Source: Sipunculus nudus
Lineage: Eukaryota; Annelida; Sipuncula; Golfingiida; Sipunculidae
Reading direction: 5' to 3'
Length of the DNA: 64,000 nt
Assembly (NCBI GenBank): GCA_026874595.1
Contig: CM049317.1
Span: 21,648,882 to 21,712,881 of the forward strand
Shown here: positions 1 to 64,000 of the stretch, one piece after another
Position numbering within the stretch: the stretch's first letter is position 1
How the letters are laid out: every line of letters begins with the position of its first letter
Notes under the pieces: generated by a model
Database searches by the model: none
What the model was told of the DNA's origin: nothing
What the model saw: only the letters and a program-made list of their open reading frames with translations
Program-made: the position numbers and the translations under genes

Positions 1-1074
1 TGTGCAAAATGTGCAAAAATGGTTGCAGGTGGCCCCTCCAGTTTTGTGTATGATAAAGACCTATGTGAGATCTATACACATGCAAAATTTTGGCCTAATC
101 GTTCAAACGGTTCCCTAGATATGAGCTTGGATGTCTGCAGCATAAACTAGAATAAAGGTGGCGCCACCTGTCATAAAATCAAGAAAGCTATCCAGGATGT
201 ATAAAACTGCAAAATTTTAGGCAGATATGTCAAACCATTGCCAAGATGTGAGTGACTTTATTGCACGGCAGACAAACAGACAGACGCTGTGCAAAAATGG
301 TTGCAGGTGGTGCCACCAGTTTTGTGTATGATAAAGAGCTATGTTAGATCTATACACATGCAAAATTTTGGCCCGATCGGTCGAACGGTTCCCGAGATAT
401 GAGCTTGGATGTCTGCAGCGTGAACGTGAATGTAGGTGGTGCCACCTGTCATAAAATCAAGAAAGCTATCCAGGATGTATAAAACTGCAAAATTTTAGGC
501 AGATATGTCAAACCTCTGCCGAGATATGAGTGACATTATTGCACGGCAGACAAACAGACAGACGCTGTGCAAAAATGGTTGCAGGTGGCGCCACCAATTT
601 AGCGTTTGATAAAGAGCTATGTTAGATCTATAAACATGTAAAATTTTGGCCCGATAGGTCAAACGGTTCCCGATATATGAGCTTGGATGTCATCAGCATG
701 AATGAGAATGTAGGTGGCGCCACCTGTCATAAAATCAAGAAAGCTATCCAGGATGTATACGCATGCCGAATTTCAGGTGAATTAGTCAATTCACTGCAGA
801 GATATGAGTGATTTTAACCAAAGGCAGATGAACAGATGGACACTGTGCAAACATGGTTACAGGTGGCGCCACCATTTTTTGTGTATGTTATAGAGCTATC
901 CAAGGGCTACATTAGTATAAATTTTATTTCCTGATCAGTCAAACGGTTCCCAAATATGAGCTTGGAAAGCTGATAAAATCAAGTCCCAGAGGAGCTCTCT
1001 AAAAACGAACGCGGCAACGGCGGAGGAACCCGGTCAAAAACATAGTATCCACAAAACTTCGTTTTGGCGGGTAC
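1..1074 (-). mobile_element. Helentron-like element, family C, reverse, left-truncated by the window
   Basis: It ends at 1045-1074 with a hairpin (GTATCCAC..., ...GGCGGGTAC) that is the inverse of the 5' hairpin of the family C copy at 29336. The body is a tandem array of ~278-bp units, each with two copies of the palindrome GGTGGCGCCACC (or a near form) about 130-150 bp apart. It is inserted in a T-run next to the first palindrome of the alpha array that follows. The other end lies outside the window. Confidence 0.75.
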
Positions 1075-4000
1075 AAAAATACAGGTGGCTCCACCAGTCT
1101 GCAGAAACTAATAAAAACACTTACAAACATCAATATCCATGCAAAGAATCATGGTGATCTCCCACTTGGTTGTTCAGATACTTCAGCTTTTGTATCAAAT
1201 TGTCCATTATTCTGAGGGATACTTCGGAGTCCTATAGCTTGAAGGATATGGGTAACAGAGACCTAATTTTAAGTATCCACAGGCACTTTTCATGGGCCTT
1301 CTTGCATGACAAGAATGAAGATTATAGGTCCAGTTGTTGCGATTTGTACCCTGTTGACAGATAACCACATCTTTAAAGGTATCAAAAAATGAGAAAAAAA
1401 TCGTAAAAATTTGAAAAAAATAGAGGTGGCGCACCCAGTCTGCAGAAACTGATGGAACAGGTCATGATCAATATGTATGCCGAAAATCATGACCATCAGT
1501 GTTGTAGTTATTGAGATACTGCAGTTTTTGTATCAAATTTTCCATTATTCTGGGGGGTAATTTGGAGCCATACAGCTTAAAGAATATGGGTAACAGAGAC
1601 CTAATTTCAGGTTTCCATGGAGACTTTTCATGGGTCTCCCTGTGTGTCAAGAATGAAGATTCTAGGTCCAGTTTTAATGATTTGTGCCCTGTTAACAGAT
1701 GTTCATAACTTTAAAGGTCTCAAAAATAGAGAAAAAATTCGTAAAAAAACCCGAACAAATACAGGTGGTGCCATTAGTCTGCAGAAACTGATGAAACACT
1801 CCATGATCAATATCCATGAAAACAATTATGGTGATCTCTGCATTAGTTGTTCAGATACTTCAGCTTTTGTATTAAATTTTCCATTATTCTGAGCTGTACT
1901 TTGGAGTGCCATAGCTCAAAGGATATGGGTAACAGAGACCTAATTTCAGGTGTCCATGGAGACTTATCATGGGTCTCCCTGTGTGTCAACAATGAAGATT
2001 CTAGGTCCAGTCCTTACGATTTGTTGACAGATAACTACATCCTGAAAGGTCTCGAAAATAGAGGAAAAAAAATTGTGAAAATATGAAAAAATACAGGTGG
2101 CACCACCAGTCTGCAGGTACTGATCAAACACCTCTTGATCAATATGTATGCCAAAAATTATGACCATCAGTGTTGTAGTTATTGAGATGTTGCAGTTTGT
2201 TTTTATCAAATTTTCCATTATTCTGGGGGGTTATTGGGAGCCCCCCATAGCTCAAAGGATATGGATAACAGAGACCTTATTTCAGGTTTCCATGCAGACT
2301 TTTTATGGACCTCTCAGTGTGTCAAGAATGAAGATTCTAGGTCCAGTCTTTATGATTTGTGCCCTGTTAACAGCTGTTCACATTTTTAAATTCGTAAAAA
2401 AATCGAAAAATTCAGGTGGCGCCACCAGTCTGCAGGAAGTGATGGAACATCTCATGATCAATACGTATGCCAAAAATCATGACCATCAGTCAAGTAGTTA
2501 ATGAGATATTGAAGTTTTTGTATGAAATTTTTGACTTTTCTGGGGGGTACTTTGGGGCCCCATAGCTCGAAGGATATGGGTAAAAGAGATCTAATTTCTG
2601 GTTTCCACGGAGACTTTTAATAGGTTTCTCAGTGTGTCGAGAATGAAGATTCTAGGTCCAGCGGTTACGATTTGTGCCACGTTAACAGATGACAGCATCT
2701 TTAAACGTCTCAAAAATAGAGGAAAAAATTGTAAAAAAATCGAAAAATTCAGGTGGCGCCACCAGTCTGCAGGAAGTGATGGAACATCTCATGATCAATA
2801 CGTATGCCAAAAATCATGACCATCAGTCAAGTAGTTAATGAGATATTGAAGTTTTTGTATGAAATTTTTGACTTTTCTGGGGGGTACTTTGGGGCCCCAT
2901 AGCTCAAAGGATATGGGTAACAGAGATCTAATTTCTGGTTTCCACGGAGACTTTTAATAGGTTTCTCAGTGTGTCGAGAATGAAGATTCTAGGTCCAGCG
3001 GTTACGATTTGTGCCACGTTAACAGATGACAGCATCTTTAAACGTCTCAAAAATAGAGGAAAAAATTGTAAAAAAATCGAAAAAATACAGGTGGCGCCAC
3101 CAGTCTGCAGGAACTTATGGAACATCTCATGATCAATATGTATGCCAAAAATCATGACCATCAGTCAAGTAGTTAATGAGATATTGAAGTTTTTGTATGA
3201 AATTTTTGACTTTTCTGGGGGGTACTTTGGGGCCCCATAGCTCAAAGGATATGGGTAACAGAGATCTAATTTCTGGTTTCCACGGAGACTTTTAATAGGT
3301 TTCTCAGTGTGTCGAGAATGAAGATTCTAGGTCCAGCGGTTACGATTTGTGCCACGTTAACAGATGACAGCATCTTTAAACGTCTCAAAAATAGAGGAAA
3401 AAATTGTAAAAAAATCGAAAAAATACAGGTGGCGCCACCAGTCTGCAGGAACTTATGGAACATCTCATGATCAATATGTATGCCAAAAATCATGACCATC
3501 AGTGTTGTAGTTATTGAGATATTGAAGTTTTTGTGTGAAATTTTTTACTATTCTGGGGGGGTACTTTGGGGCCCCATAGCTGGAAGGATATGGGTAACAG
3601 AGACCTAATTTCTGGTTTCCAAGGAGATTTTTCATGGACCTCTCAGTGTATCAAGAATTAAGATTCTAGGTCTAGGCTTTACGATTTGTGCCTTGTTAAC
3701 AGATGTTCACATTTTTAAAGGTCTCAAAAATAGAGAAAAAAATTTGTAAAAAATCGAAAAATACAGGTGGCGCCACCAGTCTGCAGGGGTGATGGAACAT
3801 CTCATGATCAATATGTATGCCAAAAATCATGACCATCAGTCAAGTAGTTAATGAGATATTGAAGTTTTTGTATGAAATTTTTGACTTTTCTGGGGGGGTA
3901 CTTTGGGGCCCCATAGCTCGAAGGATATGGGTAACAGAGACCTAATTTCTGGTTTCCAAGGAGATTTTTCATGGACCTCTCAGAATCCTAAGTAACAAGG

Positions 4001-4099
4001 TTCTAGGTTCAGCGGTTACGATTTGTGCCTGGTTAACGGACGGACAGACGGACAAAGAGTGATCGCTATAGCTCAGATGACTTTCAGTCAGCTGAGCTA
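1075..4099 (-). mobile_element. Helentron-like element, family alpha, reverse, with ~338-bp tandem array
   Basis: About nine units of ~338 bp, each opening with (T)ACAGGTGGCGCCACCAGTC and including ATCATGACCATCAGT and CTAGGTCCAG. The right edge (4061-4098) is the inverse of the family's 5' end: a stem-loop of TAGCTCAG..TGACT and AGTCA.CTGAGCTA preceded by GACGGACAG-type sequence. The 3' end is left of the window, beyond the family C insert at 1-1074. ORFs in it recur with the units and show no protein likeness. Confidence 0.7.
2810..3485. repeat. Adjacent near-identical 338-bp array units
   Basis: Positions 2810-3147 and 3148-3485 appear identical, and the unit before them differs at few positions, while outer units differ at many. 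This is what local amplification or gene conversion inside the array would leave. Confirmation needs a self-alignment. Confidence 0.8.
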
Positions 4100-4979
4100 A
4101 AAATGGCAAAATGTGGATAGAATTCTAACGACTTACACACTGATGCTCCCAAACGGCACCCATCTGCATGGCTCTTGCACCCTGTGAACTATTACTGGTT
4201 CTGTATGTGTAATGAATATTCCTTTTCATTGTAAATTTATTTCTCAGATAACTATTGCCGTATTGGGACAATCACATGCTGTATGTACTGATGTTGATCT
4301 AATATTGGGTTGAGAAGGGAAGAATTTCTTGAGGATTCATTCTTTCTTCAATTTTGTTGTACTAACTGACATCTTAGTTGGCGAAAGATTTAGGGGAACT
4401 ATTTCTTTAGTGTTATTATCACTGATAACACAGTGATAACGACACCTCATAACATCAACATGTGACCATATTTTACCGTGTCCTCGGACTGACCGGGTGG
4501 ATATGGATCGTCATCCGGTTATATCATGTCGTACGTAAAGAATATCGTACAATCACATTTTTGTAGATTCACGACTGAAAACATGGTGGGCAATGTTAAC
4601 AACAACTCCAATTTGCTTTTGAGCCAACAGGCAGAAAAATATTTTTCATTTTATTGGCACATGCCAACTTACCGTTTGCCGCCATATTGACTTCTTGCAC
4701 GTCAAGTGTAGAGGTCCTCTCCGATCATCTGACTATTATATGTGCACATTTGGTACTAAAATTGTTTCTCTGTTTGGAGAGTAGTCTAAGGCTTGCCTTT
4801 AATTATGGTTTTACAAAATTATTAAAATTTGTCAATCATACCTAAATTTTCTACTTCATACCATATTTAATATATTTGTGTCAAAAGTCAATACTGATGT
4901 TTTAAATGTGAAATTATTAAAAATATTATATTCTCTCCGAATTGGATATTCAGTGCGGTCCTGTTTGAAAACGAATGAA
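4100..4979. other. LZTFL1 upstream region, nothing recognised
   Basis: AT-rich unique-looking sequence between the alpha element and the proximal promoter. No convincing ORF, RNA gene or repeat family member was seen. The short frames at 4654 and (reverse) 4888 lack any coding signature. Confidence 0.4.
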
Positions 4980-4990
4980 CACTTCCGGTG
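4980..4990 (+). promoter_or_regulatory. ETS-type motif in the LZTFL1 proximal promoter or 5' UTR
   Basis: CACTTCCGGTG contains the CTTCCGG core bound by ETS/GABP factors, frequent at TATA-less housekeeping and ciliary gene starts. It lies about 70 bp before the inferred start codon. No TATA box is evident just upstream. The transcription start is not determined. Confidence 0.4.
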
Positions 4991-5052
4991 AAGACAAACA
5001 TCGTGATTTGTTGCAACACGAAATTACTCGGTGTTTTTGACGCAAGTACAAA

Positions 5053-5055
5053 ATG
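5053..5055 (+). CDS. LZTFL1: LZTFL1 exon 1: start codon alone at the splice donor
   Basis: ATG at 5053-5055 is followed at once by the donor GTGAGC. Joined in phase 0 to exon 12312 it gives M-S-S-A-L-G-L-N-E-H-H-Q, which lines up with the vertebrate N terminus (M-A-E-L-G-L-N-E-H-H-Q). The context AAAATG is favourable. An upstream ATG at 4975 opens a 21-codon reading frame that stops at 5038-5040; it would be a uORF only if transcription begins upstream of it. An in-frame ATG also lies at 12306-12308, inside the acceptor tract of the next exon, and could be used by an unspliced or alternative transcript. cDNA would decide. Confidence 0.65.
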
Positions 5056-8000
5056 GTGAGCACATTGCATTAATTAGAAATTCAAAAAATACAAGTGCAC
5101 ATTGATAAGTTATAACTACCGGTAACTGCTGTATTGCACAAACCCATTTAAGAGAAACGCTTGATACGGTTGGCTTCTGACGATTTGGTTTCTGTGGAAA
5201 CCAAGCACGCCATCATGCCATGTCAAGCGGGGCCCTGACACGCCTCACTGACTCCGAACCTCTGGAATTGTTAATTTGTCGGGGGCGTTTACAGACTTGT
5301 CATTTGATGGTTAACCACAAATATTTTAATAATTGTCAATTTTATGATGTTATGATATAGATAATATTAAAAAAATATATATAATTTATACAAATCACAA
5401 TAAAATACAATAATTATTTTCACTGTAAGTTTAATATTTGAAATATTAGAAAAAATCATATAACAAGAGGTGTATATTATATAATTTTTTTATTTGCAAC
5501 GAAACCTATGCTAACTAGTATAGGAGAAAGTAGTCAGCTTCATTCTCCATATCAAAAGCTTTCACAGTTTAAAAATAATCAGATAATGTATAATTTAATT
5601 ATACATTTTTTTTTTATTAATGAATAATTTGCCTGCTTTTGCTGTTTCACCATGTGTGAATGCTTTTCTTTTTGTTAATTGTTTGGCCAGTTTTCACCAT
5701 GACATACAAGCCAAGCCTCCCAGGCATAAGTGGTGATATTCTACAATCCACATCAGTATTCAAAGTTTCTTGTTAGACTTTTATTGACTGAAAGTTAATA
5801 AATGAGTTTGATCAGTGACATGCTGTTCTTTCAGTCCAGGAGAGGTCGGCGTTCCTCTCAAGAGGAGGTATGGTGGTACAGAGCATGTTAGCTACCTTAG
5901 ACTTCATTCATTTCTGCATTCTTTGCATTAATCTGTATAAATTGATATTTATATTGTAATAAATTATACTGTCATAGTAGATCTCACGTTTTACTAACAT
6001 CTGTTGACTTTTAAAGTTTGAAATAAGTCACAAGAAACCAAAAAAAAACATTAATTGTTAACATGACGGGACCAGAAACTTGGTTAATTGTCAGATCACA
6101 CATATGGTTGACTATCTACTGCTTTAACGGTAAACCAAGTTTCATAGTTGGAAGGTTAAAAAAGTAAAATTTATGAGTAAGGGAAGAATCAAGGAAAAAT
6201 TTTTATTATCAAGTACAAAACACAATTGTTTTTCCTTTCCCTTTGTTTTTTTCCCCTGAAAGTTGTGCACATGATTAAATATAGATGTAAACATTTATGA
6301 GATTGGGATAACATTATATCCTAGATAAAGCATATAAGACTGTTTTATATTTGGAAAATAGATTTATCATCCATACCTGTGACTTATTTCCATTTGTTTT
6401 TCATTATCAGTGTCATATAAAAAAAAATTAGAATACATGTATTCATACAATAGTATCAGTATATATACACATATATATACATATATACACATATATACAT
6501 ACATATACATACATTCATGAAAGCCTTCTGGTAACAGAGCTTGGGTGAAAGCCATGGGATGAGGTGAAAGGCTTGCCTGGCTTGGGTTTAGGTACAAAAC
6601 ATTTATTTAATAGGCATGGGATTAGGTGAAAATGTGATGAAAGGCTTGCCTGGCTTGGGTTTAGGTACAAAACAATTATTTAACATTGCATGGGATTTGG
6701 TGAAAATGTGATGAAAGGCATTGGACGAGGTGAAAGACATAGGATGATGTGAAAATAAGGTTCACATTTGACCTGGATGAAACCTATAATATGGATTATA
6801 CCCATCACAGTGGGTAAGAACCTGGGTTAAAAGTATTTTATCCAGGGTTTACCCGTGTTTTCCCCAATTATGACCCAAGCTTTTTCCATGTTTGTTTTTG
6901 TCAAGTAGAGCCCTATCCTAGTTTCTTTTTAATTGGTTAAACACACATTTTGTTAATATTGGTAGCTAACCAAGTGGCTCTGGCCACATCACCCCTATCA
7001 TAAAGGGCCCATTTACCACTCACACTTTATTACATATTTGGCTGTGCAGAGAACATCACTTTAATCAAAAGGAATTAAGGTTAAAAACCAGGAAGAATGG
7101 TAGAACATAATTTAATTAGCCAAGCTGTGAACACTGGGTAAAAATGAAACAAAAGCAAAAGACATGGCAGAGGCAATAAATGGGGAGAAAGGCATTGGAT
7201 AATGCTGCAACATGGTATATGACAGCAGCTCACTTATTTTACAAAAGGAATGCTTGTAGTATATTGTACAATTAGTGTCCTATCTCCTAACAAAATAAAA
7301 CCCACAGTTGAACTTTATGTAAAGTACTTCATAAATACATGTAGTTGAAAAGATTCAGACTGGCTGAATGGGTTGAGCATAAATTGCAACAGGTAATTTG
7401 TCTATAATTATACTGTTAATGTGGTAAAAAATATCTGCATGTTATGCGTCATATTACCTAATCTCTTGCAGTATAATAAGTACTTTATTTACTGTAAGTT
7501 TACATCCGAGTATCATCTTACATTAGTTTCTGATATTTCAGGTGTATTAACATTTCTCATAAATTCTTCTTTTAAATAAAAAAAAATGAAGGTCTGTCTT
7601 TTTTACTTCAAATGGATGATAGTCATTGATACTGTATTTTAAAACTGAACAATAACAATAGATAGTCAGATACTTTGTTGTTCTATTTTATGAAGGTATC
7701 ATTTTTAATTAATCTGTTAGATATAATTATTTGACCTTACTGTTTCATTGCTACATGTACACATATGCTCATAACAGATTGTAGTATATATAGACTGTGC
7801 AACACACTATGTTTCTACTCAGTTCCCACATATTCATAAAATTTGTCAATACAATTACATACCTGTATTTCTCAACAGCTGTTCACTAGATCTTGACTTC
7901 TAACTAATATGAACATTTTCAACTTCCAGATAGCTGGTCATTTGCATGTGTGTCATATTTTTTTACTTTGTTGATCTTGATGAAAAATCAACCATTGACC

Positions 8001-11000
8001 TAGTGTCATGTTTCATTTAATGGGGCTGTAAATGGTACACTGGTTAACAGATGCAATATGATAAAGACTGCAGAGTCAAATAATTCTTGTGGTATCATCA
8101 GAAGATCTTGAATTCTACATTATATTGATGATATTTGGTCAATTAATGGAGAGTGACATCTGTATTTAATCCTGGTGTCTCTGCATCATGTAAAATATGA
8201 AAGAAGAAATGTCCATCATTGGTCAGATATGCAAGCGGCACCTAACCAAACCAATGGATGGGATTTTTAGCTCAGCTGACTATAAGTCATCTGAGCTATA
8301 GTCGTGGTCCATTGTCCGTCGTCCGTCCGTCCGTCCGTCCGTAGATGTGGCACGTTTTGAAACCGTAAGACCTAGGAATCCAAAATTCGGCATAATGTTA
8401 GATGTCCCCAAGATCTCCTACCAAGCCGAAAACTGGGTCTTTTCGACTTCGTTCCTTAAGGAAATTAAGGAAAAACCTCAATTTTTTATTAAAAACCTAT
8501 TTTCACACTTCAGGACTGCCTAATATCAGAACCACTGATCTGTTTTTCCTCATATTTACCATAAATATTCCTCTATATAGTTCCTATGTACATTCAAGAA
8601 ATTATGTCTGTATTATATAATTTAAAAAAGTTATGGACCCAAACATAATGCATTTTGTAAAAAATCAGGAAAGATATTTGATCACTTAACACAAAACATG
8701 TTAAAGCTATGGACCTTTTTTCCAGTAATATAACTTTAATTAATCAAAATTAAATTGTATACCCAAAATAAGATGAAAATCTTTTAAATTTTTTAAAATA
8801 TTAATAAAAATAAAAAATTGGTACCTTAAATTTTGCCCAACTTTGACCATGGCACGTTTTTTTCCTGTGAGAACTGTGGATTTAATTTTCACAGCATGTT
8901 TTTGTTACCTTTTCAACTGTTAACACCAAAAATTTGAAACCAGTTGATCAAAAACTGTAGATTTTATTCAAGTTTTCAAGCACCATGTAACATATTGTTT
9001 ACATCAAGCTAGTGTTATGCAGTTTGCAAGAGCTCAGCTCCCCAGCTTCAGCTCTTAGTTCCTTAAATTCGGCATACAGCTAGATGTCTCCAAAATCCCC
9101 TACCATGCCAAGAATTTGGTCACTAGGGCTTAATACCTTCAAGATATTAATGAAAAACTTCATTTTTCCATTAAAAACCCATTGTTACACTTCAAGACTG
9201 CCTAATATCAAAACCACTGATCTGACTTTAATCATAAATAATATACATATTTTCATTCTCTATGCACATGCCAGAATGATGTCAGTATTGCGTAATTGTT
9301 TTAAGTTATGGGCCCAAACATAATGCACTTTGTAAAAAATCAAGAAATATATTTACTCCCTTAACAAGGGGATTGCTGAAGCTAGAGATTTTTTGTCAGG
9401 GATGTAACATTATTTAATCAAGATTCAATTGAATACCCAAAATTAGTTATGAATTTTTCAAATTTTATTAGTTATTAGTATAAATGTAAAATTAATAACT
9501 TAAATTTTGCCCAACTTTGACCATAGCACGTTTGTTTCCTGTGAGCACTGTTAATATAATTTTCATATCATGCACACATAAGGATTTCAGCTTTTAAGTT
9601 TAGAAAGCTGAAAGAAATTGGCCAAAAATTGTAGCTTTTATAAATGTTTTTATGAGACCCTGTCAGACTTTGGCTCTCTCCAGCCCCTCTTGAGTCACCT
9701 GTATGTTGACCTTGTTGAACTTTCAGCAAATTATGCATGCTTGAGGCGAGTCATACAGGGGAATCCAGGCAGCTTATGGCCAGCCACAGCTGATCCAGGT
9801 GTCCAACCCAACTCATCTAGTAGTTTTAACCAACTACATAACAATAAACAATAAATTAATAAATTTTTATTGGTTTTTAATAAAAAATTAAAGAAAAATA
9901 GAAAAGGAATTTGTTAGTTAAAATAGCAGGAAATTAACTTGCAGTTACTGATGATATAAGAATCTTGTATCGATGGATAGAATGTCACGTATTCCAAATA
10001 ACACCATGCAGTCACCTATGGTATTTTTCAGTTCAATTGTAATGATAAAGAAGTAAATCATATCATTCATTACTAATCATTAGGGATCATATGATGGAAA
10101 TTAATGATAGACAAAGATGCAGTTGATAATATTAATCTAGATTCCTACTGTGTCTAGTGTGTACATTGATGTGAAATTAGTCCAAAATGAATTTATTACA
10201 GTTATTTTTTAATATAAATAAAAGCCATAAAACCAGGTACTTATGATCATTATTTAAATGTGTGAATTTTGTATATTCTGGATTCTCAACATCATTGTTT
10301 GGTTAAAACTGAATAAATACCAGTCATGGTGCGAATACTTTGTAATTGTATTTAAATACAAATATGATTATGTACTCCATTATAAAATTTCTTGCATAAA
10401 GAATGGGAATTCAGGTAAAAATGAAAGTATATGAATACCAGTGCAAATACTTTCAAAATGTATTCATGAATGCATTCATGAATATATTCTTTAATATTAT
10501 TTTAATAATCATTTCAGTTATATTTCATTTAAAAAAATCATATGATTCTCTTATTATTTAAAAAAAAAATAATATTTGGGACAATATTTGTAATTTTTTT
10601 AAATTAATAGTTAAACCCTTATATTATATATTCTGCTTATAAGTTATATGGCCAAGTCAAAATCTGTGTGACAATAGCACTCCATTTGTTAATAAAATAA
10701 ATGAAATCAATCCTCTTCCCTGTCTCCAAAGGTACTATCAAAATCATACATAAGCTAAACAACAACAACTCATAATACAGCTTATATTTATTACCACACA
10801 AAACCAGCATGTGCCTCATTTCTAAATAATATTTTTTTATCATATATAACAGCTGAGCGTCGTGACCCATAGGTCCCTTGTTTAAAGGTTTTTTTAGTTT
10901 TAATTAATTCTATTTACACTTTTGAAAAAAAAGAAATTCGGTTGTCTTTTCAAGAAAAAAAATCAGTCTTCAATCTATTGAACTGGAATACTGCATACAT

Positions 11001-12785
11001 ACCTGATATATGAGTATATCATATTTTTGCCATATACGCAATAGTAATGATTCATGTCATTGTGTAGTTACAGCCCTGTTAATAAAAACTTTGATACATT
11101 ATTATACATAGTGGGAGAACAGTTCTTCATGTGGAAAGAGAGTAGTAACCTGAACCAGCTTCTCTGCAGTTCTTTGTTTTTCTCTTTCGAGTTGTACAGT
11201 TAATTTGAATAATTACATTGTTGATTTGAAATAAACATTACCATACATCATTTTAAGTGTGGAACTACAGTATATTACAGGTATAAATAGTCAGAAGATA
11301 TATTTATAAAGAAGCTTGTTAATAAGGGCCCCGCTTGACAAGCGGTGCCCTATAGTGATCACCATGTCAGTCTGTCTGTCCTTCCGTCAGTGACACTTTC
11401 TTTTCGCTTTTTGATAACTCAACAACAACATACTTCAGCTTTCCCAAATTCACAGGGATGATTGATACATACAAGGGCTCAAGACCTATTGATTTACAGA
11501 CCTGTCGGAATTCTAGTATGGCTGCCACAGCCTAGTTGCTGATTTTCTTTTTCGTGTGATAACTCAACAACATACTTCATCTTTCCCAAATTCACAGAGA
11601 TGATTGGTACCTATAAGGGCTCTATCTCTATCGAATTGAAGACCTGTCGGAATTCCAATATGGATGCCAGAGCACAGTCATTGATTTTCTTTCGCACCCA
11701 ATATCTCAACAAGAACATGCTTGATCTTACTCAGATTCACAGGGCTCATTGGTGACATATGGGGGATTCTGACCTATTGAAGACAGACTTGCTCAAAATC
11801 GAATATGGACAACACAGTACAATCAGTGATTTCAGTTGCACAAATTATTTCTTTTTTTAATATTATTTGAACAAGTAGGATTTTCCCTCATGTATATGGT
11901 TAAAAACCTAATTCTGTTTGTCATATTTCAACCTAAACTTTTCACCCATATGTAAACTAGTCCAGCACTACCAGAAATGCGGGGCCCTCTGAGGACCATT
12001 GTCTGACCACATCTAGTTGAATATTTATTTATTGGTTTATATAATATCAATGTTTCACCCATTTCTGATATCACCTATACAGCCTTTATCAGGCCAATGC
12101 ATAATATAACAACTTTGCCATGTCCTGATATCTAGACCTTTTGTTGTTTTTAAAATTGTTCTTTTTTATACTTTTTGGTCATTGCTCGTAACATTCATGA
12201 TTATTATAATATAAAAACATTTCAGTATCTGCTTGAGGAAGTTTTTCTGGATAGTGTTTGTAAGGTTAATATGCTGTTTATTTCTGTTCTCATTGTTACT
12301 CTTACATGCAGAGTTCTGCGCTCGGACTTAACGAACACCATCAAAGCAATGTGGTTGAATACATGCGTTTTGCCCGCTACCAGCGTGGCCAGAGACTGCG
12401 TGCTGTTGATGCTTGCTTCCGGGAGCTGAAGGATAGCAGGTATTAAAAAGATTAAATTAATTTATTGTACATTATTTTAGATTTTAGGGAGGTATATTGA
12501 ATTATATGTTAATTGATTGTTTACTGACCAGTCTTTTTGGTGGCAACGCTCAGCTTTAAACATCCTTGAAACATTTTTAATTGAATGGTTGTAAGGTTTT
12601 AACTTGAGATCCTGGTGTTACTTTTTTGTGCCCTTGTTTTACCTTAAGTTTAAAATTTTTTAAACCATGCTCACAAAAATAATAAACAGATGAAAACCTT
12701 AATTTACTTTTCAAGAAATGTTTTTGACCATTCTCCACTTATAAAAGAAACTCTGTTATTCTGTTACTGTTTTCTGTGATAATGC

Positions 12786-12842
<57 letters not shown>

Positions 12843-15800
12843 ACACATTATACATGTTATGGTTTTCTATTATAACAGGGTTCATATGTCCTTAAAAAGT
12901 CATGTTTTTTTAGTTTGATAAATCAGTACTTAAAAAGTCATAAAGTTTTTAAAAAATTCTCTATATTATGAAAAGGTCATAAATTTTCATTTACTTACTG
13001 TAGGCATCTAAAAATGTTTTGTATCAACTTTTATTATTAAAGATTTAACATACATGATACATGGTGTTGAATTGCTGGTGCAAAATCTGTTGTATGCTTC
13101 TAAATGATACATATAATTAAACTATCTGCAATATCTATTATTTTTAGTAATTTCCCATAGATTTTATGAAAATAAATGTTTTAAAACTCACCTTATTTAA
13201 ATGCCATATCCTGTACATAGCTTGTAAATGTGCGCACCAGTGCAACTTTACCTTATTGCTGATGGCAAAAAATATTATGACGGGACTTGAACACTTACAG
13301 ACCCGCCAGACACTTATATAGGTGTAAGTTTGCTGTTATTTTATGAAACAATAATTAAGATTTAAGAACATATCAGATTTCATGATTACTGGTATGTAGA
13401 TCTGGACTTGAAAATCCATAATATCTCAGTAGTAATCAGACTCTTCATGTGTGTGATAATAGGGAAGTTAAATGCCGACATAAGATTAGTTTTAAAGTGA
13501 AGGGTTCACAATCACAATATTAGTATCTTGTCACCGGTTGAAAGATGAATTATAACCTTAATCAAGATTTTTCTTTTTTTACTCCATATATCAAACTAAT
13601 GACATTACATTACTTGGTTAATAATTTTAAAAATAATTACATAAAAGACATTACATTAAATAAAAGTAATAAGTTAAAATTAACCAACCAAAATAATCTT
13701 TATTGAAAGTCATCTGAGCTATAGTGATGGGTCTTTGTCAGACATCCTGACATCCCAGCAGTTAGCAGGGCACAAATTGTAACCATTAATCCTAGAAAAT
13801 TCTAACTTGACATCCAGAGTGAGAATTCATTTTTATATGATGGGATGTATTATGGTATACCCACCATATGCCCGTTGATTAACTTTTAGTGTCCCGCAGT
13901 GACTTACCAGGGTTTTCATGGATTTTCATGAAACTCATCGTAACTACTAACCAGTAGATTATCCCGCCCCTGTTTGATTATGGGCAAAATCTACACGTAT
14001 TTAATAAGGTTAAAGGTCACTAGGCTACTTTGTGGTGTTGCTGTGATATACTAGATATACTTTAAATGATATTATTTAATATTGAAATTTAATTTCTTAA
14101 TATATTTTCAATATAAAAGTTTAAATGTCATTATACCAGACTTAGGTGAATTAATATATGTACAAGTTAGACACTCCTATTAGATAATTAGATGTGTAGA
14201 CATGTTCAGATGTGTAAAAGTTTTTGTACAGACTGGTTGAGGACACATTTACAATTGATGAGGTGACAGACATGCTGGACGGGCTGCTGGCTGTGGTTAG
14301 AGGGGACGTTGAGCTGGAGCTGATCAACACGTCACATACCAATGTCCTGATGCTGAGGCAGCTCTTCCAGCAGGCTGAGAAATGGCACCTTAAGCTGCAG
14401 GCAGACATATCAGAACTAGAGAACAGGTAAGAAAAAAATTATGGACTGGCCTCTGTGTTCTAGGGGTGGAGCACATATCTAATGAGTGTGAACCTCTGTT
14501 TAGGAGCAACAAGATTTTTCACAGTTGAGTCCCCTCTCAGGGTGAGCTCTGCAGGCTTAATGGGAATGCTGTACCCTACAGTAGTGTTTCCCCTCATAAA
14601 CAAGTGTGCCTTTTAGTGGTACCGATGTGTTTTGGACCTTGCAGTGGGTATGATAACACACTGAGAAAATGAGCTTATCAAGTTGTTTTTTGGGCCAAGG
14701 TAACTCCTAAATCATAACACAATCTTTCCTGTAACCATTGAAATTGTTTTAAGGGAAAATAGGTTAAGGAAAGCAGACTCTTGTATTTTTTGATGAAGTG
14801 CAGATAAAATGAAGTTAAAGCTTTCATTGTCTTTGTAATTAATAAACCCTACAGGAAGTTCAATCAAGCTAGATATGTTGAATACTGTTAAAATTTCTTG
14901 TTTTATTTAATTTTCATGCAGAGAGTTGCTGGAAGCGATCAAAGACTTTGAAGAACAAGAGTTTGCAGGGGCAAAGCGTGACACTGATTTTTCAGCTTTT
15001 AAATCATCTAAACTTGAACCATTGAATGAGGGAGGAGGTGCCGCTCTGTTACACATGGTTAGTTTTATTTTCATCTGTACAGTTAGCTTCCTCATCAAAG
15101 CAATGAATGACACAAGACAAAAAGATACCCTTGTTACAAATAAAACCAGAACTACGGTGGCAGACAACTGTCTGAGAAACATAACACCTAAAATCATAAA
15201 TGAGACTGACCAAATTATCATTGACAGAATTTTCACACACAGTGTGTCAGTGGATTAAAATTCTTAACAATAGTATCCTGACATTTAAAAAAACGATATG
15301 TTGACTTTAAATATAAATTTATGAATGCTTTATTTTTATGTCAAATAAAATATATATCTCTTTTCTCTTTATGCTAAATTTGGAACCTATTAATCAGGTT
15401 GTGATCAAGATACTAATTAAATTGAACTAATTTATTTTACATGGATTGTATTATAAATATAATAACTAATGCTTGGCACTTGCTGTTGCAAGAAGGCAAG
15501 AAAGTTGAAGAAACTTTGTTTTCCTGAATTTGGAAGATAATAAGTTGGCTCAAGAAAATTGAGTCTATTGTAAAATGATATGACTTGCAAACAGTGTCAT
15601 CTTTCCACACATACTTTATTTATAAGAATTGGACACAAACATTTGAGTGGTAACAAAATCTGCTGTTTCCCTTGGTGACCCTAGTTCGGTTCCCAGCTTG
15701 GCATGAGAGTGGGGAGATGAAGTTGGAGTGGCCTGTGTAAGGTCAATGGTTTTCTATGGGTATTTCTTTTTCCTTTATTTCTAGAGAATACCAAATACCA

Positions 15801-18800
15801 CCACCTGTGCCATAAATACTGATTAGTATAAGTTATAATAACTGTATGTACAATTCATGTTATTCTTGAAATTAACACTCAGAGAGCACAGACCTCTGCC
15901 ATATGTCATTGTCAGAAATGCATTTGCCTTAAAAAATTCTAGATACAGATGGTGATCTTATCACTCGAAAATTTTATTCACTTGTTCCTTGTATCATTGC
16001 CCAGCTATCCTGAAAATTTCATCAAAATCTGCAAATAACTTTTCATACACCTGCCTTATGAAGGGAGTATTATTGTATACCAACTGTCTGTCCATAGGTT
16101 TAGTGTCGCTGTGATTACTTACCAGGGCTTTAATGGATTTTTGCTAAACTCAGCATAAGTACTTGCCAACAGATTATCTTGCCCAAGTTCGATTATGGGC
16201 AATGTCCACACATAATTAATAATGTCATGGGTCAGTCAGCTTCTTTGTGGTGTAGCTGTGATAACTTACAAAGAATATGAAGGATTTTATAAATCTCACC
16301 ATAAATGTTTCCTATACGTGCGTATCTCGAAAAGGTAACTTCAGTTACTTTGATATTTAGTTAAGTTGACCAGCGATGTTTTCAAACGCACCAGCAAGTT
16401 GTGACATGGAGCGATGTCAACGTACGATGTGACGAAGATAATACCGAAGTAACCGGTATGAAAATGATTTGAATCTTCCAAGTAATTCCAGAAAATGGAA
16501 TTTTCATCAAAAATTTAGATTTCAAAATATTACTTTTAGAATTAAAATATACAGTGACTTGAAATGGATCAGCAGAATGGTTTTTTTTCCAAAATATAAT
16601 GACAAATCAGTAGCAAACAAGAATATGGCACGGAATATAAAATCTGTGTAAACAGGCAGAGGTTCACCGGCCCTTACGTCTTCCCAAACTTCATGCTTGA
16701 GTGACCCTGCAAAAAAGTGTTATGATGTGTTTAAATAAAATGCCCAAGGAATTTTTAAAGTGGACAGGAATGGCCGAGTCGCGCAATCTACGCGTGTTCA
16801 TTTCTAGATGATTGCTTGATTGTGTCTTTTGTCAAATCATTCCGTACCGAAAGTTGGTGCGGTTTTAAAGGGGGGTTCTTAGTATTTGAGCCCCTCGCGG
16901 TGTCTCGCCTGGAATTTCGGCGAAGTCTGGGTGCGGTTTTAATCGGAAGTGCGGTTTTAAGTGGAGATTTTACGGTAATCAATAAAACATCTTGCCTGTG
17001 TTTGAATTTCAGCGAAATCCATGCACATTTAATGAGGTCAGATGCTGCCGCACTTGGTGACTTACCAAAAATCCTATTGAATTTCATGAAACTCATTTTT
17101 CATATTTAACAAAAGACTTTCTCAGCTGATGTACATTATCATCAAAATTCATACATATTTAATGAGGTCAGAGGTCACCAAATAAACAGCAGCGGTATTA
17201 TGCATGTTTGCGGTGCTCTTGTTTAGTAATGTTGCTACCAGACAGACAGTCAAACAAACCAACACCAGCAAAAACATAACCCCTGCTTGGCAGAGGTAAT
17301 AAATAAAGTTTACTAAAATGCATATATCATGGTTGCAAACCATACACCATGTGTGTGATTATCCCTGACTCATTTACATATAGTGTAAGCTGTGTAATAA
17401 GTCCACCAATGGAACTTGCCAAAGTGGTCTTAATTCACAGGTGGTTCTATTAGGCATGTCAAATGTAACCAATATGATTGCTTTCAGTTCACTCAAGGGT
17501 GATCTCAATAGACAGGTGGTCTTATTAGAAAGGTGGCCTTTCAGACAGGTTCACTGTATAAGGGCATTGAATTTCCTATTATCTTATATATATATTTTGG
17601 AAATTATATCAGGGGGCCATGTCTACTTTAAATATAATATTTTTGCTTTTTATATTTCTTGCATTCTTAAAAATTAAGCTTCAAATGAAACAGAACTTCT
17701 GTGGAACCTGTGTTACTGTATAAATCAGACCAATTAGATAAAATTTTGATGGCCTTAAATGTGATTTCATGCTTCTTTTCTTTTCTAGGAAATTGAAAGA
17801 CTCAAAGAAGAAAACGAAAAAATGAAGGATAGATTACGACAAGTGGAATCCCAGGTAAAACTGTACTCTGATACAGCATAAAATAAAAAAAAAGGCCAAA
17901 AAATTAAAAAGTATGGTTCTCAGGCACCGCCCGCGTCAATTTTAAACCCCTGCATCAAAAATGTTTATTTTGATTTTCAATAGAAACTTGCAAATTTTTA
18001 GCTCCAGCCGCTTGGCCATTTCTTTCAAGCAGATAAAATCACACACTTTTGATAAAGTTTTCTTTGTTATGTAGTGCTTTTACTTGTTTAGCAAAATAAG
18101 TCTGTTATTATCATGCTTTTCCCTTATCATTTGTAATTTTATGGAAACATACAAAAAAATTTAAAATAAAAAAAACAGCCAGCATTGATTTCTGAAAAAA
18201 GTGCCTGAGAACCAAACCTTATTTTTTTTTGGCCTTATTACCCTGATATAAAGCAATAATTTGTTAATAGACATGTTGGGATTTGAATACTTTCACTCAA
18301 AACATCCTTACTACAACAGAGGTCTAAAGCTGCATTTTGTTGGCATGAGGTATGCAATTGACCTCACCACCACATCCCATATGCACCGCCCTTTTCACCA
18401 AATTATGATAATGAGACCCTGAAACGCTCCTTCACAGAAAGCTCTTTACAACACAATAGTGACATCACAAAGGTTGATGACGTATGACGTCACATTGATA
18501 ATGTCATCAACTGGAATTGCTATATCTCTGTTCTCAAGTATTAAGTATATCACTGTCATTGTGAAATGTTTTGCTATATTTTTTAATTATTTGTCTCATA
18601 CGAATTAAGCGCCAGGTGAGACATTATCATTCACCAGGTAGTCGGAGGAATGGCTCCTGCAACCTTTGGCCTAGAACTTTTTATACTGTCTCTTTAGTAT
18701 AAAAAATTATCAAGGAAAACATGCCGACTAGGGTACTGGTACAGACTACATGTGTTCTGTTTGGGAGAGGTCTCACAAATTATGCAAACTGTGTTATTAT

Positions 18801-21800
18801 AAGGCGACTGATGATTTACAGTAATATAGGTGACGTGATTGGCTGCACAGAACAGTTATGCTCATGATTATTCTGTATGCTATTAAGGTCATGTAAAGTT
18901 AATGGTGAGGTCAATTGCAATATTTGTAATCCAGATGGTTGAATTTTGCAGGAAAAATGTAAAAAAATGCAATTCTCATTGGAGAATTTGATCCACATTA
19001 GGTATAGCAACCACTGGACCTGGTTATAATATGCATATGTATGGCTTTTGAATGCAGCCTGATCTGATGGGTTTTGTCATCGCAAATCACAGTAGTGCTT
19101 CACTGTCATCCTGATATATATTTCACATGAATTTATACTGCACTCTGAATACCATGTTCCCCTGTTACAGTAATATAACCCAGTAACCTATGTAAAATCG
19201 ATGTACCTTTAAGCATTTATTTAGCCATACATATATAAATAATACTTATTAAATCTAAAAAAATTGGTAGTATTTGCTAAACTTTCTGTATCTTATATAA
19301 TTTATGTTTGGTTGAATGCAAAGTAATTAATGTATTATGATGTACTCCCTGTTTTACAGTGTACAAATTAATAATTTCCAGGCAATAGACAGTCAGCGAG
19401 CTCAAGGTCGCTTACGGCAGGACCTTGATAGTCGAGAACAGGAACTTAGAGGATACAGAGGCAGAAAGGTAAGAAGACATGTAATCATCAAAAATTTCAT
19501 ATGATTTACTTTTCATTAAATAAATATATAAAATTACATTTATATGAAGCTTTAGCCACAATTATCTGTGGTACAATAAAAAATCTAGAAAACTCATCCT
19601 TTGAGATTTAAGTGAGTGTATACACTAAAATATGTCATGCAGACTCATAAACTAATAATAAAATAAAACACACTTGACAGGGATTTCATAGGGGATCTCA
19701 TGAAAGCTGAACTTGTATTGTGCCATTCTTTTATAAGCATAATTTCCCGGAAAATTTCCACACAATCCTAGAACTTGCCTTCTTTTCAATTTTCCTCTCC
19801 AAACTGTTCACTTGAGTAGGCTCTAACTAGATGATACAGCCCAGCAATAATGCTTTTTGCCATAAATACCCACCTAAAAATTCCTTATAATTATATTGAT
19901 ATTTTAATGGAAAGATTCTACTCTTTGATTTGTTCATTGTAGCCAGATGGATCTGCTGAGGAACTGGAAGGGCTGAGACAACAGATGTCTGACTTGAAAA
20001 CTAACCTGGACAAGGTAAGTCTTAATATTGTCTGCACTTACAAGAGGATGTATGTATATAAAGTAGGTGGTGCCACCTACATTTTCATATATAAATATAT
20101 AATGAACATTCAGGAATTATAGATTATTTGAAATTATAGATTATTTTCAAAGGAAGTTATTAAATAATGCATTTGGTCCAAGGTTCTCTCCAGCATAGTC
20201 TTTCAAGGCTTTGATTTTAAGTTCAGCTGGCTGAAAGTCATCTGAGCTATAGCAATCACTCTTTGTCCATCACCCGGCTGTCTGGCCATCTGGTCTTCCC
20301 TTAAAGGGGCCCAATCACCTACATGAACTTAAAAAAACTAATGGTAATCCTGTGGAGCTTATATAAAAATAGGCCAAAAAGTGGATATCACCACACATAG
20401 GCTGCTTATTTTGTTTATATCAAGGTGTTTATAATATGTGGGGGCCTACCAAAATAATCAAAACAAATTCAACAAGGGCATCTTGCAGCAAGTAAGTAAG
20501 AGCTTTGCAAATGGCATCTATAACAAGTGACCTACCTATGCATATAAGCAACCTACCACCTTAGGTTTCATGTTTTTCCAGTTTTTCAACATTGCTGTGT
20601 TTATAAATATGTTGTAGATAAACAAGTTCATACATCCTTCACAAAGCTTATATGAACTTTTCAAAACCAAAATTACACTTAGATTATTAATATATACACA
20701 GAGGAAGCCAGAAACTACATAAATTCTGTTTCATAAGGTTGGTGAATGGGTACCTTTAACAGGGCATAAATCTTAACAGTTTACCGTAAATCTTGTTTTT
20801 ATGGCCGCACGTCTATTTATAGCCGCACCCTGAGTTTGCAACGTCTCTTAAAGGAGCTCCCACTGAGGTCCAAATACCCAAAACCCCCCTTAAAGGCCGC
20901 ACCCCGACTCCGTCTCTGGCCTGATGGGTAAGATAAATAGTTGCACGTAGCAAAATAAATCACGACATAGCTGCTTTAATGAAGACTAGAATAAAAAAGT
21001 ATTAATTACAGAGGTTAAATATGTGGGCAGATTACGTATATTAAACATATTTAACGCTCGAGATAGGGACAATATAGATATTTTGTCCCTAACGACTTTT
21101 GCACATGGATTGGCAGGCATTTATCAGAAAAAGAAAGATTCCCCGAACGATCGTTTCGTTTGAATGGTGGCTACGCAAAACGATTCTTGTATGCATCAAC
21201 ACGCTTCTTTGCATGTAAAAGACCATAGTATGAACACTGAATTGAGGTTTATATGTACATTTATTGAAGCAAAAAGCCTGAATACAATCCACTATTACGC
21301 ACCATCACGCAGTAGCGTTCAGGGGGCGACATGATGGCTAAGACTGCTGAGACTGTCAGATTTTCAACCTGCGGGAACTTAATTACGGCTCGTGGTATAC
21401 ATATAAAAACTTATGTGTAGAACCTTGACATGTATATCTTTCGTGCGATATATAACTTGTTATAAAAAATCTTGGTAATTGTCACCAAATAATACGTTTA
21501 AAACACCCCAACTGTAACACAGCGGCCCGTTGGGCATGGTCAAGCAACATTGAAGTAAATGCCTACTTTAAACTCATTTGCAGCGTTATTTAGCAACAAT
21601 TATTTGTTTAAAAAAGTAAAATGAATATAAAGCTGACATCGTAAAGAGTCGCATAATGGCTGACGATCGTTTTAAAATCAAGTTTGAGTGCCGCCATGTG
21701 CTGAAACGCCCTGGTGTTCTGCTAAGAATATTTTGATCGGCTGTACGCGGTGGGTGGTAAACAGAACAGCCACCTATTTCGTCCCAGTGTGCCTTGCGCG

Positions 21801-24800
21801 AACGCTACCTTGACAAGATGGCTCCCCACACGCGTACACGGACACTTTCTTGAGGAAAAAAAACTTGCTTACCTCGACCGGCCATTTAATTTCACTTCAA
21901 AATCACTCGTTTTCACGCGTCATGTTTGCTATACGTGCGTATTTCGACAAGGTAACTTCAGTTATTTTAATATTTAGTTGAGTTGACCAGCGATGTTTTC
22001 AAACGCATCAGCAAATTGTGACATGGAGTGATGTCAACGAACGATGTGACGATGATTATACCGAAGTTACCGGTATGAAAATGATTCGAATCTTCCGAAT
22101 AATTCAGAAATGGAATTTTCATCATAGATTAAAAAAAATATTACTTTTAGAATTAAAATATACAGTGACTTTAAATGGATCAGCAGAATGTTTCTATACA
22201 AAATATATTGAAAAATCAGTAGCAAACAAGAATACGGCACCGCATGTAAAATCTGTATATTCACCAAATTCCATCGGCTGTACCGACATGTTCTACCATT
22301 TATATCTACAAGCGGGTTTCCCCCTCTAACACTATTTCCATTCATACAATATATTCGTGATTGTATAAACAAAGATTAATCAGAAGTAAATGACCGGGCT
22401 ATACGCATTCAAGGATGAAGGTTTTCCAGAAACATGACATGGGGGCGAGAAGATGGGCTATTCAATATTGAGGTACATGTATCAGACATTATAAAAAATG
22501 TCAGTAAGTACCTGCTAAATTTGAACTTTTATAAAGATTTCATAGTGTTCTAAATTACATATTTTGATTTTCTGAATTATTTTTATGAACAACATAGATA
22601 CCAGGGCAATTCAGCTCCGTCAAAGGTATGACCGGTAATACCGATTTTTTCCAACAGACGTCACCACTAGTCCTCACCATGAATAATCTCATTCATTTTA
22701 ATCTCGTAATAAGTGTTGTTATTGTTCAATGTTTATTGTTATTGTTTAATTGATTGCATATAATTGTTATATTTTATATGAACATTTAGACTATACAATT
22801 TTATACAATAAATTTGTGACTACTAAGAGTATTTCCTCTGTGGTGTGCTTGATCTCCTATTATCGCCCAAAGGAGCGCCATGTCCGGGAGAGAGTTCTTC
22901 TCACAGTTCATTTCTGATAAACCATTATTTATGGCCGCATCCCGAGTTCAGAAAAAAAGTCGAGATTTTCGATTTTGAGTTTGTTTTTACGGCCGCGGAG
23001 ATAAAAACAGGATTTACGGTAACCTAGAATAGTCTGACTTGATATCAAAGGAGTACGCTCTTTACACAGCGCTTTACCTATAGGGCCACTACCTATATCG
23101 TAAGGCGCTGTTTGTTATGACCTCGTATCCTGAATTGCCACACCAGAGGGGAGCACTGTATTTTTGTCCAATCAGATGAGACCTTGTGCTGGAAGACAAA
23201 GCCAAGCGAGGAATAAACGGAGCCAATCATGTTTATTTCGTTTTGAGTGACAGCTCATCGCCCCGCGTAACTGTCTGAACAGGCCACAGGCTCAGAGAGA
23301 ATTGCCCCTGACGTGGTTTGCTTAGGGCCTTGGGCACATAGGATGCTCGGCCGGTGAGATGTAATTCAAACGAAACGTAACAACAAAGGCTGCGTGCACA
23401 CCTCGCTGGCTTGTTTCAGTTCAGACAACAGATACATGGCTACGCTAACAGAGTCATAATGTCATAATCCAATCGGTCGATGATGCGAGAATGCAGAGGG
23501 ACAATTTAAATTCGACCGGAAACTCATCAAGCGGCGCTTGAAGCGCACCAATGGGCAGAGCCAGGATGCCTGTGGAGTGTTTGTTTATTGGCATCTGATT
23601 GGCTGCTTGTCACATCATACGCACGTTTATTTCAGCGGACAACGAACCGCCATCTGGTGTCTAAATATATCATAAACGGTCAAAGCTTGCAGCGTGAAGA
23701 TCAGTTGCTTCTTTAGAAGCGCAAGATTTCGGCTGCCTCGGGAGCGTATCAAAGGAGGTCCATGAAAAATCTCCTTGGAACCTGAAATTAGGTCATAGTG
23801 ACCTATATTCTGCAAGATATGCGAAAGAACATGATTTGAGCACCTTATAGGACAGATTTGCATATTTGGTTACAGTTGGACTTAGAAACTTTTAATTTGA
23901 TCAAGATCCAGGGAGTTTCCTGTACAAATTTCTTGGAAACCTGAAATGATGTCACTATAACTAACATATATTCTGCAAGCTTTGTGAAAGAACATGATTT
24001 TAACACTATTAGTCACATGGGCACAAATGGAAGCAGCTGGATGTAGAATAAGGTCACTGTAACCTAAATCTAAGGTCTATTGGCAAATGCATGATTTTGA
24101 ACACTCTGGGAGTCATGATACCCATTGTTCAAGGTTCCCTGAATTCAGCTGAGCATCATGGCCAATGGGCCACTTGTTCTGTATGTCATCCTTATTATAT
24201 AAATAAGCAGAAGATCCTCAAATATCACATATGGTTATCTGTCATCTTGTTAATATGGAATGAATGGTACAGATGACCTCATGATCTGCACTTATTTGGC
24301 TAAACAAATTAAAAAAGTATTTTTTTTAAGCATTATCATATATTGATGTCAAACCCAGGCTATCAGAATGAGGCGTCGCACACTGTTATATGCTGTATGA
24401 TATAACATCCATTTTCCTGCAGGTTCATTTCTTAACAAGAAATAGCAATTTTTGTATATGACCTAGTCAGCAGCAAATTATATCACCACCAGTTGAATAT
24501 CCAAAAAATTGTGAAGCAGCCCATTTACTAGATATAGGATGTGTTATGGTATACCCACAGTCCGTCTGTTCATATGTCTGTCAGATAACTTCACAGTTAC
24601 TGTCACAGTTATTACTTACCAGTTCTCGGATAGATTTTCATGAAACTCACTTTAACTGCTTACCAATAGATTATCTAACCTGAGTTCAGTTATAGGCAAA
24701 ATCCACTCGTATTTGGAGGTCACCAGGTACTGTCTTTCACCAAAGATAATCCGTAATCTACTGAAGATAATCCACTTCCTCATTTAGAGCCATAATTTTG

Positions 24801-27800
24801 GTGGAAAAAAACAATAACTCTGTGTATAATACGCACCCTGTGTCTGGCCTAAATTGTGGATTAAGTATATTGTATTTCTGATTGTCACTGGAAAATTTTC
24901 AGGTTCCGTGGCAGTGAAATGTTGAGAATGACAGTAGGACAGACTTAAGGAAGTTTCTGAGATCTAGTACAGCTATCAGATTGTTACAATTGTAATCATA
25001 GCTAATATACTATTCTCCTTTAATTGTTGTGTTAAAGAAATGTGCTCAATTAGACTGGAATGGAATTGTTTTATGTAAGATGAAATGCAAGTGGCAGGGT
25101 GCACAGAGAACACCTGACAGCTGTGCTGCCTGTGAGTGACACCTGTACCATTGCTAAGGCGAGGCCTGGCTGCATTTGTGTGACATATGTATCAAGGATC
25201 CTGTAGAGAGTGACCACAGGAGCTAGAGCTACACGCAGCTGTGATCACATAACTGATCCTCTGACCATGACTCTGTCACCAGTAGGCTAATTAAGCAAAG
25301 GAAGCAGTCACATTCAGACCAGTATTCCTCACTTGGGTCAAATTTTTCTAAAAGTAATAAGTGTGTCATGGGTAAACTCCCAGCAAAAGAAATCCTGTGG
25401 TCTTTTTGGTGCCTAATGCCAGTGCATATTACGCCATCTACCAACTTAGCCGTGACAAACACGACTCAGTTAGGGCCCCCTACTGAGTCGTGACACAAGC
25501 CAAATTTAGAACCGCCCTGCAAGTCCGCACCATGCTTTATAACCGTATCTCAGCATACAGTCAGCAGGCAGACCGCTAGCAATAATCTCCCATACATGCA
25601 GAAAAATATATACAAATATATTGGGTTATAAAGGAATATTTCACACACATGGTAGGTGTCGTTGGAGAGATAAGAAACTTATTAAAATGTCTAGTGGGTT
25701 TATTTGAAGTGACACGATACTTGTAAGCAATGAGGCGTTGTCAAAAATGACAAAAATATTGCATCCTCATGGGGCCTTATAATGTGATCCTCAGAGATAG
25801 ATGTCCAGGCACTCTGGCAAGCCAGTAATCTGGCCATAATTTCAGAGGGCCGATCTGGCGCTACTACCAACTAACAATGGTATCAAATGATGTCAAAAAG
25901 TGACGTGGTCATGCATATTCCAGTTGGCATATTATTAATTCTCTAGGGTTGCAAGCAATATTAAAGGTATATATGAACTATTTTTAAATGAAAGCAGTAA
26001 ATAAGATCGAACTTTGTTATCTAATTGAAAATTTAACCCATACTGTTAATTTACTTTCAATTCCTTTATTATCACTCATCAGTGGCCAACAGAAAATAGT
26101 TGGAAAAATATACCTCCTTCTATGGTACACACCAAGGTTTTTACTTTAGAGTTTATGACAAAAATTCAGATTATATTCTGGGGATGATAGTACACTTGTG
26201 GTGTCACTGTGATAATGTTTGATTATTTTGATAAAACTCAACGAAAATATAAACAAATAAAATATCTCCATCTAGGTTTGATTCCAGTTAAGATCCGTGC
26301 ATATTTCATGAGGTCAGAGGTCTCCAGAATTTGGTGGTGCCATGATGACTTACCAAAATTTGATGGGTTTTTATGAAACTCATTATACATATTAACCAAT
26401 ACATTTTTCCACCTGAATAAAATCTCTGCAAAATCCAAACATATTGATTGAGGTCAGAAGACTATGACAGGCATATAATGCAAATTTGCAGTGCTCTTGT
26501 TTACCCTTTTTAAACCCAATGTTTATTTGACTAACCATAACAGTCATTTCCTTATTAGTTTTGCTAATGAACTTGGGATTTGTGTTCCAGAGCCGTTCAG
26601 ACAAGAGACAACAGGAGGAAGCTATGGAATCAGATTTAGCGGGCACCAAACACGAACTCCTCAGGATCAGGGAGATGCTTGAAATGGCTGAAAAGGTAGG
26701 ACTTAAAAATGAATCTGAGCCAGAAGTAAAAAGAGGGCTTGTTTTACTCTGTTAGGCAAAAAAAATAAAAGGTATGGTTCTCAGGCATTTTTAGCTCAGC
26801 TGACTGTAAGTCATCTGAGCTATAGCGATCACTCTTTTTCTGTCGTCTGTCTGTCCATCTGTCCGTCTGTCTGTCCGTTAACCAGGCACAAATCATAACC
26901 GCTGGACCTAGAATCATGTAACTTGACATTCTGAGAGGTCCATAAAAAATCTCCTTGGAAACTAGAAATTAGGTCTCTGTTACCCATATTCTTCCAGCTA
27001 TTGGGCCCCAAAGTACCCCCCAGAGTAGTCAAAAATTTCATACAAAAACTTCAATATCTCATTAACTACATCACTGATGGTCATGATTTTTGGCATACAT
27101 ATTGAATTTGAGATGTTCCATTAGTTTCTGCAGACTGGTGGCGCCACCTGTATTTTTTGATTTTTTACGAATTTTTTTTCTCTATTTTTGAGACCTTTAA
27201 AAAAGTGAACATCTGTTAACAGGGCAAAAATCGTAAAAACTGGACCTAGAATCTTCATTCTTGACACAGTGAGAGACCTATGAAAAGTCCCCATGGAAAC
27301 CAGAAATTAGGTCTCTGTTACCCATATCCTTCGAGCTATGGGGCCCCAAAGTACCCCCCAGAATGGTCAAAAATTTCATACAAAAACTTCAATATCTCAT
27401 TAACTACATCACTGATGTTAATGATTTTTGGCATACATATTGATCATGAGATTTTCCATCAGTTTCTGCAGACTGGTGGCGCCACCTGTATTTTTAGCTC
27501 AGCTGACTTTCAGTCATGCTGGGCTAAAGCGATGGGTCTTTGTCCGTCGTCCTTCCGTCTGTCCGTCCGGCCGGCCGGCCGGCCGTCCGTTAGCAGGGCA
27601 CAAATCGTAACCTTAGGGGCTAGGGCCATGAACCCTATGCAGTCTTAGAGGTTATAAAAAGATCTCCTTGCAAACCTGAAATTAGGTCACTGCGACCTAT
27701 ATTCTCGAAGTTATGGGGTGTGTTTGCACCCCCCAGAAATAACTCTTTGAGACAAAATTTTCATCCCAAACCTTCCATCTTTCACATACAGCTCACCTAC

Positions 27801-30800
27801 CAACAGGGGAAGAACCATAATTTTTTTTAGGTCAAAAGGTCAAAGGTCAAGGTCACAGGAGCCTCTTCTTTGAAAAGCCTGTGGATGCATTTTAAGCCAA
27901 CCCTTTCATCCCAATTCTTTGATCTTTCACATATAGCTCACCTACTAAGTTGGAGAAGAATCCTATAGATTTTGAGGTCACAAGGTCAAAGGTCAGGGTC
28001 ACAGGATCCACTTCTTTGAAAAGGTTGTGGACACATTTCAAACTAGACTTTTCATTCCAAATCTTCCAGCACTGATATCGCTTCTCTGCCAACAGGGGAA
28101 AAGACCTGTTGATTTTGAGGTCAAAGGTCAAGTTCACAGCACCCACTTCTTGCGTGGAGTCTTTTTCAGGCAAACTTTTCAATCTGTACCTTCCATCTGT
28201 CATATATGGCTTACCTACCAATAAGGGAAGAAGCCTATTGATGTTGAGGTCAAAAAGTCAAAGGTCAAGGTCACAATATTTAATTGTTCTAAATGCTTGT
28301 GAGCATATTTCAAGTGTAACTGTTCAACCCAAACCTTCAGTCTTTCACATATGCCACATCTATGCATCACTCAGTTTGACTCAAACTTCATATTTATGGG
28401 TCTTCTTGCTTGAATAAATAACTTATTGATTTTGGGGTCAGCTGGTCAGCAGGTTAAAGGTTGCAGGTCAAAGTTATTCACCCATTGGTTGCCAAGTAAT
28501 TACACCAGATTTAAGTGGTTAGTAGTTACCCATCATTTAGAAAGAATCCAGTTGATATATGGGCAAAAGGCCAAGGTCATAGGTCAGGGATGTTCACAAT
28601 TACTTATTTTATAGACAATCTCTATTTTTCTTGTATATATAACCATCCCACTCCAGCTGGTACATCTCCCTGTGTGGCTGTAATTGTGAGTGACACTGGT
28701 GACATATGACTCCCTTTTGTATCAGCCTATTAAGTGATAAGGCTCAGTGATAAGTACCTCTTTACTTCATAACAAAAACACTGTTGTCAGAATGCTTCAG
28801 CCAGGCATTAAGACTATGAGAGTATAGTATTAAGGTTTAGCTACTGATTTATAAGATGATGGGAACATTTTGCAGTTTATTTTATGGAATCCTAGCAATA
28901 AACTTAGTTTCCTAGATATCTGAATATTTTAATATATCACCACATATAAAAGCAAGTGTTTGTTCTCATAATATGTGGATGTGTACCTTGATTTAGGATG
29001 GCTTTTTGTTTTATTTCAAGACTCTTAGTCATGCTTTCTGCATTTCTTTTCTTTCAGGTTTGGCAGTTTACCTACCCTGCTGACCCCATTGAAAAGCAGA
29101 GTGATAATAAAAAATATTGGACTTACACTTTTTACAATTACATATCTATAAATCTGATATGAGGGCCTGGACATGCCTTTTGAATTATTTTGGGCATCCA
29201 TTACTGGATAATTTGCCCCAAGTTTGGTCTCTTATTAGAGAATGTGGGATATCAAATGTCATACTTGTCAGAAATCCATTATGTCTGCCAGTTAGCGACC
29301 TTAGAAATTCTTTCTTCAGTGCAGTTTCAGTAATTGTATCCGCCAAAACAGAGTTTTGCGGATACTATGTTTTCAGCTGGCCGCCGCCGCCGCCGCGGCG
29401 TAGGTGTCCAGAGAACTCCTCCGTAACCACTGGGCGGAATTTTACGAAACCCGGGATTATGTTCGGGTCACATGTGAACTGCTGCGCCCCGATTTTGTTT
29501 TGACCTCTGACCTTTCCTCTGCGCTCTGCGTCCGTTTGTGCATCTGTTTCCACATATAAACCCACATATCTCGAGAACCGTTTGACCGATCAGGAAAATT
29601 TTTTTGCACAAATGTAGCCCTTGGAGAGCTGGTGGCGCCACCTGCAACCATGTTTGCACAGTGTCCATCTGTTCGTCTGCCTTGGGTTAAAATCACTCAT
29701 ATCTCTGCAGTGACTTGACTAATTCACCTGAAATTCGGCATGCGTAAACATCCTGGATAGCTTTTCTGATTTTATGACAGGTGGCGCCACCTACATTCAC
29801 GTTTACGCTGCAGACATCCAAGCTCATATCTCGGGAACCGTTTGACCGATCAGGAAAATTCTTGTGCACAAATGTAGCCCTTGGAGAGCTTTATAACATA
29901 CACCAAAAATGGTGGCGCCACCTGCAACCATGTTTGCACAGTGTCCATCTGTTTGTCTGCCTTGGGTTAAAATCACTCATATCTCTGCAGTGACTTGACT
30001 AATTCACTTGAAATTTGGCATGCCTATACATCCTGGATAGCTTTTCTGATTTTATGACAAGTGGTGCCACCTTTATTCATGTTTACGCTGCAGACATCCA
30101 AGCTCATATCTCGGGAACCGTTTGACCGATCAGGAAAATTCTTTTGCACAAATGTAGCCCTTGGAGAGCTTTATAACATACACCAAAAATGGTGGCGCCA
30201 CCTGCAACCATGTTTGCACAGTGTCCATCTGTTTGTCTGCCTTGGGTTCAAATCACTCATATCTCTGCAGTGGTTTGACTAATTCACCTGAAATTCGGCA
30301 TGCTTATACATCCTGGATAGCTTTTCTGATTTTATGACGGGTGGCGCCACCTACAATCAAGTTTACGCTGCAGACATCCAAGCTCATATCTCAGGAACCG
30401 TTTGACCGATTGGGCCAAAATTTTGCATGTGTATAAATCTCACATAGCTCTTTATCATACGCAAAACTGGTGGCGCCACCTGCAGCCATTTTTGCACAGC
30501 TCCCGTCTGTTTGTCTACCATGGGATAAAATCACTCATATCTCGGCAGTGGTTTGACATATCTGCCTAAAATTTTGCAAGCTTATACATCCCCGACAGCT
30601 CTCTTGATTTTATGACAGGTGGCGCCACCTGCATTCTAGTTTATGCAGCAGATATCCAAGCTCATATCTTGGGAACCGTTTGACCGATTGGGCCAAAGTT
30701 TTGCATGTGTATAGTTCTCACATAGCTCTTTATCATACGCTAAACTGGTGGCGCCCCCTTTAACCCTTTTTTGCACAGCGTCCATCTGTTTGTCTGCCAA

Positions 30801-33800
30801 GGGCAAAAATCACTCATATACATGTAGTGGTTTGACTTATCTGCCTTAAATTTTGCATCTGTATACAACTTGGACGGCTTTCTGGATTTTGTGGTAGGTG
30901 GCGCAACCTACATACACAATTTGGCTGCAGACATCCATGCAAATATGCAACACTTCACTCTATTTCCCCTTGCCACTCAATCCATGCCTCACTTCACCCG
31001 TTCTACTCTGATTTAGGCGGATACAAGTAGTCGCTTGTCGACTACCCGTATTCTAGTTTTTCTTTAATGTTTGGTTCGATTTAGAGAATGTTTGTTGTCT
31101 GATTTCAGACTTGTCAGAAGTCCAATATGGACACCAGGCAATCATCTTTTAATTCCTTTTGATCATTTTATCTCAAGAACAGTTAAAGTGAATGCAGTTG
31201 GATGTATATTTATGAAATCTTGTAAAGGATTGGGACAAATATGTCTGAATAAATATTACCATCATTTATAAAAGTGCAGTACAGTTGGCTTGTATTGAAT
31301 AAAAATTCACACAGAAGCACCTGTTTCTCAATAATTCTTGCATGTATTTCCTTGATTTTTGCTATATATTTTGATCTTATATTTGCCCTTTGTGGTGTTC
31401 CTTTTGAGACTGACAGGTTTCAAGCAAGCTGTTGGAATAGTTCCTGATAGCTGAACAATCATGCATTTTCCTCAGACCATCAATTCACTGTGTTTTAACC
31501 AGACATAGGTGATATATATTTCTGTTGTCATAGAAAATTTTCAACAAATTGGCAAATTGGTTCTTCAAAATTTGACTGGAAGTTGTGAATCTCAGTCCAT
31601 GATGTCACAGGTCATGCTTGGCAGCTGAGGGTCATGACCCATGGGTCACTTGTTTTATTCTTTACGAATTGTTTTCTCTATTTTTTAAACCTTTAAAAAT
31701 GTGAACATCTGTCATAAGGGCACAAATCGTAACCGCTGGACCTAGAATCTTCAGAAATTAGGTCTCTGTTACCCATATCCTTTGAGCCATGGGGCCCCAA
31801 AGTACCCCCCAGAATAGTCAAAAATTTCATACAAAAACTTCAATATCTCATTAACTACATCACTGATGGTCATGATTTTTGGCATACATATCGATCATGA
31901 GATGTTGCATTAGTTTCTCCAGACTGGTGGCGCCACCTATATTTTATTCAATTTTTCGTATTTTTTCTCTATTTTTGAGACCTTTAAGGATGCTGTCATC
32001 TGTTAACATGGCACAAATTGTAACAACTGGACCTAGAATCTTCATTCTTGTCATGCAAGGAGGCCCATGAAAAGTGTCAATGGAAACCTGAAATTAGGTC
32101 TCTGTTTCCCATATCCTTCAAGCTATAGGACTCTGAAGAATCCCTCAGAATAATGGACAATTTGATACAAAAGCTGAAGTGTCTGAACACCTAATGCAGA
32201 GGTCACCATGATTCTTTTCATGGATATTGATTATGGAGTGTTTCATCAGTTTCTCTAGACTGGTGGTGCCACCTATATTTTATTCAATTTTTCGTATTTT
32301 TCCTCTATTTTTGAGACCTTTAAGGATAATATCATCTGTTAACATGGCACAAATTGTAACAACTGGACCTAGAATCTTCATTCTTGTCATGCAAGGAGGC
32401 CCATGAAAAGTGTCAATGGAAACCTGAAATTAGGTCTCTGTTTCCCATATCCTTCAAGCTATAGGACTCCGAAGTATCCCTCAGAATAATGGAAAATTTG
32501 ATACAAAAGCTGAAGTATCTGAACAACTAATGCAGAGATCACCATGATTCTTTGCATGGATATTGACCATTAAGTGGTTTTATTAGTTTCTGCAGACTGG
32601 TGGAGCCACCTGTATTTTTTTTTAAAGTTTACACATTTTTTTCTCTATTTTTGATATATATGAATACAGACACAATCTTGGCCTGTTGGTTAGTCTGTTT
32701 GATGCTTCAGTTAAAGGGGTATATACTACCATTCAGATGATAAATTTCCTTTTGCGAATCTCTTCCCAGTCAGCTGAGCGTCATGACCCATGGGTCACTT
32801 GTTTTTTTCAGAAATCTGTGCAGGAGAATGGTATTTTATTTTTGAACTTTTTTTGTATGTTTAAAAAAAATGTCATGATCAGGGAAAGAATGAAAATGAC
32901 AGTTTTTATTGCTAAACAGGTATATCACTGTATAAATTGCATTTTATATCTTCTAGGAAGATAAAAATCAAAGTAAAAACTTTTTTATGGCAAATTGGTT
33001 CTTCAAAATTTGACTGGAAGTTGTGAATCTCAGTCCATGATGTCACAGGTCATGCTTGGCAGCTGAGGGTCATGACCCATGGGTCACTTGTTTTATTCTT
33101 TACGAATTGTTTTCTCTATTTTTTAAACCTTTAAAAATGTGAACATCTGTCATAAGGGCACAAATCGTAACCGCTGGACCTAGAATCTTCAGAAATTAGG
33201 TCTCTGTTACCCATATCCTTTGAGCCATGGGGCCCCAAAGTACCCCCCAGAATAGTCAAAAATTTCATACAAAAACTTCAATATCTCATTAACTACATCA
33301 CTGATGGTCATGATTTTTGGCATACATATCGATCATGAGATGTTGCATTAGTTTCTCCAGACTGGTGGCGCCACCTATATTTTATTCAATTTTTCGTATT
33401 TTTTCTCTATTTTTGAGACCTTTAAGGATGCTGTCATCTGTTAACATGGCACAAATTGTAACAACTGGACCTAGAATCTTCATTCTTGTCATGCAAGGAG
33501 GCCCATGAAAAGTGTCAATGGAAACCTGAAATTAGGTCTCTGTTTCCCATATCCTTCAAGCTATAGGACTCTGAAGAATCCCTCAGAATAATGGACAATT
33601 TGATACAAAAGCTGAAGTGTCTGAACACCTAATGCAGAGGTCACCATGATTCTTTTCATGGATATTGATTATGGAGTGTTTCATCAGTTTCTCTAGACTG
33701 GTGGTGCCACCTATATTTTATTCAATTTTTCGTATTTTTCCTCTATTTTTGAGACCTTTAAGGATAATATCATCTGTTAACATGGCACAAATTGTAACAA

Positions 33801-36800
33801 CTGGACCTAGAATCTTCATTCTTGTCATGCAAGGAGGCCCATGAAAAGTGTCAATGGAAACCTGAAATTAGGTCTCTGTTTCCCATATCCTTCAAGCTAT
33901 AGGACTCCGAAGTATCCCTCAGAATAATGGAAAATTTGATACAAAAGCTGAAGTATCTGAACAACTAATGCAGAGATCACCATGATTCTTTGCATGGATA
34001 TTGACCATTAAGTGGTTTTATTAGTTTCTGCAGACTGGTGGAGCCACCTGTATTTTTTTTTAAAGTTTACACATTTTTTTCTCTATTTTTGATATATATG
34101 AATACAGACACAATCTTGGCCTGTTGGTTAGTCTGTTTGATGCTTCAGTTAAAGGGGTATATACTACCATTCAGATGATAAATTTCCTTTTGCGAATCTC
34201 TTCCCAGTCAGCTGAGCGTCATGACCCATGGGTCACTTGTTTTTTTCAGAAATCTGTGCAGGAGAATGGTATTTTATTTTTGAACTTTTTTTGTATGTTT
34301 AAAAAAAATGTCATGATCAGGGAAAGAATGAAAATGACAGTTTTTATTGCTAAACAGGTATATCACTGTATAAATTGCATTTTATATCTTCTAGGAAGAT
34401 AAAAATCAAAGTAAAAACTTTTTTATGTGGGGGGTTAAAATTGACAATGGCAGTGCCTGAGAACTATACCTTTTATTTTTTTGGCCTTATGAGTGAAAAG
34501 ACATGTGAAATATTGGTACACCTGAGAGAGCAGTAATACCTCAGTACAATAAATCTCATCGTACATGAGTCTGCAAATTATTACAAGGAATTATAACTAT
34601 TGGCTAATAATGTATGAAATGTTAATTACAACTTACATAAAAGGCAGGAAAAATTTTGTGATATGTCATGAAAAATTACATGCTTGTAAAACAACAGTTG
34701 TAAAAAATAGTCTTATAAGGTATGAAAAGTTAATTACAACTCATATTAAAGTTAGGAAAACTGATATCTAAGCTTATACTAAAATGGTATGTACACACCA
34801 TACCATTCTGAAAAAGTGAAATAAACATTTGATTATTTGGAATATGCTTTGTACAAGGGTTATAAACTAATCAAAGGGCAATCAGTAATTTGAGCAATTG
34901 AGACCTCTCATTGAGACCTACCCTGTATATTGGCCATGAGGTCTTGCTTTGCACAATAAATTCTGTCTTATCAAGGTTTTAAATGCATGTTATTTGCATT
35001 TAACAGATAAGAGCATTAATTGTGTGGCTAGTTATGTTTTACTTGTTAACCTAAAGTATTCTCCCAAATGATCCAATTTAAAGTTTCAATATATATTACA
35101 GACAAAAAGTGCAGGTCAAAATGACGTTACAAATAATTGCAGACAAAATCTTAACTTATCTCTCTTTATTTAGGAACTTGAGAAGAAAGTGAGCCAGACA
35201 GCTCCATTCAAGAATCTAAAACAGATGTTACAGAAAAAGAACGAGCAAATCAAGGATCTACGTCGACGGCTAGATAGGTAAGAGTTGGGTGTCCCTTGCA
35301 TAGGGTCTTAGCAGGACCTTCTTACATGTTGTGATTTCCTATGTTTTTGTGCATTATTGTACAATATCATTGAAAATCATATGAAACTGAAGTGTGGGAG
35401 AACATTTATGATAATTTTTGTCATAAGAAATTAGAAAATCACAGCATAGGAATTTGCAGCAAATAGCGGCAAATCCAACATAGGGTTTTCTGAATGGTCA
35501 AACAATATGGACACATCTTGGCATGTCATAGGATTTGTAGAAAATAGTATTAAATCACAATGTATATGGAGTGGTTGCACAAAATCTGTGACAGTCAGTC
35601 ATAAACTAGAAATATGCATTCTCAGGAATGCAGGCCTCTGCCATCTTGGTGGTCCTTATTCTATATACTCCTTAATATGGTATGCTCTACAAAACTGTTT
35701 GCATTCTTTTATTTGGCCCATACTCCCAGGTTCATTCATGTAAAGTGAATGTACATTTGTGAATATTCCTGGAAGTCCTTCCTGGACCTGGATCATGAGG
35801 CAGATCCACACCAAAATCTAATCAATTCATCCGTGGATCCTACCTGAAATGTCCTGAAAATTTTATGAGGTTATGTTAAGATTCTTTGAGTTGTTGTGAA
35901 AAAAAAAACACACACACACATGAAAGGGAATGAAGGCTTTCTCTCCTGGTGGAGGCAGTTGTGAACAAGAACACATCAGACGCAGATGATTGCAGGAAAT
36001 CATGTCATTTGTGTGTGAGTTTGGGAGGGGAGGGGGGGGGGAGTCATTTTATGAAATGATATGTTACGGATTCCTGCAGTCATTGTACATAGACCACATA
36101 TTGGTATCTTTGTTTCCCCTTGCTTTCTGCAGCTACTGGTCTTTTCAACAAAAATGAAGATGTGCCAAACTAGAAATATTTTTGAATAATTCTTCAAATT
36201 TGTCTCGGAAAAAATGGAAAATTCAGGGAATTTGGTTTCAATGAAATGATTGGAACCCGGTATTATTTTGATCTATATCTTAGATCCAGGGAAATTCAAT
36301 ATGTTTTAATGAATTGATCTAATTGATCCTGCATGAAGCAAAGGTAATTGTTTTAATTTGATTGTGTGTGTGTATATGTATGTCCAGACGATATCTGCAG
36401 ACAGTATAATGGATCGTGTTTAATTTATCACATAAGCTGGTATCGTGAAAGTGCCTACTTAGTTCAATTATGGTGTAAATCAAAGCATAAATAACCCTGG
36501 AATGAGTGTTTTATGGGTTTTTATAACACAGTTTACCACTTGCTGCAGTTTACCACTTGTTGCAGGTGACCAGACGGCCATCTGTCAAGGACAGCAATAT
36601 CATGATGTCTAGGGTGTTTTTAAAAAAGGTTCCAAGGAATAATACAGGTTTAATTAACATTCCATAGCACCAACTTTGTACACTATCTTCAGCACTGGGT
36701 TTGCGTCCCCATACCAGACGCCTTTTTCATTACAAATGCTTTAACCAAATATCCGAGAGATTGCTGCAGTTATCAGCTACAAAATTGACATGCTTATTGG

Positions 36801-37035
36801 TCCTGCACAGTTAAGCAGGTAGGTGGCACCACTGTTGTGCCTGCTTGACCAGATTGCCTGGCATGTATGTGACTGGACATGAGGCTCTCAGTTAGACAGA
36901 GTGAGCTTGTATTATTTTCTTTGCTAATGTCAGTTAAACATTAATTTCTAAAGAATTTCTTAACTATTCCAGCCCTCTGCATAAAAAAATGGATTTTTTT
37001 GTTTTGTATTTTTCAGGTATGAAGGCGATGATTAA
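5053..37035 (+). CDS. LZTFL1: LZTFL1 (BBS17) gene, ten certain coding exons, 304 aa
   Basis: Joined exons: 5053-5055, 12312-12439, 14232-14426, 14922-15057, 17789-17854, 19382-19468, 19943-20014, 26591-26695, 35174-35277 and 37017-37035. All introns start GT and end AG, and all phases match, giving 915 nt with the TAA. The product resembles vertebrate LZTFL1 throughout: GLNEHHQ and YMRFAR near the N terminus, LVEDTFTIDEV, ELINT, RQLF.QAEKW.LKLQ, DISELENRELLE, PLNEGG, then a charged heptad-rich C-terminal coiled coil ending in KN.QIKDLR.RL and YE.D at the stop. The family protein is cytosolic, binds the BBSome and restrains its ciliary entry, affecting Hedgehog (Smoothened) traffic. That role is family knowledge, not visible here. 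Length is close to the human ~299 aa. No frameshift or missing block is seen. Introns are 0.47-8.5 kb and hold most of the window's transposons. Confidence 0.95.
5835..5867 (+). CDS. LZTFL1: Possible LZTFL1 microexon (33 nt, phase 0)
   Basis: The 33 nt lie between a pyrimidine-rich acceptor (TTCTTTCAG) and a donor (GTATGG) and encode S-R-R-G-R-R-S-S-Q-E-E. Both ends are phase 0, so inclusion keeps the frame between the ATG exon and 12312 and would give a 315-aa protein with a basic, serine-rich N-terminal insert. I know of no family counterpart, so this may be an alternative exon or a chance pair of splice signals. RNA-seq junctions 5055-5835 and 5867-12312 would settle it. Confidence 0.3.
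6362..6510. repeat. TA/CA-rich microsatellite in intron 1
   Basis: A run of ATATACACATATATAC-type dinucleotide sequence, mainly 6460-6512. The reverse open frame through it (6367-6597) is a product of the low-complexity sequence. Confidence 0.7.
6536..6750. repeat. Minisatellite, about three ~73-bp units, intron 1
   Basis: Units share GGCTTGCCTGGCTTGGGTTT and AGGTACAAAACA(A/T)TTATTTAA, with GGTGAAAATGTGATGAAAGG in the later units. The last copy is partial and drifts into short GGTGAAAG(G/A)CAT repeats. It shows no link to the Helentron-like families. Confidence 0.7.
8269..10881 (+). mobile_element. Helentron-like element, family alpha (subtype shared with 55572-57881)
   Basis: The 5' end at 8269 carries AGCTCAGCTGACT, a 3-nt loop, AGTCATCTGAGCTATAG and a GTCCGTCC run. 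Two diverged internal units follow (from about 8390 and 9060) with TTAGATGTC(C/T)CCAA and CCTACCA.GCC. The proposed 3' end at 10850-10881 has CAGCTGAGCGTCGTGACCCA and CCCTTGT. The middle (9860-10640) is AT-rich and not matched elsewhere, so it may be one element or one that has gained sequence. Confidence 0.55.
11326..12016 (+). mobile_element. Helentron-like element, family beta, 691 bp, intron 1
   Basis: It starts GGGCCCCGCTTGACAAGCGG, where CCGCTTG and CAAGCGG form a hairpin. It has a GTCTGTCTGTCC run, then three units of ~150 bp sharing ATAACTCAACAACA and ATTCACAG.G.T.ATTG. It ends with CTAG at 12013-12016 followed by T. GCGGGGCCC at 11979-11987 is the exact inverse of the first nine bases and ends 29 bp before the 3' end. 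That asymmetrical inverted repeat plus a CTAG-T end fits Helentron/Helitron non-autonomous elements. Confidence 0.65.
12312..12439 (+). CDS. LZTFL1: LZTFL1 exon, residues 2-44 (N-terminal conserved block)
   Basis: Acceptor ACATGCAG at 12304-12311, donor GTATTA from 12440. It encodes GLNEHHQ, VVEYMRFAR and RLRAVDACFRELKDS and ends two bases into an AGA arginine codon completed at 14232. This is the most N-terminal conserved block of LZTFL1. The 84-codon open frame 12175-12429 overlaps it in another frame and is a shadow. Confidence 0.95.
12789..12840. repeat. (TA)n(TG)n microsatellite, intron 2
   Basis: A TATATA run passing into about 14 TG repeats, then TATATG. A simple repeat about 350 bp downstream of the residue 2-44 exon. 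Confidence 0.9.
13702..14080 (+). mobile_element. 5'-truncated alpha fragment followed by a 'GTATACCCACC' repeat fragment
   Basis: 13709-13735 reads AAAGTCATCTGAGCTATAG and GATGGGTCTTTGTC, the inner half of the alpha 5' hairpin. From about 13850 the sequence (GGTATACCCACC, TTACCAGGGTTTTCATGG, CAGTAGATTATC, TATGGGCAAAATC) matches fragments at 16060-16270 and 24535-24730 and more weakly at 17020-17330 and 26180-26500. This makes a dispersed repeat with at least five partial copies, all in LZTFL1 introns. Confidence 0.55.
14232..14426 (+). CDS. LZTFL1: LZTFL1 exon, residues 44-109
   Basis: Acceptor TTTTGTACAG ends at 14231, donor GTAAG starts at 14427. It encodes the best conserved part of the protein: LVEDTFTIDEVTDMLDGL, ELINTSHTNVLMLRQLF and the tryptophan-bearing AEKWHLKLQADISELEN. 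It ends two bases into an AGA codon completed at 14922. This segment alone identifies the gene as LZTFL1. Confidence 0.97.
14922..15057 (+). CDS. LZTFL1: LZTFL1 exon, residues 109-154
   Basis: Acceptor TTTTCATGCAG, donor GTTAGT. It begins with the rest of an arginine and ELLEAIKDFEEQEF, and ends with KLEPLNEGGGAALLHM in phase 0. PLNEGG is conserved in the family. The frame stays open for 67 more codons into intron 4 (stop at 15256), but that extension has no family likeness and is read as intron. Confidence 0.93.
15890..16280 (+). repeat. Dispersed repeat fragment in intron 4
   Basis: It carries AGAGCACAGACCTCTGCCAT at the left and, from 16070, the block GTATACCAACTGTCTGTCC, TTACCAGGGCTTTAATGG, ACAGATTATCTTGCCC and TATGGGCAATGTCC shared with 13850-14050 and 24535-24730. 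No coding capacity is visible. Confidence 0.5.
16307..16985 (+). mobile_element. Related copy of the TTACCGTAAATC element, left end missing
   Basis: 16307-16655 closely matches 21935-22262 (TACGTGCGTAT, GTTGACCAGCGATGTTTTCA, ATACAGTGACTT, TCAGTAGCAAACAAGAATA). The right part carries GTGCGGTTTTAA motifs and ends GATTTTACGGTAA at 16970-16981, the inverse of the terminal TTACCGTAAAATC. It appears to be a shortened relative of the intact-looking element at 20781-23022. Confidence 0.55.
17396..17566 (+). mobile_element. Possible pogo/Tigger-like short transposon, intron 4
   Basis: Repeated CAGGTGGTCTTATTAG-type stretches end in GACAGGTTCACTGTATA, whose inverse (TACAGTGAACCTGTC) resembles the CAGTGAAACC start of pogo-like terminal repeats. 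The left end is not well conserved. Similar pieces occur at 37395-37575 and 45014-45195. Confidence 0.35.
17789..17854 (+). CDS. LZTFL1: LZTFL1 exon, residues 155-176 (start of coiled coil)
   Basis: A 66-nt phase-0 exon between TTTTCTAG and GTAAAA, encoding EIERLKEENEKMKDRLRQVE and SQ. It matches the vertebrate EI.RLQEENEKLK.RL segment and shows the heptad pattern that starts the leucine-zipper coiled coil. Confidence 0.94.
17892..18237 (+). mobile_element. Short inverted-repeat element 'M', copy 1, intron 5
   Basis: About 345 bp bounded by AAGGCCAAAAAATTAAAAA..GGTTCTCAGGCAC at the left and the inverse GTGCCTGAGAACC...TTTTTGGCCTT at the right (terminal inverted repeats of ~35 bp). CGCCCGCGTCAATTTTAA marks the left interior. 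Four other copies or fragments occur here. No ORF, so non-autonomous. Confidence 0.75.
19382..19468 (+). CDS. LZTFL1: LZTFL1 exon, residues 177-205 (coiled coil)
   Basis: An 87-nt phase-0 exon between AATTTCCAG and GTAAGA. The peptide AIDSQRAQGRLRQDLDSREQ and the basic stretch that follows (ELRGYRGRK) are highly charged and helix-prone. This part diverges from vertebrates, and its place rests on splice sites, phase and order. Confidence 0.85.
19943..20014 (+). CDS. LZTFL1: LZTFL1 exon, residues 206-229 (coiled coil)
   Basis: A 72-nt phase-0 exon between TTCATTGTAG and the consensus donor GTAAGT. It encodes PDGSAEELEGLRQQMSDLK followed by TNLDK, a leucine-heptad segment. Only 474 bp of intron separate it from the previous exon. 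It is followed by 6.6 kb of repeat-filled intron 7. Confidence 0.87.
20781..23022. mobile_element. DNA transposon with TTACCGTAAATC terminal inverted repeats, 2.2 kb
   Basis: The left end TTACCGTAAATCTTGTTTTT at 20781 and the right end, the inverse of GGATTTACGGTAA at 23010-23022, make an inverted repeat of about 22 bp with one mismatch, followed on both sides by GGCCGC-rich sequence. No transposase frame is seen; the longest frames are about 100 codons and unrecognised. The interior 21935-22262 is shared with 16307-16655. No clear target-site duplication was found. Confidence 0.6.
23160..23610. promoter_or_regulatory. Cluster of CCAAT boxes in intron 7
   Basis: Six CCAAT or ATTGG pentamers lie within 450 bp: 23168 (CCAATCAG), 23223 (CCAATCA), 23469 (CCAATCGG), 23548 (CCAATGGG), and on the other strand near 23587 and 23597 (GATTGGC). 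Local GC content is higher than the surroundings. NF-Y binds such clusters at promoters. No following coding exon was identified. Confidence 0.3.
24535..24740 (+). repeat. Dispersed repeat fragment, intron 7
   Basis: GGTATACCCACAGTCCGTCTG, read in pieces, then TTACCAGTTCTCGGATAG and CAATAGATTATCTAACC match the fragments at 13850 and 16070. Diverged and without coding capacity. Confidence 0.5.
26591..26695 (+). CDS. LZTFL1: LZTFL1 exon, residues 230-264 (coiled coil)
   Basis: A 105-nt phase-0 exon between TTGTGTTCCAG and GTAGGA. It contains ESDLAGTKHELLRIREMLEM followed by AEK, aligned with vertebrate ENLATAKHDLLRVQEQL.MAEK. Intron 8 begins only 58 bp upstream of the first nested transposon. 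Confidence 0.95.
27760..28450 (+). repeat. Tandem units with AGGTCA clusters inside B
   Basis: About five units share TTCATCCCAAACCTTCCATC, CTTTCACATA.AGCTCACCTA and AGGTCAAAGGTCA(A/G)GGTCACA. At 27830-27856 four AGGTCA hexamers stand head to tail with spacers of 2, 1 and 0 nt. Similar but fewer hexamers recur near 27980, 28118 and 28245. Confidence 0.75.
29336..31056 (+). mobile_element. Helentron-like element, family C, complete, 1,721 bp
   Basis: It begins with a hairpin at 29336-29365 (GTATCCGCCAAAAC / GTTTTGCGGATAC) and ends CTAG at 31053-31056, followed by T, with a hairpin GTAGTCG-CTTGT-CGACTAC at 31027-31045. GGCGGATAC at 31016-31024 is the inverse of the first nine bases. The core is an array of ~280 bp with GGTGGCGCCACC twice per unit, spaced about 149 and 130 bp. 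The inverted paralogue at 61838-61870 lacks it, showing the empty site. Confidence 0.8.
31551..32988. repeat. 1,438-bp tandem duplication, copy 1
   Basis: 31551-32988 and 32989-34426 read the same at every point compared, including two identical open frames at offset 1438 (31879/33317 and 32686/34124). The segment starts inside B, spans its 3' end, the remaining A array and A's 3' end, and finishes within M. Breakpoints are abrupt, with no target duplication. Confidence 0.9.
32989..34427. repeat. 1,438-bp tandem duplication, copy 2
   Basis: Second copy of 31551-32988. It returns to the single-copy M sequence at 34428 (TGGGGGGTTAAAATTGAC). It is either very recent or an assembly artefact. No divergence was seen at the positions I checked along its length. 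Confidence 0.9.
35174..35277 (+). CDS. LZTFL1: LZTFL1 exon, residues 265-299 (end of coiled coil)
   Basis: Acceptor CTCTTTATTTAG, donor GTAAGA. It encodes ELEKKVSQTAPFKNLKQML and then QKKNEQIKDLRRRLD, matching the conserved C-terminal ELEKK.QQT...N.K..L.KKN.QIKDLR.RL, and ends two bases into AGG (Arg), completed in the last exon. Confidence 0.96.
35278..37016. other. Intron 9, no feature recognised
   Basis: AT-rich intron with a CA run near 35910, a G-rich run at 36025-36045 and a TG run near 36366. No repeat family member seen elsewhere in the window was recognised. Confidence 0.4.
37017..37035 (+). CDS. LZTFL1: LZTFL1 terminal coding exon, residues 299-304 and stop
   Basis: Acceptor TATTTTTCAG ends at 37016. 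The exon completes the arginine and reads Y-E-G-D-D then TAA at 37033-37035. The acidic YE.(D/E)D end is the same as in vertebrate LZTFL1. Confidence 0.92.
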
Positions 37036-37137
37036 AGTACTGGCTTGTTCTTGCCCACTCAGAACATTGACCAAATACTGACCTGTTAAATGCACTGGCA
37101 GGGGTATCACCCTCAGGCAGACAGAAAGCTACTCTGT

Positions 37138-37143
37138 AATAAA
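37138..37143 (+). terminator. Candidate poly(A) signal of LZTFL1
   Basis: AATAAA lies about 100 bp after the stop and is followed at 37150-37200 by a T/GT-rich stretch (GTTTGTTGTTCT, GTTACTGTTTCTTGTGTG), the usual layout of a cleavage site. Further AATAAA or ATTAAA motifs occur downstream (for example near 39010 and 39930), so longer 3' UTR forms are possible. Confidence 0.5.
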
Positions 37144-37394
37144 TCATTGACTGTTTGTTGTTCTATGAGGTCATGTCCATTTGTTACTGTTTCTTGTGTG
37201 ATTCATAAGGAGACAAAACCTTGCATATTATATGTGTCACATTCTCACTGTAAATCTCATACATGCACACACTCATACACATATGCTGTGTGTGATTGAA
37301 CCCTGTGTTAATTATGTTACTTTGTCTCTGTTGATATTACACCTTGTGGTAACTGTCCTTTTTGTACATTTCCAGTAAGCATTGTATATGTATA

Positions 37395-37575
37395 TAGAAA
37401 AAACTCGCATAATGACCACCTCATTAAACGGCCACCACAAAATAACAACCACTTGTTCAAGGTCCAGATTTCTTTTTGCTCTTTATATTAAACCTTGCTT
37501 ACATGACCATCTTGAAATTGCGATAACTATATTGAGGTACCCTTGGTGGTCATTATTTTTGAGATTTTACTGTAT
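37395..37575 (+). mobile_element. Possible pogo/Tigger-like short transposon after LZTFL1
   Basis: It contains paired complementary stretches (ATAATGACCACCTCATTAAA at the left, GGTGGTCATTATTTTTGAG at the right) and finishes TTTTACTGTATAT. This arrangement of inverted 'GACCACC' motifs is typical of pogo-like miniature elements. A transposase is absent. Confidence 0.4.
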
Positions 37576-40500
37576 ATGGTGTGATTCTTATATTAAGCTA
37601 TTTGTGACTTTTTTCACTTTATCATTTAATTATATGTTCACACACACACACACACAAAATGTATGAATTAAATATAATATCAATGTTGTTACTTCTATTT
37701 ATTACATATCATACTTACTTGCACACACCCTACACATGAAACTGTGCTTAAACATGATATATATTGTAATCATAATTAAACTTGATAATATTTTTTTGTC
37801 ATGCATGTGTGTGATCCTCCGTGTTTTCATCATGCACCTTACAATTAATTAAAAATAAGATTGTAAGCATTATTGTCTATCACACAAATAATGTCTGTCT
37901 TGCATATTAGGTGTTGTAGGACTTAAAGGGCTGGTGGTCTCTCTCAGTAATTATTCATTTTATCAAATTAATTAAATCTTATCAATACATGTTATTGTAT
38001 TTGAATGCCTTTCATGAGTTTGGCTCTTTTATTTAAGATATATTGGAGTAAGACATTAAAAAGGAATACCACAGGGACAATACATATTACATGTATATGC
38101 AGATGCCATATCTAAATATGTATCCTTGTACATGTGGACACAAAGCTTGGTGAAAAGTATGGTAGTCAGAGATCACATAATTAGTGATGGGTTGATTATT
38201 GATTATAATCCGATTAGTAGGGTTGATGCAAACGATCTCATGATGGATCTTGCAGTGCCATGATCGATTGCAAATTCATGCACAAACTTAGACTTTGTGA
38301 TGAGGACATGTGTGCTTTTATATACATTATGCAAGTAAACTAGAGAAAAGTCTGTGTTTATGCAAAATAATTCTTAACTTACTACATAGACATGTAAGCC
38401 ATAGAATTATGACATTATCAAGAATCCTTTAAATAATATCATGGAGGTCCTGATGACCTAAACAATTGATGGATTGTTCCTTCTCTGGGTGTAACACTCG
38501 CGCATAAAAAAATCATTAAAATGTATTCACAACACTTTTAGTAGGGTTGCTAACAGTCAAACAACCAACTAACCAACCAAGGAAATATACAAGGATGTGT
38601 TGCAGTCATATGAGTGAAGCAAAATTAATTAAACAGACATTAAGATGCTGCTTAGAGAAAGATGGTCAGATTAATTTACCATGTAAACCACATTTGGGCA
38701 GTGAAAAATCCTGCATTTTTCATATATTTTTGGCTGCAAATTCCTACCCTTATCAGTCCTCAGGTCCTATAAAATTCCTATATTTCTTCAGGAGCCTGAT
38801 GTGAGCTCTGCCACCCATCTGTACCTATGTGATCACAACTGAATATTGCTAAGCTTAAGGTTAAAATAATATCATTGAAATGGGTTCTAGTTGTATAGCC
38901 GCAGATATTGTCTAGACTGATGTGATTTGTGTTGTTATCCATAAAATGTGCTGATGTTGTCTCGTTGAGTGTCACATGTGCCTTTAAATAGCACTAGATA
39001 CATCACAGGAATAAAGTTTGCAATGTGGAAGGATTGTTTCATAAATAAAGGTACTCCTGACTTTTCAATTTTTTTCTTTATGACTTGGTTAAAAATAACA
39101 CTGTTCAGTAGATGATCAAAATTGTTTCCTGATCAAATTATAAAATTTACTTTTTGCAAATTGAAGTATTACATACTCAGTAAAATATTAAATATATTGT
39201 ATTTCCCGGTTATTTTATGTGTTAATGTATTTAATGTGTCATTATTATTTAATTATGCCATTTACAGGGATCTGTGTAAGTACTACTGGGGACTTTCCTC
39301 TCATCAGACATGCCCTTTCATGAACTGTCTTTTGATGCAAAATTATTCTTCACACAACATGTTTTAATTAAACACAGCATGCATCATTCTGGCACAACAT
39401 TTGCACATATACTTGTATGGGTAAAATGTCCATTTGGGCAAAAATGTATATTATACATATATTAATTGTATGGTGACGTAGGACAAAATTAAATAATTAT
39501 TGTTTTTTTTTGTGAGGACTGTCTCAGAGAGTACTCCATCTTTTTCAACAAACGTATGAAATGGATGTAAATTCAATTTCATTGGAGCATACATAGAATA
39601 ATAATATAGTTCTAGACAAACATGTATTAAGGTGACACAGATTGTGCAGTAGTAGTTTATTTGAAAGCATAGGGAAAGTGTGAGAGAAAAAAGGAAATAT
39701 GTCAGCTGGTGAGTACAGAGGACTAGCCACTGTCTAGTATATTGTACATGTATTTAAAAGTCACTTCTCATAGTGAACTTGGGAAGGTTTCATTACATAT
39801 AGGGAACCACATGATCCTATTATATCCACAATGGACTTTAAAACTTATTTTTTTATTTATTTTTAAAGATTAATGCATTCATAAACTTATGGTTGTTTGT
39901 AAGTAAGTATCTCTTTGTATGTGATATCTCCAATAAATGGTTGGTTCAATTAATTGTTATGATGGTATGGTCATGAGGCCAGGTATGTTTAAATATTTGA
40001 CCAGGTTATTTTTCACCACTACTGATGGCCTTTCTGGATCCCCTGAATATTGCTTCACAAGCTCATGTTAACCTGATAAAGAGAGTCTATGAAATGAAGT
40101 GAATGATGATATGGTCACTGTAAGTTCAGCGTGTTTAGATGATAGGTGTGTTCTCAACAGGATCCACATCCCGGTACTGGTAGGCTGCTTGCGCTAATTT
40201 TCCCCCTTTTGATTTCCTGTTTCCCCTTCCTGGGCACTTGAATGTTCAGCCTTGGCAGAGACAACATCTTTATTATGTGTTCCTCAAGTTATTACTTTTG
40301 ATGATCTCAGGTGACCTTTATAAAATGTATTTTTTTGGACCAGTCATATATTTGTTATAGGTGCGGGGGACCAGTTATAGCAGTATATATGTTAGTGAAT
40401 ATTGAATCAACTAGTGATCTAAGTATGCTGGAATTTGATCACCTGGTATTCTTTCGGTGTGAAACCTGGGGACCAAATGTTAATCTTTAATTGATAAATT

Positions 40501-42958
40501 TGTACCCCCTTGTGTATTGTGTATCCTTGGATATAGGGACCAGTCTGTGACCTTTGTACATCAAATGCCGGGTTTAGCTTGTTATTTGTGGATGCTAAAT
40601 CCATTGACCATCTTGTAATATGTCCACATATACCCTAGATGTGGACAGCTTCATGCAATCGTTGGAGTACATATGTAGTATTGTATCACGTTTAGGGGAC
40701 CAGCTGTAAATTAATGTTCATGACAAGAAGTTATTATGAAAAGGAGTCCATACCCCCACCCGAACTTTATTGTCCTATCCTATTTTCCTGGCTGTGATCG
40801 GTTACTGTACTCCTCATTCCATTAAGACTTCTTGATATAGAATAAGATGTACATTTTATATATTCACTGTATACAGGGACCAACTTGTAAGATTAAACCA
40901 TTGTATTATCCCTATCTGGTAATTCATACTGCCCTTTGAAGTCCTAAAAAGTTTACTCCTCAATCATGTTTTTATTGTCTATGAAAATTGTATTGTTGAA
41001 AAAATTGCAAAATGGGTTACTGACTTGTTATATAATTTTATTCAAACTATGCCATATAATATGAAGTACATTGGTTTATTTTTATTTTAGGTTATTTTAA
41101 TGCTTCTGTGATGCATATACCAGTAGATAACTAACTTGTTTGTAATTCTGTTGACACGGTACCTCATACTTACACAAAAGGAGACGCTTTTTTCCACACA
41201 TACCTCTCATCTTGAGCATCAATTTACCAGGAATTCGAAAACTTTTTAGGATGTGTTCAGGTTGTTTAGATCCCCTACCCTTTCTCTTTCTGCCCCTGAT
41301 ATAAAACCATAAATAAAGCATGTGTTCAGCTCTGTGATAGGAAGGTAACAACATACAAGAAATCCCACTTTACTTTGAAGATTTGGGCGTGGTAGAAAAA
41401 GCGTTCTTCCACTCTAACCTTTGCTGGTACATGTTCCCTTTCCACAAAACTCCCACCTCAGATAGATTTCACCTGAACACTATCCTCTCAGTATTTTCTC
41501 ATCATATCCCGTGCCCTTTCAGAACCTTTCTTTTATTTCTCCAAGTTTCTTAAATACCACTCCTGGAGGCTGCCATTTTGAGTACACCCAAGAATCTGGG
41601 TTATTGTATGCCACTAGTAGTTATGATAAGTTTTCATTTGCTCTTGTAATATACCACAGTAACTGTATCTGTGCTTAGTCCAGAACATAGCAGTATCTCG
41701 GTACCATCAGTGTTAAAGATAAGAAGGTGATAGGGATTTTTAAGCAGTTACTGAAGTAGCAGTTCATCGTGATATCTAGGATTAGAAAAATTGTGGACTG
41801 AAGTTGCATGTATTTTCTTGGGTACTGCTGAATATATAAAGCCTATGGTGTTTTGTTTTCTTTCATAGTTTTAAGTGAGATATTAATGTTGTTAATTTAT
41901 GTACATAAATGCACATACTTTTCACAAGTTTCATTTAGTTGCTACTTGTTAGCCTTATTTGTTAATCATGTTTCATTACAGCAACTCGTGTGCACATGAG
42001 AAAATATCTGTATGAATATTCAGTGATACAAGTTAACACTTTGTATATGATTAAAACGCATGGGTCTGTCAGTGTAAATATTCATTGTATGAACTGAGGT
42101 AACCCCTGGGAAAATCCGATATATAACTTTTTTCTTGGGGGCTACTAGATTAGCCTTAAGCATGTGTGCATATAAATTGGATATAGGAAAAACTTAGGAA
42201 AAATTGTACAAATTTATAGGAACAGTGCATAATAGGTCAGTACCTAAGGAACATTAGGTTTACATAACAAGAAAGGTGCTGTCAGCACAAATATCACCAT
42301 CCACAGAGCAGTTTTGGTCTTGTCACATAGTTGCCATTTGTGTTATAAGTGTGCCTGGCAGATAATAGACTTTGGCTGTCCCAAGGTAACAGATTCAGAC
42401 AGGCGTCTCCTACTTTACCATATACATCTTCATTTAGAATGGCAAATTAAGTTGTCTGTTAAGGATCTGAGGGAATGATACAGGGTAATTTTTTCCTCTC
42501 TTCTCTTTTGGTTCCTTTGTCTATACTTGTGCTAGTAGATAATAACGACCATGTACAATGTATTTGAAAATTATTGTAACTTGGTTTATAATGCAGAAAT
42601 TTTTTAATAGAAATTATTTAGATGTTAATACAGAGTGGAAATGAAGCATTTCATTTCAAATGCTTTTCCCGGAGTCAGTCTTGCATAATGTTAGGTACAT
42701 TTAAGGTTACTGATAGTTTTGTTGGTTTTGAAATAGTATAATTTAACTTTAAGTTTGTCTGCCATTATGACAGTTGGAATTATAACTGAAAAATTATTTT
42801 TTTATTTGATAGTAAAGTATGATAATTAGAATAATGGAAACTATCATGAGTATAGACATTCCAGGCCGTTTGTAAGGCTTTTTGCTTTTATATCATGAAA
42901 AATAAAAAAAAGTTCCATAACTTAAGCCAGGAACTTCTGCACCGATACTAATGGAATT
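37576..42958. other. Downstream flank, no gene recognised
   Basis: About 5 kb of AT-rich DNA with short non-conserved open frames on both strands. It could include alternative 3' UTR of LZTFL1. A GGGACCA motif recurs six times between 40337 and 40881. Nothing else was recognised. Confidence 0.4.
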
Positions 42959-43270
42959 AGGCCAAAAAAAATTAAAGGTATGGTTCTCAGGCACCGCCCG
43001 CGTCAATTTTAACCCCCCGCATCAAACATTTTTATTGTGATTTTGTCATTCAAAATGGTAAAATAATACAATTTCGATACGATAACCTTTGTTATGTAGC
43101 GCTTTTGCCTGTTTAGCAAGAAGAAACCTGTCATTTACATGCTTTTCCCTGATCATATGACATTTTATCGAAACATACAAAAAAAGGTAAAAAATAAAAT
43201 ACCGCCCGCCCGCATTGATTTCTGAAAAAAAGTGCCTGAGAACCATACCCTTTTATTTTTTTGGCCTTAG
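42959..43270 (+). mobile_element. Element 'M', copy 3, complete
   Basis: 312 bp from GGCCAAAAAAAATTAAAGG to TTTTATTTTTTTGGCCTTA, with inner left GGTTCTCAGGCACCGCCCGC and inner right AGTGCCTGAGAACCATACCC. It is the cleanest copy in the window and serves as reference for the others. Confidence 0.8.
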
Positions 43271-43328
43271 TCGTATAATTTGCCACCAGATGGTATTACC
43301 TGTCCTAGGGGTGTAAGCGAGAGTTAGT

Positions 43329-43869
43329 CTAGACTGGTAACCTGCTCTATTATGGCACCGCTGCTCTAGGCCAATCATAGAGACGGGCGTACAACGCCAT
43401 TTTATGTACTCCCGGCAGACTGGTTCCAACTCCAGTACGTATTATATATGATAAAAAATAAGCATTTCGTTTGCTCAGAGAAGTTACAAAAAGTTTGCTG
43501 TACATTACATGTGACATTAATTATTAGATTAATATATATTAATAATAAATCATTGTTACGCACAGTGGGATATCAAAGATTCAGTGTGTCGTATTATCTA
43601 TGCATCCATCATTCAATTTTTGTGCAACAACTCATTCTTCAATATTTGAAAACTAGAAATAACCAATGAAAGTTATTTTATAAGAAATCTTCACGGATAA
43701 TCAACCAGGATCGCGTAAACATCCATGACAACCGGTATGAGCGTGCATACTGGAGTTGGAACCAGTCTACAGATAGGTCAGGAGTTGCAACTGGGAGTAC
43801 TTAAGATGGCGTTGTACGCATGTCTCTATGCTTGGCTGAGGGCCATAATAGAGCATGGTACCAGTCTAG
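43329..43869. mobile_element. 541-bp inverted-repeat transposon with 7-bp target duplication
   Basis: Ends CTAGACTGGTA (43329) and TACCAGTCTAG (to 43869) are flanked by the direct repeat AGTTAGT at 43322-43328 and 43870-43876. The inverted similarity runs about 120 bp inwards (GCTCTATTATGGC, CGTACAACGCCAT, CTGGTTCCAACTCCAGTA) with one indel. The interior is AT-rich without a transposase, so it is non-autonomous. Superfamily not assigned. Confidence 0.85.
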
Positions 43870-44404
43870 AGTTAGTCTTGATGACTTTACTAACTGGGCA
43901 AGTCTATCTTGTTTGGTACGAATTGGTTTATCTTGCTGATATTAAAACACTCGATCAGTTCTGAGCTCATGAAATCAACAATGTTCATTCAGTGTGATGC
44001 ATCAATAACATTAAAAGTGTACTATTATAGGAAGTTGTTTCTTTGTATGTATCAATGTAAACTCCATCCACCCATGTTAAATTTTCGTTCCGTCCAGCTT
44101 GTAATAAACTGTTTTGACCCATGACTCTTCCTTTTCCTTGTGGTTGTATAAGCACACTTGTGAATGAGATTTTATTTCTGAATCCCATTGGCCAAAGAGC
44201 TCAGCTGAAATAGTCATGGAAATTTTTTTTTAAAGCCTAGCATATTTGAAAGAGAGGCTACGGTCTTTTGGTATTATAGTATTTTGAATTAAAGTACAAG
44301 CATTGCTGCTTATACTTTTTTTACTGCCATATGTATTATTTTCGTTCTCATGTACTTATGGCGTTATGTACCTAAGAGGACTACATGAATACAAGTCTTT
44401 TGTT

Positions 44405-44645
44405 AGGGCTTGGAAGGGTCACCGTGCACCCCCTCTCGGATTTTATGACATGGGTATTTTAAGTTCCCTAGATTTGCCCAATTAATGAATTTAGATGTAA
44501 AGATTGATTATTTTGGGATACACTAGTCTTTCAGACAAGTTAAAGACAACCGCGTCATTACGCACGGCAATCACGAAAACTCGGCCTTGATTAAGTTCAG
44601 GGATATTTAGATGCTTATATGTCGCTTGATATTTGACATATTCAC
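44405..44645 (+). repeat. Dispersed repeat shared with 51903-52145
   Basis: Both carry AAGGGTCACCGTGCACCCCC, ATTTTATGACAT.GGTAT, GATTATTTTGGGATACA and TAATATTTGACATAT-like blocks in the same order over about 240 bp. Coding potential is not evident. Confidence 0.7.
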
Positions 44646-45013
44646 TTGAAATAGAGAGTAAAAATAATCATAATTGTATTATGTTTCAGTGGATTGAGCA
44701 ATTGACTACGATACAAATAAAATATCCTGAACAAATGTTGAATTTCACAGCTTTTTTTATTATTAAAACCATAACCAATTGTTATTTTTACGAGATAGTG
44801 TGGACATTTCTGAAGTTCCAGTTTATAAATACATTAGGTCTTGACGATCCCGGAAAACCTTTTGATAAAAATATGAGTATTTGACCATATACACATGCGA
44901 TGAATGACCCGATGTTAAGCCTGTTTTATAGTACCCTTTTTTAAATAACGAGTATGAGATGTTCTGTGCTCCTCTGTCCATGTACTTGATTTTCACCGTA
45001 ACAGTTCTCTAAT

Positions 45014-45195
45014 ACAGTGAAACCTTGAAAAAAAACGACTGCTTACGGGACCTTAAAGAAGTGGTCGCATTTTCGAGGTGGTCCACTAAGTGAGGTGGGA
45101 TATAAAGCGCAATTAGGAACTGGGACCGAGAAAAAGTGGTCGTTATTTTAATATGGTCGCTAAACCGAGGAGGTCGTTAAGCGAGGGTGTACTGT
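45014..45195 (+). mobile_element. pogo/Tigger-like miniature transposon
   Basis: It starts CAGTGAAACCTTGAAAAAAA and ends CGTTAAGCGAGGGTGTACTG, whose inverse CAGTACACCCTCGCTTAACG is the usual form of pogo-like ends. Between them are repeated GTGGTCGC and GGTCGTTA motifs in both senses. At 180 bp it has no coding room. Confidence 0.55.
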
Positions 45196-45355
45196 TTTGC
45201 TTGATCACTATGCCAAGCATGACCAAGCGATACATACTGTAGCTACAAATCCAGTATCTGCAATAAAATTATTTGCCCAAAAAATACACGTACCCATGAT
45301 TTGAACCAAATAAAGATATCAAACAAAATGTGAATAAGCCAAAAAAGTAACTCAA

Positions 45356-46271
45356 CAAGTGGCCCGTTGGCCATGACGCTCAGCTAAATTTGACATACAT
45401 GTGACACATACAATTATTATTGATGTTATGATCTGGTGACAAATATTTGAAAGGAAATCAAGCTTTTTGCCCACCAGTCTTCAGGAACTGAAGAAAAACA
45501 CTATGATCAATATGCATTGAAAGTATTGGCAATCAATGCATTAGTTATTCAGACACTGGAGATTTCGTATCAAATTCTTAATTATTCCGAGGGGTATTTA
45601 CTAACCCCGTAGTTCACAGATATTGTTTACCATGACCTAATTTCAGGGTTCCAAGGACATTTACCCAAGACTTTCCTGAAGGTCATGGTAGAAGATTCTA
45701 GGCCAAGAGGATACAATTTGTTTCCCCTCTAACTCCCTGGGTACTCAAAATCATGTTTTTGGCCCGTGGTTTGCAAAATATAGGTCACCATGACCTAATT
45801 TTAGTTTTCCAAGGAGATTTGCTTAGGACCTACTCGCATTTACTGTTAGATGTTCCTAGGCCTAGCGGTTGCGCTTTGTGCCCTGGTTACAATCAGACTG
45901 CTTCATTTGAAGGTCTCAAAAGGTGAGAAAAATGTGTAAACGTTAGAAAAATATAAAGGTGGCCCCACCCGTCTTCAGAAACACTATGATCAATATGCAT
46001 TGAAAGAATCATGGCAATCAACCCATTAGGTATCCAGATACCTGAGCTTTTGTATAATTTTAATTATTCTTGGGGGGATACTTATGAGTCCCATAGTTAG
46101 AGGATCTAGGTCGCAGTGACCTAATGTCAGGTATCCAAGGAGATGTTTGTTTCTCCATGGGTGTTAAGTTAGAAGTTTCTAGCTCCAGCTGTTACGATTT
46201 GTGCCCTGTTAACGGACAGATGACGGACAGAGTGATCGTTATAATTCAGATGACTTTCAGTTATCTAAGCT
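45356..46271 (-). mobile_element. Helentron-like alpha element, reverse, 916 bp
   Basis: The left edge is the inverse of the 3' end (CAAGTGGCCCGTTGGCCATG, ACGCTCAGCT). The right edge is the inverse of the 5' end (ACGGACAGA, GTGATCG, TCAGATGACTTTCAGTTATC, TAAGCT). About two diverged units lie between, with CACCCGTCTTCAG and CTAATTTCAGG. A short, old copy bounded at both ends. Confidence 0.75.
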
Positions 46272-46645
46272 AAAAAAAACTATCTAACTTCCAAACCCAC
46301 GTTTGTGTTTACTCATTGGCTAAATGAGCATTCTGGATCGCAGGACTTGTGGCCGTCACCGTTACACACTCGGCAGTCTATTTGATTTAGACACTGTGCC
46401 TTTGTGTGTCCAAGTTGTAACAAGTTTTGAATTTAACATTGTTGGTCTGATTTGTGTATTTCTGTTCTTTGTGATTAACCTCTGCTGTGAACACCCCACC
46501 AAAACATTTTTAGAGAGAGGTTTTGAAGGAACATTTATGTAGGCGAACCGTCTCACTGTTTTCCAGCGTACTAGCTCTCCCTTCCCATTCCTGTCTCTCT
46601 CATCTTTTAAGTCCGTTATAAACTTGCAACTGAGGTTTTGCAAAC

Positions 46646-47065
46646 CTACTTAGATGTCAGTTCTGGCTTCATCATCAGACTTTGGGTAGGCCTACAGCCT
46701 CCATAATCCTTGTCTCGTCCCAAGACGTGTGATTCCGATCCGTTCTGCTCCTCTCCGTACAACAGTTGTGGATCCGCAACAACCATAATCCACGGATTCG
46801 TTGTGCCCCGTCCATGGAATTGTACCCGCCTACCTGTTCTGCGGCAATACAGAGTTCTCTTAGTGGTCATGGGATTATCTCTGATGTCTGGTATATCCCG
46901 AGCCTTGATGAACACCGGCTGAATCATGTTGCATTCACTCCCAGGGAGCTCGGAGTCCTGGCTATGCTCATGTAAAGTGCCCACTGCGTCAACTGAGGAA
47001 GCCGTTTTGTTGTTTTGAAACTCCTGTGTCTCACCGAAAGAATTATGTTTCTGTTGTTTGCTCAA
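46646..47065 (-). CDS. Unassigned 139-codon ORF
   Basis: The longest ordinary-composition frame outside repeats. The peptide begins MSKQQKHNSFGETQEF and includes QPVFIKARDIPDIR, a basic KRTLYCRRTGRRVQF stretch and NPWIMVVADPQLLYGEEQNG. I do not recognise the family. Local GC content is higher than the surroundings. AACAGGTAGGC on the minus strand near 46827 could be a splice donor, so this may be an exon rather than a full ORF. An 85-110-nt open frame also exists on the plus strand, so coding status is uncertain. Confidence 0.25.
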   Translation of the reverse strand: MSKQQKHNSFGETQEFQNNKTASSVDAVGTLHEHSQDSELPGSECNMIQPVFIKARDIPDIRDNPMTTKRTLYCRRTGRRVQFHGRGTTNPWIMVVADPQLLYGEEQNGSESHVLGRDKDYGGCRPTQSLMMKPELTSK

Positions 47066-47441
47066 AAGTCTCTTTTCTGTTCTTGACGACAGATAACACT
47101 ACTGGGTATCTGTAGAGATTTTCGAGTGTCTATTTTGGAATACTCGACGACGAATCAGTGACAAATATTTAAAAAACTGGAGATACATCAAAAGACGTAC
47201 AAGTCGACACCGACCGGAGCCGGAACTAGGAAATTGACATTTAAATTTTTTTTCATAATATTAATGAATAATGAGAGACTCGATAGTAGTCGATACCCAT
47301 AAACTATTACCACATCTCGCAGCTTAATTTATGTCAGACATCTTAAAAAAGTCCCTTTAATGGTGATCCCATCAAGGCCTGTCCAACAAGTACGGTAGAT
47401 CAAATGTTACTTTAGCTGGCATAGGCCTATATATTATATTG

Positions 47442-47660
47442 TTAATTATCAGGGTCCAAATCTTCAAAATCTACTTTAGTCAACCAGTCAAGTTTAACGT
47501 ACCCCTTTAACACATATAACGGTTTTAAAACGTTTTTCTCAAAGGCGGATTGGTCATTTAAACACACCCTTCCGTCAGAGGTCGTTTCTACTCGAAATGA
47601 ATCTCTAATTCTGTCTTCTCTTAGTATGGGACAGCTGGGACTTCTTGTCTCAACTGTCAA
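47442..47660 (-). CDS. Unassigned ORF or terminal exon, 72 codons
   Basis: It reads MTVETRSPSCPILREDRIR, then SFRVETTSDGRVCLNDQ, and finishes LDWLTKVDFEDLDPDN with a stop. The mixed composition and acidic C terminus look more like real protein than repeat noise. On the minus strand AAGTCCCAG just inside the frame could be a 3' splice site, which would make this the last exon of a gene entering from the right. I cannot name a family. Confidence 0.3.
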   Translation of the reverse strand: MTVETRSPSCPILREDRIRDSFRVETTSDGRVCLNDQSAFEKNVLKPLYVLKGYVKLDWLTKVDFEDLDPDN

Positions 47661-48491
47661 ACTTTATATCAAGATTTCTAACATTTCAAGGAAACACTTG
47701 TTTACATTCCACATGCACATGCTTACAAAAAAATTATTTCGTAAGGTCCTTACCAAAAACACCCTTGTTTATGTAATTTTGCCTTGAAACAATTTTTATT
47801 CAATAAAGTTACACTTGAACAGACTAGCCTACATTGTACCTACAAATATAGTTAAACCGGTGGTGTATTTAGAAAACCCTTTGCAGTGTTTGTGTGTGTG
47901 TGGGGGGGGGGGGAGCAGATTTTGACTTCAACAATCCCCAAACAGTAGTGTCGCTCTCCTGGCAGTCCGAGTCTGTGCAAGTGTGGCTTTAAACCGTTTT
48001 GTGCGTTCACACAGGCACCAATGCACGAGGTTTACAGCCTGACAATATGTTGAAACAAGCACTCACGTTTGAGCTGTGATTCAGTTGCTGCTTCTAAACT
48101 TAGTCTTCTCCGCTCAATTCCCATTTAGATCCGATACTTTTGCCGAGTGAATATTTCACTGGCTGTTTATTCAACTTATATTTTCCACAGATATTGTTGT
48201 CCCAGATGGACAGCCAAAAACTCCAAGAAGATTTATATGAACTGTACGTGTTCCATTGCAGCGTTTGAGACGTTGTAAACATCTAACATATTTACTGGTG
48301 TTGATACTCCTTCCAGTTGCAATTATATTTTAATATAAAAGAGTAAAAATTATTTGTTTTTGTGTTCTTGAAAGCAATTGTAATATTATGTTATTAATTA
48401 TAAAGTTATAGCTGCATATTGGTCATAAACCTTTTAATTAAAACATAACAATGAATTATGCTCTTATTTATTAGAAAGTTTCGCATACTGT

Positions 48492-48503
48492 CACTAGATG
48501 GCG
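48492..48503 (+). promoter_or_regulatory. CTCF-like motif in E copy 1
   Basis: CACTAGATGGCG resembles the core of the CTCF consensus (CCACNAGRKGGCR). The aligned site in E copy 3 (58614-58625) is CACTAGAGGGCG, an even closer match. CTCF is present in molluscs. Binding is unproven. Confidence 0.35.
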
Positions 48504-49228
48504 ATAGCTGTGTTAACAGCTAAGCCAACATGGGGTTATTGATCCATTTGGCCTTCTTGTATTTAGAAATCTTAAGTATGGATCCTTTCAAATGCTAAAA
48601 CTACTTTTGGTACGAGCTATAACTAAGGATCTATATGCAAGAAATGCGGAACCGGCATGCCGAATGCGGATAAAAATCGATATTGATTGAATAAAAATTG
48701 ACAATCCAGATGCGAGTATCCAGCAATAAAAAAAAAAGTAATATATAGCGATTTTTGCCCGGTTCTGCATGGTATACCGGAAGCAATCAATAAAAATTAA
48801 AGCATGTTATCGTACCGCTTAGTCCGGTACATATGAAATCTCTCAACACGCATACCGCTTTTGGCATACAGCACTACGCGTGCCGTGCATTTATAATCTT
48901 TCAAGCTAAGACCGATTTCAGTGTGCTTTACGCGTGATTTGGCCCAGTCTCTGACCAATTAGTACTGTCGCTTCTCCAAAAAACATATTGAATGTTCAGA
49001 TACTTCCATTTTGTTTTATCAGGAGCGGATGTCCTCGATGCATGTTCTACATTTGCTTCATTTACTTAATTAGAGTAATTTACATTAATAAATCGAGAAA
49101 TAGGTCGATTTAAGCATAAAAGCGTACTATGCGCTCGACTGCGGACAGAGGTTTATCATAATAATACTTATTTGTTTACCTCGAAGTATTAGAATATGAT
49201 CATTTAAAAACATGAAATATAGATCAAG

Positions 49229-49340
<112 letters not shown>

Positions 49341-49523
49341 TGCCGTCGCAGCGGGTCTGAGCCTTGCTTAATTGCAACTGGATCCCATATTGCTTCAGCT
49401 GGCATGATCAGATGTTATCAATCACGACCCATAACGTCATTAAACAACGTTGCTTAAACAATCAAATTTGGCGACAATTACGACTTGTCGGGTTTTTTTT
49501 ACCATTCTAAATGCTGATGTCCC

Positions 49524-51425
49524 GAAATAGGGCGATATCACCCGCCGTCGATATCGGCCGCCGGCCTCAAATCGACCATATCGGCCGCCAGCGGGCAACC
49601 GTTTCGGCCGCAACCCCAACGGAGCTACTGCTGGGCCCTGACTCTGGCCAGTCAACCATATCGGCCGCGGCTTTGACGGTGGGGATGTTTTTGGCCGCCG
49701 GGCTACCTCATAACAACAAACACGGTTACCTCATAATTGAAACAAGCTTATTCAACAAGAAATATGATGGACTTAACAGAGACATATATTTATTCATAAT
49801 ATGATTAGTCATATTAAAGGAAACATGCACAAGTCAAAATCTGGAATCACAACACACGTACTTGCAATTAAGGAAACATGCATAAGTCAAAATCTGGAAT
49901 TACAACACACGTACTTGCAATTAATATTATAGAGCATTACTTTGTCCTGTTACTTCATTACAAAGGTATATGAAAGGATAGCAAACCAGGTTTAATTGTC
50001 TTGACGTATTTTAAGGAAATCGTCTCAAGTTTTATTAACAGGCACTACCAAAAAATATAATTTTTAATATCTCTCTCTCTATATATATATATATACATGT
50101 ATATATATATATATACTTTCATACTTTCTCTATATAGCCTATATAGAGTTATATATATGTGTGTGTGTATATAATTGCTGCATTTCTAATGAAGTGTGTA
50201 CAGATGTATATAAACATGTTTAATATATCCTCTAATATATACGATTAATTAAGTTTGATCATGTTGTATTTTTCACTTCAATCCTAATGTTGATATGGTA
50301 TATATTGATCATATTATATTTCATAATTATATTGTATGTTAAAAAGTAGGCCTACGTCCATCAGTACATGTGTGCTATTTGTAGAATCCATTTGAAATAA
50401 TTACATTCACATTTCCCTTACTTGCTCGGCGATAACTGTTGCTGTGAATAAATGGTCAGTTGCAGGAGCACCCGCCTCTAAGAATCCGGCGGCCAACGCG
50501 CTGTGCCGTTTCCCTGCTTGTTCAATTTGTACTCGATTGTTATAGTTCGAGCAGTAGGTGAGTAGCGTGAGTAGTAATTATATGACGTAAAGGTGTAGGT
50601 GTGATAAACCATGAAAGGAGGCCCTGACCTGGTATACAAAGAACACCCGCCTTTAAGAAGCCAGCGGCTAACGCGCTGTACCGCTTCCCTGCTTGTTCGA
50701 CTGTTACCGTCGGAGTAGTAGGTGAGTAGCGTGAGTGGAAATTAATGGAGGTAGAGGTACAGGTGTGATAAACCAAGAAACGTTTTGGATTTTCTAGGAG
50801 TAGACCTGTTTTTAAGTTTCCTTTTCATTTGTTAGCAAGGTATTTATAGCTTTTATTCTTTTTCATAAGACATTGTTGTATATATTTGGGGATAGAAAGT
50901 TTTCCTTTTGGACCTCTGTATATATTGTTACAAATTAAAGTTAGATTTCTAGCAGTATATTTAGATTTCGTTTGAATTAAATGAAAACATAATAAATGTG
51001 ATTTCTTTAATTATCATATATGCAATTAAATGTGTACTAAAAAGGTGTATAAAGTATTCTTTTTATTTCTGTTTGAGGTTATTTGCGTAGATGTTTTTGT
51101 TTGAAGGTGTTTGTGTAGAAGGGTGAACTGGTATGTGTGCGCTTGAGTTATTCCAATGATTAATTAAGGTTTAATCAGCTAGGACTTAATTGGCCCATGT
51201 AGCCTTGTTTGTTGTAATTATATAGCCAAGAAGAACGGCGGCTAGTAATGAGGTAGCCTGGCGGCCGAAATGGTGCCCCGCCGCCCAAGCCGCGCCCCAG
51301 ACGGTTGACTGGACAGAGTCAGTGCCCAGCAGTGGCTCCGTCGGGGTTGCGGCCGAAATGGTTGCCCGCTGGGCGCTGGCGGCCGATATGGTCGATTTGA
51401 ACGGCGGTCGAAATAGCCCTATACC
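49524..51425. mobile_element. 1.9-kb non-autonomous DNA transposon with ~200-bp inverted repeats
   Basis: Ends GAAATAGGGCGATAT and the inverse of ATAGCCCTATACC are flanked by GATGTCCC (49516-49523) and GTTGTCCC (51426-51433), an 8-bp target duplication with one or two changes. The inverted repeats run about 200 bp and are GC-rich (CGGCCGCCAGCG, TTTCGGCCGCAACCCC, GGCTACCTCAT). E copy 3 at 59785-59800 has the intact site GTTGTCCTAATGGG. An 8-bp duplication suggests hAT- or P-like origin; the superfamily is not settled. No transposase. Confidence 0.85.
50461..50775 (+). repeat. Two ~178-bp direct repeats inside the 1.9-kb transposon
   Basis: Both begin CACCCGCCT.TAAGAA.CC, contain AACGCGCTGT.CCG.TTCCCT and GTAGGTGAGTAGCGTGAGT, and finish AGGTGTGATAAACCA. 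The copies differ at several positions. Confidence 0.8.
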
Positions 51426-52163
51426 GTTGTCCCAATGGGACAGCCCAAAAAAACTCAATGTATTCTACTAACAAATAAAGTTATGCTTCAGGCTGTGTAA
51501 ACGATTAAATGTATTTAATGGGATTTGTACATCTTTACGTTCCACCTATATTTTAAATATACATGGACATGAAAGATTAATTTTTATATTTTTTTGGAAT
51601 AAGTGTAATATTGCATATTTCATTTTCTAAAACATATGCATGTGATTGTAATTTTTACTTTAAAAAATTAAGATTAATTCTATCCTTTATTTTCCAGCAG
51701 GTTATACATGCTATCCCTAGGTGGTGATAGCTATATCGCAATCAAATGTTCAAGGTTAACAACAGTAAGCCACCATGAGGTTATAATTGATACATAAACT
51801 TGTTAACTTATTTGTCTGAACCTGAAGGTGTTTATTGGTTTTAAAAATAATGTAAACCCTTTCTTGAGCCATTTTAACATTTAATAATTATACAAAAAAT
51901 AATCATATTTAGGTCATAATATAAGAAGGGTCACCGTGCACCCCCTCTGGCATTTTATGACATAGGTATCTTTAGATCCCCAGTTAATGAATTAACATGT
52001 TAACACTGATTATTTTGGGATACATTACCCTTTTAAGCCATTTAAAGATAGCCGCGTCTTTACCCACGGCACCCGCGGACAGGTAGCCTTGATAAGGGAG
52101 TAGGGTTTGTAAATGCTTATAGCTCGCTTAATATTTGACATATATATTTCCCATTGCGCGCTA

Positions 52164-52672
52164 ATAGCCCCATTTACACACGTTTTTCTGTAGCCCTCTA
52201 CATCGTTTAGCGCGCGCCTAGTCCCCCAAACGCGCCAGATTTCGAGGATTTTTAGTCTGGAGCGCGCTACATTTTGACCACCGGTTTCAGTCGGTTCCAG
52301 ATTCTAGCGCGCGCCAGACTGAGTCTGGCGCGGCCTACATTTGTGCTTCAAACGTTTGAAACAGAAGTGGAGCGCGCTACCTATACAGCGCGCTCCTGCA
52401 AGACTCGGTTGGCCTGTGACTAGGATTTAACCATGCGCGCAAGGAGGAATCATATCTAGACCGCGCTAGATTGCAGTATTTATCTGTGTGTAAACGCAAT
52501 GCAGATTCTAGGCCGGGCCAAGTGCAATGGGGCCTAACTTGACAGGATAGCTTGCTTTACATGGTCACTTAGTCCGGCACGGTGTAAACGAAAGTTAAAA
52601 TGCAGCCCGCTCCACATTTTTCTGGACTGGCCTAGCGCGCGCCACATTTTTTTCTAGTGTAAATAGGGCTAT
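52164..52672. mobile_element. 509-bp GCGCGC-rich miniature inverted-repeat element
   Basis: Ends ATAGCCCCATTTACAC and GTGTAAATAGGGCTAT are inverted repeats with one mismatch. The interior has repeated TAGCGCGCGCC, GGAGCGCGCTAC and TCTGGCGCGGCC motifs in both orientations, making it far richer in CpG than its surroundings. No ORF. The target duplication is unclear. Confidence 0.7.
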
Positions 52673-52977
52673 TTAGTTGTTTACAGAACTGTTCAACGTG
52701 TGTATGGATCATTTGCAACGCTGACAGCACTGTTAGTGCCAGCTATAGGCAAAGTTCTATAAGCACGAATTGCGGACCCGACATGCCGAATATCGATAAA
52801 ATCTATATTGATTTACAATGACAATCCATATGCGAGTATCCAGCATAAAGAAAAAAAAAGAATTCCAATATATAGCGATATTTGCCGATCTGCATGGAAA
52901 ATCGGAAGCAACAAAAAAAATATAGCATTCTTTCGTACCGCCAAGTCCAGTTCATGGGAAACATGCATACTGCTTTC

Positions 52978-53295
52978 GGCAAAAAAATAAAAAATAAATA
53001 ATAGATAAATGAAAGGTATGGTTCTCAGCAACCGCCCGCGTCAATTTTAACCGCCCCGCATAAAAAAATAATTTTGATTTTCATCTTTCATTAAGATAAA
53101 TATTACAAATTTGATAAGATTTCCTTTGTTATGTAGTGCTTTTTCCTGATTAGCAAAACAATTCTGTTATTTTCATGTTTTTCCCTGAACATATGACATT
53201 TTATCGAAATATAAAAAAAAAGGTTTAATAAATGTCGCCCGCCCGCACTGGTTTCTGAAAAAAAGTGCCAGAGGACCATACTTTTTTGGCCTTAC
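52978..53295 (+). mobile_element. Element 'M', copy 4, inside E copy 2
   Basis: GGCAAAAAAATAAAAAATAA, then GAAAGGTATGGTTCTCAGCA at the left, and AAAGTGCCAGAGGACCATAC, TTTTTTGGCCTTA at the right. It sits at the same point of E as copy 5, while E copy 1 has no insertion there (48858-48880). Confidence 0.75.
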
Positions 53296-53390
53296 GCGCG
53301 CCGTGCATATATAATCTTTTCAGATAAGACCGATTTCAGTGCACGGGCTTAACGCGTGAGTTGGCCTAGTATCTGACCAATTAGTACTAG

Positions 53391-54216
53391 ATTGATTGAT
53401 GATCTTTATTCCTCCAGTACTGGAGAGCTACAATCAAAAGTATAATAATGATGGCTCAAAAGGCCACATATAATGACAATATACAAAGAACATATAATAA
53501 CACTGAGTAACTATTCACCACCTGACCATTTACACACAAGTGTGTCCTTATGACATTGGTACACATGAACATTATCAAAGTTTACCATTTAATCATATGT
53601 ACCCCGTTCCTTCTCCACTGCATATCCTGGAGACATATAAACATAATCCCACACATATAACACACATATCGACAGGATAAATTATCATATAGATCCATCC
53701 CTCGGAATTCTACCACTGATCAGCCATGTGTCCGCGGCTATCTATACCTATTCTGCAGTATACGTTGATCATACAATCTTTGTTCACGGTTAATTATCGC
53801 TTCAGTAATTAAATCCGACCATGCACTCTTTGTTTGAAATGCTTCACTGTACAATGCGGATTGAATATATCCCGACAACTCATATTTGGTTAAATACTAC
53901 ATATATCAGCGACACTACCTTAACTCTCTGCCCTCTGTATATAACTACCTATTCTGTTTACCAAGGCTCGCTTTACAGGATTTTCTAGTGGAAGGCAATT
54001 TAGCTTTCATAAGAACGTAAGCTTTAATCTGTCCAGCATAGCTTCAATATGGGGCATTCACACAAAACTTAATGCAATGTCGGAGCGGGTGCTCCTATGG
54101 AGACCTCTGATTGATTAATAAAAAATCTTAACATTCGCTCTAGTTGAGTCATATTACTTGTATTTAGCTGGCTCTATAACTCTGCACCATACAACGCTTT
54201 GGGGAGTACAATTATT
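53391..54216 (-). pseudogene. LINE retrotransposon, 3' part (C-terminal ORF2 and tail)
   Basis: On the minus strand 54210 to about 54080 reads IVLPKALYGAEL-stop-SQLNTS, then MTQLERMLRFFINQSEVSIG, which is the segment following the reverse transcriptase domain in many non-LTR elements (VLPKALYGCELW..L, ...LERAQ.F). An in-frame stop shows decay. The far end (53391-53415, inverse) is AATAAAGATCATCAATCAAT, a poly(A)-like signal with an (ATCA)n tail. The reverse transcriptase core is missing. Confidence 0.75.
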
Positions 54217-55385
54217 GTATCCGCCATAACAGAGTTTTGCGGATACTGTATGTTTTCAGTTGCTCGCCGCCTCCGCGGTTTCCGGAGAACTCCACCGTAA
54301 CCACTGGGCAGAATTTTTTAAAATTTGAAATTTTGATCGGGTCACATGTGAACTGCTTCGACCTCATTTTTGGTTGACCTCTGACCTTTCCTCTCTGCCC
54401 AGCATTCAATTTGTGCGTCTGTTTCCACACATAAACGCACATATCTCGGAAAACTGTTTGACCGATCAGACTAAAAATTTTGCACAAATGTAGCCTTTGG
54501 ATAGCTTTATAACCTAAAATAAAATGGTGGCGCCACCTGCAACCATTTTTGCACAGCGTCAATCTGTTGTTCTGCTTTCGGATAAAATCACTCATATCTC
54601 TGCATTGATTGGACTTATCCACCTGAAATTTTGCGTGTGTATACATCCTGGAGAGCTTTCTTGATTTTATGACAGGTGACGCCACCTATATTCACGTTCA
54701 GGCTGCAGACATACAGGCTTATATCTCAGGACTGGTTTGACATATCCTTTTGACATTTTGCATGTGTATACACACAGCTCTTAATCATACGCAAAACTGG
54801 TGGCGCCACCTCCAACCATTTTTGCACAGCGTCCGTCTATTTGTCTGCCGTGGGACAAAATCACTCATATCTCGGCAGTGGTTTAACTAATCTGCCTAAA
54901 AATTTGCGTGTATATACATCTTTGATAGCTTTCTCGATTTTGTGGCAGGTGGTGCCACCTACTTTCACGTTCAGGCTGCAGACAGCAAGGCTTATATCTC
55001 AGGACTGGTTTGACGTATCCTCCTGAAATTTTGCATGGTATAGATCTCACATAGCTCTTTATTACACCCCAAACTGGTGGCGCTACCTCCAACCATTTTT
55101 GTACGGCGTCCATCTGTTTGTCTGCCGTTGGATAAAATCACTCATATCTCGGCAGTGGTTTGACTTATCTGCCTAAAATTTTGCAATTGTATACAACGTG
55201 GATTATTTTCTGGATTTTGTGGCAGTTGGCGCCACCTACATACACATTCGGCTGCAGACGTCCATGCTAATTTGCAGCACACCTCTCTCTATTTCCTCTT
55301 GCCACTCAATCCATGCCTCACTTCTCCCGTCCCACTCTGGTTTCGGTGGATACACGCAGTCGCTTGTCGACTACCCATATTTTAG
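54217..55385 (+). mobile_element. Helentron-like element, family C, 1,169 bp, inside the LINE
   Basis: It starts GTATCCGCCATAACAGAG and its hairpin partner TTTTGCGGATAC, and ends (C>T)TAG at 55382-55385 after the hairpin GCAGTCGCTTGTCGACTAC. Four palindromic GGTGGCGCCACC sites or variants lie in ~280-bp units. Left flank ..ATT and right flank TTT.. match the T-T insertion seen for the 29336 copy. Confidence 0.75.
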
Positions 55386-55571
55386 TTTATTCAGGTCTAT
55401 GTCTGATTCCTCATCGATGTTTTCATGTATTTCCCTCCCAAGTTTCGCTTTTTAGCATCTCATTTCACACCTAAATTTATTCTTCTCTTCTTTATAATTT
55501 ACATAAGACAAATAGGAGTTACCCTTGGACGACCATCTAATAGCCCCTTTTTACGAGCCAAATTCATTTTT
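55386..55571 (-). pseudogene. LINE retrotransposon, linker between endonuclease and RT
   Basis: On the minus strand it reads SYVNYKEEKNKFRCEMRC, a stop, then KAKLGREIHENIDEESDIDL. This matches the usual (Y..AK..FR....)KA......I.....D...FW region of LINE ORF2. It is bounded by a family C insert on one side and an alpha insert on the other. Confidence 0.6.
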
Positions 55572-57881
55572 AGCTCAGCTGACTATAAGTCATCTGAGCT
55601 ATAGTCGTGGACCATTGTCCGTCGTCCGTCCGTCTGTCCGTCTGTCCGTCCGTCCGTCCGTCCAGATGTCCGTCCGTAAGACTGGAACGTTTCGACACCA
55701 TTCGACCTAAGAATCTGAAATTCGGCATACAGTTAGATGTCGCCAAAATCTCCTACCATGCCGAAAATTGGGTCAATAGGACTTCGTTCCTTCGAGATAT
55801 TAAGGAAAAACCTCAATTTTTATAAAAAATCTATTTTCACACTTCAGGACTGCCTATTATCAAAACCACTCATCAGGATTTCTTCATATTTACCATAAAT
55901 ATTCCTATATATTACTATGTACATGTCAGAAATTAAGTCAGTATTATTTAATTTTAAAAAGTCATGGGCCCAAACATAATGGACTTTGTAAAATAATCAG
56001 GAAAGATATTTGGTCACTTAAGACCAAAAGTGTTAAAGGTAGGGACTTTTTTTCAGTAACACAACTTTAATTAATCAAAATTTAATTTTATACAAAAAAT
56101 TAGATCAAAATCTTTTAAATGTTTTTAAATATTGGCAAAAATATAAAATTGGTACCTTAAATTTTGCCCAACTTTGGCCACGGCACGTTTTTTTCCTGTA
56201 AGTACTGTGGATTTAATTTTCACAGCATGTACACATAAGGATTTAATCTGTTTAAATCTGAAATTTGAAAATAAAGGCTGCAAAATTAGGCTAGTTATTG
56301 AATTTTTTTGGAGGCTCTTGTTGTATCCCCTTACATTGTCAAGTAGTCCACTTTGGTGACTGTAGGTCATTCAGTGCATATCTCTATGCTCCCCAGGCTG
56401 TTGGCATAATGTTAGATGTCCCAAAGATCTCCTACCAAGCTGAAAACTGGGTCTTTGCGACTTTGTTCCTTTGAGAAATAAAGGAAAAACCTCAATTTTT
56501 TTATTAAAAACATATTTTCACACTTCAGGACTGCCTAATATCAAAACCACTTATCTGTTTTTCCTCATATTTACCATGAATATTCCTCTATATAGTTCCT
56601 ATATATATGCCAGAAATAAGGTCTGTATTATATAATCAAAAAAAGTTATGGGCTCAAACATAATGCATTTTGTAAAAAATCAGAAAAGATATTTGATCGC
56701 TTAACACAAAACATGTTAAAGCTAAGGACTGTTTCCAGTAATATAACTTTAATTAATCAAAATTAAATTGTATACCCAAAATTTGATCAAAATCTTTTAA
56801 AATTTTTATAATATTAGCAAAAATAAAAATTGGTACCTTAAATTTTGCCCAACTTTGGCCACGGCACGTTTTTTTCCTGTAAGTACTGTTGATTTAATTT
56901 TCACAGCATGTGCACATAAAGATTTAATCTGTTAAAATCTGAAATTTGAAAAAAAAGGCTGCAAAATTAGGTTAGTAATTGAATTTATTTTGGAGGCTCT
57001 TGTTGTATTCACTTACATTGTCAAGCAGTCCACTTTGGTGACTGTAGGTCATGCAGTGCAGCTCACTCCACTGAGTTGAGCTTGATCAGGCTGTCTGCAG
57101 TTAATACCATACCACAGGGAGCCTTTTTCTCGGGCAAATCCCGCTCACTCCCCCCCCCCCCCGCCCCACCCCCTTCCTGTTGACAGACCTGTACTATGAA
57201 CTAGATGAATCTTAAAATTAACATTTTTTTCAGCAACGAGCAGTAACAACGGAGACCCCTCCCCCCACCCACCCCTTCAATACACAGGACTAATAAACAA
57301 GATGAATCTTATAATTTTAATGTTAAATAAATTCTTTTTGATGAGACTTGGACAATTTTAATTGTTTTAAAGAAAAAAAATCAGGAATTTAATCATAATA
57401 TTCAAATGTGATAAAATATTAGGATCTAATGTAAGTGCTAACTGACAAGATTTAAGAAGATATAAATACTTTGTAGCATTTCATTCATATCGCTTAAAGT
57501 TGGCGGGACCTAGGTGTGAATAACACTGTTAACTTAGTATTAAAATTAGGAATATTGGTCAAACTTTGTTGGATTAATTTTTAACTCATATGGCCATATA
57601 TTTAACTTTTGAAAACTTAATTACCTTCACACATTATTTGTTTGTGAAATGTTACTTTTATATTACACTTACCGTAGGCCTATTTCTTCCCTTGGTGCAT
57701 CACTAAATGGTTTAGCTCACGTCCATTATTCTATAATTTACAGAGCTTCATTTTAGCGGGGCAATTTTCTCATAGCTTTTCTAATGATAATATACATGAA
57801 AAACCAAAAGAAATAAAAATATTTTGCAGTTACTAATATTTTCCAAAATTCAGCTGAGCGATGTGACCCATGGGTCCCTTG
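55572..57881 (+). mobile_element. Helentron-like alpha element, 2.3 kb, inside the LINE
   Basis: 5' AGCTCAGCTGACTATAAGTC, ATCTGAGCTATAG, a long GTCCGTCC run, two ~670-bp internal units (from about 55690 and 56395), a C-rich stretch (57150-57175), and 3' CAGCTGAGCGATGTGACCCA, TGGGTCCCTTG. It splits the LINE frame between FH and SE codons, so the LINE must have been in place first. Confidence 0.75.
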
Positions 57882-58265
57882 TTTAATGGAACAGCTTTAA
57901 ATATTCCTTCCACTTAGGTTTAATATACCGTCGAGATTTCTTTTTCGGAAAAATATTTTCGGCCGATTTAACTATTGTCTGTACCAATCTGTCAGAAATG
58001 CATATCTATGTCTCATCTTGAACAGTCACTATCTCCGGTTTTGAAATATTCTCCAGATTTGACATTAAAGCTTCTAGATATTTTTGTTTTAATTCTGGCT
58101 CATTAGACTTTTTCAAGTTTATACCAGACATTTTACCTGACATGTCCTTTCTAACCAGTATGGCACATTTCACCGTAAATATCAATGGAAGATGGTCGGA
58201 TATATTTAACAATTTGTCATCATCAATGATACACTTCACATCATTCTGTCTGTAATATGGTATAA
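57882..58265 (-). pseudogene. LINE retrotransposon, endonuclease C-terminal part (5'-truncated)
   Basis: On the minus strand it reads YYRQNDVKCIIDDDKLLNIS followed by DHLPLIFTV. The SDHLPL motif is the catalytic histidine signature of the apurinic-like endonuclease of LINEs. Then come a stop, IVKSAENIFPKK and KPKWKEYLKLFH, the typical post-endonuclease linker. Similarity to E begins just right of 58265, so the LINE is 5'-truncated there. Two stops make it inactive. Confidence 0.7.
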
Positions 58266-59950
58266 TGACAAGATTTATCCCGTATGAAACTGGCCATTTA
58301 ATAAACTCATGATTTTCACAATAATTGTCCCTGAGGAACAGCCAAAAATAATAGGATTTTACTTGAACTTCGCAAAGTCGATGCGGTCTTTGATAGTTTG
58401 TGAACAGCTTATATGTTTACTGGGGTCAATACGTCTTCCATTTGCAATTATATTTTAATAGTTATGGGTACAAATGATCTACTTTTGTATTTTGTGAAAC
58501 AAAAGAAATATTAAATAGTTAATGAAAAAAATACATGCATATTGAATAAATTTTATTTATAAAAAAAATAACGAAGTATTCTGCCTTGTTTCTTGAAAGG
58601 TTTTGCATACTGTCACTAGAGGGCGTTAGCTGAGGCAATAGCAAATGATCAGGTCTGACAACAAGGTTGTTGAGACATTTTCTTGTTTACAGAACATATG
58701 TTAAACGTATGTATGGATCATTTGCAACGCTGAATGCACCTTTGGTACAAGCTATAGGCAAGGTTCTATAAGCATGAATTGCGGACCCGACATGCCGAAT
58801 ATGGATAAAAATCGATAATGATTAAGAATAATATATAGCATGCTTTATACCGCCGAGTCCGGTTCAAGCGAAATCTCTCAACATGCATACTGCTTTAGGC
58901 TAAAAATAAATAAATAAATAAATAAAATAAAAGGTATGGTTCTCAGCAACCGCCCGCGTCAATTTTAACCCCCCGCATCAAAAAAATTATTTTGATTTTC
59001 ATTTTTCATGAAGATAAATATTACAATTTTGATAAGATTTCCTATATTATGTATAGTGCTTTTGCCTGTTAAGCAAAACAATTCTGTTATTTTCATGCTT
59101 TTCCTTGATCATATGACATTTTATCGGAACATACAATCGAGGATAAAAAAATTATCGCCCGCCTGAGGACCATACTTTTTTTTGGCCTTACGGGTGCCGT
59201 GCAAATATAATCTTTTTAGGGAAGACCGATTTCAGTGGGCTTTACGCGTGATTTTGCCTAGTCTCTGACCAATTAGTACTGTCGCTACTCCGAATTACCT
59301 ATTTATGTTCAGATACTTCAATTTTGTTTTATCAGGGGTGGATTTCCTCGATGCATGCTATAGATTTGCTTAATTTACTTTAATATTACTTATTTTACTT
59401 AAATTTACAATTATGAAATCGAGAAATAGGCCGATTTAAGCATAATTTAAGCCTACTATGCGCATGACTGCGGACAGAGGTTTACCACAATAATACTTAT
59501 TTGTTAATCTCCAGTTAAAAAGAAAATGACTATGTAAAAACATTAAATATAGATCAAGTTAATGATATGTATATAGTATATACACAAATTCAAGGTATGC
59601 CAAGTGTCGTCGTAACGGGTCTTGGCCTAGCTTATTTACTATACAGGATCCCATATTGCTTCAACTTGCATGATCAGGTGTTCCCGATCACGGCCCATGA
59701 CGTAGTAAAACTATGTTGCTTAAACAATTAATTTTGGCGACGATTACAACAATCTTATTTATTTGCTGTTTCTTCCCCCTTCTAAATGTCGTTGTCCTAA
59801 TGGGACAGCAAATACATTATCAATGTATTCTACCAAGAAATATAGTAATGCTTCAGGCTTTGAAAACGATTAAATGCATTTACTGGGGTTAATACATCTT
59901 TACGTTCCCCCTCAGTTTTAAATATATATACAGCCATTGCACATCGGTTT
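58265..59950. repeat. Tandem unit 'E', copy 3, and the start of a further unit
   Basis: It holds the same ordered blocks as copy 1, with an M element at 58898-59190 and the uninterrupted site GTTGTCCTAATGGGACAG at 59785 where copy 1 carries the 1.9-kb transposon. TTTACTGGGGTTAATAC at 59878 repeats the block at 58416, giving a unit length near 1.46 kb. CTCF-like CACTAGAGGGCG at 58614-58625. Confidence 0.7.
58898..59190 (+). mobile_element. Element 'M', copy 5, inside E copy 3
   Basis: Left GGCTAAAAATAAATAAATA and AAAAGGTATGGTTCTCAGCA, right CTGAGGACCATACTTTTTTT followed by GGCCTTA. It lacks part of the right interior present in copy 4. Same insertion point in E as copy 4. Confidence 0.7.
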
Positions 59951-60760
59951 CAGGCTAAATTTGAAGTACATGCGTGATTGGCTTAGCCATTGCTACGTCA
60001 GCGGTGTCACCATCTGAAGACTCCAGTTGTAGACATATTGACCCATTAAGAAGCGCGTCCTCGGTTGCTATGCAAACCCTGTCGGACCTTACGACGGGGG
60101 CTTCTTGCCTGCCTATCTCAAATATTAAGTGAATAATGAAAATTTAAGGAAATGACCCAGAAAAGTAACAAATTTAACCGAAATCTACACTAATAGCAAT
60201 TCATGCGCCTGTGGCTCGATTAAACTTTCTTAGGGACTCGGACTTGGACTCGTGGGTCCTTGACTGGGACTTGTACTCGGACTCGGAGGTAAGGACTCGA
60301 GAAATAAGGTCGAATTCATTTCAGGTCCCACGTATACTGTATAATAGTCACATACTATATAATGACTTACCGTTCCGTTATATACATGTGCAAACTACTA
60401 ACAGAATATTACAAAATAATAACACTGTATATACCAAGCTTTGCATCGTGAACTATATGTAATTTAACCATTATGGTAAAAGCATGTTTAAACTAACTTT
60501 GAAATGGAAATGATAATATGAACTTAACAGTTTAAACTTCTTTGTAAGAATATTTGTATTGGACTCATTGTCTTGGAGTTGAGTAACTAATGACTCGGAC
60601 TCCAAGAAGGCGGACTTGGGCTCGAAAATCAACCACTCGGACTTGGACTCAAGTGGCCTGGACTCGGATGTATATATATGTGGGTGTGTGTTTGTGATTA
60701 TTATATTCATATCATTAACTTGTTAAATATTAAAAGTTTTAACGTTATTATTCTCTATTT
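59951..60760. repeat. Region with imperfect 'GGACTCG' repeats, otherwise unassigned
   Basis: 60232-60300 repeats GGACTTGGACTCG-type motifs (GGACTCGGA, TGGACTCGTGGG, GGACTTGTACTCGG), and 60590-60670 repeats them in the same sense (ATGACTCGGACTCC, GCTCGAAAATC, GGACTTGGACTC). The frames at 60211 (plus) and 60471 (minus) derive from these and look non-coding. A (TA)(TG) run lies near 60670. Confidence 0.45.
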
Positions 60761-61190
60761 ATAGGAGTAACTTAATCAGTTTTATTATTATTGACTCTCT
60801 TCCTGTCTCTGCGTCTTCCACATCCTCGGCATGCGGAACCCTTTAAGCGTGTTGAGAGGTTTCACATGTACTGGCACACTGCGCAAACTTGGACTCACAA
60901 GAGTACAACTCGTGTGCGATTCCTAGCTGCATACACATACGTAACGCATACCTAATGCTGCTATCACGCACACCATACCTATAGATCTATATTAAAGTGA
61001 ATGTACCTCCTGGTGATTGAACAGCAGATTTAAAGGTTACAACCCGATCATTTGCCGTTGACTCAGCTTACATCCTACAGAGACAGTATGCAAAACTTTC
61101 TAAAAAATTAAGGCGGATTTCATTGTTATTTTTGAATATACAATTATCAATAGTATGCATGTGTTGTATTAAAATTAACTATTTAAAAAT
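60761..61190 (-). repeat. Inverted fragment related to unit E
   Basis: CGATCATTTGCCG, GACTCAGCTTAC, GAGACAGTATGCAAAACTTT inversely match E (TTTGCATACTGTC, GCAAATGATCAGG), and GGCATGCGGAACC also occurs in E in inverse. A similar fragment lies at 62790-63300. Confidence 0.5.
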
Positions 61191-61244
61191 TCAACTTGTT
61201 TCCAAAAATATAAAATTAAATAATTTTTGCCCATATATATCAAA

Positions 61245-62690
61245 TAAGTGACCCATGGGTCATGACGCTCAGCTTCCAAGCATGACCTTCGATATCATAG
61301 ACTGAGATTCATAACTTCGATTCAAATTTATGAAGAACTTTTTTGTCAATTTTGTTGAAACTTTCTGCAATGACAGAAATATATATCACATATGTCTGGT
61401 TAAAACACAGTGACTTGATGGTCTGAGGCCAAATGTAGGGTTGTGTAGGTAACAGGAACTAATCCCATAGCTTGCTTAATACTTGTCAGTCTCAAAAGGA
61501 ACACCGCACAGGCCAAATATAAGATCTACATATATAGCAAAAAATCAAAGAAATCCATGCAAGAATTATTGAGAAACGGGTGCTTTTTTTGTTAATGTTA
61601 TTCAGTACAAAAAAAATAATATTCAGTACAAACAAATTGTACTGAACTTTCATAAATGATGGTCATATTTTTAAAGAAATCTTTGACCCAATCCTTTACA
61701 ATATTACATTTAATAAATACGTCCCATGGCATTCACCTTAACAGTTCTTGAGATAATATGTTCAAAAGGAATTTAAAGATGGCTATCTGGTGGCCATATT
61801 GGATTTCTGACAGGTCTGAAATCTGTCAACGAACATCCTCTAAAAGGGACCAAACATTAAAAAAATCACAGAAACTGCACTGACAAAAGGATTTCTAAGG
61901 TGGCTACCTGGCAGGCATAATGGATTTCTGACAAGTCTGACATTTGATATCACATATCCTCCAATAAGAGACAAACTGGTGGCAGCTGCTCCAAAGAATG
62001 TTACAGTTATGAATGTCCAAAACAATTCAAAAGGCATGATAAGGCTGGAGAGCTCTCATAAAAGATTTATGGACATGCAAATGTAAAAAAAGTGTTAGTC
62101 AAATATTTTTAAAGTATCACCTTGCTTTTTAATGAGATCAGCAGTGTAGGTAAACTTGCAAAACCTACAAAAAATAAATGCAGAAAGCATCACTCAGAGT
62201 CTTGTAAAACAAATAAGGCCATCCTAAATCAAGGTACAGACCCACAAATTATCAGAACAAACACTTGCTGAGTATATCTGATGATTTGTATTAAAAATTT
62301 GATATCTAGGAAACTAAGTGTATTGCTATGATTATAACATAAAATAAAATTCAAAATGTTCCCATCATCTCATAAACAGTAGCTAAACATTAATACAATA
62401 CTCTGATAGTCTACCTCAGGCAACAGTGTTTTTGTTATGCACTAATGACGTTTTATCATTCAGTGGGCTGATACAAAGGGAGTCATATATCACAAGTGTC
62501 GCTCACAATTACAGCCATTCAGTGAGATGTACCAGTTGGAGTGCAATGGTATATACAAGAAAAATAGAGACGGAGATGGTTTATAAAGTTTTTTTTATTG
62601 TGAACATCCCTGACCTATAACCTTGGCCATTGTCAACATATCAGTTGGATTATTTCTAGGGTGATGATTCACTACTATAACCACTTAAAC
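61245..62690 (-). mobile_element. Alpha element related to B, reverse, without the family C insert
   Basis: The left edge AAGTGACCCATGGGTCATGA, CGCTCAGCT is the inverse 3' end. The body is the inverse of 31060-31652 followed by 28450-29335. At 61845-61865 the sequence runs straight from one to the other (CCAAACATTAAAAAAATCAC, AGAAACTGCACTGAC), so this copy shows the site before insertion of the 29336-31056 element. The 5' end of alpha is missing on the right. Confidence 0.8.
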
Positions 62691-62789
62691 TACTAACTAA
62701 AGTATATTAGCTGCTTCCAAAGTTTCAAAGACTGCAATGTGTATATAATTTCAAGTGTATTCATTATTATTATATGGGTCTGACCCTCC

Positions 62790-63300
62790 GGAATAACGGT
62801 ATAATAGCAAGTCACGTGTCACCCCTTTAACACGGCAAATGCTAAACGGTTTAAAGTCGTCTTGAATGCGAATAATGCGGATCAGACCGGGTTTGAGGCA
62901 GCAACTACATCACAGCGCAAGCTCGAATGCTTTACTTGTGTCAACATATTGTTACAATATCCGCATGTGAAATGTACATTTGGTGCCATTGTCAGTATCG
63001 ACTTTTACCACACATTCTGCCTCACATGCCGGGTCAGCGTTCTGTGCATATGGAACCGCATTTAAAATGTTCCATTAATGACAGTTCTATATAAAAGTAA
63101 ATGTGTCAATACCTTATGGTGATTGCACAGCTCAACCTGATCATTTGATACTGACACAGTTAACGCCCACTAGTGACAGTATGCAAAACCTAGGAAATAC
63201 AGACAAAATTCATCTTAATATTTTTATACAGTACAGGAATTTACAACCAGGATGCATCGGGTGTTTTAATTAACTATTTAATATTACGTTTGTTTCGAGA
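62790..63300 (-). repeat. Inverted fragment related to unit E, second
   Basis: CCTGATCATTTGATAC, TTAACGCCCACTAGTGACAG and TATGCAAAACCTAG are the inverse of E around 58605-58660, including a diverged form of the CTCF-like site. 62980-63080 also matches 60940-61030 (AAAGTAAATGT, GGTGATTG, ACAGC). Confidence 0.55.
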
Positions 63301-64000
63301 TATATAGAAATAATCATTTATACCGATATTAATTGAAAAATAAGCGCAATTGATATTTGTATCCGACCTGGTAAATGAGTTTGCTGTTTCTATAGTATGA
63401 GAAAGGAAAATACATCAGGGAAGTACTTTACAGAAATTTTTGCCTGTCCTTCGGGGACAATGTCTTTGAGAAAGAAAGATCGTTTGTTGATTGTACGATG
63501 CATGCCCTGCTGAATGGTTGTGAACTGTACGTCAGAATGCTGACATCATGGATACTTAATTGTGCCAGCTGTTCGTTGTCTCGAACTTGCATAAAACATT
63601 GTTTTGTGCCAATTACTTTAAATTTTCGGTTTACAAGGTTGAGTAAATTTTCATCATCTGGAGATTAATTCAACAATGAGGAAAAACCTGGACATGGTCA
63701 AAGGAGGGCTAAGTCAATGAAGTGATTATACATTCATTTGTTAATTTTAAAAATCCCGATCTTATTCCCGGTGTACACTTAAGCGTAAATAAAACGTTTA
63801 TTTTCTTGAAAAAAAACTTACAATGCTAAGGCTATAAAATCAGTGATTTTGATATCAGGCCACCTTGAATTTAAGTAACAAATTTGCAATGGAAAGAGGT
63901 AAAGGGTCACAATGATTTAGTTTTAATTATAGTAATTATTAGTAGTTTGTATGTCCAACTACATATCAGTTTATATATATATATATATAATTATATATAT
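63301..64000. other. Right flank, no gene recognised
   Basis: AT-rich sequence with short non-conserved frames, ending in a TATA microsatellite (63970-64000). Nothing supported. Confidence 0.4.

Follow-up and report, generated by a model that had tools for sequence, protein, structure and literature searches.

Helentrons and their gene-less HINE/DINE-1 relatives are described for mites, mosquitoes and flies as elements with subterminal inverted repeats (subTIRs) near both ends, a 3' palindrome and insertion at TT, the mobilizing partner encoding Rep, helicase and endonuclease (PMC4067079). Canonical Helitrons, according to the same source, start with 5' TC, terminate in 3' CTRR and insert between A and T (PMC4067079). 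Closer to the situation considered here are the HINEs of the Pacific oyster (Cg_HINE), for which the original report gives a 5' subTIR with an inverted partner, a GTCC/GTCY-type microsatellite, a satellite-like core, a 3' subTIR with a palindrome, and T-rich insertion without target duplication (PMC7492417). The plan with a GTCC-type microsatellite and a satellite-like core has been published there for 11 oyster elements, several of them unrelated in sequence, some families sharing tips while having different cores and others sharing nothing; none of the ten autonomous elements considered in 2020 could be related to the authors' HINEs (PMC7492417). Helitron-type elements are given as ~9–13% of oyster genomes, and in two species their core repeats account for over half of the satellite fraction (PMC11136912).

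A 64,000-nucleotide stretch of the Sipunculus nudus genome ("the window") contains three sets of elements, named alpha, beta and C, which very probably follow this published Helentron/HINE end plan, with alpha and C inserted into T runs with no duplication of the target, and with alpha likely being moved by a Rep-bearing Helentron lineage with the same 3' tip. The shared plan itself is not new, since it has been published for HINEs of mites, flies and, in closely similar form, the Pacific oyster. All likenesses to Cg_HINE concern the described plan and not the sequence (PMC7492417), and the same applies, by description, to the Pearl/CvA, CvE and CvG oyster elements, which also have short core-repeat arrays between conserved ends (PMC7492417 and PMC11136912). 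Two differences from the published accounts are that the cores of alpha, beta and C are satellite-like arrays, unlike HINE/DINE-1 of PMC4067079, and that the alpha 3' end is common with Rep-bearing copies, while no autonomous partner could be linked to Cg_HINE (PMC7492417). The copies in the window are as follows.

1..1074, minus strand: C; 5' tip with 4 mismatches, 3' end beyond the window; insertion point behind the T run in a 338-bp unit of alpha
1075..4098, minus strand: alpha with 338-bp core; 5' tip with 1 mismatch at 4098, tandem repeat 1075–4037, 3' part cut by a C copy
8269..10880, plus strand: alpha with ~680-bp core repeats (from repeat spacing); 5' tip 0, 3' tip 3 mismatches
11326..12016, plus strand: beta with 142-bp core repeats; the sole beta copy found in the window
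13708..13740, plus strand: remains of an alpha 5' hairpin with the beginning of the simple repeat; 1 mismatch to a half-hairpin probe
20220..24176, plus strand: older alpha; 5' tip 3, 3' tip 4 mismatches
26793..34239, plus strand: alpha with 338-bp core repeats; 5' and 3' tips with 0 mismatches; inserted in a MITE-like repeat
27496..31652, plus strand: alpha with 146-bp core repeats; located inside one of the 338-bp units of alpha 26793–34239; 3' tip 1 mismatch
29336..31056, plus strand: C with 280-bp core repeats; nested in alpha 27496–31652; both ends with 0 mismatches
45356..46271, minus strand: alpha; has ~270 bp, and also its last 97 bp, in common with the 3' region of a Helentron on C17
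54217..55385, plus strand: C; 5' tip 0, 3' tip 3 mismatches
55572..57881, plus strand: alpha with ~680-bp core repeats (from repeat spacing); 5' tip 0, 3' tip 4 mismatches
61245..61275, minus strand: alpha 3' end belonging to another copy; 2 mismatches

The outermost nested copy, alpha 26793–34239, encloses alpha 27496–31652 (its 5' tip intact in the first 13 bases, with a decayed hairpin), and its 3' part is present as a tandem duplication of ~1438 bp. Upon a Pfam scan of 47 of the 204 open reading frames of the window, one match (Leu_zip) and no Rep was obtained.

Alpha begins with AGCTCAGCTG and ends with CAGCTGAGCGTCATGACCCATGGGTCACTTG; beta runs from GGGCCCCGC to GCGGGGCCCTCTGAGG...CATCTAG, and C from GTATCCGCC to GGCGGATAC..GTAGTCGCTTGTCGACTAC..TTCTAG. 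Common to all three is a 5' word followed by a hairpin and a simple-repeat run, which in C is a CCG run and not a GTCC run; the left flank of beta is AATAA, not T. An earlier note on this DNA had claimed that the first bases of each set recur inverted close to the 3' end, and so they do, starting 31–33 nt from it in five alpha copies, 38 nt in beta and 41 nt in C; the alpha word lies closer than the mite subTIR, placed at 38–60 nt (PMC4067079). The predicted palindrome adjoining the 3' end was recovered with stems of 4–7 in five alpha copies; the stems of two C copies measure 5 and 7, and that of beta only 4. The 5' hairpins are present in all three sets, although the exact hairpin word was absent by script from two of the five alpha copies (27496 and 20220). 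When heads and tails were drawn at random from the window 5000 times, a match at least as long as the inverted word turned up in 2, 37, 8, 122 and 2 draws for the five alpha copies, in 11 for beta and in 7 for the C copy at 29336; decayed copies are weak evidence taken alone, since the word of C 54217 was matched in 517 draws.

Boundary alignments, taking in the window and the loci L001–L028, together with empty sites place the ends where they had been described, not elsewhere. Conservation of alpha stops after CACTTG, with TT next in 97–100% of 34 flank-distinct copies, while its 5' profile (41 rows) is less clean and includes reverse hairpin matches; nine C 3' ends read TAG in all cases and CTAG in eight, followed by TT. 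Canonical Helitrons were considered and set aside: the 5' ends are AG, GG or GT, alpha and C are flanked by T on both sides, and the CTTG of alpha misfits CTRR, which the CTAG of beta and C would fit.

Uninterrupted sites were recovered for three of nine elements (four of ten end definitions) in the sequence compared. Alpha 26793–34239 has uninterrupted target copies at 43267–43162, 18235–18136 and 53286–53198, alpha 27496–31652 has 44 spanning empty-site matches in sibling repeat units, and C 29336–31056 has an uninterrupted sibling at 61933–61797 (86% over 140 columns). These two alpha copies and one C copy bear out the claim that no target duplication accompanies insertion, and the proposed T–T insertion of C is confirmed by an empty site in a T run, alpha behaving likewise; for beta, the same search found no uninterrupted site in the sequence compared.

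The three sets had been called unrelated in sequence, which does not hold for alpha-338 and C: their cores have the palindrome CAGGTGGCGCCACC in common and, as their alignment suggests, probably a colinear block besides. This palindrome resembles the core of the CTCF motif; the match is weak, since a hand calculation predicts one AGRKGGCRS in about every 16 kb of each strand, and a CTCF reading is not claimed. A literature search for AGGTGGCGC with CTCF returned nothing on the subject, judged by title, and one for GGTGGCGCCACC returned it only in a bacterial chitinase context.

Helentrons with Rep, PIF1 helicase and endonuclease domains, for which the earlier note had proposed a search, are present in the same genome. 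Among 143 matches to the Rep domain PF14214, eight of those listed lie in open frames of 1,882–2,426 aa. Two near-identical copies of one Helentron carry DUF6570, OTU and PF14214 (L031), and PIF1 and Exo_endo_phos (L034), and a further sequence (L032) combines DUF6570, OTU, PIF1 and Exo_endo_phos. Copies of a Helentron of >16 kb on C11 and C7 are 98.3–99.7% alike in the compared parts; this similarity extends to either edge of the 16 kb examined, so its own ends lie outside that span, within which neither alpha, beta or C ends nor a convincing inverted word was found.

The expectation of an autonomous partner with the same ends held for one set: a Helentron lineage has the alpha 3' tip, and among the few Helentrons examined no parent was found for beta or C. 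At C17:35630192, a Helentron with a frame of 2342 aa has this tip with 1 mismatch ~1.0 kb past its stop; of three long-frame Helentrons read on their 3' side it is the one with the tip, the other two having none within 2.3 kb 3' of the frame. The 522-bp region ending in the tip recurs at seven genome places with 94–100% identity over its length, a likeness that refers to the tip and inward, as the query stopped there. Five of the seven (on C17, C5, C9, C10 and C1; a frame >2,000 aa only on C17) have the tip 4700–4757 bp downstream of a Helitron-type Rep domain on the same strand, a random place being so near a listed Rep with a probability of ~2.5e-4 (hand calculation); the other two have no Rep nearby among the PF14214 matches listed. 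Among the other 35 matches listed for this query, 24 are confined to the 87–153 bp that end in the tip, an extent that alpha HINEs would be expected to show. The full Rep/helicase/endonuclease set was seen in Helentrons other than that of C17.

This lineage is likely the parent that moves alpha, the sequence link being via the 3' end only, and the five Rep-bearing copies would be its source of enzyme. Instead, an alpha HINE might have inserted into the 3' region of a Helentron and been copied along, as nested insertions are common (C inside alpha, C inside the C17 5' region, beta beside a Helentron) and a single end is seen at C17. We consider this unlikely, given that the interval from the C17 stop to its 3' tip contains no alpha 5' tip, even one up to about one third mismatched, and that alpha 46271–45356 is colinear with this interval over ~270 bp (score 126 versus at most 56 in 200 shuffles; 74% identity over its last 97 bp), as expected if this tail is the Helentron's own. 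The alpha-338 consensus (41 of 200 shuffles as good), C, beta and the 146-bp core did not match the C17 3' region, nor did the 680-bp core clearly (13 of 200 as good). Upstream of the C17 gene there are two clear and one weaker GTCC/GTCTGTCC-run units; a guessed alpha-like 5' pattern matched two genome places, neither near the five Rep-linked copies. A beta tip 3.8 kb upstream of Rep on C1 was rejected as a Helentron end, being part of a complete short beta beside that Helentron. Beta and C would each have their own Helentrons.

Genome-wide, the alpha 10-mer occurs at 25,717 + 25,668 places versus 140/156 for the reversed control, which is not the element number because the 10-mer is counted at both ends; with up to 2 mismatches, a C 30-mer occurs at 8,893 places (control, 0) and a beta 20-mer at 2,562 (control, 3). 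The first 100 alpha places on C1 (0.10–2.84 Mb) lie in blocks, 67 minus and 3 plus followed by 30 plus, forming 8 orientation runs versus 45 expected; an all-plus stretch extends over 1.23–2.84 Mb. In 20 pieces from C1 0.70–1.01 Mb, all probe matches are minus (17 of the pieces have any), and the same 20 pieces are mutually similar in one direction, with a summed match length of 5.17 Mb versus 383 bases in the opposite one, much of it from one satellite pair.

These same-direction duplications in the examined pieces of the first Mb could suggest that segmental duplication, and not transposition, has scattered the repeats as satellite arrays, which is very improbable in view of precise ends beside differing flanks, of precise empty sites, and of the 92 C copies listed on C1 past 1.1 Mb, whose orientation is mixed (49 plus, 43 minus) and unclustered (46 runs versus 46.8 expected at 1.1–30.5 Mb). 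Insertion following replication direction was dropped as a general rule, the pieces at 0.70–1.01 Mb being same-direction relatives and the C places unclustered. That the sets are cut-and-paste or TIR elements with ordinary subterminal repeats, as the shortness of the inverted words might allow, is scarcely credible against asymmetric ends, three empty sites without target duplication and the presence of the same 3' end on Rep-bearing copies. In searches directed at Helentrons, no DDE partner with target duplications came to light.

Membership in the Helentron/HINE group, as the earlier note had proposed, is supported by exact ends, duplication-free empty sites in T runs (alpha and C), and Rep/PIF1/endonuclease Helentrons in the genome, one Helentron lineage having the alpha 3' tip. 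On this plan, mobilization would begin with a nick made by the Rep (HUH) protein of the Helentron at the junction of T and the 5' tip. Its helicase would then displace one strand as the gap in the donor is filled in, with the inverted word and palindrome at the 3' end serving as the stop signal, and the freed strand would finally be inserted into a run of Ts. Copies lacking genes would be mobilized too, since they bear the same tips, and the DNA in between could then expand into tandem repeats.

Tentatively, and at slightly less than even confidence, we suggest that this genome supplies, for the satellite-carrying HINEs of molluscs, the end-matched parent that had been lacking. It would be a young Helentron lineage, the 3' untranslated tail of which gave rise to alpha and, by tandem growth, to satellite-like arrays at tens of thousands of sites, with beta and C run by separate sister Helentrons of the same plan and different tips. 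If true, a parent with near-identical copies would make the origin of gene-less copies testable, as well as how cores turn into satellites and which letters of the tips are read by Rep.

The window, which is part of contig C12 in a genome of 1.43 Gb, has no fewer than eight alphas when ends are counted along with copies, besides three copies of C and a single beta, all putative non-autonomous Helentrons (HINEs). Their likeness to oyster elements would point to a mollusc as host. The end design that the earlier note had proposed for the three sets is real: the 5' word, the hairpin and the inverted word near the 3' end are present, and in eight copies the inverted word and how far it lies from the 3' end were set against random draws as the control. 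Alpha starts with AGCTCAGCTG, folds back through AGCTCAG and, 15 nt later, CTGAGCT, and terminates in CAGCTGAGCGTCATGACCCATGGGTCACTTG; C starts with GTATCCGCC, has the pairing partner GCGGATAC and terminates in GGCGGATAC, a stem of at most 7 bp and TTCTAG; beta starts with GGGCCCCGC, has a hairpin close by and terminates in GCGGGGCCC...CATCTAG. The simple-repeat run after the 5' hairpin holds for alpha (GTCC/GTCTGTCC) and beta (GTCTGTCC), while C has a CCG run instead. Taken singly, C54217 and alpha 20220 are too decayed to convince against random draws, and the exact hairpin word is absent from alpha 27496 and alpha 20220 among the eight copies. One of 47 window ORFs scanned matches Leu_zip (PF15294, E 2.3e-9) and is probably a host-gene exon.

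Conservation ends after CACTTG in alpha (34 flank-distinct copies from the window and loci on contig C1) and after TAG in C (nine such copies, CTAG in 8/9), with TT next in both. The joined flanks of ten end definitions, representing nine elements, were compared with the window and other pieces of the genome; a tandem duplication makes the 3' end of one alpha copy ambiguous, so that this copy was entered with both candidate ends. Uninterrupted sites were matched for alpha 26793 (both end definitions), alpha 27496 and C29336, whose ends are thus defined by alignment with empty sites; the remaining six definitions had none in the sequence compared. Filled and empty sites agree apart from the element itself and how many Ts they have, so the supposed lack of a target duplication is borne out at these three elements. 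The nesting order is MITE-like repeat, alpha, alpha, C. Of the repeat hit by alpha 26793, three copies lie in the window, with 70-83% likeness across 96-110 columns:

Window 18136-18235, MITE-like repeat
Window 43162-43267, MITE-like repeat
Window 53198-53286, MITE-like repeat

Separately, window 31500-34420 carries a tandem duplication of ~1438 bp that takes in the 3' ends of both alphas of a nested pair; its units agree at 100% over 300 bp, so it is either very recent or an assembly duplicate. On C1 (96439-2841097), the first listed places of an alpha 10-mer form strand blocks, 67/70 minus and then 30/30 plus; in the first Mb this blocking appears to stem in part from segmental duplication. 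Two C1 loci (780001-790000 and 800001-810000) carry a long tandem satellite with a ~64-bp register and 85-91% likeness across 10 kb.

With 150 of 195 candidates scored, the PF14214 profile gave at least 143 Rep matches genome-wide. At C17:35630192, an open frame of 2342 aa ends in ...TWSDHKALF..., in which TWSDH is presumably the last motif of the endonuclease, followed by a stop, ~1.0 kb and CAGCTGAGCATCATGACCCATGGGTCACTTG-TTTTT, CAGCTGAGCATCATGACCCATGGGTCACTTG being the alpha 3' tip with one mismatch. The tip is absent within 2.3 kb at two other Helentrons, C13:66180677 and C13:9109249. A 522-bp tail query ending at the C17 tip (40 of 967 candidates scored, 42 matches listed) yielded seven listed matches at 94-100% over positions 1-521/522. 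In the C17 copy that supplied the query and in those on C1, C5, C9 and C10, the tip follows a same-strand Rep at 4700-4757 bp; C8:69024421 and C17:37211172 have no Rep nearby among the Rep matches listed. Only the C17 frame exceeds 2,000 aa, the other four Rep-bearing copies having 571-1124 aa. Of the remaining 35 listed matches, 24 are confined to the final 87-153 bp, which run up to the tip, a span that alpha HINEs would be expected to give, and 11 cover other parts.

The window alpha at 46271-45356 aligned with the C17 tail over ~270 bp plus the last 97 bp; the 338-bp consensus, C, beta and the 146-bp core gave no alignment to it. The 5' side at C17 contains a C copy (positions 866-1722 of the 5' piece, read 5' to 3') and GTCC-run units, two clear and one weaker, and the element would be at least 11.9 kb long if this stretch belongs to it. 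The Rep element with the same ends that the earlier note had proposed to search for is found in part: the alpha 3' tip lies behind Rep on five contigs, but the alpha 5' tip was not found in the C17 5' side read. From its 3' end, the C17-type Helentron is likely the parent of alpha.

Other Rep-bearing Helentrons were also seen. One exceeds 16 kb, has tandem arrays next to its gene and lies on C11 (50375001-50391000) and C7; it carries DUF6570, OTU and PF14214 in the C7 locus and PIF1 and Exo_endo_phos in the C11 locus. As its C7 and C11 copies are 98.3-99.7% identical in the parts compared, it likely moved recently. In a second one (locus L032), DUF6570, OTU, PIF1 and Exo_endo_phos were found by Pfam and PF14214 by the genome search. 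At C5:68167583-68167766, ~3.2 kb past the Rep at C5:68163947 and on its strand, a partial C17-tail match lacks the tip; it perhaps marks a diverged sister Helentron.

Like oyster group 2 HINEs, alpha combines common tips with differing cores, at least three in type (338-bp, ~680-bp and 146-bp repeats). That the families share no homology is mostly correct, as most core pairs are no more alike than shuffles (60 per pair); as exceptions, the 338-bp core scored 53 with one 680-bp core (shuffle maximum 46), and the 146-bp core, read on its reverse strand, scored 41 with beta (shuffle maximum 35). Yet the 17-base string ACTGGTGGCGCCACCTG stands in both the 338-bp core of alpha and the 280-bp core of C, and 56 columns left of it align colinearly (2/1000 shuffles as good; 76, 758 and 994 of 1000 in three other alpha-C core comparisons). 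The 280-bp unit is in turn a dimer, its halves being related to each other. A 12-bp palindrome occurs in the alpha-338 unit consensus and twice in that of C:

Window, cores of the alpha-338 and C-280 arrays and positions 20066 and 36822, palindrome GGTGGCGCCACC

It has 42 window matches at up to two mismatches (reversed control, 0), and its central CG is less conserved than the outer bases. By conservation (35/65 and 32/60 hits kept, short and near-identical ones removed), it ranks 6 (first copy) and 25 (second copy) of 269 windows in C units, where the top-ranked 12-bp window overlaps the first copy, and 34 of 327 in alpha units.

The end design itself is already known: HINEs are defined (PMC4067079), the same plan is described for 11 oyster elements, with 0 of 10 autonomous elements relatable to the oyster HINEs (PMC7492417), and such elements occur in bivalve genomes (PMC7992393, PMC11136912, PMC10294476). 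Among further papers listed, judged by titles and the openings of abstracts, none names a later HINE parent; alpha, beta or C may already have names in Repbase or in supplements. Several different tips next to one another are what the oyster work would lead one to expect, and what is added here is a likely parent of alpha, judged by its 3' end.
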